64,000 nt of DNA. It comes from Chloroflexota bacterium (GTDB lineage Bacteria; Chloroflexota; Dehalococcoidia; Lucifugimonadales; UBA3495). The notes under the pieces are model-generated. The model was not told the origin of the DNA, did not search any database, and worked only from the letters and a program-made list of their open reading frames with translations. Shown piece after piece: positions 1 to 64,000 of this stretch (within the stretch, counting starts at the first letter, position 1; each line of letters begins with the position of its first letter). A program made the translations under genes and the position numbers. The DNA is taken from contig JACZUF010000001.1 of NCBI GenBank assembly GCA_022573285.1, positions 109,044-173,043 of the forward strand, given 5' to 3'.

Positions 1-427
1 CGCCGCTGGGACGGCGCATCATCGACCCCATGACCATCGCCCCGGCGCTGGAGCCCGCTAGTACCGCGCCCCCTGCCATCGACGCCAAAATGGCCGCCAA
101 GAATCGGGATTCCCGAACCGTCTCCAGCAGGTGATCGGGGTTGCCGCCGGTGAAATAGACCACGTCGGCCAGGGTAGCCGCGGAAAAGAATTCCGGGTCC
201 TCGGCGTGGCTCCGCTCCAACAGCATCAGCATGCTGGAGTCTCCGCCCAGGTCGCCGAAGTGGGTTGCGCCGTCGTTGGCGGCCTTGGCTGGTCCGGTGA
301 CCGCGGCGGTCGGGACCACCACGACTTTGGCCGGGCTCTTGCCCGACGCCCGCATGATCTCCCGGTCCATCCCTTCACAGCCGGGCCGGAACTCCTCGCC
401 GCCAACCAGGGCTATCTGTCCGGACAT
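1..427 (-). CDS. Peptidase S51-like (cyanophycinase/dipeptidase E family) protein, 3' part cut by window edge
   Basis: The minus strand is open from an ATG at 427 to the window edge, giving 142 residues without a stop. The protein has the layout of peptidase family S51: a GG..F.PGCEGMD start, the segment VYFTGGNPDHLLET around residues 90-103, and AGSSAGAM with the presumed nucleophile Ser128 in a strand-nucleophile elbow. Family members are serine hydrolases that cleave Asp-containing dipeptides or cyanophycin; the actual substrate here is unknown. It lies 63 bases downstream of mgtE on the same strand, separated by a small tandem repeat. The C-terminal part is missing from the window, so completeness cannot be judged. 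Confidence 0.75.
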   Translation of the reverse strand, partial: MSGQIALVGGEEFRPGCEGMDREIMRASGKSPAKVVVVPTAAVTGPAKAANDGATHFGDLGGDSSMLMLLERSHAEDPEFFSAATLADVVYFTGGNPDHLLETVRESRFLAAILASMAGGAVLAGSSAGAMVMGSMMRRPSG

Positions 428-444
428 ATTTCCCCCATCTTGCC

Positions 445-483
445 GTTTTCCGGATTTTCGTTTTCCGGATTTTCGTTTTCCGG
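445..483. repeat. 15-bp tandem repeat, about 2.6 copies
   Basis: The unit GTTTTCCGGATTTTC occurs at 445-459 and 460-474, followed by a partial copy at 475-483. It fills the short gap between mgtE and the S51 peptidase gene and runs up to the mgtE stop codon region. The core CCGG followed by a run of T and then C resembles the 13-bp tandem unit at 4034-4072. Confidence 0.8.
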
Positions 484-490
484 CCCCGGC

Positions 491-1891
491 TCAGACCAGG
501 TGCTGAACAAAGATCGCCGCCAGGCCCAAGAACAATACGAAGCCGATGACGTCGGTAAAGGTGGTCACGAACACGGCCGAGGACACCGCCGGGTCCATCC
601 GCAGTTGCCGCAAGAGCAGCGGCACTCCGGCCCCGAACATCCCCGCCACCAACATGTTTCCCAGTATGGCCAGACCCAATATCAGGCCCAGCGTGAAGTT
701 GCCCTTCCAGAGGTAGGCCACCACTCCGACCACCACTCCCAAGGCCACCCCGTGGATCGTCCCCAGGGCCAACTCCCTGACCAAGAGCCGTAATCCCAGC
801 CGGCGGGGCAACTCGCCCAGGGCCATGCTCCGCACCACCAGGGTTACTGTCTGGGTGCCGCCGATGCCGCCCTGGCTGGCAACCACCGGCAGGAAGACCG
901 CCAGGGCCACCACCCTAGATATGGTGGACTCGAATAGGCTGACCATCACGGCGGCCAAGAATGCCGTCGCCAGGTTGATGTAAAGCCAGGGCAGCCTGCT
1001 GCGGAGGGAGTTGCTGAGCGGGCCGGCAATTCGTTCGCCGCCCACGCTGGCGATGCGGAACATGTCTTCCGTGGCCTCTTCCGCCACCACGTCCACCAGG
1101 TCCTCGGCCAGGATCACCCCGGTGAACCGGCCCTCGCCGTCCACGACCGGGAGAAAGCTCAGGTTATACCGCTGCATCATCCGGGCGCACTCTTCCTGGT
1201 CTGTCTCGGCGGTAACCGAAGTGAATTCCCGGTGCATGATATCGCCGACCAGAGAACTGGAACGGGCCAGGGCCAAGCGGGTGACGCTCAATGACCCGAC
1301 CAAGCGGTGCTGGTCGTCCACCACCAGCACCGAGTTGATATTCTCGGCGTCGGGGCCCAATAACCGGAGTTGGTCCAGGGCGTTGGGGGTCGTCGTCGAT
1401 TCGGTCACCACCGGGTATTCGGGGGTCATCAGCCCGCCGGCGGTGTCGTCCCGGTACTGGAGAAGGTCCGTCACCTCGGCCGCGTCGGCCATGGCCTGGA
1501 GGGTTTCCTGCTGCTTCTCCTCTGGGATCTGCCGCAGCAGGTCCGCGGCCACGTCGGGGCCGGTTAGGTCAAGTACCTTGGCCAGGTCGGCGGGCTCCCG
1601 GCCGCCGACCATCACGGCGGATTCCTCGGGCTCCAGGTATTCCAGTATCTCGGCCACTATCCAGGGATCCAGGTCCGCCAATAGCGATTGCCGAAGTTCT
1701 CTGGGCAGCCCGTCCAGGACCTCGCCTTGGTCCACCGGGTGCAGTTGGCCAAAGCGGTTCAGCATCTCCGGCCGTTGGCCGGATTCCAGGAGACGCTGCA
1801 TGTCTTGGACCAGTTCCTGGACCACCTCTTCGGGTGGCTGGGACTGGTCTTCGGCGCGGGAGTCGGGCGGTGTCGTCTGGGATTGATTCAT
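491..1891 (-). CDS. mgtE: MgtE-type magnesium transporter
   Basis: This 466-residue protein has the three-part MgtE architecture. An acidic helical N-terminal domain (about residues 25-140) is followed by two CBS domains (about 150-275, starting at GGLMTPEYPVV and IMHREFTSV), then five membrane helices (about 305-466). The last helix carries FTDVIGF, with the Asp that lines the Mg2+ pore in characterised MgtE. The conserved pore-loop stretch usually written P..(A)GGNAGTQ reads PVVASQGGIGGTQ here, so the usual Asn is Ile. MgtE is a homodimeric inner-membrane Mg2+ channel closed by high cytosolic Mg2+ bound at the N/CBS domains. Family length is typical (about 450). The start at 1891 is the first ATG of the frame and gives the full N domain. 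Confidence 0.93.
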   Translation of the reverse strand: MNQSQTTPPDSRAEDQSQPPEEVVQELVQDMQRLLESGQRPEMLNRFGQLHPVDQGEVLDGLPRELRQSLLADLDPWIVAEILEYLEPEESAVMVGGREPADLAKVLDLTGPDVAADLLRQIPEEKQQETLQAMADAAEVTDLLQYRDDTAGGLMTPEYPVVTESTTTPNALDQLRLLGPDAENINSVLVVDDQHRLVGSLSVTRLALARSSSLVGDIMHREFTSVTAETDQEECARMMQRYNLSFLPVVDGEGRFTGVILAEDLVDVVAEEATEDMFRIASVGGERIAGPLSNSLRSRLPWLYINLATAFLAAVMVSLFESTISRVVALAVFLPVVASQGGIGGTQTVTLVVRSMALGELPRRLGLRLLVRELALGTIHGVALGVVVGVVAYLWKGNFTLGLILGLAILGNMLVAGMFGAGVPLLLRQLRMDPAVSSAVFVTTFTDVIGFVLFLGLAAIFVQHLV

Positions 1892-2314
1892 CTTGTTATT
1901 ACTGGGCGCACGCCGGGACGCAGACCGTCAATCGGCCGCAATTGAGATGGTCCGCCGGGTGCAAATCCGTCATCTGCCGGCCACAGGACTCTCGTCTATC
2001 CAGGCCCGGCACGGGAGGAAAATCAGCGTTGCAACAATTGTAACAGGCAGCCAGCCGCCGGAGCATCTGCCTCTCGGAACCGGTGGCCTTGCGCTATCGG
2101 GCGCGGCCCCTTAAGGGGTTTCCACCAGACCGGAGTTGAGCTCCAACCCCGCCCCTGATCCGTGCCTGAAACGGCCATGACTATGATAAAATATGCAGGC
2201 GCCACCCAAGAAATGCGGCCATTGGACGGCCGCCTTTCACTCATTGCCTGCACTCTTTAATAGAGCGCCGGACGCCCAGGGCATCGCAGTTAAGCACGCA
2301 AGGACCTTTCGCCA
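1892..2314. other. Intergenic region between divergent mgtE and argS
   Basis: About 420 bases lie between the mgtE and argS starts. No convincing gene was found; short frames here lack coding character. It must hold promoters for both genes. A 12-bp palindrome (CCCCTTAAGGGG, 2107-2118) and an A/T-rich patch near 2180-2195 that could supply an argS -10 element are visible, but I could not define a full promoter. Confidence 0.5.
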
Positions 2315-3994
2315 ATGCCGGCTCCGTTAATGATCGAACTAATCCAGCAGCTTGTGGCCCAGGCCTTGGAAGCCGCCCGGCAAGAAGGCGTGCTGCAGTT
2401 GGAGACCATGCCCGAGATCCAGGTGGAGCGGCCTGGGAACTCCGACCACGGCGATTTTGCCACCAACCTGCCCCTGCGCCTGGCCCGGGCCACCCGTATC
2501 AGCCCCCTGGAGCTGGCCCAGTCACTGGCCGCCCATATCCCCACCGGCGACGTGATCGAGCGGGTTGAAGCCGCCCCGCCTGGGTTCGTAAATTTCTACC
2601 TGAAGGATTCCTGGCTCCAGCAACAGGTCGATATGGTGCGCCAAGCCGGCAACGAGTTTGGCAACGTCGATACCGGACACGGCCGCCGGATGATGGTGGA
2701 GTTCGTCAGCGTAAACCCCACCGGGCCGGTCCACGTGGGCCATACCAGGGGCGCGGTCTTGGGCAGCGCTCTGGCCAACATCCTGGAGGCGGCCGGATAT
2801 GAGGTCACCCGGGAATACTACGTGAACGACGCCGGCAGTCAGATGCAGGCGTTCTACCGGTCGGTCCTGACCCGCTACAAGGAGCACCTGGGCCGGGAAG
2901 CCGAGATGCCGGACAACGGCTACATGGGCGATTACATCATCGACCTGGCCAAGGAGATCGCGGATTCGGAGGGGCCCCGCTTCCTCGACCAGGATGAAGA
3001 GCAGGCCCTGAAAGAGATCGGCGACATCAGCCGCGCGAAGATGGTGGCCGTTATCAAGGAGGACCTGGCCGGGATCGGAGTGGAGTTCGACAACTGGTTC
3101 AGCGAGCGCACCCTGTACCAAGAGGGGGAGTATGACGACGCATTAAAACTCCTCCGCGAGAAAGGCTACCTGTCGGAGCGGGACAACGCGCTGTGGTTCA
3201 ACTCCACCATGCTCGGCGATGACAAAGACAACGTGGTGGTCCGTTCCTCAGGGGAGCCGACCTACTTCGCTTCGGACATTGCCTATCATTACAACAAGTT
3301 CATCAGCCGGGGTTTTGACGCCGTGGTGGACATCTGGGGCGCCGACCACCAGGGTCACGTTCCCCGGATGAAGTCGGCGGTCCAGGCTTTGGGGATCGAA
3401 CCCGGCCGCCTTACCGTGCTTATCTCCCAGATGGTGACGCTGCGCCGCGGCTCCGAGGTGGTGCGGGCCTCCAAACGCACCGGAGACTTCGTGACGCTGA
3501 AGGAACTGGCCGAAGAGGTGGGCCGGGACGCCTGCCGTTTTTTCTTCCTGACCCGGACTCCGGCGACCCAGATGGAATTCGACTTGGAATTGGCCAAGAA
3601 GGAGTCTTCCGAGAACCCGGTGTATTACGTGCAATACGCCCACGCCCGCAACGCCAGCATCATTAGCCTGGCCCGGGAGCAGAACATCGACTGGAGCAAC
3701 GGCGATGTCAGCCTGTTGACCCACCCCAGCGAACTCGAACTGATTCGCGCCATCCTGCGGCTCCCCGAACTCGTGGCCCAGATGGCCGAAGCTCTGGAGC
3801 CCCACCACCTGCCCCATTACGCCATCGACCTGGCCAACGCTTTCCATACGTTTTACGAGAATTGCCGGGTGGTCTCCTCCAAGGAGGAGGACAATGCCAT
3901 CACCGCCGCACGGCTGAAGTTGGTGGAGTCGGCCCAGATCGTCTTCCGCCGCTCCTTGGAACTGATGGGCATGAGCGCCCCGGACCGCATGTAG
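2315..3994 (+). CDS. argS: Arginyl-tRNA synthetase
   Basis: A 559-residue class I synthetase that charges tRNA-Arg in the cytoplasm. The N-terminal Add-1 domain (about 5-110) is followed by NPTGPVHVGHTRG, with the HIGH-type motif HVGH at residues 140-143. VRASKRTGDFVTL occupies the KMSKS-loop position; the non-canonical loop is normal for this enzyme. A DALR anticodon-binding domain follows from YVQYAHARNASI to the end. ATG 2315 is used as start; ATG 2330 (MIELIQQ) is an alternative that would shorten the protein by five residues. It stands alone, divergent from mgtE. Confidence 0.95.
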   Translation: MPAPLMIELIQQLVAQALEAARQEGVLQLETMPEIQVERPGNSDHGDFATNLPLRLARATRISPLELAQSLAAHIPTGDVIERVEAAPPGFVNFYLKDSWLQQQVDMVRQAGNEFGNVDTGHGRRMMVEFVSVNPTGPVHVGHTRGAVLGSALANILEAAGYEVTREYYVNDAGSQMQAFYRSVLTRYKEHLGREAEMPDNGYMGDYIIDLAKEIADSEGPRFLDQDEEQALKEIGDISRAKMVAVIKEDLAGIGVEFDNWFSERTLYQEGEYDDALKLLREKGYLSERDNALWFNSTMLGDDKDNVVVRSSGEPTYFASDIAYHYNKFISRGFDAVVDIWGADHQGHVPRMKSAVQALGIEPGRLTVLISQMVTLRRGSEVVRASKRTGDFVTLKELAEEVGRDACRFFFLTRTPATQMEFDLELAKKESSENPVYYVQYAHARNASIISLAREQNIDWSNGDVSLLTHPSELELIRAILRLPELVAQMAEALEPHHLPHYAIDLANAFHTFYENCRVVSSKEEDNAITAARLKLVESAQIVFRRSLELMGMSAPDRM

Positions 3995-4033
3995 GCGCCG
4001 TCCCACCCCAATCCTCCCGACCGGCCAAAACGC

Positions 4034-4072
4034 CCGGCTTTTCACCCCGGCTTTTCGCTCCGGTTTTTCTCT
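4034..4072. repeat. 13-bp imperfect tandem repeat, 3 copies
   Basis: Three consecutive 13-base units beginning CCGG(C/T)TTTTC run from 4034, 4047 and 4060, just downstream of argS. Units one and two differ at the last three bases; unit three differs further. The unit resembles the repeat downstream of mgtE (445-483). Confidence 0.7.
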
Positions 4073-4148
4073 ATCGAAAGGACGGGTCTTTCATCGCGGC
4101 AGCGGAATTGCCGTGGTAATACGTTGCCGGCCGGTAGCACCGCCAATC

Positions 4149-4164
4149 ATAAATCATGATTTAT
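4149..4164. promoter_or_regulatory. Perfect 16-bp palindrome upstream of a selenomethyltransferase gene, possible operator
   Basis: ATAAATCATGATTTAT is a perfect palindrome 82 bases before the methyltransferase start at 4246. A possible -35 (TTGCCG, about 4125) stands 17 bases before a TCATAA that overlaps the palindrome, so a bound repressor dimer could block a promoter here. ArsR/SmtB-type repressors often bind A/T-rich palindromes, but no such regulator is encoded in the window; operator function is inference. Confidence 0.45.
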
Positions 4165-4245
4165 TAACGTTATAGAAAAATTAGGATGGTATTTATGGCA
4201 ATCGGCCCGTAAAATCGAAAATATCCAGATCTCGGAGTAGCGGGT

Positions 4246-4992
4246 ATGCAGGTCGACTCGACATTGGCGGACGAACTGCTGGACAAGGTCCGGGAGGCCT
4301 ACTCCAAGGCTGCGGACAGTCCTCGGGACCCCCATCCATTCCCCATCGGATATGACTTCGCCCTGAGTCTGGGATATCCGGAAGACCTCTTGCAAAGTCT
4401 CCCTGAGTCATCCGTGGAACGTTTCACCGGGGTGTCCAACGTGTCGGTCTTCGCCGAGATTCCGGCCGGGTCCACAGTTTTGGATTTTGGCTGCGGAGCG
4501 GGCATGGACTCATTGATCGCGGCGGCGAAGACGGGGCCGGATGGCCGGGTGCACGGAGTTGACTTCAGCCCGTCGATGTTGTGCTACGCGCGCACTGGAG
4601 CCGCAGAGGCTGGCGCGGCCAACGTCGAATTCCAGGAGTCGGAAGGACAGCGGCTCCCCTTCGCCGACGGCATGTTCGACGTTGCCTTGTTGAACGGAAT
4701 CTTCAACCTCAACCCCTACCGTGCCGGTCTCTTCCAGGAACTGGCCCGGGTCATCCGCCCCGGAGGAGTCCTGTACGGCGCGGAGATAGTCCTCCGGGAG
4801 CCGATGGACGAAGAGGAACGGGCCGGCCTCGCCAACTGGTTCTCTTGAGTGGCCGGCGCCAAGGAAGGCGTTGCCTTCCTGGAAGAGTTCCGGGCCGCTG
4901 GGTTCGCCAACGCGGAGATACTTCGGACCAGCAGAAACGCGCGCACCAATAATCCCAAGTCCCTGGCGGCTGATATAATTGCCCAGAGATAA
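4246..4992 (+). CDS. Selenoprotein: ArsM-like SAM-dependent methyltransferase (Sec201 at UGA 4846-4848)
   Basis: The frame opens at ATG 4246 (GGAG eight bases upstream), meets UGA at 4846-4848, and continues in frame for 47 more codons to TAA at 4990-4992, giving 248 residues if UGA is read as selenocysteine. The Rossmann SAM motif is VLDFGCGAGMD (about 78-88) and the post-UGA part reads VAGAKEGVAFLEEFRAAGF. This matches the ArsM-type C-terminus, where a metalloid-binding Cys stands at the UGA position. Against the three ArsM cysteines, this protein has Ser89, Gly151 and Sec201, so arsenite methylation is uncertain. A hairpin follows the UGA. The gene is followed 54 bases later by a homologous selenoprotein gene. 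Alternative: a truncated 200-residue protein, unlikely because the downstream segment is conserved in kind and open. Confidence 0.85.
4862..4880 (+). promoter_or_regulatory. Putative bacterial SECIS hairpin after UGA 4846
   Basis: Arms AGGAAGGC (4862-4869) and GCCTTCCT (4873-4880) form a perfect 8-bp stem with loop GUU. The loop begins 21 bases after the UGA and has G in its first position, as described for bacterial SECIS elements read by SelB. Confidence 0.75.
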
Positions 4993-5046
4993 TAGAGAGA
5001 CCGGCCAGGGATTATCGCAGACAAAACTCCGATTTGGGGGAAAGAA

Positions 5047-5820
5047 ATGGCCACTCAGATTGCGCCCGAAGTAGATATCTTACGCAGAGAGATCCAGGAG
5101 AAATACACCGAGGTAGCAAGTAGTCCCGAGCTGACCTTTCACTTCCACCATGGCTTACCCCTGGCCAAGATTCTGGAGTATCCCGAAGACCTTTTGGCCG
5201 GCCTGCCGCCGGAGGCCGTGGAGTCTTTCGCCGGAGTGGGCAATCCCTTCTCCGTGGGCGAGATCGCTCCCGGCGAAACGGTGCTGGACATCGGCTCGGG
5301 GTGCGGCTTCGATTGCATGATCGCCGGCAGGTTCGTCGGTCCCACCGGCAAAGTGATCGGCGTGGACATGACCGACGCCATGTTGGAACGGTCCCGGAAG
5401 ACCGCCAAAAGCCTGGGGCTCGCCCAGGTCGAATTCAAGAAGGGCTTCGCCGAGGAATTGCCCGTCCCCGACAATTCGGTGGACGTAGTCATCTCCAACG
5501 GCGTGATCAATCTGACTCCCGACAAATATGCGGTGTTCAAAGAGGTTTTCCGGGTCTTGAAGCCCGGCGGACGCCTGCATCTGGCTGACATTGTGGTCTA
5601 CAAACAGGTGCCCGACGAGGCCAAAGAAGACGTGGACCTCTGGACCGCTTGAATCGGCGGCGCTCTCCTGGCAGGAGAGTATCTTGACGCCATACAGAGT
5701 TCCGGCCTGGCCGATGTGGAACTGGTATCCACCAAAGACGTGTTCTTGGGGGCGGGGGGTGAAGAGAGTGCCCACAACTTCGAGACCATGGGCGCCAACA
5801 TCCGGGCCAGAAAGCCGTAA
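5047..5820 (+). CDS. Selenoprotein: ArsM-like SAM-dependent methyltransferase (Sec202 at UGA 5650-5652)
   Basis: ATG 5047 follows GGGGGAAAGAA. The frame reaches UGA at 5650-5652 and continues 55 codons to TAA at 5818-5820, giving 257 residues with Sec202 in the motif DLWTA-U-IGGALL. The N-terminus has a conserved His-rich segment (FHFHHG, residues 31-36), then the SAM motif VLDIGSGCGFDC (79-90), GVDMT (105-109) and the post-motif stretch ISNGVINLTPDK. Compared with characterised ArsM, Cys90 matches the first metalloid-binding Cys, the second is Gly152, and the third is Sec202. The enzyme should transfer a methyl group from SAM to a soft metalloid or thiol-type acceptor; the substrate is not known. 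It is closely related to the gene at 37002 and probably co-transcribed with the one at 4246. Confidence 0.9.
5663..5679 (+). promoter_or_regulatory. Putative bacterial SECIS hairpin after UGA 5650
   Basis: CTCTCCT (5663-5669) pairs perfectly with AGGAGAG (5673-5679) around the loop GGC, which starts 17 bases after the UGA. The same stem occurs in the paralogue at 37618-37634, with one base pair changed from U-A to U-G. Confidence 0.85.
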
Positions 5821-5844
5821 TCAAACAACCGGAATCCTAAACGA

Positions 5845-5876
5845 AAGGGCCTCCAACCGTGGCGGCGGAGGCCCTT
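5845..5876 (+). terminator. Possible terminator after the tandem selenomethyltransferase genes
   Basis: AAGGGCCTCC (5845-5854) pairs perfectly with GGAGGCCCTT (5867-5876) across a 12-base loop, 24 bases after the stop codon. The 3' side has only GTTATGT rather than a clear U-tract, so termination strength is uncertain. Confidence 0.5.
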
Positions 5877-6100
5877 GTTATGTCAATGAGCCGCGGCATC
5901 GTAAACCCAATCGGGTCCCGGTCCAGCTTGAACTGGGTATCTCTTTGGGTTTATGATTGGTCAACCGCCAGGTACTGCTTCAGGTATCCGGCAGCGCAAA
6001 TTTCCCCGTCCGCGATTCGCCCTAAAGAACGGCGCGCCGATTTTCGGCGGCCGTTAAGTATCTCTCTTTTGCGGTAGGTGGACCAGGCATATACGATTAG

Positions 6101-7957
6101 ATGGTAATCCTCATTCGTATCACCAAGATTGCGTGGCAGTTCCGCGCCCGCCTGATCTTTGCTTATCTGAGCTTCATAGCCGCGATCGGCGTCTCCCTGC
6201 TCATACCCCATATATTCGGTGAAGCCATCGACCTCCTGGTCGCCGTCGATGGAGACGGCGTCGTCGGAAAAGCAGTCAGCACCAGCACCCTCGCCTACCT
6301 AGCCCTGGCTCTTCTTGGCGCCAGCTTGTTGCGCGGTTTCCTGGATTTCGCCCGCACCTACTGCACGGACTCTCTGTCCCAGAAGGTCTCTTACGACATC
6401 CGCAACAAGTTCTACGACAAGCTCCAGCACCTGAGTTTCGCCTACCACGACAAGGAACACACCGGTGAGTTGATGTCCAAGGCCACGGCGGACGTCGAGG
6501 CGATCCGGCGGTTCGTCAACATGGGCTTGGTCCGCGCGCTGGAAGTTGTCGTCCGCCTAGTGGCCCTGCTATTGATCTTGAACCTCATGAACTGGCAGCT
6601 AACCCTCATCAGCCTGGCCTTTGTGCCCTTCATCATCATCCGCTCTTCCTTGGTCATGGGAAGGCTCCGGCGGATGTGGCTGCAGGTCCAGCTGCGGATG
6701 GGCGAAGCGGTAACAATCCTTCAGGAGAACCTGGTCGGCATCCACGTGGTGAAGGCCTTTGCCTCCGAGGAATTCGAGAAGAAGAAATTCGCCAAGAAAG
6801 CCCAGGAACTGCGGGAAGAGTACTTCCAGTCGGAGCGGCTGCAGGGCACAAATAGCGCCTGGATGACCTTCTTCTTCACCTCGGGCTTGGGCCTGATTCT
6901 CTGGTACGGGGGATGGGAAGTGATCCGGGGAAACATGTCCCCCGGCGACCTGACCAAATTCATCCTCTACCTGAGCCAGTTGACCTTCCCCATCCGGATG
7001 TCATCCTTCATCATCAACTCCTTCTCCAGGGCCATCACTTCGGGCGGCCGCATCTTCGACGTTCTGGACGCCGAATCTCCGGTGGTGGAGAAACCAAACG
7101 CCAGGGTATTCGAGAGGCCCCAGGGACGCGTGGAATTCGAAAATGTGTCTTTCGCCTACGAGGGGCGGATGCCGGCATTGCAGCACCTCAACATCTCGGC
7201 CGAGCCGGGCCAGATAACCGCCATCCTGGGCGCTCCCGGCAGCGGCAAGAGCACCATCGTCAACCTGCTGCCCCGGTTCTACGACGTTAACGAAGGGCGC
7301 ATCACGATAGATGGCCAGGACATCCGGGAGTTTACATTGGAGTCCCTGCGCCACAACGTGGGGATCGTCCAACAAGATGTTTTTCTGTTCGGCGCCACCA
7401 TCCACGACAACATCGCCTACGGAGTAAAAGACGCCACCCGGGAAGACGTGATCCGCGCCGCCACCGTGGCCCAACTCCACGATCACATCGAGTCACTGCC
7501 CGACGGCTACGACACCTGGGTCGGGGAGCGCGGCGCAACCCTTTCCGGCGGCCAACGCCAACGGCTGTCCATCGCCCGCAGTATCCTGATCGACCCGCCG
7601 GTCCTGATCTTGGACGACTCCACATCCAGCGTCGATGTCCAGACCGAACGTATGATTCACCGGGCAATGGTCAACGTGATGAAGGACCGGACGACCTTCG
7701 TAATTGCCCACCGCCTGAGCACCGTCCGGGAAGCGGACCTGATTGTGGTGTTGAAAGACGGCCAGATCGCGGAGCAGGGGACCCATGAAGAACTCTTGGC
7801 GGCAAACGGCTTCTACCGCGATATCCACGACCTCCAATTGCTGCCTCAAGAGGAGTTGCTGTTGGACGCCTCTCTGACTCCAGAGAGCGGTATTCAGGCC
7901 GACGGCGCCGGTGGCGGCGGGAGGCCACGTCTGGCTTCTGAATTAGGAGACGACTGA
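6101..7957 (+). CDS. ABC exporter half-transporter, degenerate-site subunit
   Basis: A 618-residue fused membrane-ATPase protein with six transmembrane helices (about 15-310) and a C-terminal ATPase. Walker A is GAPGSGKST, the signature is LSGGQRQRLSIARS and the H-loop is IAHRLSTV. Walker B ends LILDDSTS: the catalytic Glu is replaced by Asp. This is the usual state of one subunit in heterodimeric exporters of the TM287/288 or BmrCD type, where one of the two ATP sites is inactive. Its stop codon overlaps the start of the next ABC gene (TGATG), so the two are translationally coupled and should form one heterodimer in the inner membrane. Substrate unknown; drugs or lipids are typical for the family. 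Confidence 0.92.
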   Translation: MVILIRITKIAWQFRARLIFAYLSFIAAIGVSLLIPHIFGEAIDLLVAVDGDGVVGKAVSTSTLAYLALALLGASLLRGFLDFARTYCTDSLSQKVSYDIRNKFYDKLQHLSFAYHDKEHTGELMSKATADVEAIRRFVNMGLVRALEVVVRLVALLLILNLMNWQLTLISLAFVPFIIIRSSLVMGRLRRMWLQVQLRMGEAVTILQENLVGIHVVKAFASEEFEKKKFAKKAQELREEYFQSERLQGTNSAWMTFFFTSGLGLILWYGGWEVIRGNMSPGDLTKFILYLSQLTFPIRMSSFIINSFSRAITSGGRIFDVLDAESPVVEKPNARVFERPQGRVEFENVSFAYEGRMPALQHLNISAEPGQITAILGAPGSGKSTIVNLLPRFYDVNEGRITIDGQDIREFTLESLRHNVGIVQQDVFLFGATIHDNIAYGVKDATREDVIRAATVAQLHDHIESLPDGYDTWVGERGATLSGGQRQRLSIARSILIDPPVLILDDSTSSVDVQTERMIHRAMVNVMKDRTTFVIAHRLSTVREADLIVVLKDGQIAEQGTHEELLAANGFYRDIHDLQLLPQEELLLDASLTPESGIQADGAGGGGRPRLASELGDD

Positions 7958-9879
7958 TGCGAGCTGCGGGACCGGGAGGAGGAGTCGGCGGCATGATGGG
8001 CGGCATGCGGGGCATGGGCGCACACGGGATGAACGTCGCCAACATGGACAATCTGACCGACGATACGATTGTCGGCTCGGCGTACGACCACAAGGTCGTG
8101 GTCCGGTTGATGACCTACATCTGGCCCTACAAGCGGGATGCCTTCATCGCCTTGGCCGCAGTGCTGGTCTATACCCTTGGCAACGTGGCCGTCCCCTGGT
8201 TGATATTGAAAGGCATCACCTGGGCCATCGAACCCGGCGACATCTCGCACCTGCACATAATCGGCCTCATCTTCGTAGGCGTCACCATCATCCATTTCGG
8301 AGCGAATTTCGTCCAGTTCGTCTACATGCCCAAGGTCGGGCAGGGGATCCTTTATTCCCTGCGCACCGGCATGTTCAACCACCTGCAGGAGCTTTCACCT
8401 TCGTTCTTCCACCGCACGCCGGTGGGCCGCATCATGTCCCGGAGCCAGAGCGATGTCCTCCAACTCCAAGAGACCTTTGAACTGATTGTCCAGAGCTTTT
8501 CGGACATCCTCAGCTTGGTGGGCATCATCATCATCATGGTGGTGATCGACTGGCAGTTGGCGCTGGTCACCATGAGCATCCTGCCGGTGCTCTTCTTCGT
8601 GCTGGGTTATTGGCAGAAGTTCGCCCGGCACTCTTTCATGCGCATCCGCCGGGCCATCGCCATGGTCAACGGCGAGTACAACCAGAACATCACCGGAGTC
8701 CGGGTCGTGGAGAGCTTCAACCGGCAGGAAACCAATATGGAGCACTTCGACGAACTGAACACCGAGCACTTGAACGCCAACCTGGAAGCCAGCCGGTACT
8801 CCGGCGCACTCCAGCCGTTTGTGGAAGTCCTGATGGGGATCGGAATGGGTTTCGGCGTTGTTCTGATGGGCGGCATCATGGTCAAAGGCGGAAGTCTCGA
8901 CTATGCGGTAATGCTGGTCTTCGCCCTATATATCCAACGGTTCTTCGAGCCGGTGCGCCACCTGACGATGCAGTACAGTCAACTGCAGCGGGCCATGGCC
9001 GCCGGCGTTCGCATCTTTGAGGTCTTGGACCTGAAACCCGAGGTGGTGGACAAGCCCGGCGCCATCGAGTTGCCCGAGATACGAGGTGAGATCAAGTTCG
9101 AAGACGTGAGCTTCCACTACGTGCCCGGCGTGGAGGTGTTGAAGGGAATCAATCTGCACATCAAGCCGGGACAGAACGTGGCCTTGGTCGGCTCCACCGG
9201 CGCCGGCAAGAGCACCTTCGTGACCCTGATACACCGGTTCGCCGACGTTACGAATGGGCGCATCACCGTTGACGGCCACGACATCCGGGACGTTACCCGC
9301 CATTCGCTGGTCAGTCAGATGAGCATGGTGCTGCAGGAGCCCTACCTGTTTTCCGGCACGGTGGCCGACAACATCCGTTACAACGACGAAAACGCCACCG
9401 ACGACGACGTGGTGGCCGCCGCCCAGACCGTTGGGGCCCACGACTTCATCATGTCCCTTAATCTGGGTTACAACACGGTGCTGGCCGAACGGGGCATCAA
9501 CCTAAGCGTGGGCCAGCGGCAGTTGCTCAGCTTCGCCCGGGCGGTGGTCGGGAACCCGCGGGTCATCATACTGGACGAGGCTACCGCCAACATCGACACC
9601 CATACCGAAGTTCTGATTCAGCGGGCTCTGCAGCGGGTGTTGCAGGGCCGGACTTCCATCGTCATCGCCCACCGGCTCTCCACGGTGCGGAACGCCGACA
9701 ACATCGTGGTGTTGGACCACGGCGAGTTGGTGGAGATGGGCAGCCACGAAGAACTGCTGGCCAAAAAGGGTGGAGTTTACGCCAGGCTATACGCGGTCAA
9801 TTATAACCTTCCCACCGACGATGATGAGCAATCGCTCCAGGGAGGGCCGTCCTTGGCGCCGGTGCCGGCCGACGACTGA
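7957..9879 (+). CDS. ABC exporter half-transporter, catalytic-site subunit
   Basis: A 640-residue ABC exporter subunit whose ATG overlaps the stop of the preceding gene by one base. The first 30 residues are rich in Gly and Met (GGVGGMMGGMRGMG), followed by six membrane helices (about 55-345). Walker A is GSTGAGKST, Walker B is VIILDEAT with the catalytic Glu intact, and the H-loop is IAHRLSTV. Its signature motif is LSVGQRQL instead of LSGGQ. Paired with the Asp-variant Walker B of its partner, this places one degenerate and one competent ATP site in the dimer, exactly the pattern known for asymmetric exporters. A strong terminator follows. Confidence 0.93.
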   Translation: MRAAGPGGGVGGMMGGMRGMGAHGMNVANMDNLTDDTIVGSAYDHKVVVRLMTYIWPYKRDAFIALAAVLVYTLGNVAVPWLILKGITWAIEPGDISHLHIIGLIFVGVTIIHFGANFVQFVYMPKVGQGILYSLRTGMFNHLQELSPSFFHRTPVGRIMSRSQSDVLQLQETFELIVQSFSDILSLVGIIIIMVVIDWQLALVTMSILPVLFFVLGYWQKFARHSFMRIRRAIAMVNGEYNQNITGVRVVESFNRQETNMEHFDELNTEHLNANLEASRYSGALQPFVEVLMGIGMGFGVVLMGGIMVKGGSLDYAVMLVFALYIQRFFEPVRHLTMQYSQLQRAMAAGVRIFEVLDLKPEVVDKPGAIELPEIRGEIKFEDVSFHYVPGVEVLKGINLHIKPGQNVALVGSTGAGKSTFVTLIHRFADVTNGRITVDGHDIRDVTRHSLVSQMSMVLQEPYLFSGTVADNIRYNDENATDDDVVAAAQTVGAHDFIMSLNLGYNTVLAERGINLSVGQRQLLSFARAVVGNPRVIILDEATANIDTHTEVLIQRALQRVLQGRTSIVIAHRLSTVRNADNIVVLDHGELVEMGSHEELLAKKGGVYARLYAVNYNLPTDDDEQSLQGGPSLAPVPADD

Positions 9880-9904
9880 CCCAGGAGCGCCAAGCTTGAA
9901 ACTC

Positions 9905-9933
9905 AAAAGGCCCGCTTGATAGCGGGCCTTTTT
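9905..9933 (+). terminator. Rho-independent terminator after the ABC exporter pair
   Basis: AAGGCCCGC and GCGGGCCTT form a stem around the six-base loop TTGATA and are followed by a T-run (to 9933). The A-run on the 5' side lets it also serve the convergent DsbA-like gene on the minus strand. Confidence 0.9.
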
Positions 9934-9964
9934 GATGCCGTTAAGGAATCGGGCCAGGAGTTGG

Positions 9965-10621
9965 TTACGAATCTGAAGCCGGTGGGACTCCCTCGTTCAG
10001 GAAACGCTCCATGGCCGACTTGAAGATGTTGTAGGGATGGGCGCCGGTGAAGAGCAGGTTGCCCACCAAGAAGGTGGGGATGCCGCTGATCCCGTACTTC
10101 AGCGCCTCCTGGTACTGGCCCATGACCGCATCGGCGTAGGTCTTCTCCTCCAGGTGCTTCACCATGTCGTCGGCGTCCAGGTCCACGCTGTGGGCCACCG
10201 CGTGAAGCACTTCGAGCTCGCCCAGGTCCTTCCGGTCCTCCCAGAACGCCTTGTAGGCGGCGTGGTGGAACTCCATGAACTTACCGTGCTGCTGGGCGTA
10301 CTCGGTGGCCTCCAGGGCGTACAGAGTATTGGGGGTCCGGCCCGGCGGCTTCATGATCAGACCGGCATCTTTGGCCTGGCCCCGCAGCGGCTCGGACAGT
10401 TCGTCGGCGGTCTCGCCGGGACGTTGGGGCCGGTCCGCGCCTTCTTTGGGGGTGTCGGGACGCAGCAGATAGGCCCGGCCCTCAACGGTAATGTCGTACT
10501 CGTTGGCCAATTTGTCGACCCGCTCCAGGCCGACGTAGCACCAGGGTCAAATATAGTCGTACCAAACCGCGATACGAACCGGCTCGTTGTCCTGTTTGGT
10601 GGTCTGGGCTTCTTCGGCCAT
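9965..10621 (-). CDS. Selenoprotein: DsbA/FrnE-like thiol oxidoreductase (Sec25 in U-P-W-C)
   Basis: On the minus strand ATG 10621 is preceded by a perfect AGGAGG seven bases upstream. The frame hits UGA at 10549-10547 and then runs open to 9965, 218 residues in all. Around the UGA it reads WYDYI-U-PWCYVGLERV, so Sec25 replaces the first Cys of the CPWC active site and Cys28 is the partner. The rest fits the DSBA domain of the FrnE/HCCA-isomerase type: a helical insert (about 45-165) and the cis-Pro loop GISGIPTFLVG. It should catalyse cytosolic thiol-disulfide or related redox reactions; no signal peptide is visible. A start after the UGA would delete the active site, which argues strongly for Sec insertion. 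The hairpin at 10514-10534 is the candidate SECIS. Confidence 0.92.
10514..10534 (-). promoter_or_regulatory. Putative bacterial SECIS hairpin after UGA 10549
   Basis: In the mRNA, GTCGGCC pairs with GGTCGAC (seven pairs, one G-U) around the loop UGGAGCG. The loop starts 19 bases after the UGA and has G at its second position. Confidence 0.7.
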
Positions 10622-10753
10622 TTGACCCCTCCTGCCGGGCACGGCGCAGCGCCGACCGTATGGGATGAATGTCCTAACAGGGTATCACCAACTGGGGGAC
10701 GGCCACCACAAATTTAGGGCGGGCCGCGGTCCAAGCCCAAACCGGCGCCCGGT

Positions 10754-11461
10754 CTAACTCAGGCCCTCCAATATCTGGCTCAACTCAGACAGGCCGGCGA
10801 TTTTTGGACAGTCCACGGCATCAGGGCCGTACCCGCTCCGGTCGATAAGGACCGCCCGCATCCCAACGCCCTGGGCGCCCAAGACATCGGAACGGAGCTG
10901 GTCGCCGACATGAACGACTTCTTCGGGCTTTGCCCCGACCCGCTTCAGGGCAGCCATAAAGATGGGCGGGTGGGGTTTTTCCATCCCGACTTCTTCTGAA
11001 CTCACCATGAAATCCAAGTAGGGCGACAGGCCGACCTGCCGGCACAATTCGCCCAGGTCCCGGCGCAGGTTGGTGATCACCCCCACCTTGTAGCCCGCCT
11101 CTCTGAGTTGTTCCAAAGCGGGCACAACATCATTGAAGGGGATGAAGTCTTTGGGGACCGACATGGCCAACTTCCAGACCCTTTGGGCCAGGTCCATGGT
11201 AACGGCAACCCCGGCGGTTTCCAGTATCAACTGCTCGTAACGGCCAAAGAATTCGAGGCGGTCTTCCTCGGAACGATTGGAGAGGGGGCGGTCTTCATTC
11301 TCCCGGTTGAAGAGCACGTCGGCTACGGCATAGCCGCGGATGATGGCCTCCTCCCGAACGGTCAGCCCGAGTTCGTGGCAGGCGGCCTGCTGTATCTCCT
11401 CCAGTGGAGGCCAGAACCGGACCAGCGTGTTGTAGAAGTCAAATGAGACCGCTTTGATCAT
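10754..11461 (-). CDS. HAD superfamily hydrolase
   Basis: A 235-residue HAD phosphatase-like protein. Motif I is FDFYNTL with nucleophile Asp8; the usual second Asp is Tyr10, as in haloacid dehalogenase and some related branches, so phosphatase activity is not assured. Motif II is ITNLR, motif III is the Lys in MEKPHPPIF, and motif IV is HVGDQLRSD. The cap is helical and inserted after motif I (subclass I). I chose ATG 11461 (MIKAVSF) because the 39 upstream residues of the longer frame have no HAD similarity. Substrate cannot be deduced; neighbours are not functionally linked. Confidence 0.85.
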   Translation of the reverse strand: MIKAVSFDFYNTLVRFWPPLEEIQQAACHELGLTVREEAIIRGYAVADVLFNRENEDRPLSNRSEEDRLEFFGRYEQLILETAGVAVTMDLAQRVWKLAMSVPKDFIPFNDVVPALEQLREAGYKVGVITNLRRDLGELCRQVGLSPYLDFMVSSEEVGMEKPHPPIFMAALKRVGAKPEEVVHVGDQLRSDVLGAQGVGMRAVLIDRSGYGPDAVDCPKIAGLSELSQILEGLS

Positions 11462-11771
11462 CAGCCCGCCATGTGGAGGCAGTCCAAGAAGCGCCGCAGA
11501 AAAAGCAACCGCCCGTTTACCAACCTCCCCGATTTCGATCGGGGGACGGGTCAACGGGCCAAGCTGAAGCGAGGGCATTCTAGCATAAGACAGTATTGAT
11601 GGGAATCGATTCTGGCCGTGGGGCTATAATACTTAGGGCTGGGCTCTATTTAAACTCCGCATGGAGCCTTTCGGCGGCTCCTAGCCGTCCTCCATAGCAA
11701 CGCCTTGAACGGCCTTGCGCCTGCCTGGCCCAGTCGGTATGCTGGGGATACTGTCCGGACGGAGTAACTTG

Positions 11772-12227
11772 ATGAAAGTGGCCATCGGCGCAGACCACGC
11801 TGGTTTCGAATTGAAAGGCGAGATAGTCAGGTGGCTGGAATCTGCGGGACACCAGGTCAAGGACCTCGGCGCCCACGTCATGGACCCCGACGACGATTAT
11901 CCCGATTCTGCTGTCGCGGTAGCCAATTCGTTGCGTTCGGGAGAAATGGAAAGGGGCGTCATCATCTGCGGCAGCGGGGTCGGCGCCTGCATCACCGCCA
12001 ACAAGGTGAAGGGCATCCGGGCCTGCCTTTGCCATGACACCTACACGGCCCGGCAGGGCGTCCAGCACGACGACATGAATGTGGTGTGCATCGGCGGGCG
12101 GGTCATCGGAATCGAGCTGACCAAGGCCGTGTTGGAGGCTTTCTTGGAAGCCCGCTTCCTACCCGAGCCCCGATTTCAGCGGCGATTGGAAAAGCTCGCC
12201 CAGATCGAACAAAACGGGTTTATCTAG
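11772..12227 (+). CDS. rpiB: Ribose-5-phosphate isomerase B
   Basis: A 151-residue RpiB/LacAB-family sugar-phosphate isomerase interconverting ribose 5-phosphate and ribulose 5-phosphate in the pentose phosphate pathway. ADHAGFELK (residues 7-15) and the catalytic loop ICGSGVGACITANK with Cys66 are present. The ATG at 11772 has GGAG nine bases upstream; the longer frame from 11715 lacks family similarity in its first 19 residues. A TATAAT at 11625-11630 may be its -10 element, with no clear -35. The gene converges on otsB with only seven bases between them. Confidence 0.95.
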   Translation: MKVAIGADHAGFELKGEIVRWLESAGHQVKDLGAHVMDPDDDYPDSAVAVANSLRSGEMERGVIICGSGVGACITANKVKGIRACLCHDTYTARQGVQHDDMNVVCIGGRVIGIELTKAVLEAFLEARFLPEPRFQRRLEKLAQIEQNGFI

Positions 12228-12234
12228 AGTACCG

Positions 12235-13017
12235 TCACAGCTGGACCAGCAGCGCCAGCACCTGGCCAACCTCCGCGGGCGAATCCAGATGGTGGAGCGC
12301 CAGGGTTCTCTCCCGGATCGGGCCAACGTACACCGCCAATCCTCCGGCGTCTTGCACCGCGACAAAACCATCCTCGTCGGTCTCGTCGTCGCCGAAGAAC
12401 ATCGGTAATGGGTTGTCCCCGCATTCTTCCCGTATCTTCTCTATGGCCTTGCCCTTTCCCCAGTCCAGGTTGGGCCTGACCTCCACCACCTTCTTGCCCC
12501 TGGTGATCTTCAACTGCCCCGCGTCCACATACGGCGCGGCGGCCGCCACAACCGTGCTGTCCACCAGGGCGCCGTAGGAATCGGGAGTGTTCCTGAAGTG
12601 GACGGTCAGGGTCAGCCGTTTGTTGTCCACCAGGATGCCGGGGACCTCCATCAATTCCCGCTCCAACAACCGGGTTACCTCAGCCAGGGACGCCCCGAAG
12701 GCCGGGGCCTCCGGATGCACGAAGTCCATCCCTAGGCCCCTCATCTCCAGACCGTGATTTCCCGCGTAGACCAGGCCGTGGATGGCCACCAAGACCTCCA
12801 AATCGGCCAGGGCCCGGCCGCTGACGACTCCCACGACATACCGGTCCATACCGGCCAGGGCCGAGAGTGACCGGCGCGTTTCATCCGACAACGTCGCAAG
12901 TTCGGGACGGGCGACGATGGGCGTCAGGGTGCCGTCGTAGTCGAATAGCAGGAGTACCCGCGGCGCGCTTGCCAATTGGCGGCACACGCTGGGCCAGATG
13001 TTGAGCAGATGGGGCAT
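12235..13017 (-). CDS. otsB: Trehalose-6-phosphate phosphatase
   Basis: A 260-residue HAD-fold phosphatase that removes phosphate from trehalose 6-phosphate. Motif I is LLFDYDGTLTPI with Asp26 and Asp28; VVSGR supplies motif II, and MFFGDDETDEDGF the acidic motif IV. The intervening segment GNHGLEMRG is typical of OtsB. The start ATG 13017 lies 26 bases after the stop of otsA on the same strand, so the pair forms one operon for trehalose synthesis, an osmolyte and stress protectant. A longer open frame to 13452 overlaps otsA out of phase and is not used. Confidence 0.93.
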   Translation of the reverse strand: MPHLLNIWPSVCRQLASAPRVLLLFDYDGTLTPIVARPELATLSDETRRSLSALAGMDRYVVGVVSGRALADLEVLVAIHGLVYAGNHGLEMRGLGMDFVHPEAPAFGASLAEVTRLLERELMEVPGILVDNKRLTLTVHFRNTPDSYGALVDSTVVAAAAPYVDAGQLKITRGKKVVEVRPNLDWGKGKAIEKIREECGDNPLPMFFGDDETDEDGFVAVQDAGGLAVYVGPIRERTLALHHLDSPAEVGQVLALLVQL

Positions 13018-13043
13018 TGAATCAGGCGGCTGGAGCGGCCGGA

Positions 13044-14552
13044 CTAAAAGCTCCGGACGGGGCGGCGGGACCGGCGGGTGCCCTGCATCAGGTCCACGAA
13101 GAGGCGGGCGGCCCACAGGTAGATGTTGTTCTCCTCCACCACGCTGCGCATCCGCACCATTCGGCCGTGGCGTTCCTCGTAGGGCATCTCCACGGCCTCG
13201 CAGATGGCGTCGGCGAATTTCTCGGTGGCGTAGGGGTTCACGATCACGGAATCGGTCAACTCGCTGGCAGCCCCGGTGAAGGGGCTCAAGACCAACACGC
13301 CGTCTTCGTCGAACCTGCTGGCCACGTATTCTTTGGCCACCAAGTTCATGCCGTCGTGCAGAGAGCTGACCACGCAGAAGTTGGCGATGCGCCGCAGCGC
13401 CGCCAGCGTAACCGCGGGCAGGTCGTCGGGCAGATAGACGATGGGCCGCCAATCGTCGTGGGCGAAGCGGCCGTTGACGTTGTTCAACTCTTGGTCTATC
13501 TGGTCGGATAGACGCTGGTAAGCGTCGATATCGGTCCGGCTCATCACGCCGGCCTGGATGAACACGACTTTTCCGATATATTCTGGGTACTTCTCCAGGA
13601 ACCGCCCGATGGCCCGGATACGGTGGGGGATGCCCTTGGTGTAGTCGATGCGGTCGATGCCGAGACCAACGATCATTCCCCCCAGCTTCATCTCCTCGGT
13701 CAACCTGTCAATCTCTTCGGTCACTTCGGGGCTTCGGGACTCCTGGGAGATCTGCTCAAAATCGACGCTGATGGGGAACGGCCTGACCAGTGTCGGTTCC
13801 TCATTTTGATAGACCAAGTTGTATTCGTCGTGGACGCTGGAGCCTAAAATCCGGGACGCAGCTTCCATGAAATTGTCGCAGTGGTCGCCGATGTGGAAAC
13901 CAAGGAGGTCGTTGCCCAACAGGCCGTCGAGAAGCTGGTCGCCCCAGGGACAAATGCGGAATATCTCGTAGGTGGGCCAGGGTATGTGCCAGAACTGGCC
14001 GGTGATGATGTTGGGGTCGGCCTCCCTAAGCAGACGGGGCAGCAAGGCCAGATGATAGTCCTGAGTGAAAACCGCGGCCGGGCGGCCATCGACCTCATCC
14101 AAGACCTGCCTGGCGAACTCGTTGTTCACCGACTTATAGGTCTCCCAGTCCGAGGTCTGAAAGGTGGGCTCGATGAACGCGTTGTGGCACAGCGGCCACA
14201 GGCCTTGATTGGAGAAACCGTAGTAATACCCCTGTTGCTCTTCCTCGGTGAGCCAGACCAGCCTCAGGGTGTAGGACGGGTCATCGGGAGGTACTTGGAT
14301 GCGGTTCTTCTCATCGACGGCGTACAAGTCTCCCTTGCCGCCTCCGAAGGCGACCCAGGTGCCCCCGCATTCTTGCATCAGCGGGTCGATGGCGGTGGTC
14401 AGTCCGCCCGCTGGAGAGGCGTAGCTAAGCTCGCCTCCAACCAGATCGTGGACGTAGGGTTGGCGGTTGGAGACTACGATCAACCGGTAATCACCGATCT
14501 CCCGGTGGACTAACCGTCGGAGTTTTTCCCGGGTCCAAGTGGGTTCACCCAT
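13044..14552 (-). CDS. otsA: Trehalose-6-phosphate synthase
   Basis: A GT20-family glycosyltransferase that joins UDP- or ADP-glucose to glucose 6-phosphate. [10 protein letters not shown] near the N-terminus, the GGLTTA loop, [26 protein letters not shown], and the donor-site stretch [16 protein letters not shown] are all present. ATG 14552 ([10 protein letters not shown]), with a GGGGTAGGGTG upstream, gives 502 residues. A start at 14654 would add 34 residues with no family similarity and no ribosome-binding site. The product feeds OtsB directly. A divergent promoter region separates it from the hydrolase gene at 14830. Confidence 0.92.
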
Positions 14553-14829
14553 CACCCTACCCCTTATGACCCCTTCGTTGGAGCGGGCCGGCGTCTCGGT
14601 TTCCGGCTTTTTACCGGAGAAGAACCAGCAGCGTAGCAACGAACCATCGCTCATCGCAAGATCGAGTGAACGCTCAGCGGTTCCCAGGTGAATTTTTTCA
14701 TACTAGTCGTTAAACGTCAACCGGAGACGGCTGCCTGGGCCAAATTGACAGAGCGCCTGGCGGTGAGTACGATAGCGCCAACTTGCGCCTGGCGCCCTCG
14801 CCAGGCAAGGCCATCAGGAGAAGGGCTCT

Positions 14830-15624
14830 ATGTTCGTACGCCGCGACCTAACCGATACCGTCCCCACTCCATCGGGAAATATGCACTTCGTTAAGAAGGG
14901 CAGCGGCTATCCGGTTGTCTTACTCCACCCTCTGGGCACATCGATATGGACCTGGGAGGGCGTGATCGACTCCATCAGCCAGAAGTACACCTGCTACGCC
15001 TTCGAGATGCTGGGGCACGGCGAATCGGACAAGCCCACTCGACACTTCAATCTTCCCGATTACGCCCAGGCGCTCGATCACGCTTGTCAGGTACTGAACA
15101 TCCACCGGGCCCACATCGTCGGCAACTCGGTGGGCGCGGTCCTGGCGACCGAAACCGCCGCCAGCTTCCCGGAGCGGGTGGACAAGCTGGTGCTGGTGGG
15201 CTGCCCGGTCTGGAGCCCCCTCACGGCCAAAGAGCGGTTGAAGGAGGCGGCCAGCCAATTCGACGCGAAAGGGATGCCCAAGCCGCGGACCCTGAAGGGC
15301 CTGAAGGAAGCCACGACTTTCGCCGAGCCCAGGCAGGAGTGGTTGAACGCCAACAACCAGAGCCGGGCCAAGGCCGGTGTGTGGGTCGGCAAACTGATGG
15401 AGTCCCTGGCGCACTACGACATCATGTCCCGGCTGCCCAGAGTCAAAGCTTCGTCCACCATGGTGCTTTACGGCGAGGTGGACCGGCTGCGGGACGGCGA
15501 AGAACTTCTACACAACAACATCGTCAATGCCCAGAAGGTGGTCCTGCCCGGCCTGGGCCACATCCCCCAGGTGGAAGACCCCGAGGCTTTCCTGGGCGCG
15601 CTGATGCCTTTCCTTGACGCCTAG
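14830..15624 (+). CDS. Alpha/beta-fold hydrolase
   Basis: A 264-residue alpha/beta hydrolase. The oxyanion-hole HPLG is near residue 33, the nucleophile elbow is GNSVGA with Ser100, the acid is likely the Asp in YGEVDRL (about 220), and the base is the His in GLGHIPQ (about 244). This triad spacing fits the MhpC/haloalkane-dehalogenase-like branch with a short cap. Cytoplasmic, no signal peptide. The substrate is unknown. Its stop codon lies inside the first unit of a 17-bp tandem repeat that separates it from the NMT1-like gene. Confidence 0.88.
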   Translation: MFVRRDLTDTVPTPSGNMHFVKKGSGYPVVLLHPLGTSIWTWEGVIDSISQKYTCYAFEMLGHGESDKPTRHFNLPDYAQALDHACQVLNIHRAHIVGNSVGAVLATETAASFPERVDKLVLVGCPVWSPLTAKERLKEAASQFDAKGMPKPRTLKGLKEATTFAEPRQEWLNANNQSRAKAGVWVGKLMESLAHYDIMSRLPRVKASSTMVLYGEVDRLRDGEELLHNNIVNAQKVVLPGLGHIPQVEDPEAFLGALMPFLDA

Positions 15625-15683
15625 CCACCCGGGACGCCTAGCCACTCTGGACGCCTGACCAACCCGGATGCCTAGCCGCCCCA
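15616..15683. repeat. 17-bp tandem repeat, 4 copies
   Basis: Four consecutive 17-base units start at 15616, 15633, 15650 and 15667, each beginning GA(C/T)GCCT. The first contains the last codons and stop of the upstream hydrolase (GACGCCTAG), so the array looks like stepwise duplication of the 3' end of the gene. Confidence 0.85.
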
Positions 15684-15708
15684 GACCCAAATTTCTGAAG
15701 GAGACAAC

Positions 15709-16662
15709 TTGGCCTCCACCAGTAACCGGCTGCCCCTGAGGCTCATCGAGACCTTCCGTTCCGTGTTCTACACACCGATCTACGTCTCGGTGGCCGGAGG
15801 GTTCCTGGAGAAAGAGGGCCTGGACGTCGATTTCAAGACCTGCCCGCCAGAATTCGCCCACCCGATGAGCGCCCTGAACCGTGGCGGAGCGGACATCGCT
15901 CAAAGCGGCATAATGCGCTCGATCATCGCCTCCGACTGGGGAGCGGAAACGGTCCCGGTCCACTTCGCCAAGATCAATTCCAGGGACGGGTTTTTCGTCC
16001 TGAGCCGGACTAAGCCAGACCCCTCTGGGCTAGAACCCTTTCGGTGGGAGTCGCTGAAGGGCGCCAAACTGATCCCCGTGGGGTTCTCTCCCATGCCCTG
16101 GGCCTCGCTTCAGTTCGCCCTGCGCCGGCACGGCGTCGAGCCGTCGGAGTTGGACCTGGTCACCGGACTATCTCTGGACGAGGCCGTGACCGCTTTCCGC
16201 GAGGGCAAAGCCGAGTATATCCACGTTCCCCAGCCTACGGCGGAGCAACTGTTGGACGACGGTTCCGCTCACTTGGCAGCAGCCCTGGGCCCGGAGAACG
16301 GGCACCTGGCCTACAGTTCCTTTGCGGCCACCAACCAATTCTTGGAGTCCCAGCCGGAAACCGTCCAGCGGTTCACCGTGGGCTTCGCCAATGCCTTGGA
16401 CTGGCTGGCGGCCCACGACGCCCCCGAAGTGGGGGAGGCGGTGGCCGGTTTCTTTCCCGAGGTGAGCTTGGACCTGGTGGTCAAATCGGTGGCCAGGCTT
16501 AAGGCCCAGGACAATTGGCCCACTGATCCGGTGTTGGCACAACCGGAATACGAAAACCTCCACGATATTCTTATTGCCGCCGGGCTTGCCAAGGAGCGGC
16601 AGCCCTACAGCAAGGTGGTCCGCGCCGACATCGTGGAGACGGCCCTGGCCTCCCGTAAGTAA
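15709..16662 (+). CDS. NMT1/THI5-like (ABC substrate-binding-like) protein
   Basis: A 317-residue protein with periplasmic-binding-protein type II fold features of the NMT1/SsuA group: an opening RLIETFRSVFYTPIYVSVAGGFLEKEGLDVDF, then a SGIMRSIIA ligand loop and lobe-swap segments. No signal peptide or lipobox is visible, so it may act in the cytoplasm or as an enzyme-like THI5 relative rather than as a transport component; no ABC permease is adjacent. The TTG start at 15709 is supported by AAGGAG nine bases upstream. The ligand is unknown. Confidence 0.8.
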   Translation: MASTSNRLPLRLIETFRSVFYTPIYVSVAGGFLEKEGLDVDFKTCPPEFAHPMSALNRGGADIAQSGIMRSIIASDWGAETVPVHFAKINSRDGFFVLSRTKPDPSGLEPFRWESLKGAKLIPVGFSPMPWASLQFALRRHGVEPSELDLVTGLSLDEAVTAFREGKAEYIHVPQPTAEQLLDDGSAHLAAALGPENGHLAYSSFAATNQFLESQPETVQRFTVGFANALDWLAAHDAPEVGEAVAGFFPEVSLDLVVKSVARLKAQDNWPTDPVLAQPEYENLHDILIAAGLAKERQPYSKVVRADIVETALASRK

Positions 16663-16810
16663 CCGGGCAGAATCAGCCAGACCACTCCTCCCCTCTCTGG
16701 TTCAAGCCTGGCATGAAAGTTCCCGCTACGCGCCGCATGGTGTAAAATAAACCCTCCAGGCGGGCTGGCGGTTTACTGGAATAATCCCCGACGAACTTCC
16801 GGAGGCATCT

Positions 16811-17818
16811 TTGACCACAATAGCAATCGTAGGCACTGGCCTGATGGGCACTTCCCTGGCCCTGGCCATCAAAGCCTCCAATCTCCAGGTGGACGTCGTG
16901 GGCACCGACTACGACAGTACCGCCCGCGCCGGCGCCCAGAAAACCGGGGCGTTCAAGAAGGTTGAATCCCGCCTGTCCAGCGCCATCAGAGGGGCCGACG
17001 TAGTCGTGTTCGCCATCCCGATCATGGCCATGCGGGAGATGATGGAATTCTCCGCCAACGATTTTCAAGAAGGCTGCGTGGTAACGGACGTGGGCAGCTC
17101 CAAGCGGGTGGTGCTGCAATGGGCCGAAGAAGTACTCCCCAAACACGTGAACTTCGTCGGCGGCCACCCCATGGCCGGCAGAGAACTATCCGGCCCAGAG
17201 AACGCCGACGGCACCATGTTCAAGGGCAAGGCCTACTGCATAGTTCCCAGCGTCACCGCCGACAGGGCCGCGGTTTCCTCGATCACGACCATGGCCGAGG
17301 CGATCGGCGCCAAGCCTTTCTTCATCGGCGTGGAAGAGCACGACAGCTTTGTGGCCGCGGCCAGCCATCTGCCTTTTATGATGTCGGTGGCGCTGATGGG
17401 CTGCACCACCAAGAGCGCGAACTGGGAGGACATCGCCCAGTTGGCTTCCTCAGGATTCGGCGACCTCTCGCGCCTGGCGTCGGGCGACCCGGTGATGCAC
17501 CGGGACATCTGCATGACCAACTCGGAACCCATAGTCGCCTGGATGGACGCCTACATCAAGGAGTTGTACGACCTCCGCAACATGCTGGCCGCCGAGAACG
17601 GGCCCGACCCGGACGCGGTGCAACAGGTGTTCTCCGACGCCATGGATGCCCGGGCCCGTTGGCAGGCGGGGATATTCACCACCCACGACCGGGGACCGTC
17701 CACCGAGATTCCCAGCTTTGGTGAAAGCATGAGCGAGATGTTCATCGGCCGCAGGGCGATGGAAATGCAAAAGAAAGTTTTTGGCGGGCGGAAGAACCGC
17801 TCGGGCAAGAAGGACTAG
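16811..17818 (+). CDS. tyrA: Prephenate dehydrogenase
   Basis: A 335-residue TyrA that oxidises prephenate to 4-hydroxyphenylpyruvate for tyrosine synthesis. The NAD-binding loop is IVGTGLMGTSLA (about 5-16), followed by DVGSSKR and the substrate-binding HPMAGRE with its conserved His and an EHD motif. A helical dimerisation domain follows. TTG 16811 is the start, with GGAGG immediately before. It opens a run of co-directed genes tyrA-aroA-gmk-lipA; 66 bases separate it from aroA, so tyrosine and shikimate steps are linked. Confidence 0.92.
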   Translation: MTTIAIVGTGLMGTSLALAIKASNLQVDVVGTDYDSTARAGAQKTGAFKKVESRLSSAIRGADVVVFAIPIMAMREMMEFSANDFQEGCVVTDVGSSKRVVLQWAEEVLPKHVNFVGGHPMAGRELSGPENADGTMFKGKAYCIVPSVTADRAAVSSITTMAEAIGAKPFFIGVEEHDSFVAAASHLPFMMSVALMGCTTKSANWEDIAQLASSGFGDLSRLASGDPVMHRDICMTNSEPIVAWMDAYIKELYDLRNMLAAENGPDPDAVQQVFSDAMDARARWQAGIFTTHDRGPSTEIPSFGESMSEMFIGRRAMEMQKKVFGGRKNRSGKKD

Positions 17819-17884
17819 CCGCATCACCACGGCGGCAACAACCGCCCGTGGGTCTGGTCCGGCCGCTGCGAGTAAGACCACACC

Positions 17885-19219
17885 ATGAGCACCGCCCCTC
17901 CATCCAGCCCCTCCCGCAGCATCAGCCGTCCCGCGTCGTTGGGCGGCGTCCTCTCCGTTCCAGGGGATAAATCCATCTCCCACCGTTCCATGATCCTAAA
18001 CGCCATCGCCCAGGGCGACGCCTTGGTGCAAGGCCTATCCGGCGGCGAAGACGTGATCTCCACCATGCGCTGCCTACAGGCCATGGGGGTGAGCATCGAA
18101 CCGGCGGGAGCGCCCGGCAGCTACACAGTAAAGGGCCGCGGCCCCGAACTGGAAGAACCTGCCGACATCTTGGATGCCGGGAACAGTGGAACATCCATGA
18201 GGCTGCTTTCGGGGATCTTGGCTTCCCAGTCGTTCGTCACGGTCATCACCGGCGACAGTTCCCTGCGGAGCCGCCCCATGCAGCGGATCGTCCAACCTCT
18301 GAAGCAGATGGGAGCCCAGATCATGGGCCGCCAGAACGACTCCCTGGCGCCGTTGGTGATCCGGGGCGGCGGCCTGCGGGGTATTGAATACGACCTGCCC
18401 ATGGCCAGCGCCCAGGTGAAGTCGGCGATCATACTGGCGGGCCTGTCCGCCGGAGGCCAGACCGTGATCCACCAGCCGGCGCTTTCCCGGGACCACACCG
18501 AGCGGATGGTCTCGGCCATGGGCGGAAAGATTGAAGAGAACGGCCTGGACTTGGTCATTCACCCGGCCCGGCTAAATGCAGTCGATATCACCGTGCCCGG
18601 CGACGTCAGCTCGGCCGCATTCTGGATGGTGGCGGGCCTCTGCCACCCGAACTCCCGCATCCTGGTCCGCGGGGTGGGCCTGAACCCCAGCCGCACCGGG
18701 ATCGTGGACGTGCTTCGAGAGATGGGCGCCGGCGACGCGCTCCAACTGGTGGACCAACGCACCGAAGGCGGAGAACCGGTGGCCGACATTCTCGTTACCT
18801 CCGCCGAACTGCACGGTGTCGAGATCGGCGGCGATTTGATGCCCCGCATGCTGGACGAAGTGCCCATCCTGGCGGTGGCCGCCTGCTTCGCCACCGGCGA
18901 CACCGTGATACGCGACGCGGCGGAACTCAGGGTGAAAGAAACGGACCGCATCGCCACCACCGTGGCAGAACTCACTCGCCTGGGCGCGAACATCGAAGCC
19001 ACGGAAGACGGCATGGTCATTCACGGTAGGGGCGCGGGCGCCGGCAGCCTCAACGGTGCCGATTGCCAGAGCCACGGCGATCACCGGCTGGCCATGTCCA
19101 TGGCGGTGGCAGGACTGCTTGCCGGCGGCGAGACCACGGTCCACGGCGCGGCAGACGCTTCGGTGTCCTACCCAGAGTTTTGGCGGGACCTGGACCTGCT
19201 GCTCCAGGACGCCGGTTAA
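17885..19219 (+). CDS. aroA: 3-phosphoshikimate 1-carboxyvinyltransferase (EPSP synthase)
   Basis: A 444-residue EPSP synthase that adds the enolpyruvyl group of PEP to shikimate 3-phosphate. Key signatures are GDKSISHR (phosphate binding), DAGNSGTSMRL, the duplicated fold boundary near GDVSSAAFWM, and RVKETDRI with the catalytic acid/PEP residues, then SHGDHRLAMS. The GNSGTSMR signature (Ser/Thr pattern) lies in the region that differs between glyphosate-sensitive class I and tolerant class II enzymes; I cannot assign class securely. It is followed five bases later by gmk. Confidence 0.94.
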   Translation: MSTAPPSSPSRSISRPASLGGVLSVPGDKSISHRSMILNAIAQGDALVQGLSGGEDVISTMRCLQAMGVSIEPAGAPGSYTVKGRGPELEEPADILDAGNSGTSMRLLSGILASQSFVTVITGDSSLRSRPMQRIVQPLKQMGAQIMGRQNDSLAPLVIRGGGLRGIEYDLPMASAQVKSAIILAGLSAGGQTVIHQPALSRDHTERMVSAMGGKIEENGLDLVIHPARLNAVDITVPGDVSSAAFWMVAGLCHPNSRILVRGVGLNPSRTGIVDVLREMGAGDALQLVDQRTEGGEPVADILVTSAELHGVEIGGDLMPRMLDEVPILAVAACFATGDTVIRDAAELRVKETDRIATTVAELTRLGANIEATEDGMVIHGRGAGAGSLNGADCQSHGDHRLAMSMAVAGLLAGGETTVHGAADASVSYPEFWRDLDLLLQDAG

Positions 19220-19224
19220 ACGGG

Positions 19225-19857
19225 GTGCCCGAAATCCCATCTCAGACGCAATCGGAGAATGACGCCCCACCGCTGTTGGTGGTGCTTTCGGGACCGTCGG
19301 GAGTGGGCAAGGACGCCGCCCTCACCGAGCTGCGCAAGCTGGACCGGCCGTGGCACTTCGTGGTCACCGCCACCACCAGGCCCATCCGCGCCGGAGAGCG
19401 GGACGGCATCGACTACATCTTTCTGGACGAGCCCACCTTTCTGCGCATGAAGGACCAGGACGAATTCGTGGAGTGCGCCCAGGTGTACGGCCGTTGGTAC
19501 GGCGTCCCCCGGAGCCAGGTAACCTCCGGTCTGGAGGCGGGCAAGGACGTTCTCCTGAAGATCGATGTCCAGGGAGCGGCCACGGTTAGGAAGATGGCCC
19601 CGGACGCGCTATTCATCTTCATGTTGCCCGGTTCATTCGACGAATTGCAGGACCGCTTGTCCCAACGCATGACCGAGTCGGCCCCGGAGATGGAACTGCG
19701 GCTGAAAACCGCGTCCGAAGAGATGAAGCAGGCCGGTCTGTTCGACCACCAAGTGGTGAACCGCAAGGACAACCTGGAGCAGGCGGTGGCCGACATCGAC
19801 GCCACCATCGCCGCTGAGAAGCGGCGGCCCGGCCGCGTTCCCATTCGCTTCCTATAG
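19225..19857 (+). CDS. gmk: Guanylate kinase
   Basis: A 210-residue kinase converting GMP and ATP to GDP and ADP. The P-loop is SGPSGVGKDA (about 22-31), with Asp where Ser or Thr usually follows the Lys. The GMP-binding segment TATTRPIRAGERDGIDYIFL and the YGVPRSQV and IDVQGAATVRK motifs are typical. The GTG at 19225 gives a normal length and lies five bases after the aroA stop; an in-frame ATG at 19063 would overlap aroA and adds no family similarity. Terminal KRRPGRVPIRFL is basic. Confidence 0.9.
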   Translation: MPEIPSQTQSENDAPPLLVVLSGPSGVGKDAALTELRKLDRPWHFVVTATTRPIRAGERDGIDYIFLDEPTFLRMKDQDEFVECAQVYGRWYGVPRSQVTSGLEAGKDVLLKIDVQGAATVRKMAPDALFIFMLPGSFDELQDRLSQRMTESAPEMELRLKTASEEMKQAGLFDHQVVNRKDNLEQAVADIDATIAAEKRRPGRVPIRFL

Positions 19858-19952
19858 CGTTTTTACAATCCTTGATATAATTGCCTAGACTTCCCGGTGT
19901 CTCTAAACGGCCGGGAGCCGTACCCGCCAGCATTTCCCCAACCGGAGACCCC

Positions 19953-20852
19953 ATGGCCCAAGTCCCCGAAAAATTGGAGATCAGGCCCCGCCTTCCCGAA
20001 TGGCTCAAGGTCAAGATGCCGGGCAGCCCCCGCTATCTGGAACTACAGAACCTCATGCGGGGTCAGAAGCTGCACACCGTCTGCGAAGAGGCACGCTGCC
20101 CCAATATCGGCGAATGTTGGGACCGGGGCACCGCCACATTCATGATCCTGGGCGAAATCTGCACCCGGCGCTGTCACTACTGCGCGGTGACCACCGGCCG
20201 CCCCAACGGCCTGGACCTGCAGGAACCCAAACGCCTGGCGGAGGTCGTCCGGTCCATGGGGCTGCGCTACTGTGTGATCACCTCGGTCAACCGGGACGAC
20301 CTGCCCGACGGCGGCGCGTACATCTTCGCGTCGTGCATCGACAGGATCAGGGAGACCAGCCCGGACTGCCGGGTCGAGGTGCTGATCCCCGACTTCGCCG
20401 GGTCTTGGCCTGCCTTGAAGCGGGTAATCGACGCCGGGCCCGCAGTTTTAAACCACAACATCGAGTCCTCCGCTCGCATCTTCCCAAAGGTGCGGCCCAA
20501 GGGCGACTATCAACTTTCCTTGGATTTGCTGGCCAAGGCCAAGGACATCAATCCCACCACGGTCACCAAGTCGGGCATCATCCTGGGCATGGGGGAGACC
20601 ACCGAAGAAGTCCTGGAGACCATGGCGGACCTACGAAAGGTGGACTGCGACCTGCTGACCATCGGCCAGTACCTCCGTCCCTCGCACCGGCACCTGGCCA
20701 TCGACCGCTACTACCGGCCCGAAGAGTTCGACGAGCTGCGGAAGGCCGGGGATGCAATGGGGTTCAAGCACGTGGCGTCGGGACCGCTGGTGCGCAGCTC
20801 CTACCACGCCGACGAGCAGCACGACGCGGCGGTTTTACGGCTGCCGGTTTAG
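19953..20852 (+). CDS. lipA: Lipoyl synthase
   Basis: A 299-residue radical-SAM enzyme that inserts two sulfurs into octanoyl chains on lipoyl domains of ketoacid dehydrogenases and GcvH. The auxiliary cluster ligands are Cys44, Cys49 and Cys55 (CEEARCPNIGEC) and the radical-SAM cluster ligands Cys70, Cys74 and Cys77 (CTRRCHYC). The C-terminal RSSY motif (VRSSYHAD) supplies the serine ligand. ATG 19953 was chosen, because the 24 residues before it in the same frame resemble nothing. A TATAAT at about 19876 could be part of its promoter. No lipB is adjacent. Confidence 0.95.
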   Translation: MAQVPEKLEIRPRLPEWLKVKMPGSPRYLELQNLMRGQKLHTVCEEARCPNIGECWDRGTATFMILGEICTRRCHYCAVTTGRPNGLDLQEPKRLAEVVRSMGLRYCVITSVNRDDLPDGGAYIFASCIDRIRETSPDCRVEVLIPDFAGSWPALKRVIDAGPAVLNHNIESSARIFPKVRPKGDYQLSLDLLAKAKDINPTTVTKSGIILGMGETTEEVLETMADLRKVDCDLLTIGQYLRPSHRHLAIDRYYRPEEFDELRKAGDAMGFKHVASGPLVRSSYHADEQHDAAVLRLPV

Positions 20853-20878
20853 ACCGCCGGAACGCGCAGGGTCATACA

Positions 20879-21544
20879 CTAGGCGACTCCCAACCCCAGA
20901 GTGATCCCCACATCATCGACTCTCTCCCAGCAGAACTCCGGCTTAAGGGCCAACACCCGCTCCCGCTCCACCGACGCCCATAACGCCGCTCCGCTCCGAG
21001 CGCCGGCCCGCCGGGCGCACTCGATGTCCCGGTGGCTGTCTCCCACGAAGAGGCATTCATCCGGAGCAACATCCAGCGATCCCATCACATCCTGGAGGCC
21101 GGACGGGTCCGGCTTGGGGGCCATACCATCCGCAAAGAACAGGACCCGGTCAATTACGGGGCCCAGTCCTGAATGCTCAAACTCGGGCACCCCGAAGACC
21201 TGCCGCTTGTCGGACAGGACCGCCGTGCGGTAGCCGTTTTCCTTGAGTTGCTTCAAGAGTTCCGCAACCCCCGGATACAGGCGGCGCTCCTGCCAAACGA
21301 CGGCATGGTAAAAACCCATGTAGGTATCGACGACCTCTTGCTGGCCGCCGGGGAAGAACCAGGCCAGATGATCAAGGAAAGGGCGGGAATACTCCCGGCC
21401 CAGGTCGGCGGCAACGGGCCGGGGATAAGCCAAGGCGTCGGCAGTCTGGTTCATCAGACTCAGGTGGATGTCCCAACTGTTCCACAGGGTCAGGTCCCAA
21501 TCGAACACCACCGCCTTTAGCTGTAAGTCACCGGCATCTTGCAA
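20879..21544 (-). CDS. HAD superfamily hydrolase (phosphoglycolate phosphatase-like)
   Basis: A 221-residue HAD subclass I protein. Motif I is VVFDWDLTLWNS with both Asps present, motif II LSDKR, motif III Lys in APKPDPSG, and motif IV FVGDSHRDIECARRAG. Both catalytic Asps make phosphatase activity likely, unlike the HAD protein at 10754. Gph-like or PpaX-like substrates (2-phosphoglycolate, pyrophosphate) are possible, but this cannot be settled from sequence alone. It converges on lipA with 26 bases between the stops. Confidence 0.85.
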   Translation of the reverse strand: MQDAGDLQLKAVVFDWDLTLWNSWDIHLSLMNQTADALAYPRPVAADLGREYSRPFLDHLAWFFPGGQQEVVDTYMGFYHAVVWQERRLYPGVAELLKQLKENGYRTAVLSDKRQVFGVPEFEHSGLGPVIDRVLFFADGMAPKPDPSGLQDVMGSLDVAPDECLFVGDSHRDIECARRAGARSGAALWASVERERVLALKPEFCWERVDDVGITLGLGVA

Positions 21545-21652
21545 AGGATTGTTCAGCTCCTCATACCAGGTTGGACCGATTCTACATTATCCCGCTCCAG
21601 GGCAACGCCGCCGTTGGTTTGGACACCGCTTTGGGAGAAAGCTGGAATATGG

Positions 21653-21681
21653 TTGACAAAGCAACAACATGCCATTAAAGT
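21653..21681 (+). promoter_or_regulatory. Candidate sigma-70 promoter for the VOC gene
   Basis: TTGACA (21653-21658) stands 17 bases before TAAAGT (21676-21681) in an A/T-rich patch. The transcript would have a leader of roughly 115 bases that includes an inverted repeat ACTTGCA/TGCAAGT (about 21696-21724). Confidence 0.5.
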
Positions 21682-21805
21682 TGCAGTAACAATACTTGCA
21701 CGAGCAATCATTTATCGCCTGCAAGTACCTATGAGGGCCGGTTGTCCAGCCCAGTGATATACTTAAAAACCTGGCGGCCATAAGGCGGCTGGAAAGCCTG
21801 GAGGC

Positions 21806-22339
21806 ATGATGAAGACACGCGGAATCAATCACCTGGCAATGGTGACCAACGACATGGAAAAGACCGTCCGCTTCTATAGAGACGTCATGGGTTTCCCCTT
21901 GGTCGGGGCGATCGGCAACAACCCCAACGGCCTGAGGGCCCGGCACTACTTCTTCGAGATTGGCCCCAACTCGACCATCGCCTTCTTCGAATGGAAGGGC
22001 GCCGAGGACTTTCACAAGCCCGCGGGCCTGGAAGCGGCGGGCAGGGTCCAATTCGACCACATTTCCTTCGACGTTGAGACCGAGGACGAATTGCTGGAGC
22101 TGCAGAAGAAGCTGGCGGATGCCGGCCAGGAAGTAACCACGGTGATTGACCACAACTTCATTCACTCCATCTACTTCCACGACTTCAGCGGCATCGCCCT
22201 AGAGGCTTCGGTCTGGATCACCAATCCCACCGGGAAGGCGCCCGACTACTCCAACAAGGACGTTTTCGCTGACCCCAACCCGGTGCCGGCCCTGCAGGAA
22301 GAGATGGACAAGGCCCGCCTGGTCGAGTCCAGTAGCTAG
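21806..22339 (+). CDS. VOC family (glyoxalase/bleomycin-resistance/dioxygenase) protein
   Basis: A 177-residue vicinal-oxygen-chelate protein. The repeat module begins GINHLAMVTNDMEKTVRFYRD with metal-ligand candidate His9; DHISFDVET opens the second module, and LEASVW carries a Glu near residue 132 as in metal-bound VOC enzymes. Members include glyoxalase I, extradiol dioxygenases and epimerases; the substrate here is unknown. The start follows GGAGGC. It is monocistronic, ending in a strong terminator. Confidence 0.85.
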   Translation: MMKTRGINHLAMVTNDMEKTVRFYRDVMGFPLVGAIGNNPNGLRARHYFFEIGPNSTIAFFEWKGAEDFHKPAGLEAAGRVQFDHISFDVETEDELLELQKKLADAGQEVTTVIDHNFIHSIYFHDFSGIALEASVWITNPTGKAPDYSNKDVFADPNPVPALQEEMDKARLVESSS

Positions 22340-22378
22340 AGTCCAGCTAACACTTTCCCAACCACTAAAGGTAAAGTT

Positions 22379-22409
22379 AAGGGGATGGCCGTTTGGCCAT
22401 CCCCTTTTT
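22379..22409 (+). terminator. Rho-independent terminator after the VOC gene
   Basis: AAGGGGATGGCC pairs with GGCCATCCCCTT around GTTT, a perfect 12-bp stem followed by a T-run. Confidence 0.93.
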
Positions 22410-22474
22410 GTTGTCCGCCGAGACCGATCCGCAAATTAAAAGACGTTTGACGCTTAGGGAGAGACGCCCAAGAC

Positions 22475-24031
22475 ATGCGGCAGAAACCCGATTTGGTGAT
22501 AATCAACGCCGACGTGCTGACCATGGACCCATCCCGCCCCCGGGCCCAAGCAGTGGCGGTGGCCCAAGAACGGGTCCTGGCCGTGGGGACCGACGACGAG
22601 ATAAACGGGCTGGCGGGCCCGGACACCCAGGTCATCGACGGCCAGGGCCTGACGCTGTTGCCCGGCCTGATCGACTCCCACATCCACTTTTTGTCGCTGG
22701 CCCGCACCACCCAGGAGCTGGACTGCCGCCCGGACAAGGCCTCGTCGATCGGGGCCATAACCCACCGGGTCTTCGAGTGGGCCCGCATCGTTCCGCCGGG
22801 GGAATGGGTGCGCTGTTTCGGGTACGACGACCTGGCCCTGGACGAGTCCCGGCATCCGACCCGCCATGACCTGGACGAGATCTCGCCCAGGCATCCCGTG
22901 CGGCTGGACCACCGCTCCGGACACGCCACGGTGCTGAACAGTCTGGGCCTCCAGACGGCCGGCATCAATGCCGAGACCCCGGACCCGGTTGAGGGGGTGA
23001 TCGAGCGGGACGCCAACGGCGAGCCCACCGGCGTGCTGTTCGAGATGTCCGCGTTTCTATCCCAGAGGGTGGACAGCGGCCGAAGCCGGGCCAAGATGCA
23101 GCAGGGAGTGACTGCGGCCAACCGGCTGCTCTTGAGCTACGGCATCACGTCGCTACAGGACGCCGGCCCGGAGAACGGGCCGGAAAGATGGCAGGCCTTC
23201 CGCGAGCTAATCGACTCGGAGACCCTTCAATCGAGGGTCACTATGATGGCCGGGGCCGGACGCCGCGCGGAGCTATTGGATGCCGGACTTTCCTGGGGTT
23301 CCGGAGACCACCGTCTGCGGCTGGGCCACGTCAAGGTCATGCTGACCATGAGCACCGGCGCACTCCATCCGAGCCTGGAAGAACTGCATCAGATTGCCGC
23401 CCAAGCCTGCCATTCCGGCTTTCCCTTGGCGGTGCATTGCGTGGAGCAGGAAGCGGTGGCCGCGGCGGCCCAGGTGATATCGGGACTGCCGCCGCTGCCC
23501 GCCGGCGTCCCGCCCCACCGGATCGAGCACTGCTCCGAATGCCCGCCCGAGGTGTTGGCTGCAGTGCGGCGCAGCGGGGCCGCGGTGGTCACCCAACCGG
23601 GGTTCATCCACTGGAACGGGCCAATCTACCGTCGAACCGTTGCGGCATCATTGCAATCCCATCTGTACGCCATCGGCGCGATACAGGACGCGGTTGTACC
23701 GCTCGCCTTTGGGTCGGACGCCCCGGTGATCGACCCCAACCCGTGGCCCGCAATCTACAGCGCCGTCACCCGCAAGGACCATATAGGCCAACCCTTCCCG
23801 GAATCTAACAACTCGGGCCACGTCAGCACCGAATCGGCCCTGCGCATGTACACCCTGTCGGCCGCCGAATCCGAGGGCACGCAAGCCGACAAGGGCACCA
23901 TCACACCCGGAAAATTGGCCGACTTGGTGTTGGTGGACGCCGACCCACTAACGATCGACCCCGAGGGCCTGAAAGACATCAAGGCAAGGATGACGATAGT
24001 TGGAGGAAGGGTGGTCTGGGAAGGGCGGTAG
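22475..24031 (+). CDS. Amidohydrolase family protein (YtcJ-like)
   Basis: A 518-residue amidohydrolase of the metal-dependent TIM-barrel superfamily. The N-terminal beta-sandwich and PGLIDSHIHF (metal-binding HxH near residue 70) are followed by RSGHATVLNS, a His at HCVEQEA and HRIEHCSE, and the catalytic GSDAPV, then GTITPGKLADLVLVD closing the sandwich. The overall arrangement and spacing fit the YtcJ/exoenzyme-regulatory group, which hydrolyses amide or imine bonds in small molecules. Substrate unknown. The ATG follows GGAGAG. Confidence 0.87.
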   Translation: MRQKPDLVIINADVLTMDPSRPRAQAVAVAQERVLAVGTDDEINGLAGPDTQVIDGQGLTLLPGLIDSHIHFLSLARTTQELDCRPDKASSIGAITHRVFEWARIVPPGEWVRCFGYDDLALDESRHPTRHDLDEISPRHPVRLDHRSGHATVLNSLGLQTAGINAETPDPVEGVIERDANGEPTGVLFEMSAFLSQRVDSGRSRAKMQQGVTAANRLLLSYGITSLQDAGPENGPERWQAFRELIDSETLQSRVTMMAGAGRRAELLDAGLSWGSGDHRLRLGHVKVMLTMSTGALHPSLEELHQIAAQACHSGFPLAVHCVEQEAVAAAAQVISGLPPLPAGVPPHRIEHCSECPPEVLAAVRRSGAAVVTQPGFIHWNGPIYRRTVAASLQSHLYAIGAIQDAVVPLAFGSDAPVIDPNPWPAIYSAVTRKDHIGQPFPESNNSGHVSTESALRMYTLSAAESEGTQADKGTITPGKLADLVLVDADPLTIDPEGLKDIKARMTIVGGRVVWEGR

Positions 24032-24105
24032 GAGCAGACGGCATTCAGAGACATAGGAGGCGTACTCTCATTGACCTCGGGAGTTAGCCCTAGTTTGAGG
24101 GGTGG

Positions 24106-24234
24106 AAATCCCCCCATCCCCCCTTTACGAAAGGGGGGCTTTATCCCTCTTCTGGTGAAAAACAGCCCGGTTTTCCAATCATGGAAAGAAAGATTCTATT
24201 TCCCCCTTTCTTAAAGGGGGACTAAGGGGGATTT
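24106..24234. repeat. Small repeat element with 35-base imperfect inverted ends (MITE-like)
   Basis: The left end reads AAATCCCCCCATCCCCCC and continues to a CTTTACGAAAGGGGGG hairpin; the right end, read on the minus strand, is AAATCCCCCTTAGTCCCCC then TTTAAGAAAGGGGGAAA. Thus two C5-6/G5-6 hairpins in inverted order bracket about 60 bases. The element sits alone between the amidohydrolase and polyprenyl synthase genes (convergent) and may also act as a bidirectional transcription stop. It has no coding capacity. Confidence 0.7.
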
Positions 24235-24322
24235 TGGTTGCCCCAGGAAAGGTCCATTCCCACAGCCAATCATTCAACGGACCCGGCTTCGTCCCCAGAA
24301 AACCCGGCTGCGCCGGCGGCGG

Positions 24323-25306
24323 TTATCGGCGGCGGGCTATTAGGTAGTCAGCTAGGTCTAGCAGGGAGCGTTTGGGGTCGCAGTCGGGGAGGACCTGGAG
24401 GGCCTGGCGGGCCTTGTCGCTGTAGTCTTGGACCACCTGTTCGCAGTCGGGCAGGATGGTCGAGTCGTTGATCACCTCCACCACCTTCTGCAGTTTGCCG
24501 TCATTCGACGGGTCTTGGAACAGCGATTGGACCAAGTCGTCGTTGGGGTAACGCTCCATCAGCATGATGGTGGGCAGGGTCAACACCCCGTTCAGCAGGT
24601 CGCTGCCCACCGGCTTGCCCAGATTGGACGCGTCGCCTTGAAAGTCCAACAGGTCGTCACCCACCTGAAAAGCCATGCCGATGTTGTAGCCGTAGTCCCG
24701 CAGCGCCTGCACCTCATTCTCCGGCGCTTCGCCCAACACCGCGCCCGACTCGCTGGCGGTGCAGAACAGCGACGCCGTCTTGCGGTAGATGCGGTCGTTG
24801 TAGAGGTCCCTGGCCTGGGAGGCGTCGAAGGCGGTGAAGTACTCCATCAACTGGCCGCTGGCCAGTTCCATGATGGTCTCGGAGAACCGGCGGATCACCC
24901 GGATGTTCTGGGTGTCGCAGACAAAGGTGGCCGAGGTTGCGAAGACATAGTCGCCGAAGAGCACCGCCACCTGCGGGCTCCAGCTATTGCTCACCGTGGC
25001 GCGGCCGCGGCGCAGGGGCGAATTGTCCACCGTGTCGTCGTGGATCAGGGTGGCCAGGTGGAGCAGTTCCACGGCGCTGGCCATGAATATGGGCCGGGCC
25101 GGGTCGTGGGGATGGAACTGGGCGGCCAGCAGGGTGATGGCCGGGCGCACCCGTTTGCCGCCGGCGTCGGTCACGTACTGGAGCAGGGGCTGGACGGGAG
25201 AGGTCTCGGTCTCCGCCAGGCTGCGGAGCTTGTCATCCACCTTGGTTAGTCCCTCTTGGACCGGGGCGTAGATGGAGGCTGTGCGCTGGTCTAGGCCGTG
25301 GAGCAT
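24323..25306 (-). CDS. Polyprenyl diphosphate synthase
   Basis: A 327-residue trans-isoprenyl diphosphate synthase. The first Asp-rich motif is HDDTVDNSPLRRG (Asp90, Asp91, Asp94), the second is GDDLLDFQGD (about 217), and GGKRVRPA binds IPP. These enzymes extend allylic diphosphates to chains for quinones or carotenoids. The residues before the first motif, which set chain length, are small-to-medium (ELLHLATL), compatible with a medium-to-long product such as the side chain of menaquinone, but that is inference. The gene starts two bases after the metG stop and is translated with it. Confidence 0.9.
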   Translation of the reverse strand: MLHGLDQRTASIYAPVQEGLTKVDDKLRSLAETETSPVQPLLQYVTDAGGKRVRPAITLLAAQFHPHDPARPIFMASAVELLHLATLIHDDTVDNSPLRRGRATVSNSWSPQVAVLFGDYVFATSATFVCDTQNIRVIRRFSETIMELASGQLMEYFTAFDASQARDLYNDRIYRKTASLFCTASESGAVLGEAPENEVQALRDYGYNIGMAFQVGDDLLDFQGDASNLGKPVGSDLLNGVLTLPTIMLMERYPNDDLVQSLFQDPSNDGKLQKVVEVINDSTILPDCEQVVQDYSDKARQALQVLPDCDPKRSLLDLADYLIARRR

Positions 25307-25307
25307 G

Positions 25308-27014
25308 TTATACGCCGGAGGCCCCGGTACCCAGTTTCCGGACCTCTTCCTCGATGATATCCGGGTCCAGCTTAGTATACAGCGGCGAGGGCTGCCGCAG
25401 GCTGGCGCCGGCCTTGATGCCGTCCACGATGGAATCGAAGTCCCACGCGCCCTCTTCGACCGGACCGTCGAAGCCCAGGAACTCGTGGACCTTCTGAGCG
25501 CTGAAGGGCATGAAGGGATAGAGGATGGTCTTGAGGCAGTTGATGGCCTTCATGGCCACGGTCAAGCTGGCCCCCGCCAACGCACGGTCTTGCTTGATGG
25601 TCTTCCACGGGGCCTTGGTATCCAGGTAGCGGTTGGCCTCCTGGGCCAGACCGAAGGCCAGGGTGATGGCGGCCTTGAAGCGGCAGTTGTAGAGGCTTTC
25701 GTCCACCGAGTCCATGGTCTCGCGGGCGGTGCGGAGCAGGCCCTCGTCCACCTCGTCCAACGACTGGACTCCTGGGACCTTGCCGTCGAAGTTGCGGTAG
25801 GTGAAGGACAGCACCCGGTTGACCAGGTTGCCGTAGGTCGCCACCAGTTCATCGTTGTTGCGGCGGACGAACTCGGACCAGGAAAAATCTGAGTCCCCCG
25901 ACTCGGGCATGTTTATCGACAGCAGATAGCGCAGGGGGTCCGGGTCGTATTTTTCCAGGTAATCGGGCAACCAGACCGCCCAGTTCTGGCTGGTGGAGAA
26001 TTTCTGGCCCTCCAGGCTCAGGAACTCGTTGGCGGGCACGTCATAGGGCAGGTTCAGGCCGTGGCCGTAGCCCATGAGAATGGCCGGCCAGATGATGCTG
26101 TGGAAGGGGATGTTGTCCTTGCCGATGAAGTAGTAGCTCTTAGTGCCGGGGTCCTTCCAGAAGGCTTCCCAGGCGTCCGGTTTTCCGTTAATCTCGGCCC
26201 ATTCCACGGCCGCCGAAAGGTAGCCGATGACCGCCTCGAACCAGACGTAGATGCGTTTGGAATCGTAGCCCTCCAAGGGCAGCGGAATCCCCCAAGTCAG
26301 GTCCCGGGAGATGGCCCGGTCTTTCAAGCCGTCCTGCAGAAAACGGCGGGTGAAGTTCAGGACGTTGGGGCGCCAATGGGTCTGCTTCTCGACCCACTCC
26401 AATAGGGGTTTTTCGAAGGCCGACAGCTTGAGGAAAAAGTGCTCCGATTCCCGGAATTCGGGAGTCGTGCCGCAGATGGAGCAGCGGGGTTCGACCAGGT
26501 CCTGCGGGTCCAGGGTCCGGCCGCAAGAATCGCACTGGTCGCCCCTGGCGCGGGTGTTACCACAGTGGGGACAGGCGCCCTCCACGTAGCGGTCGGGCAG
26601 GTGGCGGTCGCACCGGGGGCAGTAGGCCAGCAGCATGTCGGCGGTGTAGATGTAGCCTTTCTCCAGCAGCGTCTTGAAAATGTCGTGGACCACCCTTTCG
26701 TGGTTCTCAGTCAGGGTGGTGGTGAACAGGTCGAAGGAGATGCCCAGTTTCTCCCAAGCTTCCAGGAACATGGCGTGGTACCGTTCGACCACCTCCTGTG
26801 GGGTGATGCCTTCCTGGTCGGCCCGGATCGTGATCGGTGTGCCGTGGGTGTCGCTGCCGGTGACCATCAGGACGTCGTTGCCCTTCATGCGGTGGTAGCG
26901 GGCGAAGATATCGGCGCCCAGGTAACAGCCGGCGATGTGGCCCAGGTGAAGGGGACCGTTGGCGTAGGGCCAAGCCACGGCTATGAAAATACGCTCAGGG
27001 ATGCGTTCAGGCAA
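25308..27014 (-). CDS. metG: Methionyl-tRNA synthetase
   Basis: A 568-residue class I synthetase. The HIGH-type motif is PLHLGHIAG (HLGH at 23-26); a zinc-binding knuckle with CPRCDRH, CPHCG, CDSCG and CSICG sits around residues 125-170; the KMSKS loop reads GQKFSTSQNWAVW. The C-terminal anticodon-binding helices end without the tRNA-binding EMAP-like domain, giving a compact form. Four paired zinc motifs indicate the four-knuckle MetRS type. ATG 27014 is used. The T-box region starts about 110 bases away on the other strand. Confidence 0.94.
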   Translation of the reverse strand: MPERIPERIFIAVAWPYANGPLHLGHIAGCYLGADIFARYHRMKGNDVLMVTGSDTHGTPITIRADQEGITPQEVVERYHAMFLEAWEKLGISFDLFTTTLTENHERVVHDIFKTLLEKGYIYTADMLLAYCPRCDRHLPDRYVEGACPHCGNTRARGDQCDSCGRTLDPQDLVEPRCSICGTTPEFRESEHFFLKLSAFEKPLLEWVEKQTHWRPNVLNFTRRFLQDGLKDRAISRDLTWGIPLPLEGYDSKRIYVWFEAVIGYLSAAVEWAEINGKPDAWEAFWKDPGTKSYYFIGKDNIPFHSIIWPAILMGYGHGLNLPYDVPANEFLSLEGQKFSTSQNWAVWLPDYLEKYDPDPLRYLLSINMPESGDSDFSWSEFVRRNNDELVATYGNLVNRVLSFTYRNFDGKVPGVQSLDEVDEGLLRTARETMDSVDESLYNCRFKAAITLAFGLAQEANRYLDTKAPWKTIKQDRALAGASLTVAMKAINCLKTILYPFMPFSAQKVHEFLGFDGPVEEGAWDFDSIVDGIKAGASLRQPSPLYTKLDPDIIEEEVRKLGTGASGV

Positions 27015-27125
27015 GGGGAAATATCTCGGTTACGATTTACGGATTTTGTGTGGGTATTCTATCATTGGGGGAGGCGTAAAGCCAAAGACGGGCGGGTGGC
27101 AAGCTGGCGGGCACGTTATGTCCGT

Positions 27126-27154
27126 TTGACAAGCCCTGACCCTGCTGATACGAT
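27126..27154 (+). promoter_or_regulatory. Sigma-70-type promoter of the T-box/ilv operon
   Basis: TTGACA (27126-27131), a 17-base spacer and TACGAT (27149-27154) precede the T-box leader by about 20 bases. The -35 is a perfect consensus. Confidence 0.8.
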
Positions 27155-27174
27155 TCTTTAGTTACAAAATTACG

Positions 27175-27432
27175 AATTCCGCTGGGAACGGGAGTAGTAA
27201 GGATACCCTGCCCAAGAGAGCCGGTGGTTGGTGCGAATCCGGCGGCAGAAGGACCCCGAACTCGCCCGGGAGCGGCCCGCCTGAAACAGCAGTAGGGCGC
27301 GGCGGTTGACACCGATATAAAGTCTTCGAGTGGCCAGGCGGCAGCAATCCCGATGAATCGGGACGCCGGGCCAGAAGAAGGGTGGTACCACGGGAACCAC
27401 AAGCCCGTCCCTTCAGTGGGATGGGTTTTTTT
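27175..27432 (+). ncRNA. T-box leader, likely Leu-responsive, upstream of ilvB
   Basis: The leader begins with a Stem I sequence (GGGAGTAGTAAGG, AAGAGAGCCGGTGG, GGTGCGAATCC). A specifier loop reads CCGAACTCGCCCGGGAGC; CTC at 27261-27263 occupies the codon position, so tRNA-Leu is the expected ligand. A Stem III hairpin (ATCCCGAT/ATCGGGA) follows, then the T-box core AGGGTGGTACCACGG (27378-27392). The terminator has stem CCCGTCCC/GGGATGGG (27404-27425) and seven Ts. Uncharged tRNA-Leu should favour the antiterminator and permit transcription of ilvB-ilvN-ilvC-leuA. The specifier assignment is by comparison with the second T-box at 59990. Confidence 0.92.
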
Positions 27433-27501
27433 ATTGGGAAATATTGGGCGAGGCCGTTGAATCAAAACCGGGAATCAAAACCACGCAACAGAAGTCAGAA
27501 C

Positions 27502-29196
27502 ATGGAACTAACCGGCGCTGAAATAGTTTGCGAAAGCCTGCTCAAAGAGGGCACTGACGTGGTCTTCGGACTGCCCGGCGGCGCGGTGCTTCCTTTATAT
27601 GGGGCGCTCTCCAGCTACCCGGCCATCCGCCACATCCTGGTGCGCCACGAGCAGGCCGCCGCCATGGCCGCCGACGGCTACTCCCGCGCCACGGGCAAGG
27701 TCGGCGTCTGCATCGCAACGTCCGGCCCCGGCGCCACCAACATGGTCACCGGCATCGCCGCCGCCCAGATGGACTCGGTCGCCATGGTGGCCATCACCGG
27801 ACAGGTGCCCAGGCCCGCCATCGGCAGCGACGCCTTCCAGGAGACCGACGTCACCGGCGTCACGCTGCCCATCACGAAGCACAACATGCTGGTCATGGAC
27901 GTGAAAGACGTGGCCCAGTCCATCCACGACGCCTTCCACATCGCCCGCACCGGCCGCCCCGGACCGGTCTTGGTGGACATCCCCAGGGACGTCCTGCTGG
28001 GCGAAAAGACGGAGTTTGTCTGGCCCGATTCAACCAAGCTGCCGGGCTACAGGGTTCCCGGGAAAGCGCCGGAGGCCCAGGTGGCCGCCGCCGCCGAATT
28101 GATCAACAAGGCTAAACGGCCCCTGATCATGTCGGGGCACGGCGTGCTCATCTCCCATGCCTACGGGCTCATGACCGAGATGGCGGAGAAGGCCCAGATA
28201 CCGGTGATCACCACCCTGTTGGGCATCAGCGCCATACGCTCGGACCACGAACTTAACCTGGGTATGTCGGGCATGCACGGCATGGCCTACGCCAATCTGG
28301 CCATCGACGAGGCCGACCTGATCATCGGCCTGGGCATGCGGTTCGACGACCGGGTGACCGGCCGGATTTCCGCCTTCGCCCCCAACGCCAAGATAATCCA
28401 CGTGGACATCGACGCCTCCGAGGTGGACAAGAACGTCAAGGCCACGGTGGGCCTGGTCGGCGACCTGAAAGCGGTCCTGGGCCAGTTGCTGCCCAAGATC
28501 GAGGCCAACGTCCACATCGATTGGCTGCGGCGCATCGATGAACTGAAGGCCCAGCACCCGTCGCATCTCGTCCGGGAGTCCGATGAACTCCTGCCCCAGT
28601 ACGTGCTCCAGCGGTTGACCGAGGTCACCCAGGGCCGGGGCATCGTGGTCACCGGCGTGGGCATGCACCAGATGTGGGCCGCGCAGCACTGCCGGTTCAC
28701 CGAGCCCAACACCTTTATCACCTCGGGCGGGTTGGGCTCCATGGGATTCGAGGTCCCCGCCGCGCTGGGCGCTCAGGTGGGACGGCCCGACGTCACCGTC
28801 TGGTCGGTGGCCGGCGACGGCGGATTCCAGATGACCATGTGCGACATCGCCACCGCCGTGGAGAGCCACGCCGACGTCAAATTCGCCATCTTGAACAACA
28901 ACTCCCTGGGCTTGGTCCATCAGTTGCAGGAGCTCTTCTTCGAGAAGGACTACGTGGCCAGCGAGTATTCGGCCAACCCCGACTTCGTGAAGATCGCCGA
29001 GGCCTACGGCATCCGGGGCATCCGGGTCACCCAGAAGGACCAGGTGGTGGACGCCGTGCAACAGGCCATGGAGACCGCCGGACCGGTGATCGTCGACTTC
29101 AGGGTGAAGGAAGACGAGGGGCTCTATCCATTCATTCCGTCCGGCCAATCGGTGAAAGAGATGCTGGAAGATCCGGCGTTAATTCAGAATTCGTAA
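27502..29196 (+). CDS. ilvB: Acetolactate synthase large subunit
   Basis: A 564-residue thiamin-diphosphate enzyme that makes 2-acetolactate or 2-aceto-2-hydroxybutyrate, the first committed step for valine, leucine and isoleucine. The catalytic Glu50 is in VRHEQAAAMAADGY; FAD-domain and ThDP signature GDGGFQMTMCDIATAV with NNNSLG are present. ATG 27502 begins MELTGAEIV; the frame's upstream ATG at 27382 lies inside the T-box terminator and is not used. It is the first structural gene after the T-box, followed by ilvN 63 bases on. A paralogue with similar length lies at 60351. Confidence 0.96.
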   Translation: MELTGAEIVCESLLKEGTDVVFGLPGGAVLPLYGALSSYPAIRHILVRHEQAAAMAADGYSRATGKVGVCIATSGPGATNMVTGIAAAQMDSVAMVAITGQVPRPAIGSDAFQETDVTGVTLPITKHNMLVMDVKDVAQSIHDAFHIARTGRPGPVLVDIPRDVLLGEKTEFVWPDSTKLPGYRVPGKAPEAQVAAAAELINKAKRPLIMSGHGVLISHAYGLMTEMAEKAQIPVITTLLGISAIRSDHELNLGMSGMHGMAYANLAIDEADLIIGLGMRFDDRVTGRISAFAPNAKIIHVDIDASEVDKNVKATVGLVGDLKAVLGQLLPKIEANVHIDWLRRIDELKAQHPSHLVRESDELLPQYVLQRLTEVTQGRGIVVTGVGMHQMWAAQHCRFTEPNTFITSGGLGSMGFEVPAALGAQVGRPDVTVWSVAGDGGFQMTMCDIATAVESHADVKFAILNNNSLGLVHQLQELFFEKDYVASEYSANPDFVKIAEAYGIRGIRVTQKDQVVDAVQQAMETAGPVIVDFRVKEDEGLYPFIPSGQSVKEMLEDPALIQNS

Positions 29197-29259
29197 CCGA
29201 GATTCTGCCCAATAGTAACCAAGTAGCGAAAAAAACCGGATAGAAAGAGATTACTTGAG

Positions 29260-29817
29260 ATGGTCCAGACCAACCACACCCAACAACACACGCTGATAGC
29301 CTTGGTGGAAGACAAGCCGGGCGTCCTGACCAAGGTAGCCAGCATGTTCCGCCGCCGCGGGTTCAACATCGTCAGCCTGGCCGTGGGCAACAGCGAACAG
29401 CCGGGCCTGTCCCGCATGACCTTCGTGGTGGCCGGCGACGATCACACCGTGGGCCAGGTGGTCAAGCAGTTGGACAAACTGATCGACGTTATCGAGGTCT
29501 CGGACATCACCGGCGAGTCCATCGTGACCCGGGAGTTGGCCCTGATCAAGGTCAAGACCACGCCGATGACCCGAGGCGAGATCATCCAGATCGTTAACCT
29601 CTTCCGGGCCAACATCATCGACGTCGGCAGCGAGTCGATGGTCATTGAGATCACCGGAGAAGAGGACAAGATAAATGCCCTGCACAACCTGCTGGCGCCC
29701 TTCGGCATCATGGAGATGCTGCGGACCGGGCTGGTGGCCATGGTGCGGGGCAAGACCAACGGGCTGGCCAATGAACATGCTGGTCATACCAACGGGAACG
29801 GCCACAGCCATTCCTAA
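29260..29817 (+). CDS. ilvN: Acetolactate synthase small (regulatory) subunit
   Basis: A 185-residue ACT-domain protein that binds branched-chain amino acids and stimulates/feeds back on the IlvB catalytic subunit. HTLIALVEDKPGVLTKVASMFRRRGFNI is the ACT valine-binding segment; the C-terminal ALS_ss_C domain (about 85-165) follows. The tail is unusual: NGLANEHAGHTNGNGHSHS is rich in His, Gly and Asn and is likely disordered; it may be a lineage-specific extension. Between ilvN and ilvC lies a twin-hairpin element. Confidence 0.94.
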   Translation: MVQTNHTQQHTLIALVEDKPGVLTKVASMFRRRGFNIVSLAVGNSEQPGLSRMTFVVAGDDHTVGQVVKQLDKLIDVIEVSDITGESIVTRELALIKVKTTPMTRGEIIQIVNLFRANIIDVGSESMVIEITGEEDKINALHNLLAPFGIMEMLRTGLVAMVRGKTNGLANEHAGHTNGNGHSHS

Positions 29818-29873
29818 GCACTAGTATCCAAATATAGGTGAGATTGACCGATACGAATTCTCCCCCACTCTCA

Positions 29874-29929
29874 CTCTCCCCCGTCGCGGGGGAGAGAACT
29901 GAAGCCCCTTCCCCCGCGACGGGGGAAGG
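29874..29929. repeat. Twin palindromic hairpins (REP/BIME-like) between ilvN and ilvC
   Basis: Two perfect 10-bp hairpins face each other: CTCTCCCCCG/CGGGGGAGAG with loop TCG (29874-29896), and CCTTCCCCCG/CGGGGGAAGG with loop CGA (29907-29929). They share a CCCCCGTCGCGGGGG core in opposite orientation, so the pair forms a larger inverted repeat. It may stabilise mRNA or set relative expression of ilvC. Nothing coding lies in the gap. Confidence 0.8.
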
Positions 29930-29985
29930 TTGGGATGGGGGCCTCGCACAACGTAAGTCGAATTGTTGGCAAGGAAGAACCAAAG

Positions 29986-30981
29986 ATGGTAGACGTTTAT
30001 TACGACAAGGATGCAGACCTGGCCCACCTGGCGGGCAAGAGCATCGGCATAATCGGCTACGGCAGCCAGGGCCACGCCCACGCCCTTAACCTGAAGGACA
30101 ACGGGCAGAACGTGGTGGTCGGCCTGTACCCCGAGAGCAAGAGCCGGGCCGTGGCCGAAGCCGCCGGTCTGCGGGTGGCCGACGTCCCCGAGGTGGCCAA
30201 AGAGGCCGACGTGCTGATGATGCTCATACCCGACCACATCCAGGGCCGGGTCTACCGGGAGCAGATCGAGCCCAACCTCAGACCGGGCAGCGCCTTCATG
30301 GTGGCCCACGGCTTCAGCATCCACTATAAGGAAATCGTCATCCCGGACACCATCGACGTGATGATGGTGGCCCCCAAGGCCCCCGGCCACCGGATGCGCG
30401 AGCTGTTCACCGAGGGCGTGGGAGTGCCCAGCCTGTTGGCGGTGCACCAAGACGCCACCGGCTACGCCAAGGAGATCGGCCTGGCCTACGCCAAGGGCGT
30501 CGGCAGCACCGGCGCGGGCGTGCTGATGACCACCATCAAGGACGAGACCGAAAGCGACCTGTTCGGTGAGCAGACCATCCTCTGTGGCGGCGTGACCTCT
30601 CTGGTCAAGGCCGCCTTCGATACCCTGGTCGAGGGCGGGTATCCCCCGGAGATCGCCTTCTTCGAATGCCTGCACGAGCTGAAGATGATCGTCGACCTGA
30701 TGTACCAGGGTGGGTTCAACTACATGCGCTACTCGGTCAGCGACACCGCCGAATACGGCGACCTGACCAGAGGCCCGCGGATCATCGACGAGCACGTTAG
30801 AGAGAACATGCGGGCCGTCCTGAAAGAGATCCAAGACGGCACCTTCGCCCGCGAGTGGATCGCCGAGAACGACGAAGGACGCAAGCGGTTCACGCCCCTG
30901 AGGGAACAGGCCCAGCACAGCCAGATCGAGGAGATCGGCAAGGAGCTGCGGGCCATGATGCCCTGGATGGACCCCAAATAA
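29986..30981 (+). CDS. ilvC: Ketol-acid reductoisomerase
   Basis: A 331-residue class I KARI converting acetohydroxy acids to dihydroxy acids, with NAD(P)H and Mg2+. The cofactor loop is [15 protein letters not shown] (GYGSQG 24-29); [15 protein letters not shown] and [11 protein letters not shown] (Mg2+-binding Asp/Glu) are present. ATG 29986 ([12 protein letters not shown]) is supported by homology; an ATG at 29935 would add 17 residues that overlap the repeat. It belongs to the T-box operon. A 40-codon open frame and then leuA follow. Confidence 0.95.
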
Positions 30982-31033
30982 TAGATCAACGAATTACGAT
31001 ACTTCGGCACAACGAATCACTGGGAGCAATATC

Positions 31034-31156
31034 ATGAGTGACCCAAGAAAGTCACGGGAGGCGCTGAGTGTAGTCCACCATCGCCCGCTGGTCCTGGCAG
31101 GGCTGGCGGCGGTGGACTACGTGACCCTGCGGCCCCTTTCTGAGCGCCGCGGCTAG
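31034..31156 (+). CDS. Possible 40-residue small protein
   Basis: ATG 31034, with GGGAG nine bases upstream, opens a 40-residue frame ending at TAG 31154-31156 between ilvC and leuA. The peptide is MSDPRKSREALSV... with a modestly hydrophobic centre (LVLAGLAAVDYVTL). I recognise no family. It could be a translated small protein, a leader affecting leuA, or chance. Confidence 0.3.
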   Translation: MSDPRKSREALSVVHHRPLVLAGLAAVDYVTLRPLSERRG

Positions 31157-31208
31157 CGGCAACGGCACGCCCAAATCTATAACATCAGAAAGGGATTAGG
31201 TAATAGAC

Positions 31209-32774
<1,566 letters not shown>

Positions 32775-32812
32775 ACCTAGGGCCATCTACGCCAATAATA
32801 GGTCCCTGGCTC

Positions 32813-32855
32813 CGTAGGGGCATCCCGATTCTATCGAGATGCCCCTACGTTTTTA
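32813..32855 (+). terminator. Rho-independent terminator of the ilvB-ilvN-ilvC-leuA operon
   Basis: CGTAGGGGCATC (32813-32824) pairs perfectly with GATGCCCCTACG (32838-32849), 12 bp, followed by T5. Confidence 0.92.
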
Positions 32856-33022
32856 TTGCCGTCCCCGATTCTGGGAGCCGCAGACTTTGGTAAGCCAACA
32901 ACAAGCCACACGACGGTCAATCCTCATCAACCGAAACCCCGGCCCCTAGTCCGCTCATCGTAGAACACCCGGTTCACGGGCGGTGGACACTTATATCGCA
33001 GGGGTATTAGAATCCCACCACT

Positions 33023-36000
33023 ATGACCAGCGAACGAACGCAACGGCGAATCGACAGTCTGCTCGATCAAGCTGAGGAAGCGATTGCACAGCTGGATTGG
33101 CCGGTTGTCCAGAGCCGCGCCCAAGCGGTCATTGCCCTCGATCCAGCCAACCCCGACGCCACCAACTACCTGGCCGCCGCCGACCGGGCTTTGAATGTCT
33201 CCGACCCACCATCAACCATTGAGCCCACCACTGTCTCAGACCAACCCTCCTCCTTCGCCAATGGCCGCTACCAAGTCCGGAAACTCCTGGGAGAGGGTGG
33301 CAAGAAGAAGGTCTACCTGGCCCAGGACACGACATTGGACCGGGAAGTAGCCTTCGCGCTGATCAAGACCGAGGGCCTGGACGAAACCTCCCGCACGCGC
33401 ATCCAGCGTGAGGCCCAGGCCATGGGCCGGTTGGGCTCCCACCCTCACATAGTCACGGTCTTCGACCTGGGCGAGGAGCCTTCGACAAGCTCAGGCCAGG
33501 GCCAGCCCTACATGGTCACCGAGCTCATGGGCGGCGGAGACGTGGAAAGCCTGATCGAAGACGCCCCCAACCATCTGCTTCCATTGGAGCAAGCGATCAA
33601 GATCGCCAAAGAGACCTGCCGGGGCCTGGAGTTCGCCCACAGCCGGGGCATCGTCCACCGGGACCTTAAGCCGGGCAACGTCTGGCTGACGGGAGACGGG
33701 GTAGCCAAGATAGGCGACTTCGGCCTGGCAGTTTCCCTGGACCGCTCCCGGCTGACCCAAGAGGGCATGATGGTCGGCACCGTGTCCTACATGCCCCCGG
33801 AGCAGGCCATGGGCGGAGAAGTGACCCCTCGGTCTGACCTGTATTCCCTGGGGGCCATGCTCTATGAAATGGCGACCGGCCGCCCGCCCTTCTTGGGTGA
33901 CGACTCGGTGGCGATCATCGGACAGCACATCAACACCCCTCCGGTGGCCCCCACCTGGCACAACGGGCAGTGCCCCCGGCCCCTGGAAGCGCTGATCATG
34001 CGTCTCTTGGCCAAGGACCCGTCGGAGCGGCCGGATTCGGCCGCCGACGTTCTATCAGCCCTGGACGCCATCGACCTGACCACAAGCGCGGAACAACCAG
34101 AAGCGTCCGGTGAAGAGGCTCACGCCCTGGACAGCCTGGCCGGCGGGGTCTTCGTAGGCCGGCAGCGGGAGATGGGAGAGTTGAAGGCCGCCCTGGAAGA
34201 TGCATTGTCCGGCCGGGGCAGGTTGGTCACTCTGGTGGGAGAGCCGGGTATCGGCAAGACCCGGACGGCCTTGGAGTTGGCGACCTATGCTGGACTGCGC
34301 CAAGCCCAAGTGTTATGGGGCCGCTGCTACGAGGGGGAGGGCGCGCCGCCTTACTGGCCCTGGGTGCAGGCCATCCGCTCCTACGTACGGGACGTGGACC
34401 CGGAGCAACTGCGCTCGGAGATGGGCGCAGGGGCTGCCGACATTGCCGAGGTGGTATCCGACGTAAGGGAGCAACTGCCCGGCCTGCAAGCGCCGCCCCA
34501 ACTCGAGCCGGAGCAGGCGAGATTCAGGCTATTCGATTCCATCACCGCGTTCTTGAAGAGCGCCGCCCGTCGCAAGCCCTTGGTCCTGGTCCTGGACGAC
34601 TTGCACTGGGCCGACCATCCGTCTTTGCTGCTGCTGGAGTTCGTGGCCCGGGAGTTGGCCAGCGCCCGCGTGCTGGTGATTGGCACCTACCGGGACGTGG
34701 AATTGTCCAGGCAACATCCCCTTTCACGGACCCTGGGAGAGCTGACCCGGGAACGACTCTTTCAAAGGGTGTTGTTGCGCGGGTTGGACCAGGAGGACGT
34801 GGCTCGGTTCATCGAGCTGGTGTCCGGGGTGAATCCGCCATCTGGATTGACTGAGGCGGTGCACCGGCAGACCGAGGGCAACCCCCTCTTCGTCACCGAG
34901 GTGGTGCGGCTGCTGGTGCAGGAAGGGGAACTGACCCAGGACCCTTCGACCGGCTCAGGACGAGCGGGGGAGAGTGACACTTGGAGCGTCCGTATCCCCG
35001 AAGGGGTCCGCGAGGTTATAGGGCGGCGGTTGGACCGGTTGTCGGGGCGGTGCAACGACACATTGACCATAGCCTCGGTGATAGGCCGTGAGTTCACGTT
35101 GGAAAATCTAAGCCCATTGATCGAAGATATGACCGAAGACCGGTTACTTGAGGTGCTGGAGGAGGCGTTGTCGGCTCGGGTGATCGAAGAGTTGCCCCGG
35201 ACGGTGGGCCGTTACCAGTTCACCCACGCCCTGATCCAAGAGACCTTGGCCGGGGAGCTTTCCACCACCCGAAGGGTGCGGCTACACGCCCGCATCGCCG
35301 AAGCTCTAGAGGATATGTACGGCGAAGAAGCCGAGGCCCACGCCGCCGAGCTAGCCCACCATTTCGCCGAGGCCCAGACGGTGCTGGGGACCGAAAAGCT
35401 GGTGCGTTACTCGCTGCTGGCCGGCGAACGGGCGCTGGCCACCTATGCCCATGAGGAGGCCCTAGCCCACTTCCAGATTGGGCTGGCCAGCAAAGAAGGG
35501 CGGCCCATTGACGCCGAGACGGCAGCCCTATGTTTCGGCCTGGGAGTGGCCCAGACCGCCACTCTTGAGACACACCAGATTCAGGACGCTGTGGCCAGCC
35601 TGACCCGCGCCTTCGACTACTACGTCGAAGTGGGAGAGGTAGAGCGTGCTGTGGCCGTAGCGGCGCACCCTTTCTCAATGTTGCCGGGGCAGACTACGGG
35701 TGCGTCCCAGCTTATCACCCGAGCCCTGGCATTGGTGCCGTCCGATTCTCACGAAGCAGGACGTCTACTGTGCCGCTATGTCACCGTCCTGGTCATCGAA
35801 GAAATGGACTACGAGGCTGCCCAAGAGGTCTTCGGCCGGGCCTTGGATATCGCCCGCCGGGAAGGTGATGAAGCTCTGGAGATGCGCATCCTGGCTGGCG
35901 CTACTGATCCCGACGTGAACTACCTGCGCCTTCAGGGGGCCCTGGTGAAGAGCCTGCGGGCCCTGGAGTTGGCACAGAACGCCGACGATCCGCGTACCGA

Positions 36001-36910
36001 GGTTAACGCCCGCTATTTTGGTGCGCTGGCTCAATTGATCATGGCCGATCTCGAGGGGATGCGGCAACAGGCGGCGGCCATGCTGGCGCCGGCGGAGCGG
36101 CTACGCGACCGTTACTTGCTGGCCGGAGCGCATTACTCGAACCAGATAGCTTCCAGCCTCGCAGGCGATTGGCAATCCTCTAGAGACTTCAGCGACCGTG
36201 GCCTGGCGGTATCGCCCATGGACCCGCGTCTCCTCTTTGGTCGAGTGATGTTGGAGTCGGAGGTGGGCGAAATTGATCAGGCCTTCGCATACTTGGAACG
36301 TTTTTTGGAGACCATGCGGCTGAGTGCCCCAGGACCGACGTTGTTGTATTCATCGACGGCTTTACTGATACCATCGGTCGCCCGAATCACCGGCCGGATG
36401 GACCAACTCGACGTCGCCGAGGAGGTTGCCGAAACGGTGCTCTCGTCCCCAGCTGTGACTCCAATGGTTTCCATGATCTCCAGGTGCGGGCTGGCGATGC
36501 TGGCGGTACTGCGGAGCGACGTTGCATCCGCAGAGGAACAGTACGCCGCCCTGGAATCGGCGAGAGGCATCGGAATACCGGCCAGCGTCATGACTATCGT
36601 CCGCGCGGTACCCATCAGCTTCACACCTACCAATCATCTGCTGGGGCTCTTGGCCCAGACCATGGGCAATCTTGACCGGGCAATGGCCCATTTCGAGGAT
36701 TCCCTGACTCTCTGCCGCAATGCCGGTTTCCGGCCGGACCTGGCCTGGACCTGCTGCGACTATTCTGACGCCCTGCTCCGACGCAACAACTCCGGAGACA
36801 GGTCTAAAGCCATGGCTTTGTTGGACGAGTCGCTGGCCATCTCCAGGGAGCTGGGCATGCGGCCCCTGTTGGAGCGGGCGCTGTCCCGCCGGGACATCTT
36901 GACCGCCTAA
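33023..36910 (+). CDS. Ser/Thr protein kinase - AAA ATPase - TPR signalling protein
   Basis: A 1295-residue multidomain regulator. Residues 83-350 form a protein kinase domain: glycine loop GEGGKKKVYLA, beta-3 Lys in ALIKTEG, catalytic HRDLKPGNVW (about 211), DFGLA (about 232) and PPEQA. Next comes an AAA_16-type ATPase opening FVGRQREM (about 376), Walker A GEPGIGKT (about 407) and Walker B VLDDLHWADH (about 520), resembling MalT/adenylate-cyclase-associated ATPases. From about 750 to the end lie TPR-like helices. It is likely cytoplasmic, phosphorylating and scaffolding partners; no membrane segment or DNA-binding domain is seen. Two REP-type repeats (33479, 34943) are embedded in frame. 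A remnant of a second copy of its C-terminus lies at 37937. Confidence 0.88.
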   Translation: MTSERTQRRIDSLLDQAEEAIAQLDWPVVQSRAQAVIALDPANPDATNYLAAADRALNVSDPPSTIEPTTVSDQPSSFANGRYQVRKLLGEGGKKKVYLAQDTTLDREVAFALIKTEGLDETSRTRIQREAQAMGRLGSHPHIVTVFDLGEEPSTSSGQGQPYMVTELMGGGDVESLIEDAPNHLLPLEQAIKIAKETCRGLEFAHSRGIVHRDLKPGNVWLTGDGVAKIGDFGLAVSLDRSRLTQEGMMVGTVSYMPPEQAMGGEVTPRSDLYSLGAMLYEMATGRPPFLGDDSVAIIGQHINTPPVAPTWHNGQCPRPLEALIMRLLAKDPSERPDSAADVLSALDAIDLTTSAEQPEASGEEAHALDSLAGGVFVGRQREMGELKAALEDALSGRGRLVTLVGEPGIGKTRTALELATYAGLRQAQVLWGRCYEGEGAPPYWPWVQAIRSYVRDVDPEQLRSEMGAGAADIAEVVSDVREQLPGLQAPPQLEPEQARFRLFDSITAFLKSAARRKPLVLVLDDLHWADHPSLLLLEFVARELASARVLVIGTYRDVELSRQHPLSRTLGELTRERLFQRVLLRGLDQEDVARFIELVSGVNPPSGLTEAVHRQTEGNPLFVTEVVRLLVQEGELTQDPSTGSGRAGESDTWSVRIPEGVREVIGRRLDRLSGRCNDTLTIASVIGREFTLENLSPLIEDMTEDRLLEVLEEALSARVIEELPRTVGRYQFTHALIQETLAGELSTTRRVRLHARIAEALEDMYGEEAEAHAAELAHHFAEAQTVLGTEKLVRYSLLAGERALATYAHEEALAHFQIGLASKEGRPIDAETAALCFGLGVAQTATLETHQIQDAVASLTRAFDYYVEVGEVERAVAVAAHPFSMLPGQTTGASQLITRALALVPSDSHEAGRLLCRYVTVLVIEEMDYEAAQEVFGRALDIARREGDEALEMRILAGATDPDVNYLRLQGALVKSLRALELAQNADDPRTEVNARYFGALAQLIMADLEGMRQQAAAMLAPAERLRDRYLLAGAHYSNQIASSLAGDWQSSRDFSDRGLAVSPMDPRLLFGRVMLESEVGEIDQAFAYLERFLETMRLSAPGPTLLYSSTALLIPSVARITGRMDQLDVAEEVAETVLSSPAVTPMVSMISRCGLAMLAVLRSDVASAEEQYAALESARGIGIPASVMTIVRAVPISFTPTNHLLGLLAQTMGNLDRAMAHFEDSLTLCRNAGFRPDLAWTCCDYSDALLRRNNSGDRSKAMALLDESLAISRELGMRPLLERALSRRDILTA
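33479..33495. repeat. REP-type short repeat inserted in frame in the kinase gene, copy 1
   Basis: CCTTCGACAAGCTCAGG encodes PSTSSG in a loop of the kinase domain. This sequence is recognisable as a common intergenic palindromic repeat family (CCTTCGAC-n-GCTCAGG) in many bacterial genomes; here it lies inside a gene. Confidence 0.75.
34943..34967. repeat. REP-type short repeat inserted in frame in the kinase gene, copy 2
   Basis: The sequence begins CCTTCGACCGGCTCAGGACG and ends AGCGG, encoding PSTGSGRA between the ATPase and helical regions. Same repeat family as at 33479, longer copy. The insertion keeps the frame. Confidence 0.75.
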
Positions 36911-37001
36911 CAAATGTACGCTAAATTGGTAATGTCTGTAACCATATCTCATAATCGATGGCATCTTTAGAAGAATCCAGGGTTGCCCAAAGGTGTGGAT
37001 C

Positions 37002-37778
37002 ATGACTGTGCGAGTTGCGCCACCGACAGAGGTTCTGCGGAAGGAAGTTCAACACCGATATACCGAGGTGGCGACCAAACCTGACCAGACTTTCCATTTC
37101 CACCATGGCTGGCCCATGGCCGAAATTTTGGGCTATGCGATGGACCGGGTAGACGCCATGCCCCTTCAGGCGGTTGAGTCCTTCGCTGGTGTGGGCAACC
37201 CCTTTTCTCTGGGGTCTATCCAGCCAGGTGAGACCGTTCTCGACGTGGGTTCGGGCGCCGGGTTCGACTGCTTCATAGCGGGGCAGGCGGTCGGCCCAAA
37301 AGGCAAAGTCATAGGGGTGGACATGACTGAGGCCATGCTGGAAAAGGCCCGCGGCACCGCTCAGCAGATGGGTCTGGAACAGGTGGAGTTTCGTCACGGC
37401 TTCATTGAAGAACTACCAGTGCCGGACGCCTCGATTGACGTGGCCATTTCCAACGGAGTGATAAACCTGTGCCCGGATAAGTACAAGGCGTTTGAAGAGG
37501 TCTTCCGGACGCTGAAAGCGGGTGGCCGTCTGTATCTCGCCGATATAGTGGTGCACAAACCGGTCCCGGACGCCGCCAAGGCAAATGTAGACCTCTGGAC
37601 CGCTTGAATCGGCGGAGCTCTCCTGGAGGGAGAGTACCTGGATGCCATCGGGCAAGCCGGTTTCGTGGACGTGGAGTTGGTATCCACCGCCGACGTCTTC
37701 GCCGGAGCCGAGGGGGAGGCTAACGCCCACGCCTTTGAGACCCTGGGCGCCAACATTCGGGCCAGGAAACCAGCTTAG
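37002..37778 (+). CDS. Selenoprotein: ArsM-like SAM-dependent methyltransferase (Sec202 at UGA 37605-37607)
   Basis: ATG 37002 has AAAGGTG six bases upstream; a GTG three codons earlier is a less likely start. The frame passes UGA at 37605-37607 and ends at TAG 37776-37778, giving 258 residues. It aligns without a gap at the Sec position to the protein at 5047 (both Sec202), sharing FHFHHG, VLDVGSGAGFDC with Cys90, ISNGVINLCPDK with Gly152, and the DLWTA-U-IGGALLEGEYL motif. A 47-base window around the UGA differs at only three positions from its paralogue. It lies between the kinase gene and a fragment of a second copy of that kinase gene, hinting at a duplication or recombination event. A weak promoter may be TTGGTA/CATAAT at about 36927-36956. 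Substrate unknown. Confidence 0.9.
37618..37634 (+). promoter_or_regulatory. Putative bacterial SECIS hairpin after UGA 37605
   Basis: CTCTCCT (37618-37624) pairs with GGGAGAG (37628-37634), six Watson-Crick pairs and one U-G, around loop GGA, which starts 17 bases after UGA. Relative to 5663-5679 the paired A is replaced by G, keeping the stem. Confidence 0.85.
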
Positions 37779-37936
37779 GCCACGGGGACAGGGGCAGCTC
37801 AGATGCTGCCAGGCATTGCAACGCATCGATTTTATCGAGACTTAGGTCCCCACAATCTTCATTCCCGTGCATTCCCGTTTTCCCGGCCTCTTAATTACCT
37901 GTCTGATGACCGGATGCGGTCGCTTAACGGTAAGAC

Positions 37937-38107
37937 TTCACTTGGACCTGCTGCGGCTACGCCGACGCTTTGCCTGATCGAGACGGCGAGGAAGACCGGC
38001 TCAAGACCGTGCCCCTGCTGGACGAGTCCTTAGCCATCTCCAGCGAACTGGGCATGCGGCCCTTGATGGAGCGGGTGCTGTCCCGGCGGGAGATACTCGG
38101 GGCGTAG
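37937..38107 (+). pseudogene. 3' remnant of a duplicated kinase/AAA/TPR gene
   Basis: Fifty-six codons ending TAG 38105-38107 match the C-terminus of the 33023 protein: WTCCGYADAL against WTCCDYSDAL, LLDESLAISSELGMRPL against LLDESLAISRELGMRPL, and LSRREILGA against LSRRDILTA. Upstream of 37937 the similarity stops and no long frame exists. The remnant indicates that a second, diverged copy was once here and has been truncated; the selenomethyltransferase gene lies between the two C-terminal ends. Confidence 0.85.
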
Positions 38108-38260
38108 ACTGCTCAGTCAGGCGGTTCCGCCAAATCAATATTGAACTCATTCACGCCTCACCTTTCTCAATGACCATCGATGGCGAGCTAATAGCGCCGC
38201 CATTCTGTGTTTCAAGCTACCGGCAACCCCTTTACCCAATTCGATCCACGGGAGACGACG

Positions 38261-39220
38261 ATGCAACCGCTGAGCAGTATGGGCGTCCTGCTACCCACCA
38301 GAGGAGTTCTGGTGTACGCCAAAGGCGCCAAGCCCCGGGTCGAACTCAACTGGCAGATGGCGGAGACCGCCGAGCGGACCGGGTACGACTCCGTTTGGGT
38401 TGGCGACAGCATCACCTCCAAACCCCGATTGGAGCCGCTTGCGGTGATGGCTGCCCTTGCCGCACGCACCCACCGCGTCAAGATCGGGACGGCTGTCATG
38501 CTGATCGCTCTGCGCCACCCGGTGCACCTTGCTCACGCCATCGCGACGATCGACAACATCTCGAACGGCCGGATCGTGTTGGGCGTAGGAGCCGGGAGGA
38601 GCAACAACCAGATGTTCGTGGATGAACATGCCGCCGTGGGTGTCCCAATCACCGAACGGGCTGCCCGGATGGAAGAAAGCATCGATATTCTCCGGAAACT
38701 ATGGTCTCTCGACAACGTTTCCAACCCATCCGGATTCTACCCGTTTACCGGCGTGACCCTGGAGCCGAGACCGGTCCAACAACAGGTGCCCATATGGATT
38801 TCGAGCAATTGGGTGCAACGCGGCCTTCGGCGAGTGGCGGCCCAGGGCGATGGGTGGATCACCAATGTCCCTTCGACGGAGCTGTTCACCCAATGCTGGC
38901 GGAAAATTGAAGATAAGGCCGGAGAGTTGGACCGGGATATAGGCGACATGCGGCGTTGTCTCTACATCTCAGTCAATCTCAATGAGGACGCCGAGGCTTT
39001 GTCGGATGGCGATCAATTCATGCGGGCTTACTACAGCACGCCCTACGAAGTGATAAGCAAGCAATTACTGTGTGTCTTCGGTCCGGCCCAAAAATGTATC
39101 GACACGATCCTGCGGTACAAGGAAGCCGGAGCCGACTATTTCATCGTCCGGTTCGCCTCCCCGAATCAGATGGAACAGTTGGATAAATTCACCGAGTCCG
39201 TGATTCCCTCTCTGGACTGA
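38261..39220 (+). CDS. LLM class flavin-dependent oxidoreductase
   Basis: A 319-residue luciferase-like monooxygenase-fold protein. DSVWVGDSI and LAARTHRVKIGTAVMLIALRHPVHLAHAIATID are hallmarks of the family, with NGRIVLGVGAGR in the flavin or F420 site. Many relatives in Actinobacteria and Chloroflexota use F420 (methylenetetrahydromethanopterin-reductase-like). ATG 38261 has GGGAG seven bases upstream; the frame's first ATG at 38207 lacks one. The substrate is not known. Confidence 0.87.
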   Translation: MQPLSSMGVLLPTRGVLVYAKGAKPRVELNWQMAETAERTGYDSVWVGDSITSKPRLEPLAVMAALAARTHRVKIGTAVMLIALRHPVHLAHAIATIDNISNGRIVLGVGAGRSNNQMFVDEHAAVGVPITERAARMEESIDILRKLWSLDNVSNPSGFYPFTGVTLEPRPVQQQVPIWISSNWVQRGLRRVAAQGDGWITNVPSTELFTQCWRKIEDKAGELDRDIGDMRRCLYISVNLNEDAEALSDGDQFMRAYYSTPYEVISKQLLCVFGPAQKCIDTILRYKEAGADYFIVRFASPNQMEQLDKFTESVIPSLD

Positions 39221-39255
39221 GCTTGGCGGCGTTTGCTTAACGCCTGACAGGCGGG

Positions 39256-40251
39256 CTAGACCAGTTTCATCTGGAAGCCGCTGTCTTGTTTCTGACCCCG
39301 GGCGTTCAGGTGGACCGCCGGGTAGCCCAGCTCTCGGAGATGGGCGGCCAGTTCGGGGAAGCCGTTTACGGTGTAGACCTGTTTGGGCGAAACAGCCTTC
39401 ACGTACTCCACCAGTTCGTTGAAGTCGGGATGGTCGCTGTAGGGCAGGCTGGCATCGGCTCCCCGGCCCCAAGGCATGCTGCCCGTGGTAGCCCAGCCGG
39501 TCAGTTCCAACGTCCGTTTTCCCCGGAAGCCCTTCAGGGCCTCTCGGCGCTTTCCTGGGGGGAACAGCAGGACCCAGCCCTCGGGCCAGTCGCCTTCGAA
39601 CACGTTCACCTGCCCAGGAAATTCCACCCCGGCTTCCAGGTACACCTGGGCGCCCAGGTAGATGCTCTCCTCGACCATTACGTCGAATCCCTCGGCCAAT
39701 AGGTGGTGGAGTATCTCCTGGGATTTGCCCAATCGCCAACCTTGGACCACCGGCCGCTCGCCGCGGGACAGCCACATCCTCAGGGTCCGGTAGGCGGTCT
39801 CCAACACCTGCTCCTGGGGCGGGAACACGTACTCGGGCCGGCCGTAGGTGCACTCCATGACCAGGGTGTCGCAGGGCACTACCTCCAAGGGCTCGTTGGT
39901 GGGGCTGGGGCGGCTCTTGATGTCGCCGGTGTAGAGCAGCCTTTCCCCGGTTTCCTTGGATTCGATCAACGCCTGAGCGGAACCGAGGCAATGGCCGGCG
40001 GGATGGAGGGTCATGGTGAAGGCCGGGGCGTCAAAGGGCTGGTGGTAGGGGAGGAGGATGGGATCGGAATCTTTGAGGTAATCACCCAACAGCTTGGCGG
40101 TGTTGGGGGTGAGAACGGGCCGGTGATGGCGTCCGGTATGGTCGGAGTGGGCGTGGGAGATCAGGCTGAACTCCCGCCTTCTGGTGGAGTCTAACCAGAG
40201 GTCCAGTTCGGGCAGGTAAACCCCGCTCTTAAACACCGCCTGCACGTACAC
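39256..40251 (-). CDS. Metallo-beta-lactamase-fold protein, mRNA 3'-end processing factor/exonuclease-like
   Basis: A 331-residue MBL-fold hydrolase. The metal motif is SHAHSDH (His33, His35, Asp37, His38), followed by HPAGHCLGSAQ and YTGDIKSR with the bridging Asp. A TYGRPEY segment and SDHPDFNEL near the end match the YSH1-like exonuclease family often linked with DNA ligase and DEXH helicases. Here no ligase or helicase gene is adjacent. The C-terminal PKQVYTVNGFPE contains the final conserved region. Nuclease action on RNA or DNA is inferred from family. Confidence 0.82.
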   Translation of the reverse strand: MYVQAVFKSGVYLPELDLWLDSTRRREFSLISHAHSDHTGRHHRPVLTPNTAKLLGDYLKDSDPILLPYHQPFDAPAFTMTLHPAGHCLGSAQALIESKETGERLLYTGDIKSRPSPTNEPLEVVPCDTLVMECTYGRPEYVFPPQEQVLETAYRTLRMWLSRGERPVVQGWRLGKSQEILHHLLAEGFDVMVEESIYLGAQVYLEAGVEFPGQVNVFEGDWPEGWVLLFPPGKRREALKGFRGKRTLELTGWATTGSMPWGRGADASLPYSDHPDFNELVEYVKAVSPKQVYTVNGFPELAAHLRELGYPAVHLNARGQKQDSGFQMKLV

Positions 40252-40368
40252 CTCTCCCCGCCGCTATTCTCGCTGGAGGCAACGCGGCCAAGTATATCAT
40301 GGGGCCCTGGCCCGTCTTCATGGGGTCTGCCATTCACTGGGATAGGTGTCTCCCGCCGGATTATGCGG

Positions 40369-40374
40369 TATAAT
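40369..40374 (+). promoter_or_regulatory. Candidate -10 element of the selenoperoxiredoxin gene
   Basis: TATAAT lies 52 bases before the ATG at 40426 in the region divergent from the MBL gene. The position 17 bases further up reads GTGTCT, a poor -35. A small GC-rich hairpin (GGCGC.. GGCGCC) lies in the leader. Confidence 0.45.
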
Positions 40375-40425
40375 CTGCTAGGCGCGCCTGGAGGCGCCCA
40401 AATCTCAATCAAAAAAGGCGGGAGT

Positions 40426-40890
40426 ATGCCGGCAGAAGTTGGCGATGTAGCCCCCGATTTCAAACTTCCTTCCCCCGATGGGGACGTTTCCCTTGGCGAT
40501 TACAAGGGCAACAAGATAGTCGTTCTTTCCTTCCACGTATTCGACTTCACCGCTGGTTGAACGACGCAGGCAGCTTCGTTCCGCCAGGAATACAAGCGGT
40601 TCGAGGAAAACAATGCTCAGGTACTGGGCATAAGCTGTGACACCGTTCACTCCCACCGTGCTTGGACCACCGCGTTGGGGGGCCTGCCCTACCCCGAGTT
40701 GTCCGATTTCCATCCCAAGGGCGACACCACCAAGGCGTACGGGTTGTGGAACGAGGAGCGCGGGGCCGGCAACCGGGCCGTGATCATCGTCGACAAAGAG
40801 GGTGTGATCCGATTTCGGGAGACCTACCAACCTGGAATTCTACCCGACCCGGGCACCATCTTCGAAGTGGTGGAAGGGCTCAACAAGTAG
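40426..40890 (+). CDS. Selenoprotein: AhpC/TSA-type peroxiredoxin (Sec45 at UGA 40558-40560)
   Basis: ATG 40426 (GGCGGGAG upstream) starts a 154-residue thioredoxin-fold protein if UGA at 40558-40560 is read as Sec. The sequence around it is FDFTAG-U-TTQAASFRQEY, which is the peroxidatic site TxxC of peroxiredoxins with Sec in place of Cys45 and the conserved Thr42 kept. Cys71 in GISCDTVHSH could be a resolving residue. Later parts read WTTALGGLPYPELSDFHPKGD and NRAVIIVDKEGVIRF, as in AhpE/Bcp-like enzymes. It should reduce peroxides with thioredoxin or a similar reductant. The start at 40363 has no ribosome-binding site. A terminator follows. Confidence 0.92.
40578..40591 (+). promoter_or_regulatory. 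Putative bacterial SECIS hairpin after UGA 40558
   Basis: GTTCC (40578-40582) pairs with GGAAT (40587-40591), four Watson-Crick pairs plus a terminal G-U, around the loop GCCA. The loop starts 22 bases after the UGA and has G first. It is the weakest of the five candidate hairpins. Confidence 0.5.
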
Positions 40891-40916
40891 GTTATCCGGC
40901 CAGGTCCAAGGACATC

Positions 40917-40949
40917 AAAAAGGCGCCCCAGAAAATGGGCGCCTTTTTA
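40917..40949 (+). terminator. Rho-independent terminator after the selenoperoxiredoxin gene
   Basis: AAAAAGGCGCCC (40917-40928) and GGGCGCCTTTTT (40937-40948) pair across CAGAAAAT; the T-run forms the 3' arm and tail. Confidence 0.92.
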
Positions 40950-41010
40950 TTTGCCATTTTTATGTCCGGTCATTCACGGGTCATGCGCCGGCTCATATTT
41001 CGACAAAACA

Positions 41011-41042
41011 AAAGGCCGCCCCACTATGAGAGGGCGGCCTTC
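41011..41042 (-). terminator. Bidirectional-looking terminator serving the GreA-like gene
   Basis: AAGGCCGCCC (41012-41021) pairs with GGGCGGCCTT (41032-41041). On the minus strand it is followed by TTTGTTTTG, the right side for the convergent greA gene. Confidence 0.85.
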
Positions 41043-41072
41043 TTTGTTTCTAGCTGTTGGGTTTCCAGGGAA

Positions 41073-41906
41073 TCAACTGCTGGCGGTTATCCGCTGCACC
41101 CGGTAGCGCAGAGTGCCCTTGGGGACGTTAATGGTCACCTCTTCGCCGACCATCCGGTCCAACAGCGCTTGGCCCACCGGCGAGACGGTGGATATCTTGC
41201 CTGCGGAGACATCGGCTTCGCGGACGTCAACCAGGGTATAAGCTATGGTCTTTCCGGAACTGGTGTCCTTCAGGGTTACCTTTGCGCCGACGGCGGAACG
41301 GGCCACCTTGGATGACGCTCCCTCCGGTAGGATCTGAGCATTGTTGATACTGACTTCCAGTTCGCGGATGCGGAGCTCGATGATGCCCTGCTGGTCCTTG
41401 GCCGCATCCAGAGGGGCATTCTCTCTGAAGTCTTTGTCGGCCATTGCCCGTTTGATGTCTTCTAGGACGAGGGCCCGCTGGTCCTTGAGGTCGTCCAATT
41501 GACTGACCAGACGGTCATAGCCCTCTTGACTGAGTTGGGAGCCGCCGAAGAATACTCGGCCGTTGGTGCGGGTGGTGGTCTTGGATGGGGAGGCGGTGCG
41601 GCGGGTGCGGGGAACGCGGAGGTGGGATGCTAGTCCATTATTGATCCAGCCCTGGTCTTTCCAATAGGTGAGGAATATTTTGACGGGGCTAAGCCGGTGT
41701 ATGGACTCTGACCCACCGAGACCGATCTGTTGAGCGTATTCAGCGACTTCCGAAGGGGCGAGCTCGGAAACCTTGCGCTCCCGGCCACACCAGGCCACGA
41801 AACGGCCCAGTTCCTGGTGACTTTGTTGGGCTGACTTGGCGGATTTCTTAGCCGCCACAAAATGAGTCAGAGCTTCCGATATTGAAAGGCTTTGCTCGGT
41901 CGTCAC
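41073..41906 (-). CDS. GreA-type transcript cleavage factor with N-terminal integrase SAM-like domain
   Basis: A 277-residue fusion. Residues 8-95 resemble the SAM-like core-binding domain of tyrosine recombinases (ALTHFVAAKKSAKSAQQ, LGRFVAWCGRERKVSEL, VKIFLTYWKDQGW); the catalytic recombinase domain is absent. A linker rich in Arg, Thr and Ser (100-117) leads to a GreA coiled coil (about 118-190) with the tip motif DFRENAPLDAAK holding the acidic Asp159 and Glu162 that place Mg2+ in RNA polymerase, and a C-terminal FKBP-like domain (about 200-277, VSPVGQALLDRMVGEEV). Gre factors rescue backtracked RNA polymerase. The extra domain may bind DNA or another partner; that part is inference. Normal GreA is about 158 residues. 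Confidence 0.88.
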   Translation of the reverse strand: MTTEQSLSISEALTHFVAAKKSAKSAQQSHQELGRFVAWCGRERKVSELAPSEVAEYAQQIGLGGSESIHRLSPVKIFLTYWKDQGWINNGLASHLRVPRTRRTASPSKTTTRTNGRVFFGGSQLSQEGYDRLVSQLDDLKDQRALVLEDIKRAMADKDFRENAPLDAAKDQQGIIELRIRELEVSINNAQILPEGASSKVARSAVGAKVTLKDTSSGKTIAYTLVDVREADVSAGKISTVSPVGQALLDRMVGEEVTINVPKGTLRYRVQRITASS

Positions 41907-42460
41907 TCAGGTACCTCCACCTTCAGTCAATCTTCAGTTTTAGTGAATGGGCACTGTAGTAATGTGGGGAATCTCCGGAGAGCTTTGAAGAGGTTGCCGG
42001 AGGGCCATAACTTGAAACGCTTGGCCCGGAACCGTCGGTTAAATCGGCCTTCTTTAGAGGGCCATGCAACCTATAAATTCTACCAGTTTCCGCCTGTAAT
42101 GGCAATCCGAATTTCCGGAGCGGCGGTCAACGGCCGGGCCCGGCTTCATTGCAACATCCCATTCGACATATGGGATGCGCCAGCCTCAAAACCTCCGTGG
42201 CGTTGGGAGATTATTCGACCGGTTGGGGACCCGGCCGGACCGACGGCGCCACGTTTCCGTAAACGGGACTCGATGGGTGGCCGGGTCCTTGGATTTTCCC
42301 CACCGCGGACCAAAAATTCACCCCTGGAAATCTTTGACTTGGTTACAGCCGCGATGTAGCATACGGTCGGTTTTGGGCGATATGCCCGTCGAGTTACCGG
42401 CGACCGCCTCAATAACGGCAGCACCATAATATTCTGTCACCTAACACGGAATCGGAAAAC
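41907..42460. other. Intergenic region between divergent greA-like and PEPCK-like genes
   Basis: About 550 bases without a convincing gene; short frames have no recognisable content. One clear hairpin, CATCCCAT/ATGGGATG with a seven-base loop, lies at 42155-42177. Promoters for both flanking genes are expected but not resolved. Confidence 0.5.
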
Positions 42461-44749
42461 ATGAGTCCCCAAACGCAGCCAACCGCTGGCTCGTCCCTCG
42501 CCGGCCCCGCCATCGTACCGGAATTCGAAAAAGAACTGGACCGCCTGGTAGCTTTGGCCCGCCGGGGTCACAAGCCCGGCGCACCCTACAATAACCCCTC
42601 TGACAAATGGCTCATCAGCCAGATGCGCGTGTTGCAGGACCTTCCCGAAGAAGAGCAACAGCGGTTTCTAGGCGAAGCCCGCCTCATCGACAAAAAGGCC
42701 GCAGAGGCCAATGCCGCCGGGAGAGCGGCCAGCAGGGCCTGGCCCGGAGTGGTCGTGCGCTTGGACACCGGCGGGTACGCCTTCTTCAGTCAACTGGGCG
42801 TCGTCCGCAGGCCCGACCTGACCCAATACTTCATCGACGGGTTCGCCAAGAACCGGGACGGTGTGGTTTTCAGCGAAGAGAACCAGACTCTGTTCACCGA
42901 GGTCTTCAGTTATATCAACGCCTTCATGGAGGAGAAACTAGCCTCCGGCGACACGATCATACAGTCCGACCGCCAGATCGGCGACGCCCCGGGACGCTCC
43001 TTCCACGCACGCCAGATGCTCTTTGGAACGAAGTACCTGCAGATCCCCATGATGTGGCGTCAATTGACCTTCGGCGTCTCCAATGAGATAAGCCGCCAGG
43101 AACCCGACATTCTCGAAGTGTCCCTTCCCCACTGGCTCGAGGACCTGGGAATGCCCGAAGATTTGAAGCAACGGGTCCGGGACGCCGGGTTCAACCAGTT
43201 GGTGTTCAAAGCGCCCACCAGGGGCCTGTCACTGCATTTGGGTTTCGATTACGTCGGCGAACACAAGATGGGCCCACTGTCCATTGCGATGTTCAAGGTC
43301 AAGCAGGTCGACGGACTGGCGATTCAAGCCGCGCTGAGCATGGCCCGCGCCAAAACCCTGGACGGCCAGATACGAAACACGGCGCTGATCACCATAGGGC
43401 CGTCCCTCCACGGCAAGAGCACTCTGACCATCATGCTGGAACTGGCCAACAGCGAACTGGCCAAGCTGCTCAACCTGAAGGTAGACGCCGAAGAAGGCGT
43501 CTACCCCATGAACGATGACATAGTGTTGCTGCAACCCCTGAAGGAACCGGTCAAGGTCGTCAAGGACGGCAAGCAGTCAACGCTGTACTACGGAATAGAC
43601 GGCACGGAGAACAATCTCTACGCCATGCCCTTCGGCCTCAACCAAGAGGAAGACCCCATCACCTACGAGGCGGTCCGCGGCACGGACCAAGACCCCAACA
43701 CCCAAGAGACCCTGGAGAACGTGCCGGTCAACCTGGACTCATGGTCCCCCAATTTCCTTTCCAACCCGGTCCGCAACATGCGGGTCACCCTTTCACGCTC
43801 TAGGTTGGTGGCCAGGAAGGGGGCCAATGACCTGCTCAAGAAGATCACCAACGGGCGGGAAACCGAGGGAGTCCACGTTCCCATCGAGGACACCGACCAG
43901 ATTTTCTGGCAGGCCGTGATGCGGCAGAACACCGTGGTGCCGCCGTTGCGGCGTCTGAGTCCGGAACAGTACATCAGGGTCCTGATGTACGGTGAAGCGG
44001 TCCAGATGGGCGCGGCCATCGGAGCCATCGGCAGTCCCTACGTCGAGTATTTCTCCGACCCGTTCATCATCGGGCTGGAGGACGACAACGCCAACAACCT
44101 CTACCACATCGTCAAGAAGATCGAGCAGGGCGGGCTCCATCAGCAGTACTACGTCTTCAATACCGGAGGCGTGGGCGCCGACACCAATGCCCAGGCCAGC
44201 GGAGCGCGTTACAAGAAGATTCCCCGGGAATTGACCCTGATGCTTCAAGAAGCTTTGCTGCGGAACGCGGTGAAGTTCGAACACGAGGCGCTCCTGGGAT
44301 CGGACATCGCCGTCGCCATCGTGGACGAGTCGGGCAATGACGTTGTCGATCTTCGAACCGAGTGGCTGCCCAAGAACATCTACGGCGAGGAAGATTATTC
44401 CCGGCGCATCACCGAGTTGAGCCGCCGCAGGTTCTACGGGGAGAGCTCGGAAGACAAAGCCGGTATCCTCCGTTACACCAAGGTCGTAAACGGGCTCTAC
44501 GACCTGTCAGACATCCCTATTCCCAACAACGAACGGGAGTTGACCTGGTTGCTTTCCTTCTTCTGGAACGTAGACCAGGCCTACAACACCCTGGCCGAAC
44601 TGGACGCCCATCGTGGCGAGGGGAGCGCTCCCGACGCAGCCGCGTCGCAAAGACTGCAGGACATGTACGAAAGGGCCGCCGCCCACGGGCTAAGCCTGCC
44701 AAGCGGCGCCTCCGCCGCATTGACCTCCCTGGGGATCCGAGGCTCTTAA
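42461..44749 (+). CDS. P-loop protein distantly like ATP-dependent PEP carboxykinase
   Basis: A 762-residue cytoplasmic protein. A P-loop-like TIGPSLHGKST (311-321) and a downstream acidic MNDDIVLL (350-357) are spaced and flanked (TLTIMLEL; YYGIDGTENNLYAMPFGL; VRNMRVTLSRSRL; YFSDPFIIGLED) in a way that recalls the kinase-1a/kinase-2 motifs of ATP-PEPCK, and HPr kinase is a weaker option. It is longer than PEPCK (about 530): the N-terminal 290 residues and C-terminal 150 have no family I recognise. The standard PEPCK signature is not intact, so a carboxykinase role is a guess. It stands as a single gene. The stop codon follows GIRGS. Confidence 0.6.
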   Translation: MSPQTQPTAGSSLAGPAIVPEFEKELDRLVALARRGHKPGAPYNNPSDKWLISQMRVLQDLPEEEQQRFLGEARLIDKKAAEANAAGRAASRAWPGVVVRLDTGGYAFFSQLGVVRRPDLTQYFIDGFAKNRDGVVFSEENQTLFTEVFSYINAFMEEKLASGDTIIQSDRQIGDAPGRSFHARQMLFGTKYLQIPMMWRQLTFGVSNEISRQEPDILEVSLPHWLEDLGMPEDLKQRVRDAGFNQLVFKAPTRGLSLHLGFDYVGEHKMGPLSIAMFKVKQVDGLAIQAALSMARAKTLDGQIRNTALITIGPSLHGKSTLTIMLELANSELAKLLNLKVDAEEGVYPMNDDIVLLQPLKEPVKVVKDGKQSTLYYGIDGTENNLYAMPFGLNQEEDPITYEAVRGTDQDPNTQETLENVPVNLDSWSPNFLSNPVRNMRVTLSRSRLVARKGANDLLKKITNGRETEGVHVPIEDTDQIFWQAVMRQNTVVPPLRRLSPEQYIRVLMYGEAVQMGAAIGAIGSPYVEYFSDPFIIGLEDDNANNLYHIVKKIEQGGLHQQYYVFNTGGVGADTNAQASGARYKKIPRELTLMLQEALLRNAVKFEHEALLGSDIAVAIVDESGNDVVDLRTEWLPKNIYGEEDYSRRITELSRRRFYGESSEDKAGILRYTKVVNGLYDLSDIPIPNNERELTWLLSFFWNVDQAYNTLAELDAHRGEGSAPDAAASQRLQDMYERAAAHGLSLPSGASAALTSLGIRGS

Positions 44750-44985
44750 CCGCGGTTTTGACGCATTGGCGGCCGGCTCCCTTGCGACCTCGTCCCTCCC
44801 GAGCGAGCCCATAGAGTCCGGGTCTTAATTCTTGGAACACCGCCGGTTTGACCTGCCGTAACCGCCGCCAATCCATCCCCGGTGTATACTAACCGCCATC
44901 TATGCAGCACCCCCGGCGCCGTCGGCCGATGCCCGATGGTTCGACCGGGTCCGACATTCTCGCTGACAACTCAGGAGGGCTCAAC

Positions 44986-45954
44986 ATGAAAGCAGTGCAG
45001 ATCAATGAATTCGGCGGCCCGGAGGTCATGAAATACCAAGACGTGGCCGACCCGACCCCCGGCGAAGGAGAGGCGGTGGTTGAGATACAGGCCGCCGGCG
45101 TGAACTTCACCGATGTCTACAGCCGTCAGGGCATAAACCCCGGCCCGCCGTTGCCCCGTACCATCGGTGTGGAGGGCGCTGGGGTGGTCAAGGCCATAGG
45201 CCCCGGGGTGACCGAGGTCAAGGTGGGCGACGAAGTTACCTACTGCACCTCACCGGGATCATATGCCGAGTTGGCCCTGGTGCCCGCCTGGCGGCTGATG
45301 AAACGGCCCAGCGGCGTGGACGCCAAAGCCGGCGCCGCCGCCATCCTTCAGGGCATGACCGCCCATTACCTCTGCCACTCCACCTACCCCGTGCAAAAGG
45401 GCGACCGGGTCATCATCCACGCCGGAGCCGGCGGCATGGGCCTGCTTTTGACGCAGATGGTCAAGCGGTTGGGCGGATACGTGTTCTCCACCGTCTCCAC
45501 CGAGGAAAAGGCCGAGCTATCCAAGCAGGCCGGCGCCGACCACGTGATCCTCTACACCAAGCAGGACTTCGCCGAAGAGGTCAAGAAGGCCACCGACGGC
45601 GCGGGCGTGCAGGCGGTGTTCGACGGCGTGGGCAAAACCACCTTCAATCAGAGCATCAGCAGCCTGGGCCGCCGCGGCCACATGGTGCTCTACGGCGCGG
45701 CCAGCGGGGCCCCAGACCCCATCAGTCCCGGCATCCTTGGCGCGGGTTCCCTGTCGCTGACACGCCCCGGACTGGGCGACTACACCGTCAACCGGGCCGA
45801 GTTGGAAAAACGGGCCGGCGACGTTTTGGGCTGGGTCAGCTCCGGTGAATTGAAGCTCAGGATCGGCGGTGAATTCTCCCTATCGGATGCCTCCGAAGCC
45901 CACCGTCAACTGGAGAGCAGGGCCACCACCGGCAAACTGCTGCTCATACCCTAG
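44986..45954 (+). CDS. NADPH:quinone reductase (zeta-crystallin/Qor-like, MDR superfamily)
   Basis: A 322-residue zinc-free medium-chain reductase. MKAVQINEFGGPEVMKY is the family start; AGVNFTDVYSRQG, VGDEVTYCT and the nucleotide loop IHAGAGGMGLLLTQM are characteristic; GRRGHMVLYGAASG follows. It reduces quinones or enones with NADPH by one or two electrons. ATG 44986 has AGGAGGG upstream; the frame's first ATG at 44902 does not. A long hairpin without a T-run lies downstream (45964-46005). Confidence 0.92.
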   Translation: MKAVQINEFGGPEVMKYQDVADPTPGEGEAVVEIQAAGVNFTDVYSRQGINPGPPLPRTIGVEGAGVVKAIGPGVTEVKVGDEVTYCTSPGSYAELALVPAWRLMKRPSGVDAKAGAAAILQGMTAHYLCHSTYPVQKGDRVIIHAGAGGMGLLLTQMVKRLGGYVFSTVSTEEKAELSKQAGADHVILYTKQDFAEEVKKATDGAGVQAVFDGVGKTTFNQSISSLGRRGHMVLYGAASGAPDPISPGILGAGSLSLTRPGLGDYTVNRAELEKRAGDVLGWVSSGELKLRIGGEFSLSDASEAHRQLESRATTGKLLLIP

Positions 45955-45963
45955 GAATCTACG

Positions 45964-46005
45964 AGACAGCGCATGGCCTGGAATTGGCCGGATCTTCCGC
46001 TGTCT
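45964..46005. other. Long hairpin downstream of the quinone reductase gene
   Basis: AGACAGCG (45964-45971) and CGCTGTCT (45998-46005) form the base of a hairpin with an inner GGCC/GGCC stem. There is no T-run, so it may be a processing or weak termination site. Confidence 0.45.
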
Positions 46006-46029
46006 GGTGGATGGGCCCTTGAATAATTG

Positions 46030-46058
46030 TTGACCAAGTTGGTCGACTTTAATATAAT
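46030..46058 (+). promoter_or_regulatory. Sigma-70 promoter with overlapping palindrome upstream of the SufT-like gene
   Basis: TTGACC (46030-46035), 17-base spacer, TATAAT (46053-46058). The sequence GACCAA-G-TTGGTC (46032-46044) is a perfect 6-bp inverted repeat with one central base that overlaps the -35 and spacer, a likely repressor or regulator site. Confidence 0.75.
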
Positions 46059-46089
46059 TGTGGCAGGCGACCCCGATTAGGAGGTAGAC

Positions 46090-46398
46090 ATGCCCGAAGC
46101 AACTGTCACCACAGAAGCTATCTATGAGGCGTTGAAATCGGTGTATGACCCGGAGATCCCGGTCAACGTCGTCGATCTAGGTCTGGTCTACGACGTTCAG
46201 GTAAACGACTCCGACGTTTACGTGCAGATGACCCTCACTTTCCCCGGTTGCGGCATGGGCCCGTACATCGGCCAACAGGCTGAATGGGCGATCCAGGAAC
46301 TGGACGGCGTGGAGGAAGTGCAGATCGAGATGGTGTTCGACCCGCCCTGGTCGCCCGAACTGATCAGCGAAGAGGCCCGCGCCCAACTGGGCATCTAG
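46090..46398 (+). CDS. MIP18 family (SufT/PaaD-like) metal-sulfur cluster assembly protein
   Basis: A 102-residue MIP18-domain protein. The family core reads SVYDPEIPVNVVDLGLVYDV, MTLTFPGCGMGPYIG with the conserved Cys, and VFDPPWSPELISEEARAQLG. Members help deliver Fe-S clusters to target proteins (SufT role). The gene has AGGAGG upstream, its own promoter with a palindrome, and is followed 134 bases later by an Mrp/ApbC-like ATPase gene, which fits a two-gene Fe-S assembly unit. Confidence 0.93.
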   Translation: MPEATVTTEAIYEALKSVYDPEIPVNVVDLGLVYDVQVNDSDVYVQMTLTFPGCGMGPYIGQQAEWAIQELDGVEEVQIEMVFDPPWSPELISEEARAQLGI

Positions 46399-46532
46399 CC
46401 GGCCCCAAGTCTGACCTTGCCATCCATCGTCCAGAGCCCTTCGCCCAGAGCCCGGCGCAACAGCCGTTTGGCCTAAGTTAGAGCCCGGAGCGCCACCGAT
46501 CAGCAACCCTTAAATCCCGTCCGGAGGACTGC

Positions 46533-47342
46533 ATGCCCACGCCCCAGGAAACCGCGCGCCTGGAACAGATCAAAAAGACCTGGCAGCAAAAACGCCAGAT
46601 AACCGACCGTCTTGGCAAGATCAAGACCAAGATCGGCGTATACAGCGGAAAGGGCGGCGTGGGGAAAACCACCGTCGCCGTCAATCTGGCGGTGACCCTG
46701 GCCAGCCAGGGGAGCAGCGTTGGACTGCTGGATGTGGACATCGACTGCCCCAACGTCACCAAGGTCATGGGCATCACCGACAAACCGGACTACGTCGATG
46801 GACAGATCATCCCTTCTGAGAAATGGGGCGTCAAAGTGGTCTCCATGGCCTTCTTCCAAGAGAACCCGGACGAGGCCATCATCTGGCGCGGACCGATGAT
46901 CCACAACGCCATCAGCCAGTTCCTGCAGACCACCGATTGGGACGAGCTGGACTACCTGGTTGTAGACTTGCCGCCGGGCACTTCGGACTCTCCCCTTACC
47001 GTGATGCAGAGTCTGCCCATGGACGGCTTCGTGGTCGTCAGCACCCCTCAGGAACTGGCCAACCTGGACGCCAAGCGCTGCATCAACATGATCCGCAAGT
47101 TGAACCTAAATGTGCTGGGCGTGGTGGAGAATTACACCGGGGAGGTCTTCGGAGAGGGCGGCGGAAAGAACCTGGCCAAAGAGGTGGACGCCCCCTTTCT
47201 GGGCGACTTGGCGCTGCGTTCCGTCTACCGGGACTCGTCCAAACCGACAACTCTATTGGACAAGTCGGTGAAAAAAGAGTACGCCGCGGTGGCGGATGCG
47301 ATGAAAAAAAGCCTCAAGGAGTTCGGCTCGGAAGCAGCCTAA
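46533..47342 (+). CDS. Mrp/ApbC/NBP35-family ATPase, Fe-S carrier-like
   Basis: A 269-residue deviant Walker P-loop ATPase: YSGKGGVGKTTVAVNLA (39-54), LLDVDIDCPN switch, and DYLVVDLPPGTSDSPLTVMQ. The family scaffold binds and transfers Fe-S clusters. The C-terminal CxxC that normally holds the bridging cluster between subunits (in the segment after NMS/NYT...) is not present; the stretch reads VVENYTGEVFGEGGGKNLAKE. So this protein may not carry a cluster itself, or may act through other residues. It follows the SufT-like gene. Confidence 0.85.
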   Translation: MPTPQETARLEQIKKTWQQKRQITDRLGKIKTKIGVYSGKGGVGKTTVAVNLAVTLASQGSSVGLLDVDIDCPNVTKVMGITDKPDYVDGQIIPSEKWGVKVVSMAFFQENPDEAIIWRGPMIHNAISQFLQTTDWDELDYLVVDLPPGTSDSPLTVMQSLPMDGFVVVSTPQELANLDAKRCINMIRKLNLNVLGVVENYTGEVFGEGGGKNLAKEVDAPFLGDLALRSVYRDSSKPTTLLDKSVKKEYAAVADAMKKSLKEFGSEAA

Positions 47343-47363
47343 CCGGCTCGGGCCTGTCCGGGA

Positions 47364-49274
47364 TTAATCGTCGGTCGATATCTGGGACTCGGCGGGTTCC
47401 TCCGCCCGGCCCTTTCTTTTTTGCCTGCGGGACGGCCGCTCCGGCGGTGCCTCACCCGAAGTGATGCTCATTAGGAGTTCCACTTCCCGGCTCATGGCCT
47501 CCTGGGAATGGCCGCTGCCCTCGCCCATCCTCCGGAACTTTTTATACCGCTTCTTAAGCAGCTTGCCCTGGGACATCTTGGACAGTTGGGCGATGTTAGC
47601 CAGGATAGCCGTTTGCAGCGCCGCCGATGCCTTGCGGGGATCGACGTGGGCCCCGCCCTCCGGCTCGGGGACGATTTGGTCGGCGATGCCCAATTCCACG
47701 CAGTCATGGGCCGTCAGCATCAGGGCCTCGGCGGCCTCGCGGTCCAACATATGGTCATGGTGGGCGGCGCCAAGGGTGTGATTCACCGAGATCGGCGAAT
47801 AGATGGCATACTGCTGGATCAAGATCCGGTCGGACAATCCCAGGGCCAACGCGCCCTCGCTGCCGCCTTCGCCGATGACCACCGAGACCATGGGCGTCGG
47901 AACCTTTAGCATCGACGACAGAGTCTTGGCGATGGCATTTCCGATGCCCTGCTCCTCAGCTTCCAACCCAGGGTCGGCGCCTTGGGTGTCGATGAGGGTC
48001 ACCAACGGCAGCTTGAAACGGGACGCCAGGTCGATCACACGCTGGGCCTTGCGCAGGCCGTCGGGAAAAACGTGATACCTCTCGCCCTCCGCCAAGGGCC
48101 ACCGCTGCTGCCCAATCACCGCCACCGGCTGTCCATCCATGAACCCCAGACCGGCGACAATAGACCGGTCATCGCTGTTCAGACGGTCGCCGCGCAACTC
48201 GATGAACGGGTCCAACATCGACCGGAAATAGGCGGTGGCCTGGGGCCGCTCCGAGTTCCGGGCGGCGGTAACCGCCTCCCACGGCTCGACCTCGGCGCAC
48301 TCTTCAGGTTCCCATTTCAGCAAACTTTTGTGGTTGGACTTTCCCTGCTTCTGAGCCGTGAGTATCCGCAACAGGTCCGCAATCCTAGGTTGCAGGTTTT
48401 CCCGGTCCACCACATTGTCCAGAAGCCCGTGACCCACGTGGGCCTCGGCCGTGTGGGCGTCCAGAGGCAGAGGCATGGGTGATACTTCCCGCAGGGTGCG
48501 AAGGGGAGAGAGTCCGATCAACGAACCCGGCTCGGCCAAAATCACATCGGCCAGGTTGGCGAAACTGGCGTAGGCCTGCCCAGTGGACGGGTTGGCCAAC
48601 ACCACAATGAAGGGCACTTCCTCTTCGCGCAGGCGGTTGGCGGCGGTCACGGTCTTAGCCATCTGCATCAAAGACAGGACACCCTCCTGGATTCGGACCC
48701 CTCCTCCCGAGACCACGGCCACTGCGGGCATCCCGCGGCGAGCCGCATTCTCAAAGGCCATTGACACCTTCTCGCCGACCACGCTGCCCATGGTCCCGCC
48801 CATGAACCCAAAGTCCAAGACGATGAGCATGACCTCGGTGTCGCCTATGCGGCATTTTCCGACAACTACCGCTTCGGTAAGCCCGGTGCGGTTCTGGTCC
48901 TGAGAAAGGAACTTTCGGTAGCGGCTCCGGCGGGAGAACGAAAGGGGCTCAACCGAACTCACATATTTGTAATACTCCTTGAACGTTCCCCGGTCGGCCA
49001 GTAGCTCGATGCGCTGCCGGGCGGTGACGGTGTAATGGAACCGGCAGAAGGGGCAGACCCGGTAGGTCAAGTAGGAGGGAGAGTCGCTGATCGGCTCTTC
49101 GCAGAACAAACACCGGTCATGGACCACCGACAGATAGGTGCGGTCGGTCTCGCCGTCACGGTTAAAGAGGTGGACAAGGAAGTTGGCCAGGTTACGCAAA
49201 GGTGGCCTCCGGTGTTCTTCCGAGGGCGGGACAGACACCTTTAATGATCCGAGCTTTCCCGCGACTCGCCTCAT
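47364..49274 (-). CDS. Fused acetyl-CoA carboxylase carboxyltransferase beta-alpha (AccD-AccA)
   Basis: A 636-residue protein in which AccD and AccA are joined. The N-terminal zinc ribbon of AccD has Cys55, Cys58, Cys74 and Cys77; the beta crotonase fold holds GGGVRIQEGVLSLMQMAK and AEPGSLIGL. From about residue 325 the alpha part continues with ELRGDRLNSDDRSIVAG, LIDTQGADPGLEAEEQG and VIGEGGSEGALALG. It transfers CO2 from carboxybiotin to acetyl-CoA for fatty acid synthesis. The C-terminus is basic (SRRQKRKGRAEE). No biotin carrier or carboxylase genes are adjacent. Converges on the Mrp-like gene. Confidence 0.93.
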   Translation of the reverse strand: MRRVAGKLGSLKVSVPPSEEHRRPPLRNLANFLVHLFNRDGETDRTYLSVVHDRCLFCEEPISDSPSYLTYRVCPFCRFHYTVTARQRIELLADRGTFKEYYKYVSSVEPLSFSRRSRYRKFLSQDQNRTGLTEAVVVGKCRIGDTEVMLIVLDFGFMGGTMGSVVGEKVSMAFENAARRGMPAVAVVSGGGVRIQEGVLSLMQMAKTVTAANRLREEEVPFIVVLANPSTGQAYASFANLADVILAEPGSLIGLSPLRTLREVSPMPLPLDAHTAEAHVGHGLLDNVVDRENLQPRIADLLRILTAQKQGKSNHKSLLKWEPEECAEVEPWEAVTAARNSERPQATAYFRSMLDPFIELRGDRLNSDDRSIVAGLGFMDGQPVAVIGQQRWPLAEGERYHVFPDGLRKAQRVIDLASRFKLPLVTLIDTQGADPGLEAEEQGIGNAIAKTLSSMLKVPTPMVSVVIGEGGSEGALALGLSDRILIQQYAIYSPISVNHTLGAAHHDHMLDREAAEALMLTAHDCVELGIADQIVPEPEGGAHVDPRKASAALQTAILANIAQLSKMSQGKLLKKRYKKFRRMGEGSGHSQEAMSREVELLMSITSGEAPPERPSRRQKRKGRAEEPAESQISTDD

Positions 49275-49484
49275 CCATCATACAACATGCAAAAACTACG
49301 CTGAATATAAATCCCGGACAGTGCCAACTGTCAGATCGAAATGTCCCTGGCGCCGGCCCACTCGTTGGTTGGCAGGGGCGTCGGCCACGTGGAGATACGG
49401 GCTCATCCAGACCAAAACCGCGGAGACGGACAAATTTTCCAAATGTTCGGCTAAAGCCGCCTTCTTCGCTATCCGATTTAGTGA

Positions 49485-49560
49485 TATCAAAACATGGTCC
49501 CAGACGCCCTCAGAGGCCGGGTGACGAGCATCCCCATGCTGGACAACGGCTTGATTCGCC
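49485..49560 (+). pseudogene. Possible remnant of an EntS-like MFS transporter gene
   Basis: The frame through 49494 reads MVPDALRGRVTSIPMLDNG, matching the conserved VPDxLRGRVMSxYMLDxG loop of EntS-like major facilitator proteins. Neither side continues the family sequence in this frame, and no flanking frame rescues it clearly. Low-confidence decayed gene. Confidence 0.3.
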
Positions 49561-49690
49561 GGCCACCGTGGCCTCGATTCGTGCGTAGGCGTCGTTCCAT
49601 GATTTCTCCGATCACGCTTCCGAATACGCCGCAACAAGTAATATTCTGTATTTGGAATTTATTGATAATTCTAAATCGTAATAAAGCCTA

Positions 49691-49719
49691 TTGACGGCCT
49701 CCTAGCTATTGATTATACT
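49691..49719 (+). promoter_or_regulatory. Sigma-70-type promoter for the TRAP operon
   Basis: TTGACG (49691-49696), 17 bases, TATACT (49714-49719). Confidence 0.65.
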
Positions 49720-49813
49720 TCCGACCGAATCGGGCCTTGGCCATTTCCAAGTATTTCCGCGCTTCGTGTAGATACCAACGGCAAGGTGCGATCGGATAGA
49801 ATGTCCAAGCGGA

Positions 49814-49849
49814 GATGAGGCGCCCGGAGTCGGCTTCGGGTATCTCATC
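49814..49849 (+). promoter_or_regulatory. Leader hairpin upstream of dctQ
   Basis: GATGAG (49814-49819) pairs with CTCATC (49844-49849), with an inner CCCG/CGGG stem. It lies within the long leader of the TRAP genes; role unknown. Confidence 0.35.
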
Positions 49850-50082
49850 TGCCACGGCTCTAGATGCCACTCACATGCTCCCCAGTCAACCCGGCCGGGG
49901 GGATGGTGGTTCCATTTACTAATTCAATCGTGAATCCGGACAGCGTTGCAACCGCAATTTAGATAATGTTCCGAAAGAATGGCCCCGCATTCTTGGCGGA
50001 GTCTAGACACGGATACCCACTCTGGTAAAAATCTGGCGGGTCCAAAACAAAGCGTCACGGCGCCTAGTTGGGAGGAGACCTC

Positions 50083-50763
50083 TTGAGCTATAGGGTAGAT
50101 GCCGCAGGTTCATCAGAAAATGGCCAGAAGCTGGAAAGGGTACTTGAGGGCCGGTCTACGGCGCTCACACTTCTAAACGGGATGAGGGCGGTCACCAAGT
50201 CTCTCGACCGAGTCTACCTCGGCATGGGGTATCTGTGCGGGACGATGTTCCTGTTGTTGGCGCTTTTCATCACCTATCAGGTGATCGCCAGGAAAGTCGG
50301 CTGGGTGATGGCGCCAGGCATGGACCTGATGAGCGGTTACACGCTGGCCATGGCCACGACGTGGGCATTCTCTTACGCTCTACGGACCGGTTCCCACGTC
50401 CGGATCGACGTGCTGTTGCCATTCATGTCACCCAAGGTACGGTGGACGGCCGACCAACTTGCCCTCGCGTCGATCGTCTTCTTTATTGGAGTCACGTCCT
50501 GGAAGACTTGGATCATGGTTTTGAAGTCCTATGAAATCGGCGCCGTAACCAACACCTATCCCTTGGTTCCTCTTTGGATACCCCAGACCTTCGTAGCCGT
50601 GGGATTCAGCATGCTGGCCATTACGGCGATCCATATGATGACTAACATGATCGCAGAAGCACTGCTGCCGGTGCTCCACAAGATGCAGGGCGGCACCGAG
50701 AGTTACCACGCCGTGACGCCGGCTGGTTCAATCGTAAGTGAAGAGGCTACATCCGGAGTTTAG
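50083..50763 (+). CDS. dctQ: TRAP transporter small permease (DctQ-like)
   Basis: A 226-residue membrane protein of the DctQ family with four transmembrane helices (about 60-85, 95-120, 135-155 and 175-200). GMDLMSGYTLAMATTWAFSYALRTGSHVRIDV carries the conserved core with Arg and Asp. TTG 50083 follows GGAGGA by six bases and is preferred to the TTG at 50068. It forms the membrane complex with DctM at 50886 for secondary uptake of carboxylates or similar, energised by an ion gradient. No DctP binding protein is encoded nearby. Confidence 0.87.
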   Translation: MSYRVDAAGSSENGQKLERVLEGRSTALTLLNGMRAVTKSLDRVYLGMGYLCGTMFLLLALFITYQVIARKVGWVMAPGMDLMSGYTLAMATTWAFSYALRTGSHVRIDVLLPFMSPKVRWTADQLALASIVFFIGVTSWKTWIMVLKSYEIGAVTNTYPLVPLWIPQTFVAVGFSMLAITAIHMMTNMIAEALLPVLHKMQGGTESYHAVTPAGSIVSEEATSGV

Positions 50764-50885
50764 CCGAAAGTTCAGCCTTCTCCCCGTCGATCACGTAGGG
50801 CGGGAGGGGGCAGCGGCGATTTCCAGGAATTCCCCGCCAGGCTGGCAGCCCCACCGGCGCCGAAAGGTTAGGAGGACCGACAAAG

Positions 50886-52349
50886 ATGGCGATAACAGCA
50901 GCATTCTTAATGATGGGCGGCTTCTTCATGGTCGGCCTTTACGTGGCCGGGGCATTGGGTGTTCTGTCGCTGGTCTTGATGAGTGTTTTCTCCGATGCGC
51001 CCCTATGGAACATCATGGGCAACAAAGCATGGGAGACCAACACCAACTTCATCTTGATCGCGATTCCACTCTTCCTCTTGATGGGGGAATTGATGCTGCG
51101 GAGCGGTCTGGGCGAACGGATGTACGGCGCGTTATCCCGCTGGCTGTCCTTCCTCCCCGGCGGGTTGATCCACACCAACATCGCCTCTTGCGCCGTCTTC
51201 GCCGCTTGCTCCGGTTCCAGCGTGGCAACTTCAGCCACCATCAGCCGGGTGGCCTTGCCGACCTTCCGGCAGCGGGGATACAACGAACGGCTGGTGATCG
51301 GCTCTTTGGCCGCCGGGGGCACTCTGGGCATCCTAATTCCCCCCAGCATCGGCCTGATCGTGTACGGCGTGCTCGTCGAAGAGTCCATCGGAAGGTTGTA
51401 TCTGGCGGGGTTCATCCCCGGGTTCCTCTTGGCCGCCATGATGATGGCCATGATTGTTGGCACTGCTCTCGTCTTCCCCGGTATCGCGCCCAAAGAGCAA
51501 GGCACCAGCTGGCGTCTCAAGTTAAGCGGTTCAATTCAAATAGTTCCCATCGGCATCATAATCATGGTGGTGCTGGGCTCCATCTACGCTGGCTGGGCCA
51601 CCCCCACGGAAGCGGCTGCCTTTGGTGTAAGCGGGGCGCTGGTCTTGGCGTTGATAAACAACTCGGGTCCCTCGGTCGTGGGGTGGCTGCTGCAGAAGAT
51701 GAACGGTTCTGGCTCCCAGACCGGTCTGATCGCCACCTTGCAAGAGAAGTATCCGGTCGTCGAGGGGCAGATGCGGCAGAGCATGATGGTCAACTTTGAC
51801 ATGATCAAAGACGCGGTGCTGTCTACGGTCAGAACGTCGTCGATGATCATGCTCATCATCGTCTCCGCGTTCACGCTGAGTTTCGCCTTCGCCCGGCTGG
51901 GAATATCCCATGACATTTCCCAATGGATCATCGGTATGAACTTGAGCGGCACAGAGTTGGTGATCGTGCTGGTGATCTTCTATCTGCTGCTGGGGACCTT
52001 CATGGAAAGCTTCGCCATGTTGGTCACCACGGTGCCGATCCTGGCGCCGGCCCTGGTGGCCACCGGAGTGGACCTGGTGTGGTTCGGCATCATCATGGTG
52101 ATCTTGGTGGAGGCCGCGCTCATCAGTCCGCCCGAGGGCATCAACCTGTACGTGCTCCACGGAGTGCGCCGGGATGTCGAAGCGGAGATGGCGGAGGCAT
52201 CCGGCGCAATGGAGCGGGTGGGCACCATCACGGACGTATACATCGGCGTGCTGCCCTTCATGGCGGTGATGGCGGCGATAATCGTCTTGTTGATCATCTT
52301 CCCTCAGATCGCCTTATGGCTTCCAGACCTGGTTAAGGGCGCCCGGTAA
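50886..52349 (+). CDS. dctM: TRAP transporter large permease (DctM-like)
   Basis: A 487-residue permease of the DctM/ion-transporter superfamily with about twelve membrane helices. The family stretch SGLGERMYGALSRWL, SCAVFAACSGSSVATSATI and GTLGILIPPSIGLIVYGVLVEES is intact; near the C-terminus ALISPPEGINLYVLHGV. It is longer than many DctM proteins (about 430) owing to an insertion around residues 250-300. It is the ion-coupled transport channel partner of DctQ. A strong terminator follows. Confidence 0.92.
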   Translation: MAITAAFLMMGGFFMVGLYVAGALGVLSLVLMSVFSDAPLWNIMGNKAWETNTNFILIAIPLFLLMGELMLRSGLGERMYGALSRWLSFLPGGLIHTNIASCAVFAACSGSSVATSATISRVALPTFRQRGYNERLVIGSLAAGGTLGILIPPSIGLIVYGVLVEESIGRLYLAGFIPGFLLAAMMMAMIVGTALVFPGIAPKEQGTSWRLKLSGSIQIVPIGIIIMVVLGSIYAGWATPTEAAAFGVSGALVLALINNSGPSVVGWLLQKMNGSGSQTGLIATLQEKYPVVEGQMRQSMMVNFDMIKDAVLSTVRTSSMIMLIIVSAFTLSFAFARLGISHDISQWIIGMNLSGTELVIVLVIFYLLLGTFMESFAMLVTTVPILAPALVATGVDLVWFGIIMVILVEAALISPPEGINLYVLHGVRRDVEAEMAEASGAMERVGTITDVYIGVLPFMAVMAAIIVLLIIFPQIALWLPDLVKGAR

Positions 52350-52388
52350 TGTTCCGGTAGACATTCCCGTGAGTTCACCACAAGTCAC

Positions 52389-52420
52389 AACGGGCCCGCC
52401 GATGGCGGGCCCGTTTCTTT
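52389..52420 (+). terminator. Rho-independent terminator after dctM
   Basis: AACGGGCCCGCC and GGCGGGCCCGTT pair around GAT, followed by TCTTTT. Confidence 0.9.
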
Positions 52421-52451
52421 TGGCGCTAGGGTCACGGTATTGCCGGACTAT

Positions 52452-53246
52452 CTACATGACCGACCTGACCACGCCGCCGTCCACCAAGATGGTCGAGCCG
52501 GTGGTGTAGCTGTTCTTCTCGGAGGATAGAAAGGCCACCAAGTCTCCCAGTTCCTCGGGACGTCCCAAACGGCCCACCGGGATGGTGGCCGATTGGGCCT
52601 GGAGCAGGTCCTCAACTTTTGCTCCGGTGTCTTGCGAACGGGTCTCGAAGATGTGCATCATCCGGCCGGTCAATAAATAGCCGGGCGCCACGTTGTTCAC
52701 CAAAATGTTGTCCCGGCCGACCTCGTCGGACAGGCTCTTGGCATAGGCCACCGCTCCCATGCGGGTAACGCCGGAGGTGACCAGATTGTCGATGGGCTGG
52801 AAGACCGAACTGGCCAGAATGTTGACGATCCGTCCCCAACCACCATTTTTCATGTGGGGGACCGATTCACGGCTCATGCGGATGAAGAATAAGAGAGCCA
52901 TGTCGATGGCTTGATGCCAGACCTCTTCGGTGGTGTCGGCAGCCCGGCCCGCCGGTGGGCCTCCAGAGTTGTTGACCAAGACGTCCAGACGTCCAAAGTG
53001 CTCGACCGTTCTCCGCACCAGGGTCTGGATATCTTCCAAGAGGGTAAGGTCCCCAGGCACCGTCAAGACATCGACGCCGGCCGTGTCACGGATCTCCGCG
53101 GCGGCCCGGTCCAGATCATCGGCGTTGCGGCTGCAGATAACCAGGTTGGCGCCTTCTTGGGCCAGCGAGTCGGCACAGGCCCGGCCCAACCCCTTGCTGC
53201 CGCCGCCGACAATGGCCACCCGGCCTCTAAGTCCCAGGTCCATCAC
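52452..53246 (-). CDS. Short-chain dehydrogenase/reductase family protein
   Basis: A 264-residue SDR. The cofactor loop is VGGGSKGLGRA, with NNSGGP and the catalytic-region Ser in ILASSVFQ. The canonical Tyr-x-x-x-Lys is not present: the segment is SGVTRMGAVAYAKSL, which has Arg in the usual place as in a branch of SDRs similar to 3-oxoacyl-ACP reductases. Activity may therefore be altered; the Lys is kept. The C-terminus STILVDGGVVRSVM is standard. Convergent with dctM. Substrate unknown. Confidence 0.85.
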   Translation of the reverse strand: MMDLGLRGRVAIVGGGSKGLGRACADSLAQEGANLVICSRNADDLDRAAAEIRDTAGVDVLTVPGDLTLLEDIQTLVRRTVEHFGRLDVLVNNSGGPPAGRAADTTEEVWHQAIDMALLFFIRMSRESVPHMKNGGWGRIVNILASSVFQPIDNLVTSGVTRMGAVAYAKSLSDEVGRDNILVNNVAPGYLLTGRMMHIFETRSQDTGAKVEDLLQAQSATIPVGRLGRPEELGDLVAFLSSEKNSYTTGSTILVDGGVVRSVM

Positions 53247-53451
53247 AACCTCCAGGTCGAGAGTGTCAACATGCTACCAACCGGGCCCGGCAGTGGCAAC
53301 CGGCGGCGGGGGCCCGCCCGTTGGGTCTCCCTTGACACCCGTAGACGCCTGACTTATGCTGGCGCAAGCCTCAAAACGGGCGCGTCCAGACCGCCTGGTC
53401 TACGCCTGCCCGTCTATCCCTGGGCCCCCTATTTCAGAGCATGGTGAGAGC

Positions 53452-54294
53452 GTGAGCAACATAGACCGGATACTGGAAGGCGCCCTGGATATCCACGTGC
53501 ACTTTGGCCCCGACCCCAAGGTCGAACGAAGGGCCGGCGCCGTGGAAATCGCCTTGCAGGCCCGGGAGATGGGTATGCAGGGAATCGTGTTGAAAAGCCA
53601 CGAATATCCCACCCACCCTGTGGCGGCCACCACCAGCGAATTGGTGCCGGACGTTACCATACTCGGCGGCATCGCTCTGGACGTGGAGGTGGGCGGCCTC
53701 AACGTCCACGCGGTGAAAGCCACGGCCAACATGGGGGGCCGGATCGTCTGGATGCCGACCTATTCGGCCAAGGCCGACCGGGAATCAAAGGGGCTGGACG
53801 GCGGCATCTCACTTCTGGACAAGTCCGGGGCCCTGGTGCCGGAGGTCCATTCTATCCTCGAGTTGATCAAGTCCCACGACATGGTGCTGGCGACGGGCCA
53901 CATCTCCACCGCCGAGAGCATGGCCTTGGTGGCGGAGGCCCGCAACATGGGCATCCAAAGGGTCGTGGTCACCCACGGCACCACCATGGCGTTCTGGACG
54001 GGGATGACCGTTGAGGACATGAAAGCCCTGGCCGGGATGGGAGCGTTCATCGAGCACTGCCTGCACGTGGTGATGCCGACCACCCACCGCCTGGACCCCA
54101 AAGAATTGGCCCAGACCATCTTAGCCATCGGTCCCGAGAAATGTATCCTAAGCACCGACTTCGGACAGGACTTTCATCCGATGCCGGCCGAGGGGATGCG
54201 CATGGGCATCGCCACCTTGCTCCGCTCCGGCCTAGAAGAGGTGGAAGTGGGCATGTTGGTGAAGGACAACCCTTCCCGTCTCATGGGGACCTAA
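53452..54294 (+). CDS. Metal-dependent hydrolase-like protein (amidohydrolase-type, DUF6282-like)
   Basis: A 280-residue TIM-barrel protein. GALDIHVHFGPD supplies the HxH metal motif near residues 14-16; ATGHISTAESMALV and VTHGTTMAF give further His ligands, and STDFGQDFHP the terminal Asp/His. It fits the uncharacterised amidohydrolase-like family often annotated DUF6282. GTG 53452 follows GGTGAGAGC and starts at the family boundary; 32 residues encoded upstream in the same frame are excluded. It is divergent from the SDR gene and could belong to the same catabolic route as the TRAP permease, which is inference. Confidence 0.78.
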   Translation: MSNIDRILEGALDIHVHFGPDPKVERRAGAVEIALQAREMGMQGIVLKSHEYPTHPVAATTSELVPDVTILGGIALDVEVGGLNVHAVKATANMGGRIVWMPTYSAKADRESKGLDGGISLLDKSGALVPEVHSILELIKSHDMVLATGHISTAESMALVAEARNMGIQRVVVTHGTTMAFWTGMTVEDMKALAGMGAFIEHCLHVVMPTTHRLDPKELAQTILAIGPEKCILSTDFGQDFHPMPAEGMRMGIATLLRSGLEEVEVGMLVKDNPSRLMGT

Positions 54295-54322
54295 CCGAAA
54301 CCCAGTTCCCTCGGAGTACGGG

Positions 54323-55843
54323 TTAGAGAGTTTTATCCTGGCCCTGGCTGAACCTCACCCACAGGACTTGTTCACCGGCCTCTGCGTTTACCTTGGCCCA
54401 GTCCGCGATTCGGTGACCCACCACCCAGGCGATCCCCCTTGCGCTCTCCAATAAAGGCACCCTTGCCCGCCAGTGGCGGGGCACCCGCAGGTCGGTGAAC
54501 AGGTCCTGCAATTTCTTCTGCCCCCGCATCCCCAAGGGTTGTATCCGGTCGCCGGGCCGCCACGCCCGCACGGTCACTTCGTCCGTTTCTCCGTCCCCCA
54601 GGGCCCTCCGGTCCAGACAAGCCGTCCATTCGTCACCAGACCCGGCTCCAGACCATGAAGGCCCCTCCGCGGCCATACCAACCTGCATCGTAATTAGCCA
54701 GGGGCCGGCCGACACGATGATCTCAACACCGGGTTCAACCGGCAGTAGGACGGGGTGTTCGCCATCAAGCTCCGGATAGGGGCAGTCTGCTTGTCTATTT
54801 CGGGTCAGCACCAACTCCCCATATTCTTGCCGCAGTATCACCCCTCCCGGCAGCTCCAGGACCCGGCCGCCCCGTTGACCCAGAGCCAGGCCCTCCATCG
54901 CCACCAGATGGCTCTCCCTAAGCCGGGTGGCGTCCCCCGTCACCAGGATGTAGCCCCGGCGCAGGGCGAGGCGTTGCAGCAACGGATGGAGGGCCGCCAT
55001 CGCCGGCCTGGCGTAGCGCACCTCTTCACTTAAATTTTCGCCCACGTCCGGTGAATGCTCGACCACATCCGGCCATACACGGTCCAGCTCCCGCTCCACA
55101 AAGTCCAGTTCTTCGGCGGCGGTGCGGGCCAAGCGGACCAGGGCGTTTCGCACCTGGGGGTTGTAGTCCTGAACCAACCGGGGCATCAGGTCGTGGCGGA
55201 TTTTGTTGCGGGTGAACCGCCAAAGGTAGTTGCCGCTGTCCTCCCGGTAGGTGCGCCCAATCTCGCGGCAGTATTCCACGGTCTGGTCCTTGGTTACGTC
55301 CAACAGGGGCCGAAACAGCTGCAGGCCTCCGGCATTGGCCGGCCAGGGCCACGCTGACACCTCACCCATGCCGCGGAGGCCGTAGAGGCCGGCGCCGCGG
55401 AGGACGTGGAGCATCACCGTCTCCGCCAAGTCATCGGCGGTGTGGCCCACTGTCACCGCCCTGGCTCCGGCGTCCTTGGCGACCCGGGCCATGAAGGCGT
55501 ACCGCATCTCTCGGGCGCCCTGTTCAAAAGAAGAGATGCCGCGCTTTCTCTGGTACTCGTGGGGGTCCTCTTTGGCCACGGTGACCGGGAGTCCCAGTTC
55601 CTTGGAGACCTCGGCCACGAACGCGGCGTCGTCTTCGGCTTCTTGACCCCGGAAGTTGTGGTTCAGGTGGGCAACATGGAGGGACAGGCCATGGGCTTCT
55701 CTGAGCCGGTCCAGGGCGTAGAGCAGGGCCGAGGAGTCGGGGCCGCCGGACGCGCCGACGACCAGGGTTACGCCGGTGTTCGAGTAGCCGGCCCTTTGCA
55801 GGGCGGCCGCCACCTTGCGCTCCAGTCCGGCGGCGTTGGCCAC
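54323..55843 (-). CDS. tilS: tRNA(Ile)-lysidine synthetase
   Basis: A 506-residue TilS that converts the wobble C of tRNA-Ile(CAU) to lysidine with ATP and lysine. The N-type ATP pyrophosphatase loop is VVGASGGPDSSALL (SGGPDS 32-37); HLNHNFRG, GHTADDLAET and RPLLDVTKDQTVEYCREIG follow. The C-terminal TilS_C domain (GDRIQPLGMRGQKKLQDLFTD) is present. Stop and the next gene's start are 12 bases apart on the same strand as the histidine phosphatase, suggesting co-transcription. Confidence 0.94.
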   Translation of the reverse strand: MANAAGLERKVAAALQRAGYSNTGVTLVVGASGGPDSSALLYALDRLREAHGLSLHVAHLNHNFRGQEAEDDAAFVAEVSKELGLPVTVAKEDPHEYQRKRGISSFEQGAREMRYAFMARVAKDAGARAVTVGHTADDLAETVMLHVLRGAGLYGLRGMGEVSAWPWPANAGGLQLFRPLLDVTKDQTVEYCREIGRTYREDSGNYLWRFTRNKIRHDLMPRLVQDYNPQVRNALVRLARTAAEELDFVERELDRVWPDVVEHSPDVGENLSEEVRYARPAMAALHPLLQRLALRRGYILVTGDATRLRESHLVAMEGLALGQRGGRVLELPGGVILRQEYGELVLTRNRQADCPYPELDGEHPVLLPVEPGVEIIVSAGPWLITMQVGMAAEGPSWSGAGSGDEWTACLDRRALGDGETDEVTVRAWRPGDRIQPLGMRGQKKLQDLFTDLRVPRHWRARVPLLESARGIAWVVGHRIADWAKVNAEAGEQVLWVRFSQGQDKTL

Positions 55844-55855
55844 GATAGTCTCCGG

Positions 55856-56473
55856 CTACCGGTTTTCTGGGGACAGGTGGCCGGTGAAGTTATACGAAGT
55901 GAGCCGGCGGCCCCGGTCATCGCTGTCGAAGGTGCATACCGAAGCCAGACTCAATGACATGCGGTGGAAGTTCTCCAATGGCACTCCCAATAGCTCGCCG
56001 ACGATGGAGCGGATGGCGAAGTTGTGGGAGACGACCACCACCGCCTCGTCCCCGGAGTGTTTCTGTTCGATATCCAAGATGGCCTGCCACGCCCGCTCGC
56101 GAAGCTGGGCCAAGGATTCCCCGTTGGGCATGGACACCTTCGCAGGGCGCGAGCGCCAGGCGGAAAATACCTCGGGCCATCCCAGGCGCATCTCTTCTCC
56201 GGTTACCCCTTCCAGATCGCCCAGACTGAGCTCTTTCAGACCCGGCTGTTTCGACACCGGCACCGGAGTTACCTTGGCGATTTCCTCGGCCACCTGGACG
56301 GTCCGGACCAGGGGACTGGTGTAGATGGCGGAGTGGCCCCATTCGGCGGCGGCTTTGGCCGTCTCCTTAGCCTGGGCCAGACCACGCTCGTTCAGATTGA
56401 TATCTTCGTGGCCCTGGAATCTGCCCAGCTTATTCCACTCGGTCTCGCCGTGGCGCACCAGAAAGAACTTCAC
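55856..56473 (-). CDS. Histidine phosphatase family protein
   Basis: A 205-residue phosphoglycerate-mutase-like phosphatase. The catalytic motif is VRHGETEWN with His8; a second His is in VVVSHNFAIRS (about 150), and the Arg in TSPLVRTVQVAEEI is conserved. Members dephosphorylate sugars, cobalamin precursors or other small molecules; the substrate cannot be told. The start overlaps the last base of the CorC-like gene's stop. Confidence 0.9.
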   Translation of the reverse strand: MKFFLVRHGETEWNKLGRFQGHEDINLNERGLAQAKETAKAAAEWGHSAIYTSPLVRTVQVAEEIAKVTPVPVSKQPGLKELSLGDLEGVTGEEMRLGWPEVFSAWRSRPAKVSMPNGESLAQLRERAWQAILDIEQKHSGDEAVVVVSHNFAIRSIVGELLGVPLENFHRMSLSLASVCTFDSDDRGRRLTSYNFTGHLSPENR

Positions 56474-57765
56474 TAGTCCGCCTCGGTCCGCCCCGTCCCG
56501 GTCTCCGTATGGATTCGCCGCAACTCCACTTCCTCGATCTTGACCCGTTCCATAACCTTGATGGTGATGCGCAGGTCGCCGAATTCCATTACGTCCCCGA
56601 CCTCGGGGATGCTGCCCAACCGGTCCAGGATGAACCCGGCCAGGGTCTGGTAGTCTCCCTCAGGTATCCCCAGTCCCAGTTCTTCGTTGATGTCTGAGAT
56701 GGCCATTCCGGCGTCCATGCGGAAAGCGTCACGGCCGAGGACTGTAACCGCTTCCTCCGGGGCCGAGCCCTCTTCTCCCACCTGACCGACGATTACAGCC
56801 ATCATCTGTTTCAGGGTCGCCAGCCCGGCGATGCCGCCGAATTCGTCCACGGTGAGCACCACGCCGTGACCGCCTTCCCGCATCACGTCGAACGTCTCGC
56901 TGACGCTCTTGGTCTCGGGAACGAAGAAAGCGGGCCTGAGCTGTCCGGTCACGCTAGCGTCTAAGTCCTTCTGGAATCCGTGCATGGCGGCCAGTACGTC
57001 CTTCACCGAGAGGATGCCCACCACGTTCTCCATGGACCCATCGTACACGGGGAACCGGGTATGGGTGTGCTCGGAGTAGATGGCCAGAAAATCCTCCAGG
57101 CTGTCGCCCTGCTCGATCCATACGATCTCCGGCCTTGGCGTCATGATCTCCCGCATCTGGCGGTCGCCAAAGCGGAACACCTTCTCCAAGAGTGCGGCTT
57201 CCCCAGCATCCACGGCGCCGGTCTGGGCCCCGGCGGCGATCATCATGCGGATCTCCTCCTCGCCTATCTGGGGCGTTACGGCGGAAATGCCAAGGGCCCG
57301 GTTGGTCAGGGTGCTGAAAAGCTGGAGCAGGCTCACCACGGGAGAAAGGGCCAGTTCCACCAGCCGGACGGGCCGGGAAACGGCGAACGCGACGCGCTCG
57401 GAGCGGCGCCAGGCAATGTTCTTGGGCACGGTCTCGCCAAATAACAGTAGGATTGTGGTCACGCCGGCGGTGGCGGCCAAGACGGCCAGAGACTTGTTGG
57501 TGATCAGGTTCAAGGCGAGTACCGTGGCCAGGGCCGCGGCCGCGGTGTTCACCAGGTTGTTGCCCAACAGCACGGTGGCCAAGAAACGCTCGGGGCGCTG
57601 GATGATGTGGGAGACCCGGTCCGCGCCGGGCCGGCCGCTGCGGACCAGGTGCATGAGGCGCGCCCTGGGGAGGGCGATAAATGCGGTTTCAGATGCGGAG
57701 AAGAATCCCGATAGGCCTAGACATACAACCAATAATGCTAATCGCCACGAATCACCGGCATCCAT
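56473..57765 (-). CDS. CNNM/CorC-type hemolysin-family transporter protein
   Basis: A 430-residue membrane protein. A DUF21 (CNNM) domain with about four helices covers 1-200 (SGFFSASETAFIALPRARL); a pair of CBS domains follows from IMTPRPEIVWIEQ; the CorC_HlyC domain ends it (TLAGFILDRLGSIPEVGDV). Members are implicated in Mg2+ or other cation efflux and are often encoded near ybeY or era; here they precede tilS/histidine phosphatase. It shares one base with the phosphatase ATG, consistent with an operon. Confidence 0.9.
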   Translation of the reverse strand: MDAGDSWRLALLVVCLGLSGFFSASETAFIALPRARLMHLVRSGRPGADRVSHIIQRPERFLATVLLGNNLVNTAAAALATVLALNLITNKSLAVLAATAGVTTILLLFGETVPKNIAWRRSERVAFAVSRPVRLVELALSPVVSLLQLFSTLTNRALGISAVTPQIGEEEIRMMIAAGAQTGAVDAGEAALLEKVFRFGDRQMREIMTPRPEIVWIEQGDSLEDFLAIYSEHTHTRFPVYDGSMENVVGILSVKDVLAAMHGFQKDLDASVTGQLRPAFFVPETKSVSETFDVMREGGHGVVLTVDEFGGIAGLATLKQMMAVIVGQVGEEGSAPEEAVTVLGRDAFRMDAGMAISDINEELGLGIPEGDYQTLAGFILDRLGSIPEVGDVMEFGDLRITIKVMERVKIEEVELRRIHTETGTGRTEAD

Positions 57766-57949
57766 AAACGGAAGCCACCTCCCAAGGCCACGAAGAGTCG
57801 CCCCTTGGCAATATCGGGCCCGTTTACGATGATAGCATCGGGCGTAAATTAGTGTAAAGTTGGACTGAGACCGGCCGTCTCACGGCCCTTCACGCATCGG
57901 ATACAACCGTGATATTCCTCAGACACGACCCGGAGACAAAATAAAATCC

Positions 57950-58987
57950 GTGGCAATAAAGATACTGGGCATCGAGACCTCATGTGACGAGACCGCGGCG
58001 GGAGTGGTCGAGGACGGCCGCACCCTCCTCTCCAACGTCATATCGTCCCAGGCAGACCTGCACTCGGTTTACGGCGGCGTGGTGCCCGAGATCGCGTCCC
58101 GGCAGCACGTCCGAGACCTGGTTCCCGTTTTGGAACAGGCGGCGGCAAACTCGGGGTTTGGTCTTGAAGACATGGACGCGATAGCCGTAACCTTCGGGCC
58201 GGGGTTGGCCGGGTCTTTGATCACCGGGGTGAACGCCGCCAAGGCCATCGCCTATTCCCTGGGAATCCCGTTGCTCGGCGTGAACCACCTGGAAGGACAC
58301 ATCTACGCCTCCTGGCTCGCCCAGGGGGACCTGGAAAACGACCCCGGCTTCCCGTTGGCCTGCCTGGTGGCATCCGGGGGCCACACCGACCTCCTATTGA
58401 TGGAGGGACACGGTAGATACAAGTTGGTGGGGCGCACCCGGGACGACGCCGCAGGTGAAGCCTTCGATAAGGCCGCCCGCATCCTGGGGTTGGGATTCCC
58501 CGGCGGCCCGGAGATACAACGGGTCTCCGTGGGGGCCACGGGCGAGGAGAAACTGCCCAGGGCTTGGATGAAAGACACCTTGGATTTCAGTTTCAGCGGT
58601 CTCAAGACCGCCCTGCTGCACCTGGCCCAAGACCGGGGGATCTATCCCTCTCCGGAAGACGGCGTGGACCAAGCGCGCCAAACGCATCTAGTCCGTGAGT
58701 TGGCGGCGGCGTTCCAGGAATCGGTGGTGGACGTCATCTCGTCCAAGCTGGTGACAATGGCTGCCAAGTACCGGGTCAAGGGCTTGGTATTGGGCGGCGG
58801 CGTGACGGCCAATGCGCGGCTGCGCGAGGAGATTGTCCGGCGCTCGCCCTTGCCGGTGATCATCCCGCCGCCGGTCCTGTGCACCGATAACGGCGCGATG
58901 ATCGCGGCCTGCGGCTACTTCCAGTACCAAAGGGGTGAGGAGTCGGCCTTGGACATCGACGTGGACCCTGGTTTGCCCCTGGGGTAG
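57950..58987 (+). CDS. tsaD: tRNA N6-adenosine threonylcarbamoyltransferase TsaD
   Basis: A 345-residue ASKHA-fold protein that transfers threonylcarbamoyl to A37 of tRNAs reading ANN codons. Metal ligands are His113 and His117 in NHLEGHIYA; IETSCDETAAGVV begins the protein, and GASGGHTDL-like ASGGHTDLLL, GGGVTANARLRE and CTDNGAMIA complete the set. GTG 57950 is used; an ATG is not available near the family start. It is divergent from the CorC-like gene. TsaB/TsaE partners are not in the window. Confidence 0.95.
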   Translation: MAIKILGIETSCDETAAGVVEDGRTLLSNVISSQADLHSVYGGVVPEIASRQHVRDLVPVLEQAAANSGFGLEDMDAIAVTFGPGLAGSLITGVNAAKAIAYSLGIPLLGVNHLEGHIYASWLAQGDLENDPGFPLACLVASGGHTDLLLMEGHGRYKLVGRTRDDAAGEAFDKAARILGLGFPGGPEIQRVSVGATGEEKLPRAWMKDTLDFSFSGLKTALLHLAQDRGIYPSPEDGVDQARQTHLVRELAAAFQESVVDVISSKLVTMAAKYRVKGLVLGGGVTANARLREEIVRRSPLPVIIPPPVLCTDNGAMIAACGYFQYQRGEESALDIDVDPGLPLG

Positions 58988-59023
58988 TCGCCTGGGCTAG
59001 TTACCTGGGTAGAAACCCGGCGT

Positions 59024-59842
59024 CTACTTCACACCCAAGCTGGAATAGCCCAGGATGAACTGCCGGGCGGCGAAGGTTGCATTCACCACCTGGAAGATCT
59101 GGTCCTCGGCGGTCTTTCCTCTGAATGGGAACGTAACCTTCACGCCGTCCCCTTGGAAAGTCACCTCGCCGTCGGGCCTGCCGAAGTAGAATTGGGCTAT
59201 CACACCGACCCCCGTCAGGATGCCCAATAAGACCAGAAAGGCCATCAGGTCCATGCGGATGACCGGTATCGAGGGCCCGTCTACCTGGCCAGTCAACCAG
59301 TAGGCCAGCAACACGTAGAAAAAGACGCCGGCCATAACCATCAGGCCGCCCTGGAGCAAAGTGCCCTTGCTGCGCCGTCCCGCGTTAACCGCCACGGCCT
59401 TGACCTCCTCCACCGGCATCAGAACGGTCTCTCTCAAGCCGTCCCTCTGCCCGAAGGCGATGAGCCTTCGGTTGGTCAGCACCAGCATCCGGCCCTCTTC
59501 CAGGGGATGTGGAATTAGGCCCTTCTCAGGGCAAAAGGTGTGGGTCACCGTCTCGCCGGATAGTAGACTCACTTTGCGGATCGTTGTTGCGGGACCGGGT
59601 GCTCCAGCGTCGCTTGGGAGGCGGACGTAGGCCGTTGCCCGCACGCCGGCCGCATCATGGACCAGAGTTTTTAAGCCCCCGTGCAGGCCTTGATACAATC
59701 CCTGGTGTAGGCTTTGGTTCAGGCCACGCGACAGGCCCACCGGTTTTCCGGGCCGGCGTACCGCTTGGTTCTTGGACTTTTTTGGTTGCCGCCGGATGGG
59801 CGGAAACTTGGGCGGACTAGCGTGCAAATATCGCTCCTTCAA
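59024..59842 (-). CDS. Membrane protein of unknown function with repeat-rich N-terminus
   Basis: A 272-residue protein. The first 45 residues are basic and Pro-rich; residues 39-57 contain a short tandem pattern (GLNQSLHQGLYQGLHGGL). A PH-like soluble part (GRMLVLTNRRLIAFG, VLMPVEEVKAVAV) precedes two membrane helices (about 163-188 and 205-230) and another soluble segment (VTFQGDGVKVTFPFRGKTAEDQ). The pattern of PH-like followed by two helices recalls bacterial PH-domain membrane proteins. No specific function can be given. The gene ends 37 bases from tsaD, convergent. Confidence 0.7.
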   Translation of the reverse strand: MKERYLHASPPKFPPIRRQPKKSKNQAVRRPGKPVGLSRGLNQSLHQGLYQGLHGGLKTLVHDAAGVRATAYVRLPSDAGAPGPATTIRKVSLLSGETVTHTFCPEKGLIPHPLEEGRMLVLTNRRLIAFGQRDGLRETVLMPVEEVKAVAVNAGRRSKGTLLQGGLMVMAGVFFYVLLAYWLTGQVDGPSIPVIRMDLMAFLVLLGILTGVGVIAQFYFGRPDGEVTFQGDGVKVTFPFRGKTAEDQIFQVVNATFAARQFILGYSSLGVK

Positions 59843-59946
59843 AATGCCATACTATCATAGGGCGGAGGCCCGCTAACACGTAAAACAAGGCGGTAATGGC
59901 CGCCGGACGGTTGGTCAAGCCAAGCTCCCACGCCAGGCTTCGTATA

Positions 59947-59975
59947 TTGACACTGCTGGGCCCGTTTGGTAATCT
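59947..59975 (+). promoter_or_regulatory. Sigma-70 promoter of the second T-box leader
   Basis: TTGACA (59947-59952), 17-base spacer, TAATCT (59970-59975), just before the T-box Stem I. Confidence 0.8.
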
Positions 59976-59989
59976 TTATTATCAAAGGC

Positions 59990-60266
59990 TGTGATGGAGA
60001 CGAGTAGGCAGGGGTAGGCGCCTAGCGAGCCTGGTACGGTGAAAGCAGGCGCGCCGAAGCTGACCGAAAATCCCTCCGGAGCCGCCAGTTGAAACCCCTC
60101 TGAAGATGAGAGAGGGCAAGTAGACCAGGCCGGGGTTCGTACCCCCGTTAAGAACGACGGGACATGTTGGTGTCCTGCTAGAGAGGTCCCGATAAAATCG
60201 GGATAATTAGGGTGGTACCGCGGGAATATAACGTCCCGTCCCTATGTGGGATGGGGCTTTTTTATT
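59990..60266 (+). ncRNA. T-box leader, likely Ile-responsive, upstream of the second ilvB
   Basis: Stem I contains GAGACGAGTAGGC, AGCGAGCCTGG and GGTGAAAGCAGG. The specifier loop reads CCGAAAATCCCTCCGGAGC; aligned to the first leader, ATC at 60070-60072 takes the codon position (Ile). A Stem III hairpin (TCCCGAT/ATCGGGA) precedes the T-box core AGGGTGGTACCGCGG (60209-60223). The terminator is CCCGTCCC/GGGATGGG (60235-60255) with a GC then seven-T stretch. Uncharged tRNA-Ile should allow transcription of ilvB2 and the downstream small gene. The stem pattern is clear; the specifier choice is an inference. Confidence 0.9.
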
Positions 60267-60350
60267 GTCCCAATGCGGCTCTCCCGGCGCCTTTCTCTGC
60301 AGGAGAAAGCCCTGCCATCTTTCGAAGCTGGGGAGGCTGCGGAGGCTACA

Positions 60351-62048
60351 ATGAAACTCAAGGGTTCGGAAATCATCTGCGAAAGCCTGCTCAGGGAGGG
60401 CGTCGAAGTCATTTTCGGCCATCCCGGCGGGGCGATTCTTCCCTTTTACGACGCGCTCTGGTCCTATCCCCAACTGCGCCACATCCTGGTGCGCCACGAA
60501 CAGGCCGCGGCCCACGCCGCCGACGGCTACTCCAGGGTCACCGGCAGGGTCGGCGTCTGTGTCGCCACCTCCGGACCCGGCGCAACCAACCTGGTCACCG
60601 GTATCATGGGGGCCAAGGCCGACTCGGTGGCCATGGTCGCCATCACCGGCCAGGTCTCCCGGGCGTCCCTGGGGACCGAGGCCTTCCAGGAATGCGACAT
60701 CTGCTCCATCGCCGCTACCTGCACCAAGAAGGCGTTCATGGTGATGACTCCCGCCGACTTGGCCGCAACCGTCCGGGAGGCCTTCTACATCGCCCAGGAG
60801 GGCCGGCCCGGCCCGGTGCTGATCGACGTTCCCAGGGACGTGCAGCTTGAACTGACGGAGGCCGAGTTCCCCGAGGTGACCGGCGTCCCGGTGCCGGAGG
60901 TCTCTGAGGAAACCCTGGAGCGGCTGAAAGAGGCGGCCCGGTTGATCAACGAAGCCGAGCGGCCGGTAATCATCAGCGGCCACGGCATATTGACCTCGGG
61001 GGCCAACCAAGAGCTCAAATCTTTGGCCGAGCGGTCCGGCATCCCCGTGATCACCACGCTCCTGGGACTGGGCGGCTTCCCGGGCGGCCATCCCCTGAGC
61101 ATGGGCATGCTGGGGATGCACGGCATGTATTGGTCTAATATAGCGGTGGACCAGGCCGACCTGATCGTCGGCTTGGGCATGCGGTTCGACGACCGGGTGA
61201 CCGGCAAGGTGGACACCTTCGCCCCCCATGCCCGGATTATCCACATGGACATCGACCCCACCCAGATCGGCCGCAACGTGCCGGTGGAGGTGCCGTTGGT
61301 CGGCGACGCCAAGGCATTGCTCCGGAAGCTGGCGCCCATGGTGGTCAACACACCGCGGCCCGACTGGATGCAATACATCGAAAACCTGAAGCGGGACCAC
61401 CCCTCTCTGGCGATCCCGCCCAGCGACAAGCTGCAACCCCAATCCGTGCTCAGAGCCCTGAATACGGTGCTACAAGAAGACCCGGAGACCACCGTGGTCA
61501 CCGGAGTGGGCCAGCACCAGATGTGGGCCGCCCAATTTCTCTCCTTCAACCAGACCAACTCCTTTGTCTCCTCCGGCGGACTTGGGGCCATGGGTTTCGA
61601 GCTGCCGGCGGCGCTTGGAGTCCAGGTGGGCAAGCCCGGCGCGCCGGTGTGGTGCGTCGCCGGAGACGGCGGCTTCCAGATGACCCTTCAGGAGCTGATC
61701 ACCATCTCGGAAGAGAAGCTTCCGGTGAAGATCGCCCTGATCAACAATGGGCACCTGGGTATGGTGCGGCAGTGGCAGGAGATGTACTTCGAGAACCACC
61801 TGAAGGCGGTGCCTGTGCCCGGCCCCGACTTTATCAAGCTGGCCGAGGCCTACGGGGTGGGCTCGGTCAGGGTCACGGAGCAGGAAGACATCTTGCCCGC
61901 CCTCCGGAAAGCCCAGGCCCACGATGGGCCGTTCCTGATCGAGTTCGTGGTAGACTCAACCACCAACGTCTATCCCATGGTCCCGCCGGGCGGCTCTCTG
62001 GCCGACACCATCGAAGACCCGGCCTTGGCCACCACTAAGGGGATTTAA
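60351..62048 (+). CDS. ilvB: Acetolactate synthase large subunit, second copy
   Basis: A 565-residue ThDP-dependent acetohydroxyacid synthase catalytic subunit. Glu50 is conserved in VRHEQAAAHAADGY, and the ThDP loop GDGGFQMTLQELITI with INNGHLGMVRQWQ is complete. It is clearly similar over its whole length to the IlvB at 27502, yet shares no adjacent small subunit; it may use IlvN from the other locus. ATG 60351 follows GGAGG; the earlier ATG at 60246 lies in the T-box terminator. Isoleucine synthesis needs 2-aceto-2-hydroxybutyrate, which this copy may favour given its proposed Ile T-box; this is inference. Confidence 0.95.
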   Translation: MKLKGSEIICESLLREGVEVIFGHPGGAILPFYDALWSYPQLRHILVRHEQAAAHAADGYSRVTGRVGVCVATSGPGATNLVTGIMGAKADSVAMVAITGQVSRASLGTEAFQECDICSIAATCTKKAFMVMTPADLAATVREAFYIAQEGRPGPVLIDVPRDVQLELTEAEFPEVTGVPVPEVSEETLERLKEAARLINEAERPVIISGHGILTSGANQELKSLAERSGIPVITTLLGLGGFPGGHPLSMGMLGMHGMYWSNIAVDQADLIVGLGMRFDDRVTGKVDTFAPHARIIHMDIDPTQIGRNVPVEVPLVGDAKALLRKLAPMVVNTPRPDWMQYIENLKRDHPSLAIPPSDKLQPQSVLRALNTVLQEDPETTVVTGVGQHQMWAAQFLSFNQTNSFVSSGGLGAMGFELPAALGVQVGKPGAPVWCVAGDGGFQMTLQELITISEEKLPVKIALINNGHLGMVRQWQEMYFENHLKAVPVPGPDFIKLAEAYGVGSVRVTEQEDILPALRKAQAHDGPFLIEFVVDSTTNVYPMVPPGGSLADTIEDPALATTKGI

Positions 62049-62118
62049 CGGAACCGGGATTGAACCGCGCCCCGGCGGCCGATAAAGCCGGGACGGGGGG
62101 AAATCAAACGGAGCCAGT

Positions 62119-62535
62119 GTGGAAAAGCTGACGATTCAAGATGCTTCCCGCCGCCTGAATATCTCCCAGCGCGCTATCCGGGAATATATCAGGAACGGCG
62201 AGCTAAAGGCCGAGCGCGACCCGGACTCGGAGCATGGCCGCTGGCTGGTGGTGATGCCCGAGGACGGCTGGGAAGACAAATTCAAGACCTACCTGGACGA
62301 GCTGGACAGCAGCATCACCCGCTGGTGGTGGGTCAACCAGAAAAAGACCGGGTTCGTCCATTACCTGAAGAACATGGGCATCGAGGAGATCATGCCAGAC
62401 TATCTCTGCGGACAGCCCGCGGAGAACCTCTGGCCCGCCCAAGGCCATACCCAGGCCGACCGCTGCCTTGAATGCCTCATGATAGCCACCGAACAGGGCC
62501 TGCCGCTGTTCGAAGAAGACCTGGCTGCGGGTTAG
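62119..62535 (+). CDS. Small HTH (excisionase/MerR-type N-terminus) protein
   Basis: A 138-residue protein starting at GTG 62119. Residues 3-28 (LTIQDASRRLNISQRAIREYIRNGEL) form a winged-helix/excisionase-like HTH. The remainder contains WWWVNQKKTGFVHYLKNMG and a C-terminal segment with Cys residues (YLCGQ, RCLEC) that could bind metal. No known family for the C-terminal part. It lies 70 bases after ilvB2 on the same strand and may share its T-box control. DNA binding is probable from the N-terminus; the target is unknown. Confidence 0.7.
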   Translation: MEKLTIQDASRRLNISQRAIREYIRNGELKAERDPDSEHGRWLVVMPEDGWEDKFKTYLDELDSSITRWWWVNQKKTGFVHYLKNMGIEEIMPDYLCGQPAENLWPAQGHTQADRCLECLMIATEQGLPLFEEDLAAG

Positions 62536-62541
62536 TCTCTA

Positions 62542-63966
62542 CTAACCCCCGCCCGCCGGACCGCCGGTCCCCATGCCTGGCTCGGTCATACTCTCCAGGT
62601 TGAGCAACTCGTCCAACTCGGCGTCGGATAGGTCCGTTTTCTCTTTGGCCATCTCTCTGATGGTGGTGCCCCTGGCCGAGGCCTCTTTGGCGATGGCCGC
62701 CGCCGCGTCGTAGCCGATGGCCGGCGCCAATGCCGTCCCCAGCATCAGACCCTTCTCCACCATGTCCGGCCCCACGCTGGTGGCCGTGATCCCCTTGACG
62801 CACTGGTCGGCGAAGTTGTGGGCCGAGGTGGCCAGGAGCGAGATCGACTGCAGGATGTTGTGGGCCGCCACCGGCATCATGGTGTTCAGCTCAAAGTAAC
62901 CGCCCTGGCCCGCCAGCGCCACCGTGGCGTCGTTGCCCACCACCTGGGCCACCACCTGAATCACCGACTCGGAGATCACCGGGTTGATCTTGCCCGGCAT
63001 TATGGAGCTGCCCGGCTGGACTTCAGGCAAGGCGATCTCGCCCAGTCCCGCCCTGGGACCCGAGGCCATGAACCGGATGTCGTTGGCAATCTTGTGCAGG
63101 CTGATGGCGACGGTCTTCAGCTCTCCGCTGGCTTCAACCAGCGCGTCCAGAGTGGACTGGGCCTGGAAGTGGTTGGCCGTCTCCTTGATCAGCACGCCCG
63201 AGGCTTCGGAGACCGCCCGGCAGGTCCGGGCGGAGAACTCCTCGTGGGTGTTCACGCCGGTGCCCACTGCGGTGCCGCCCAGGGCGACCTCGGCCAGTGC
63301 CTCTTGGGCCCGGTGCAACCGCTGCACACTGTATTCGGCCTGCCCGGCAAAACCCCTGAACTCCTGTCCCAGCCGGACCGGGGTGGCGTCCTGCAGGTGG
63401 GTGCGGCCGGTCTTAACGACGGGCCAGAACTCATCGGACTTCTTGCCCAGTTCGTCGGCCAGAAACTCCAGGGCGGGGATCAGGTCCTCTTTGATGCCCA
63501 GCAGGGCCGCCAGGTGAATCGACGTGGGAATGACGTCGTTGGAAGACTGGCACAGGTTCACGTGGTCGTTGGGATGGACCAGCCTGGAGCCCAGGTCTCC
63601 GCCCAGTATCTGGCTGGCCCGGTTGGCGATGACCTCGTTGGCGTTGGTGTTGGTGGAGGTGCCGGAGCCGGTCTGGAAGATGTCCAGGACGAAGTGTTCG
63701 TCCAGCGTGCCGTCGATGACCTCTTGGGCGGCGGATACGATGGCGTTGCCGGTCTTCTCTTCCAACAGACCCAGGGACATGTTGGTCTTGGCCGCGGCCT
63801 GCTTCACCAGGCCCAGCGCCCGGATGAAGGCGCGGGAGAAGCGCAGGCCGCTGATGGGGAAGTTCAACACCGCCCGCATGGTTGACGCACCGTACAGGGC
63901 GTCGGCTGGGACTTCCATCTCACCCATGGAGTCCCGTTCTATTCTCACCTTTGGGCGCGCGGGCAT
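62542..63966 (-). CDS. fumC: Class II fumarate hydratase
   Basis: A 474-residue fumarase of the fumarase/aspartase superfamily, converting fumarate and malate in the TCA cycle. The superfamily signature GSSIMPGKINP is complete; other conserved regions are TGSGTSTNTNANEV, SSNDVIPTSIH and KTGRTHLQDATP. The superfamily's aspartate-ammonia-lyase is an alternative, but the context of SSND and HLQDATP fits FumC. The C-terminal tail (GTGGPAGGG) is short and Gly-rich. It converges on the HTH gene with six bases between stops. Confidence 0.93.
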   Translation of the reverse strand: MPARPKVRIERDSMGEMEVPADALYGASTMRAVLNFPISGLRFSRAFIRALGLVKQAAAKTNMSLGLLEEKTGNAIVSAAQEVIDGTLDEHFVLDIFQTGSGTSTNTNANEVIANRASQILGGDLGSRLVHPNDHVNLCQSSNDVIPTSIHLAALLGIKEDLIPALEFLADELGKKSDEFWPVVKTGRTHLQDATPVRLGQEFRGFAGQAEYSVQRLHRAQEALAEVALGGTAVGTGVNTHEEFSARTCRAVSEASGVLIKETANHFQAQSTLDALVEASGELKTVAISLHKIANDIRFMASGPRAGLGEIALPEVQPGSSIMPGKINPVISESVIQVVAQVVGNDATVALAGQGGYFELNTMMPVAAHNILQSISLLATSAHNFADQCVKGITATSVGPDMVEKGLMLGTALAPAIGYDAAAAIAKEASARGTTIREMAKEKTDLSDAELDELLNLESMTEPGMGTGGPAGGG

Positions 63967-64000
63967 ATAAAGTACCGTCCTGAATCAAGTTTGTTGCCGG

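Follow-up and report, generated by a model that had tools for sequence, protein, structure and literature searches.

A 64,000-nucleotide stretch of DNA from a Chloroflexota bacterium (hereafter "the window") contains five genes interrupted by an in-frame UGA codon: three genes for methyltransferases (MT1, MT2 and MT3), one for a DsbA-like protein and one for a peroxiredoxin (Prx). We consider it very probable that all five UGAs are decoded as selenocysteine (Sec) and, jointly with this, that the methyltransferases are not canonical arsenite methyltransferases.

Five genes with a single in-frame UGA

As the first-pass annotation had stated, each of the five frames (5/5) contains exactly one UGA and then runs to TAA or TAG (Table 1). 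An upstream start is possible for MT3 (GTG at 36993) and for Prx (ATG at 40363). MT3 is 70% identical to MT2; the DsbA-like protein is of the DsbA/FrnE kind. The code itself is not reassigned: elsewhere UGA is an ordinary stop, as in ABC1 and ABC2, both of which end in TGA. The 44 non-overlapping ORFs of at least 150 aa in the window end in TAG (20), TAA (17) or TGA (7), and two of these seven TGA stops are the UGAs of MT1 and MT3 themselves. In DNA of 61.5% GC such as this, a long open run after TGA is by itself poor evidence, and it is homology that decides; two other TGA-ended ORFs can be extended in frame by 163 and 47 codons. A codon-usage scan, in two runs of which the first missed Prx and the second MT2, recovered all five genes and, once competing frames had been filtered, no further ones in the window.

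Table 1. Coordinates of the UGA-containing genes, their UGA codons and hairpins, and the reference genes ending in TGA
Feature	Positions	Strand	Remarks
MT1, divergent ArsM-like SAM methyltransferase	4246..4992	+	Sec201 predicted; frame, and relatives L066 and L191 with UGA at the same place
UGA codon, MT1	4846..4848	+	
Predicted bSECIS-type hairpin, MT1	4862..4880	+	8 bp, 3-nt loop
MT2, Sec-type ArsM-like methyltransferase	5047..5820	+	FHFHHG motif; Sec202 predicted
UGA codon, MT2	5650..5652	+	
bSECIS-type hairpin, MT2	5662..5680	+	8/8 family-hairpin pairs, loop GGC
ABC1	6101-7957		Stop TGA
ABC2	7957-9879		Stop TGA
DsbA/FrnE-like protein (PF01323)	9965..10621	-	Motif U-P-W-C; Sec25 predicted
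UGA codon, DsbA-like gene	10547..10549	-	
Predicted bSECIS-type hairpin, DsbA-like gene	10514..10534	-	9 bp, 3-nt loop
MT3, Sec-type ArsM-like methyltransferase	37002..37778	+	FHFHHG motif; Sec202 predicted
UGA codon, MT3	37605..37607	+	
bSECIS-type hairpin, MT3	37617..37635	+	8/8 family-hairpin pairs, loop GGA
Prx, AhpC/TSA-family peroxiredoxin (PF00578)	40426..40890	+	Motif TAGU; Sec45 predicted
UGA codon, Prx	40558..40560	+	

The claim that each UGA occupies the position of a key Cys of its family is borne out by alignment with homologs, in which the corresponding column is UGA or Cys in 30/30 DsbA rows, 15/15 Prx rows and every methyltransferase row of the ArsM or Sec type, a count that leaves aside the remote methyltransferase paralogs L032-L034 (P, S and F at the site). 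The sole exception is a UAA found when the best 80 of 285 MT3-type loci, from about a dozen phyla to judge by their record titles, were compared: the site is TGA in 79 and TAA in one (L199). Within 245 genomes of the class, 30 of the 34 MT3-type matches contain exactly one TGA and four contain none; wherever the locus was fetched, the TGA coincides with the Sec column, which is occupied by Cys in the two fetched Cys forms (L052 and L054). Prx matches carry one TGA (13/15) or Cys (2/15). The pattern for DsbA matches is more mixed (one TGA in 34/55, none in 17/55, other patterns in 4/55), and the fetched DsbA loci have Sec in 22 and Cys in 8 of 30 cases. In the phylogenetic tree the all-Cys ArsM branches off with support of 100/99, and the two Cys forms lie inside the UGA clade (100/100). 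MT1 is distant from the other methyltransferases (branch 2.2) and groups with L066 beside the canonical ArsM, albeit weakly (81/91), few relatives standing behind its assignment.

Selenocysteine machinery and hairpins

The reading of UGA as Sec would fail if the genome lacked the necessary machinery, but a genome-wide search found all four genes: selA (559 bits), selB (344 bits, above the cut-off), selC encoding tRNA-Sec (66 bits, anticodon TCA) and selD (380 bits), which contains one TGA itself. Across the 245 class genomes, selB is present in 51 of the 57 with any UGA form versus 5 of the 17 with the Cys form only (Fisher p 3e-6); a selB match at threshold is absent from five genomes with a UGA-form methyltransferase and two with a UGA-form DsbA, which together make six different genomes, all drafts. 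Of the genomes that harbor the best 80 MT3-type loci, 32 were tested, with selB above the cut-off in 30, a partial match in one and none in one, the last being the genome of L199, with TAA at the site. In many genomes the same search also passes shorter frames of ~400 aa, presumably EF-Tu-like to judge by their length; the L199 genome shows neither these nor selB, so incompleteness of that draft may be why selB is missing.

In the MT2/MT3 family a bSECIS-type hairpin lies just after the UGA, as indicated by both pairing (94.4%, versus at most 52% at slid positions) and covariation (33 double-change cells versus a shuffle mean of 6.6 and a maximum of 16). The folding z-score right after the site is -1.11 for the UGA form (65 rows) and -0.29 for the Cys form (23 rows), with p 4e-4 and MT2 counted twice. 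In the remaining groups only the folding z is lowered, with values of -1.26 for the MT1 group (n=3), -0.87 for DsbA (n=22) and -0.89 for Prx (n=13); in DsbA alone the hairpin z does not separate UGA from Cys forms (p 0.10). We propose that the five UGAs would be decoded by the SelA, SelB, SelC and SelD of this genome, and it is almost certain, to judge from these data, that Sec is inserted at the UGA by hairpin-bound SelB.

Loss of the arsenic site in the methyltransferases

MT1, MT2 and MT3 have the class I SAM methyltransferase fold of the ArsM type, yet of the three cysteines with which ArsM binds arsenic each lacks two: at the places of Cys72, Cys174 and Cys224 of CmArsM they have V, G and Sec, so the predicted Sec aligns with an arsenic ligand. 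The Cys174 column is Gly and the Cys72 column Val or Thr in all of the best 80 loci, and likewise in the fetched class UGA forms, although the Cys72 column is partly selected, as [TV] was written into one of the scan patterns; the Gly and UGA columns were in neither pattern. In CmArsM, the C174A and C224A variants methylate neither iAs nor MMA, while one thiolate is enough for dimethylarsenite (PMC3877260). With Cys174 and Cys72 missing from 80/80 loci arsenite is an unlikely substrate, and we infer that enzymes of the MT1, MT2 and MT3 types very probably do not methylate it. All three score below the cut-off of NF008823 (263 bits), with 158.1, 241.9 and 247.8 bits, respectively, and the same genome codes separately for an ArsM in which each of the three columns is Cys (L029, L030). 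The MT2/MT3 clade has a conserved N-terminal FHFHxG motif, in which H32 and H34 are nearly invariant; it is absent from MT1 and L066.

Relationship to known selenoprotein families

Sec-containing "arsenite methyltransferases", DsbA-like proteins and peroxiredoxins are already known. The first are listed, ahead of the "predicted" groups, in two reviews (PMC13188914, PMC9312934), and eight NF008823/PRK11873 selenoproteins are given for the GOS set of 2008 (PMC2398784). The proteins described here share with them the ArsM-like SAM methyltransferase domain and the Sec in a UxxG motif (PMC13188914, PMC2398784), but differ in the residues at the Cys72 and Cys174 columns, the scores below the cut-off and, in the MT2/MT3 clade, the FHFHxG motif. 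Some of the published examples may belong to the subfamily described here. The double selenoproteins NF041537 (ArsM_AhpD_UU), NF041536 (ArsM_DUF2284_UU) and NF047649 (MTase_UXPK_star), which the review table credits to Haft and Tolstoy 2025, possess a second Sec-bearing domain that MT1, MT2 and MT3 lack; NF041537 is the top family for MT1 and MT2 and the second for MT3, but with the methyltransferase part only, and the best scores are far below the respective cut-offs (252/510, 232/575 and 238/460 bits). CmArsM and AS3MT differ by the two ligands lost here, and solved ArsM chains are longer than MT3 (258 residues). MddH and MddM1 are soluble SAM-dependent S-methyltransferases that act on H2S and methanethiol (MeSH) and thereby detoxify them (PMC12904073); the likeness to them is one of guessed function, and the text of that paper does not use the word selenocysteine.

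The DsbA-like protein (PF01323, 113 bits against a cut-off of 25.6) corresponds to DsbA-like selenoprotein form 1, its UPWC being the UxxC motif, with no notable difference. Prx (PF00578, 124 bits against a cut-off of 26) has the TxxU motif of Sec-containing peroxiredoxins as TAGU; however, the Pro of the full PxxxTxxU motif, as given in PMC13188914, is replaced by Val, and its score against PrxU NF040737 is 68.3 bits, below the cut-off of 270.

Genomic context

Genes for rhodanese, DsrE, SQR-like or OsmC proteins lie near the methyltransferase in 28/80 loci versus 0/88 control stretches, a contrast inflated by the choice of families for their recurrence and by controls drawn from this genome and one class, the window included; the other 52/80 loci have none of these families nearby. 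The window, for its part, gave no hit to the rhodanese, DsrE or SQR-like families that recur elsewhere.

The first-pass annotation had gone further, calling the density of such genes unusual and proposing a selenium-dependent redox and methylation programme in the lineage. The former is suggestive at most: the contig of the window (C18, 173 kb, fully scanned) has seven such genes and 216 kb of other contigs one clear and one doubtful case, but not every gene is picked up by the scan, and richness was the reason for choosing the window. As a joint programme of the five genes, the latter is not demonstrated: in 30 loci of the class, the neighborhood of the methyltransferase includes the ABC pair in 0/30, a DsbA relative in 2/30 (L141 and L164) and a weakly matching Prx relative in 2/30.

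Possible functions and alternative explanations

The DsbA-like protein is likely a thiol-disulfide oxidoreductase of the putative U-x-x-C type, and Prx would likely reduce peroxide with the selenolate as the peroxidatic residue. MT1, MT2 and MT3 likely methylate a soft, sulfur-type candidate substrate, itself a guess, with the predicted Sec in the active site. With reservation, we suggest that the selenolate, at the place of Cys224 and next to SAM, might hold or activate sulfide, persulfide or a thiol for methylation and thereby detoxify it.

It is possible, though doubtful, that the substrate is instead another soft metal or metalloid species for which one ligand is enough, for instance dimethylarsenite, mercury or selenide; Sec would bind it, aided by the FHFHxG histidines. 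The sufficiency of a single thiolate for dimethylarsenite and the near invariance of H32 and H34 agree with this, as do the ArsR-type regulators that adjoin the methyltransferase in 11/80 loci; the two of them that were scanned scored above the cut-off for NF033788, a family of ArsR/SmtB metalloregulators. However, these regulators bear rhodanese domains and the other recurrent neighbors are of sulfur type, no metal pump was recognized among the identified neighbor families present in at least four loci, and MT1 and L066 are without the histidines. We find it rather unlikely that Sec acts as a redox switch or in a side activity without contributing to the methylation of a soft substrate, and that the enzymes, like other class I methyltransferases, really act on a small metabolite, since the residue coincides with an arsenic ligand and, L199 aside, all aligned family members have either Sec or Cys at this position. 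That these are genuine arsenite methyltransferases, with Sec in place of Cys224 as a stronger arsenic ligand, appears improbable: the nearest solved structures and the top curated families are ArsM or ArsM-named, and the reviews list a Sec-containing enzyme of that name, but against this stand the lost cysteine columns, of which Cys174 is required by CmArsM even for MMA, the subthreshold NF008823 scores and the three-Cys ArsM retained in the genome. Finally, sequencing errors, pseudogenes or a recoded UGA can be dismissed for the five genes, for even though an isolated UGA in a draft assembly can be an error and L199 may be a decayed gene, the same codon recurs in the same column in 79/80 loci of other genomes, ABC1 and ABC2 stop at TGA, the Sec machinery is complete and the hairpin covaries.

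Returning to the methylation of reactive sulfur, a broader scenario is conceivable, though rather doubtful: a cross-phylum, nearly always Sec-containing methyltransferase subfamily would have shed the ArsM arsenic site, would methylate reactive sulfur species with one selenolate and the FHFHxG motif under the control of a sulfur-sensing ArsR-rhodanese protein, and would have stayed hidden because gene callers cut at the UGA, with loss of Sec resulting in Cys in two genomes and in a true stop in one.

Implications

The earlier suggestion that such genes escape gene calling held for the one protein searched, MT3: among the 120 relatives in the matches listed, which include the window's own protein, 118 end right before the UGA. 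Some of the 120 are named arsenite methyltransferase, so for these relatives both sequence and name are probably misleading. Most prokaryotic selenoproteins are thought to act in redox reactions (PMC9312934). Here, a widespread methyltransferase subfamily keeps the UGA (79/80 loci) despite having lost the arsenic site that could account for it, which raises a chemical question, namely the role of one selenolate in a methyltransferase. This question is testable, as the named strains Actinomycetospora lemnae DW7H6 and A. cinnamomea DSM 45771 carry the UGA form together with selB and with ArsR-rhodanese, rhodanese-hydrolase and MFS neighbors.

Predicted selenocysteine at the five UGA codons

The first-pass annotation described five selenoprotein genes in 37 kb and an unaltered genetic code. 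The five-gene observation is confirmed: the three ArsM-like SAM methyltransferases (MT1, MT2 and MT3), the DsbA-like protein and the peroxiredoxin each contain one in-frame UGA, and the frames then reach TAA or TAG. UGA is also used as a normal stop, terminating both genes of the ABC exporter pair, and thus the code has not been reassigned. In DNA of 61.5% GC, where two other ORFs ending in TGA have long run-ons (163 and 47 codons), run-on past a TGA is not rare in itself, and therefore homology rather than length was the deciding criterion. The source assembly is a draft of 81 contigs totalling 3.17 Mb, and the window lies at the right-hand end of its contig C18. A genome-wide search for selA, selB, selC and selD found all four (see the table), and selD itself contains one in-frame UGA, within the sequence HCAGUASK. 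The prediction that the five UGA codons are read as selenocysteine (Sec) is strongly supported.

Location of the selenocysteine machinery and of further genes with in-frame UGA
Feature	Location	Strand	Remarks
selB	C9		344 bits, above cut-off
tRNA-Sec, anticodon TCA	C31
selA	C32		559 bits
selD	C18:4533-5579 (L021:4533-5579)	plus	104 kb left of the window
CcdA-like membrane protein with in-frame UGA	L023:14453-15328 (C18)	minus	4.6 kb left of the window
OsmC-related selenoprotein, predicted	L183:12819-13268	minus	NF041052, 166 bits, cut-off 95
Second DsbA-like selenoprotein, predicted	L171:2446-3042 (C19)	minus	UPYC
ABM-like small frame, doubtful UGA	L186:6218-6475	minus	UGA not at an evident Cys site

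The UGA site in homologues

Homologues were collected from 245 genomes of the class (E <= 1e-60 for the MT3-type, E 1e-30 for the peroxiredoxin). Among 34 MT3-type matches, exactly one TGA was found in 30 and none in four; for the peroxiredoxin, 13 of 15 matches had one TGA and two had none; and of the 55 DsbA matches, 34 had a single TGA, 17 lacked one and four showed other patterns. The UGA had been placed at a key Cys of each family, and in the alignments of the fetched loci, from which the remote paralogues L032-L034 were excluded, the UGA codons share a column that is otherwise Cys, namely in two methyltransferases (L052 and L054), eight of 30 DsbA and two of 15 peroxiredoxin loci.

The presence of selB follows the form of the site, i.e. 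in-frame TGA (UGA form) or Cys (Cys form). It was found in 23/28 UGA-form vs. 1/4 Cys-form genomes for the methyltransferase (two of the rows counted as Cys forms, G135 and G129, being sorted by stop tag alone), in 13/13 vs. 0/2 for the peroxiredoxin, and in 31/33 vs. 6/16 for DsbA, where sorting by stop tag alone, with the position of the TGA unseen, placed 11 rows among the UGA forms and eight (G076, G061, G031, G070, G240, G152, G114 and G060) among the Cys forms. DsbA rows with internal TAA or TAG (G108, G148 and G135) were left out of the count, a second, stop-free row of G090 was set aside, and G186 was reassigned to Cys after alignment. For any of the three families, selB occurs in 51/57 UGA-form vs. 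5/17 Cys-form genomes (Fisher p 3e-6); the six UGA-form genomes with no match at the threshold used are all drafts.

A hairpin after the UGA

In 76 distinct sequences of the MT2/MT3 methyltransferase family, an 8-bp hairpin of bSECIS type starts 9 nt 3' of the UGA, with the loop GGA in 57 of them. Its cells pair in 94.4% of cases, compared to at most 52% in slid registers, and two-sided changes occupy 33 cells, compared to a mean of 6.6 and a maximum of 16 in shuffles, which keep the relatedness of the sequences in. Relative to synonymous recoding, the methyltransferase folding energy directly 3' of the UGA has a mean z of -1.37, while five windows of the gene off the hairpin range from -0.03 to -0.59. 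UGA-form rows (z -1.11, n=65, with MT2 entered twice among the methyltransferase rows, as L028 and L031) also differ from Cys-form rows (z -0.29, n=23) 3' of the site (p 4e-4). The remote paralogue L035 and loci duplicating already counted methyltransferase genes were excluded from this comparison and from the tree discussed below. For DsbA by itself the hairpin z of the two forms was not separated (p 0.10), and the fold 3' of the UGA is weak in the peroxiredoxin of the window.

Breadth of the MT3-type methyltransferase

The breadth of the MT3-type methyltransferase (METHYLTRANSFERASE) was assessed by a scan over genome contigs. It yielded 285 loci, and the analysis kept the best 80. By record title these 80 represent about a dozen phyla, although most are MAGs and possibly misnamed: Chloroflexi, Poribacteria, Methylomirabilota, Acidobacteria, Gemmatimonadota, Latescibacterota, KSB1, Nitrospirae, SAR324, Rhodospirillaceae and other Proteobacteria, Actinobacteria, and Dormibacteraeota. 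The closest named relative of MT3 is in a Chloroflexi MAG (L190, 91% identity). TGA occupies the site in 79 of the best 80 loci, and selB exceeds the cut-off in 30 of 32 genomes tested from this set, with a partial match in one more. The sole exception in the site, a Methylomirabilota MAG (L199, site at about 4000), has TAA there, and its genome is the only one of the 32 with no selB match; this is the pattern expected from lost Sec decoding, which may be the explanation, as may an accidental gap in the draft. In the class tree both Cys forms (L052 and L054) are nested together within the UGA clade (support 100/100), and selB is listed for neither genome. This nesting suggests that Sec was replaced by Cys in a single event, at least in this sample.

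Among the 120 database relatives of MT3 listed (of 7,996), 118 stop directly before the UGA. Of the other two, P0041 is partial and P0100 has Trp at the UGA codon, probably a product of gene calling under a code in which UGA is Trp. Separately, the source genome carries two near-identical ArsM copies at contig ends (L029, end of C7, and L030, start of C47), with Cys in all three ligand columns; the arsenic-ligand residues are numbered according to ArsM alignments and published work on CmArsM (PMC3877260).

Selenoprotein density

A codon-usage scan, with partial detection, was run over the whole of C18 (173 kb) and over 216 kb from other contigs. On C18 seven UGA genes are backed by family or homologue, namely the five, selD and the CcdA-like gene; the other contigs yielded one clear case (the OsmC-type gene) and one doubtful one, the ABM-like frame, perhaps erroneous or decayed. 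With the second DsbA-like gene on C19, the predicted selenoprotein genes of the genome number at least nine, above the count of six that one survey takes as the mark of a selenoprotein-rich organism (PMC5029168). The seven genes on C18 are suggestive of the high density claimed initially, but as proof of a joint selenium-dependent redox and methylation programme density was dropped, because the window was pre-selected and the scan partial.

The UGA of the CcdA-like gene (GVGU) aligns with Cys (GIGC) of the homologues P0126, P0130 and P0159, and many near database relatives stop at about 198 aa. Upstream lie genes for an HMA-domain protein and a MerR-type regulator, named by eye. A selenoprotein review (PMC13188914) does not mention CcdA, and papers that combine CcdA, selenocysteine and selenoprotein seemingly do not concern a Sec-containing CcdA. 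As for other candidates, a CoA-transferase/enoyl-CoA hydratase frame with UGA (L186 16662-18758) turned out to be two adjoining genes sharing a frame, and L021 13247-15022 was rejected for its resemblance to that case. Two candidates in the window, at 21032 and 56509, had no match in Pfam, and the remaining ones were assessed by eye.

Gene neighbourhood and possible function

An arrangement MT-ABC-ABC-DsbA cannot be regarded as a general unit, as the ABC pair is found at 0/30 and a DsbA relative at 2/30 class loci. The gene order of the window is kept only in near relatives: L191 has ArgS-MT1-MT2-ABC1-ABC2, and in L190 a kinase-like gene precedes MT3, as in the window. The window also contains two T-box leaders (27175-27415 and 59982-60246).

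The methyltransferase of other genomes is accompanied by a rhodanese-domain ArsR-type regulator at 11 of 80 loci under a length filter (13 with looser settings), and at seven of 30 class loci, two of the seven being Cys forms. Further recurrent neighbours are a rhodanese-domain metallo-hydrolase, an MFS transporter, DsrE, an SQR-like oxidoreductase, OsmC and DUF4395. At least one recurrent family occurs at 28/80 loci (551 kb) vs. 0/88 control loci (608 kb, overlapping in part), a contrast inflated because the families were selected for recurrence and the controls come from the genome itself and its class. Judging by their domains, sulfane sulfur would be the theme shared by these neighbours, none of which is found in the window itself. 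The sulfur role that we guess for the methyltransferases has a precedent, without selenium: H2S and methanethiol are detoxified by the soluble SAM methyltransferases MddH and MddM1 (PMC12904073).

DsbA-like and peroxiredoxin selenoproteins are already known kinds, according to PMC13188914 and PMC9312934. Among the papers listed by literature searches we found no description of the MT2/MT3-type subfamily; the coverage of Haft and Tolstoy 2025 was through its NCBIfam families and a review table. The novelty is in the methyltransferases MT1-MT3, which are a fresh version of a known selenoprotein type.
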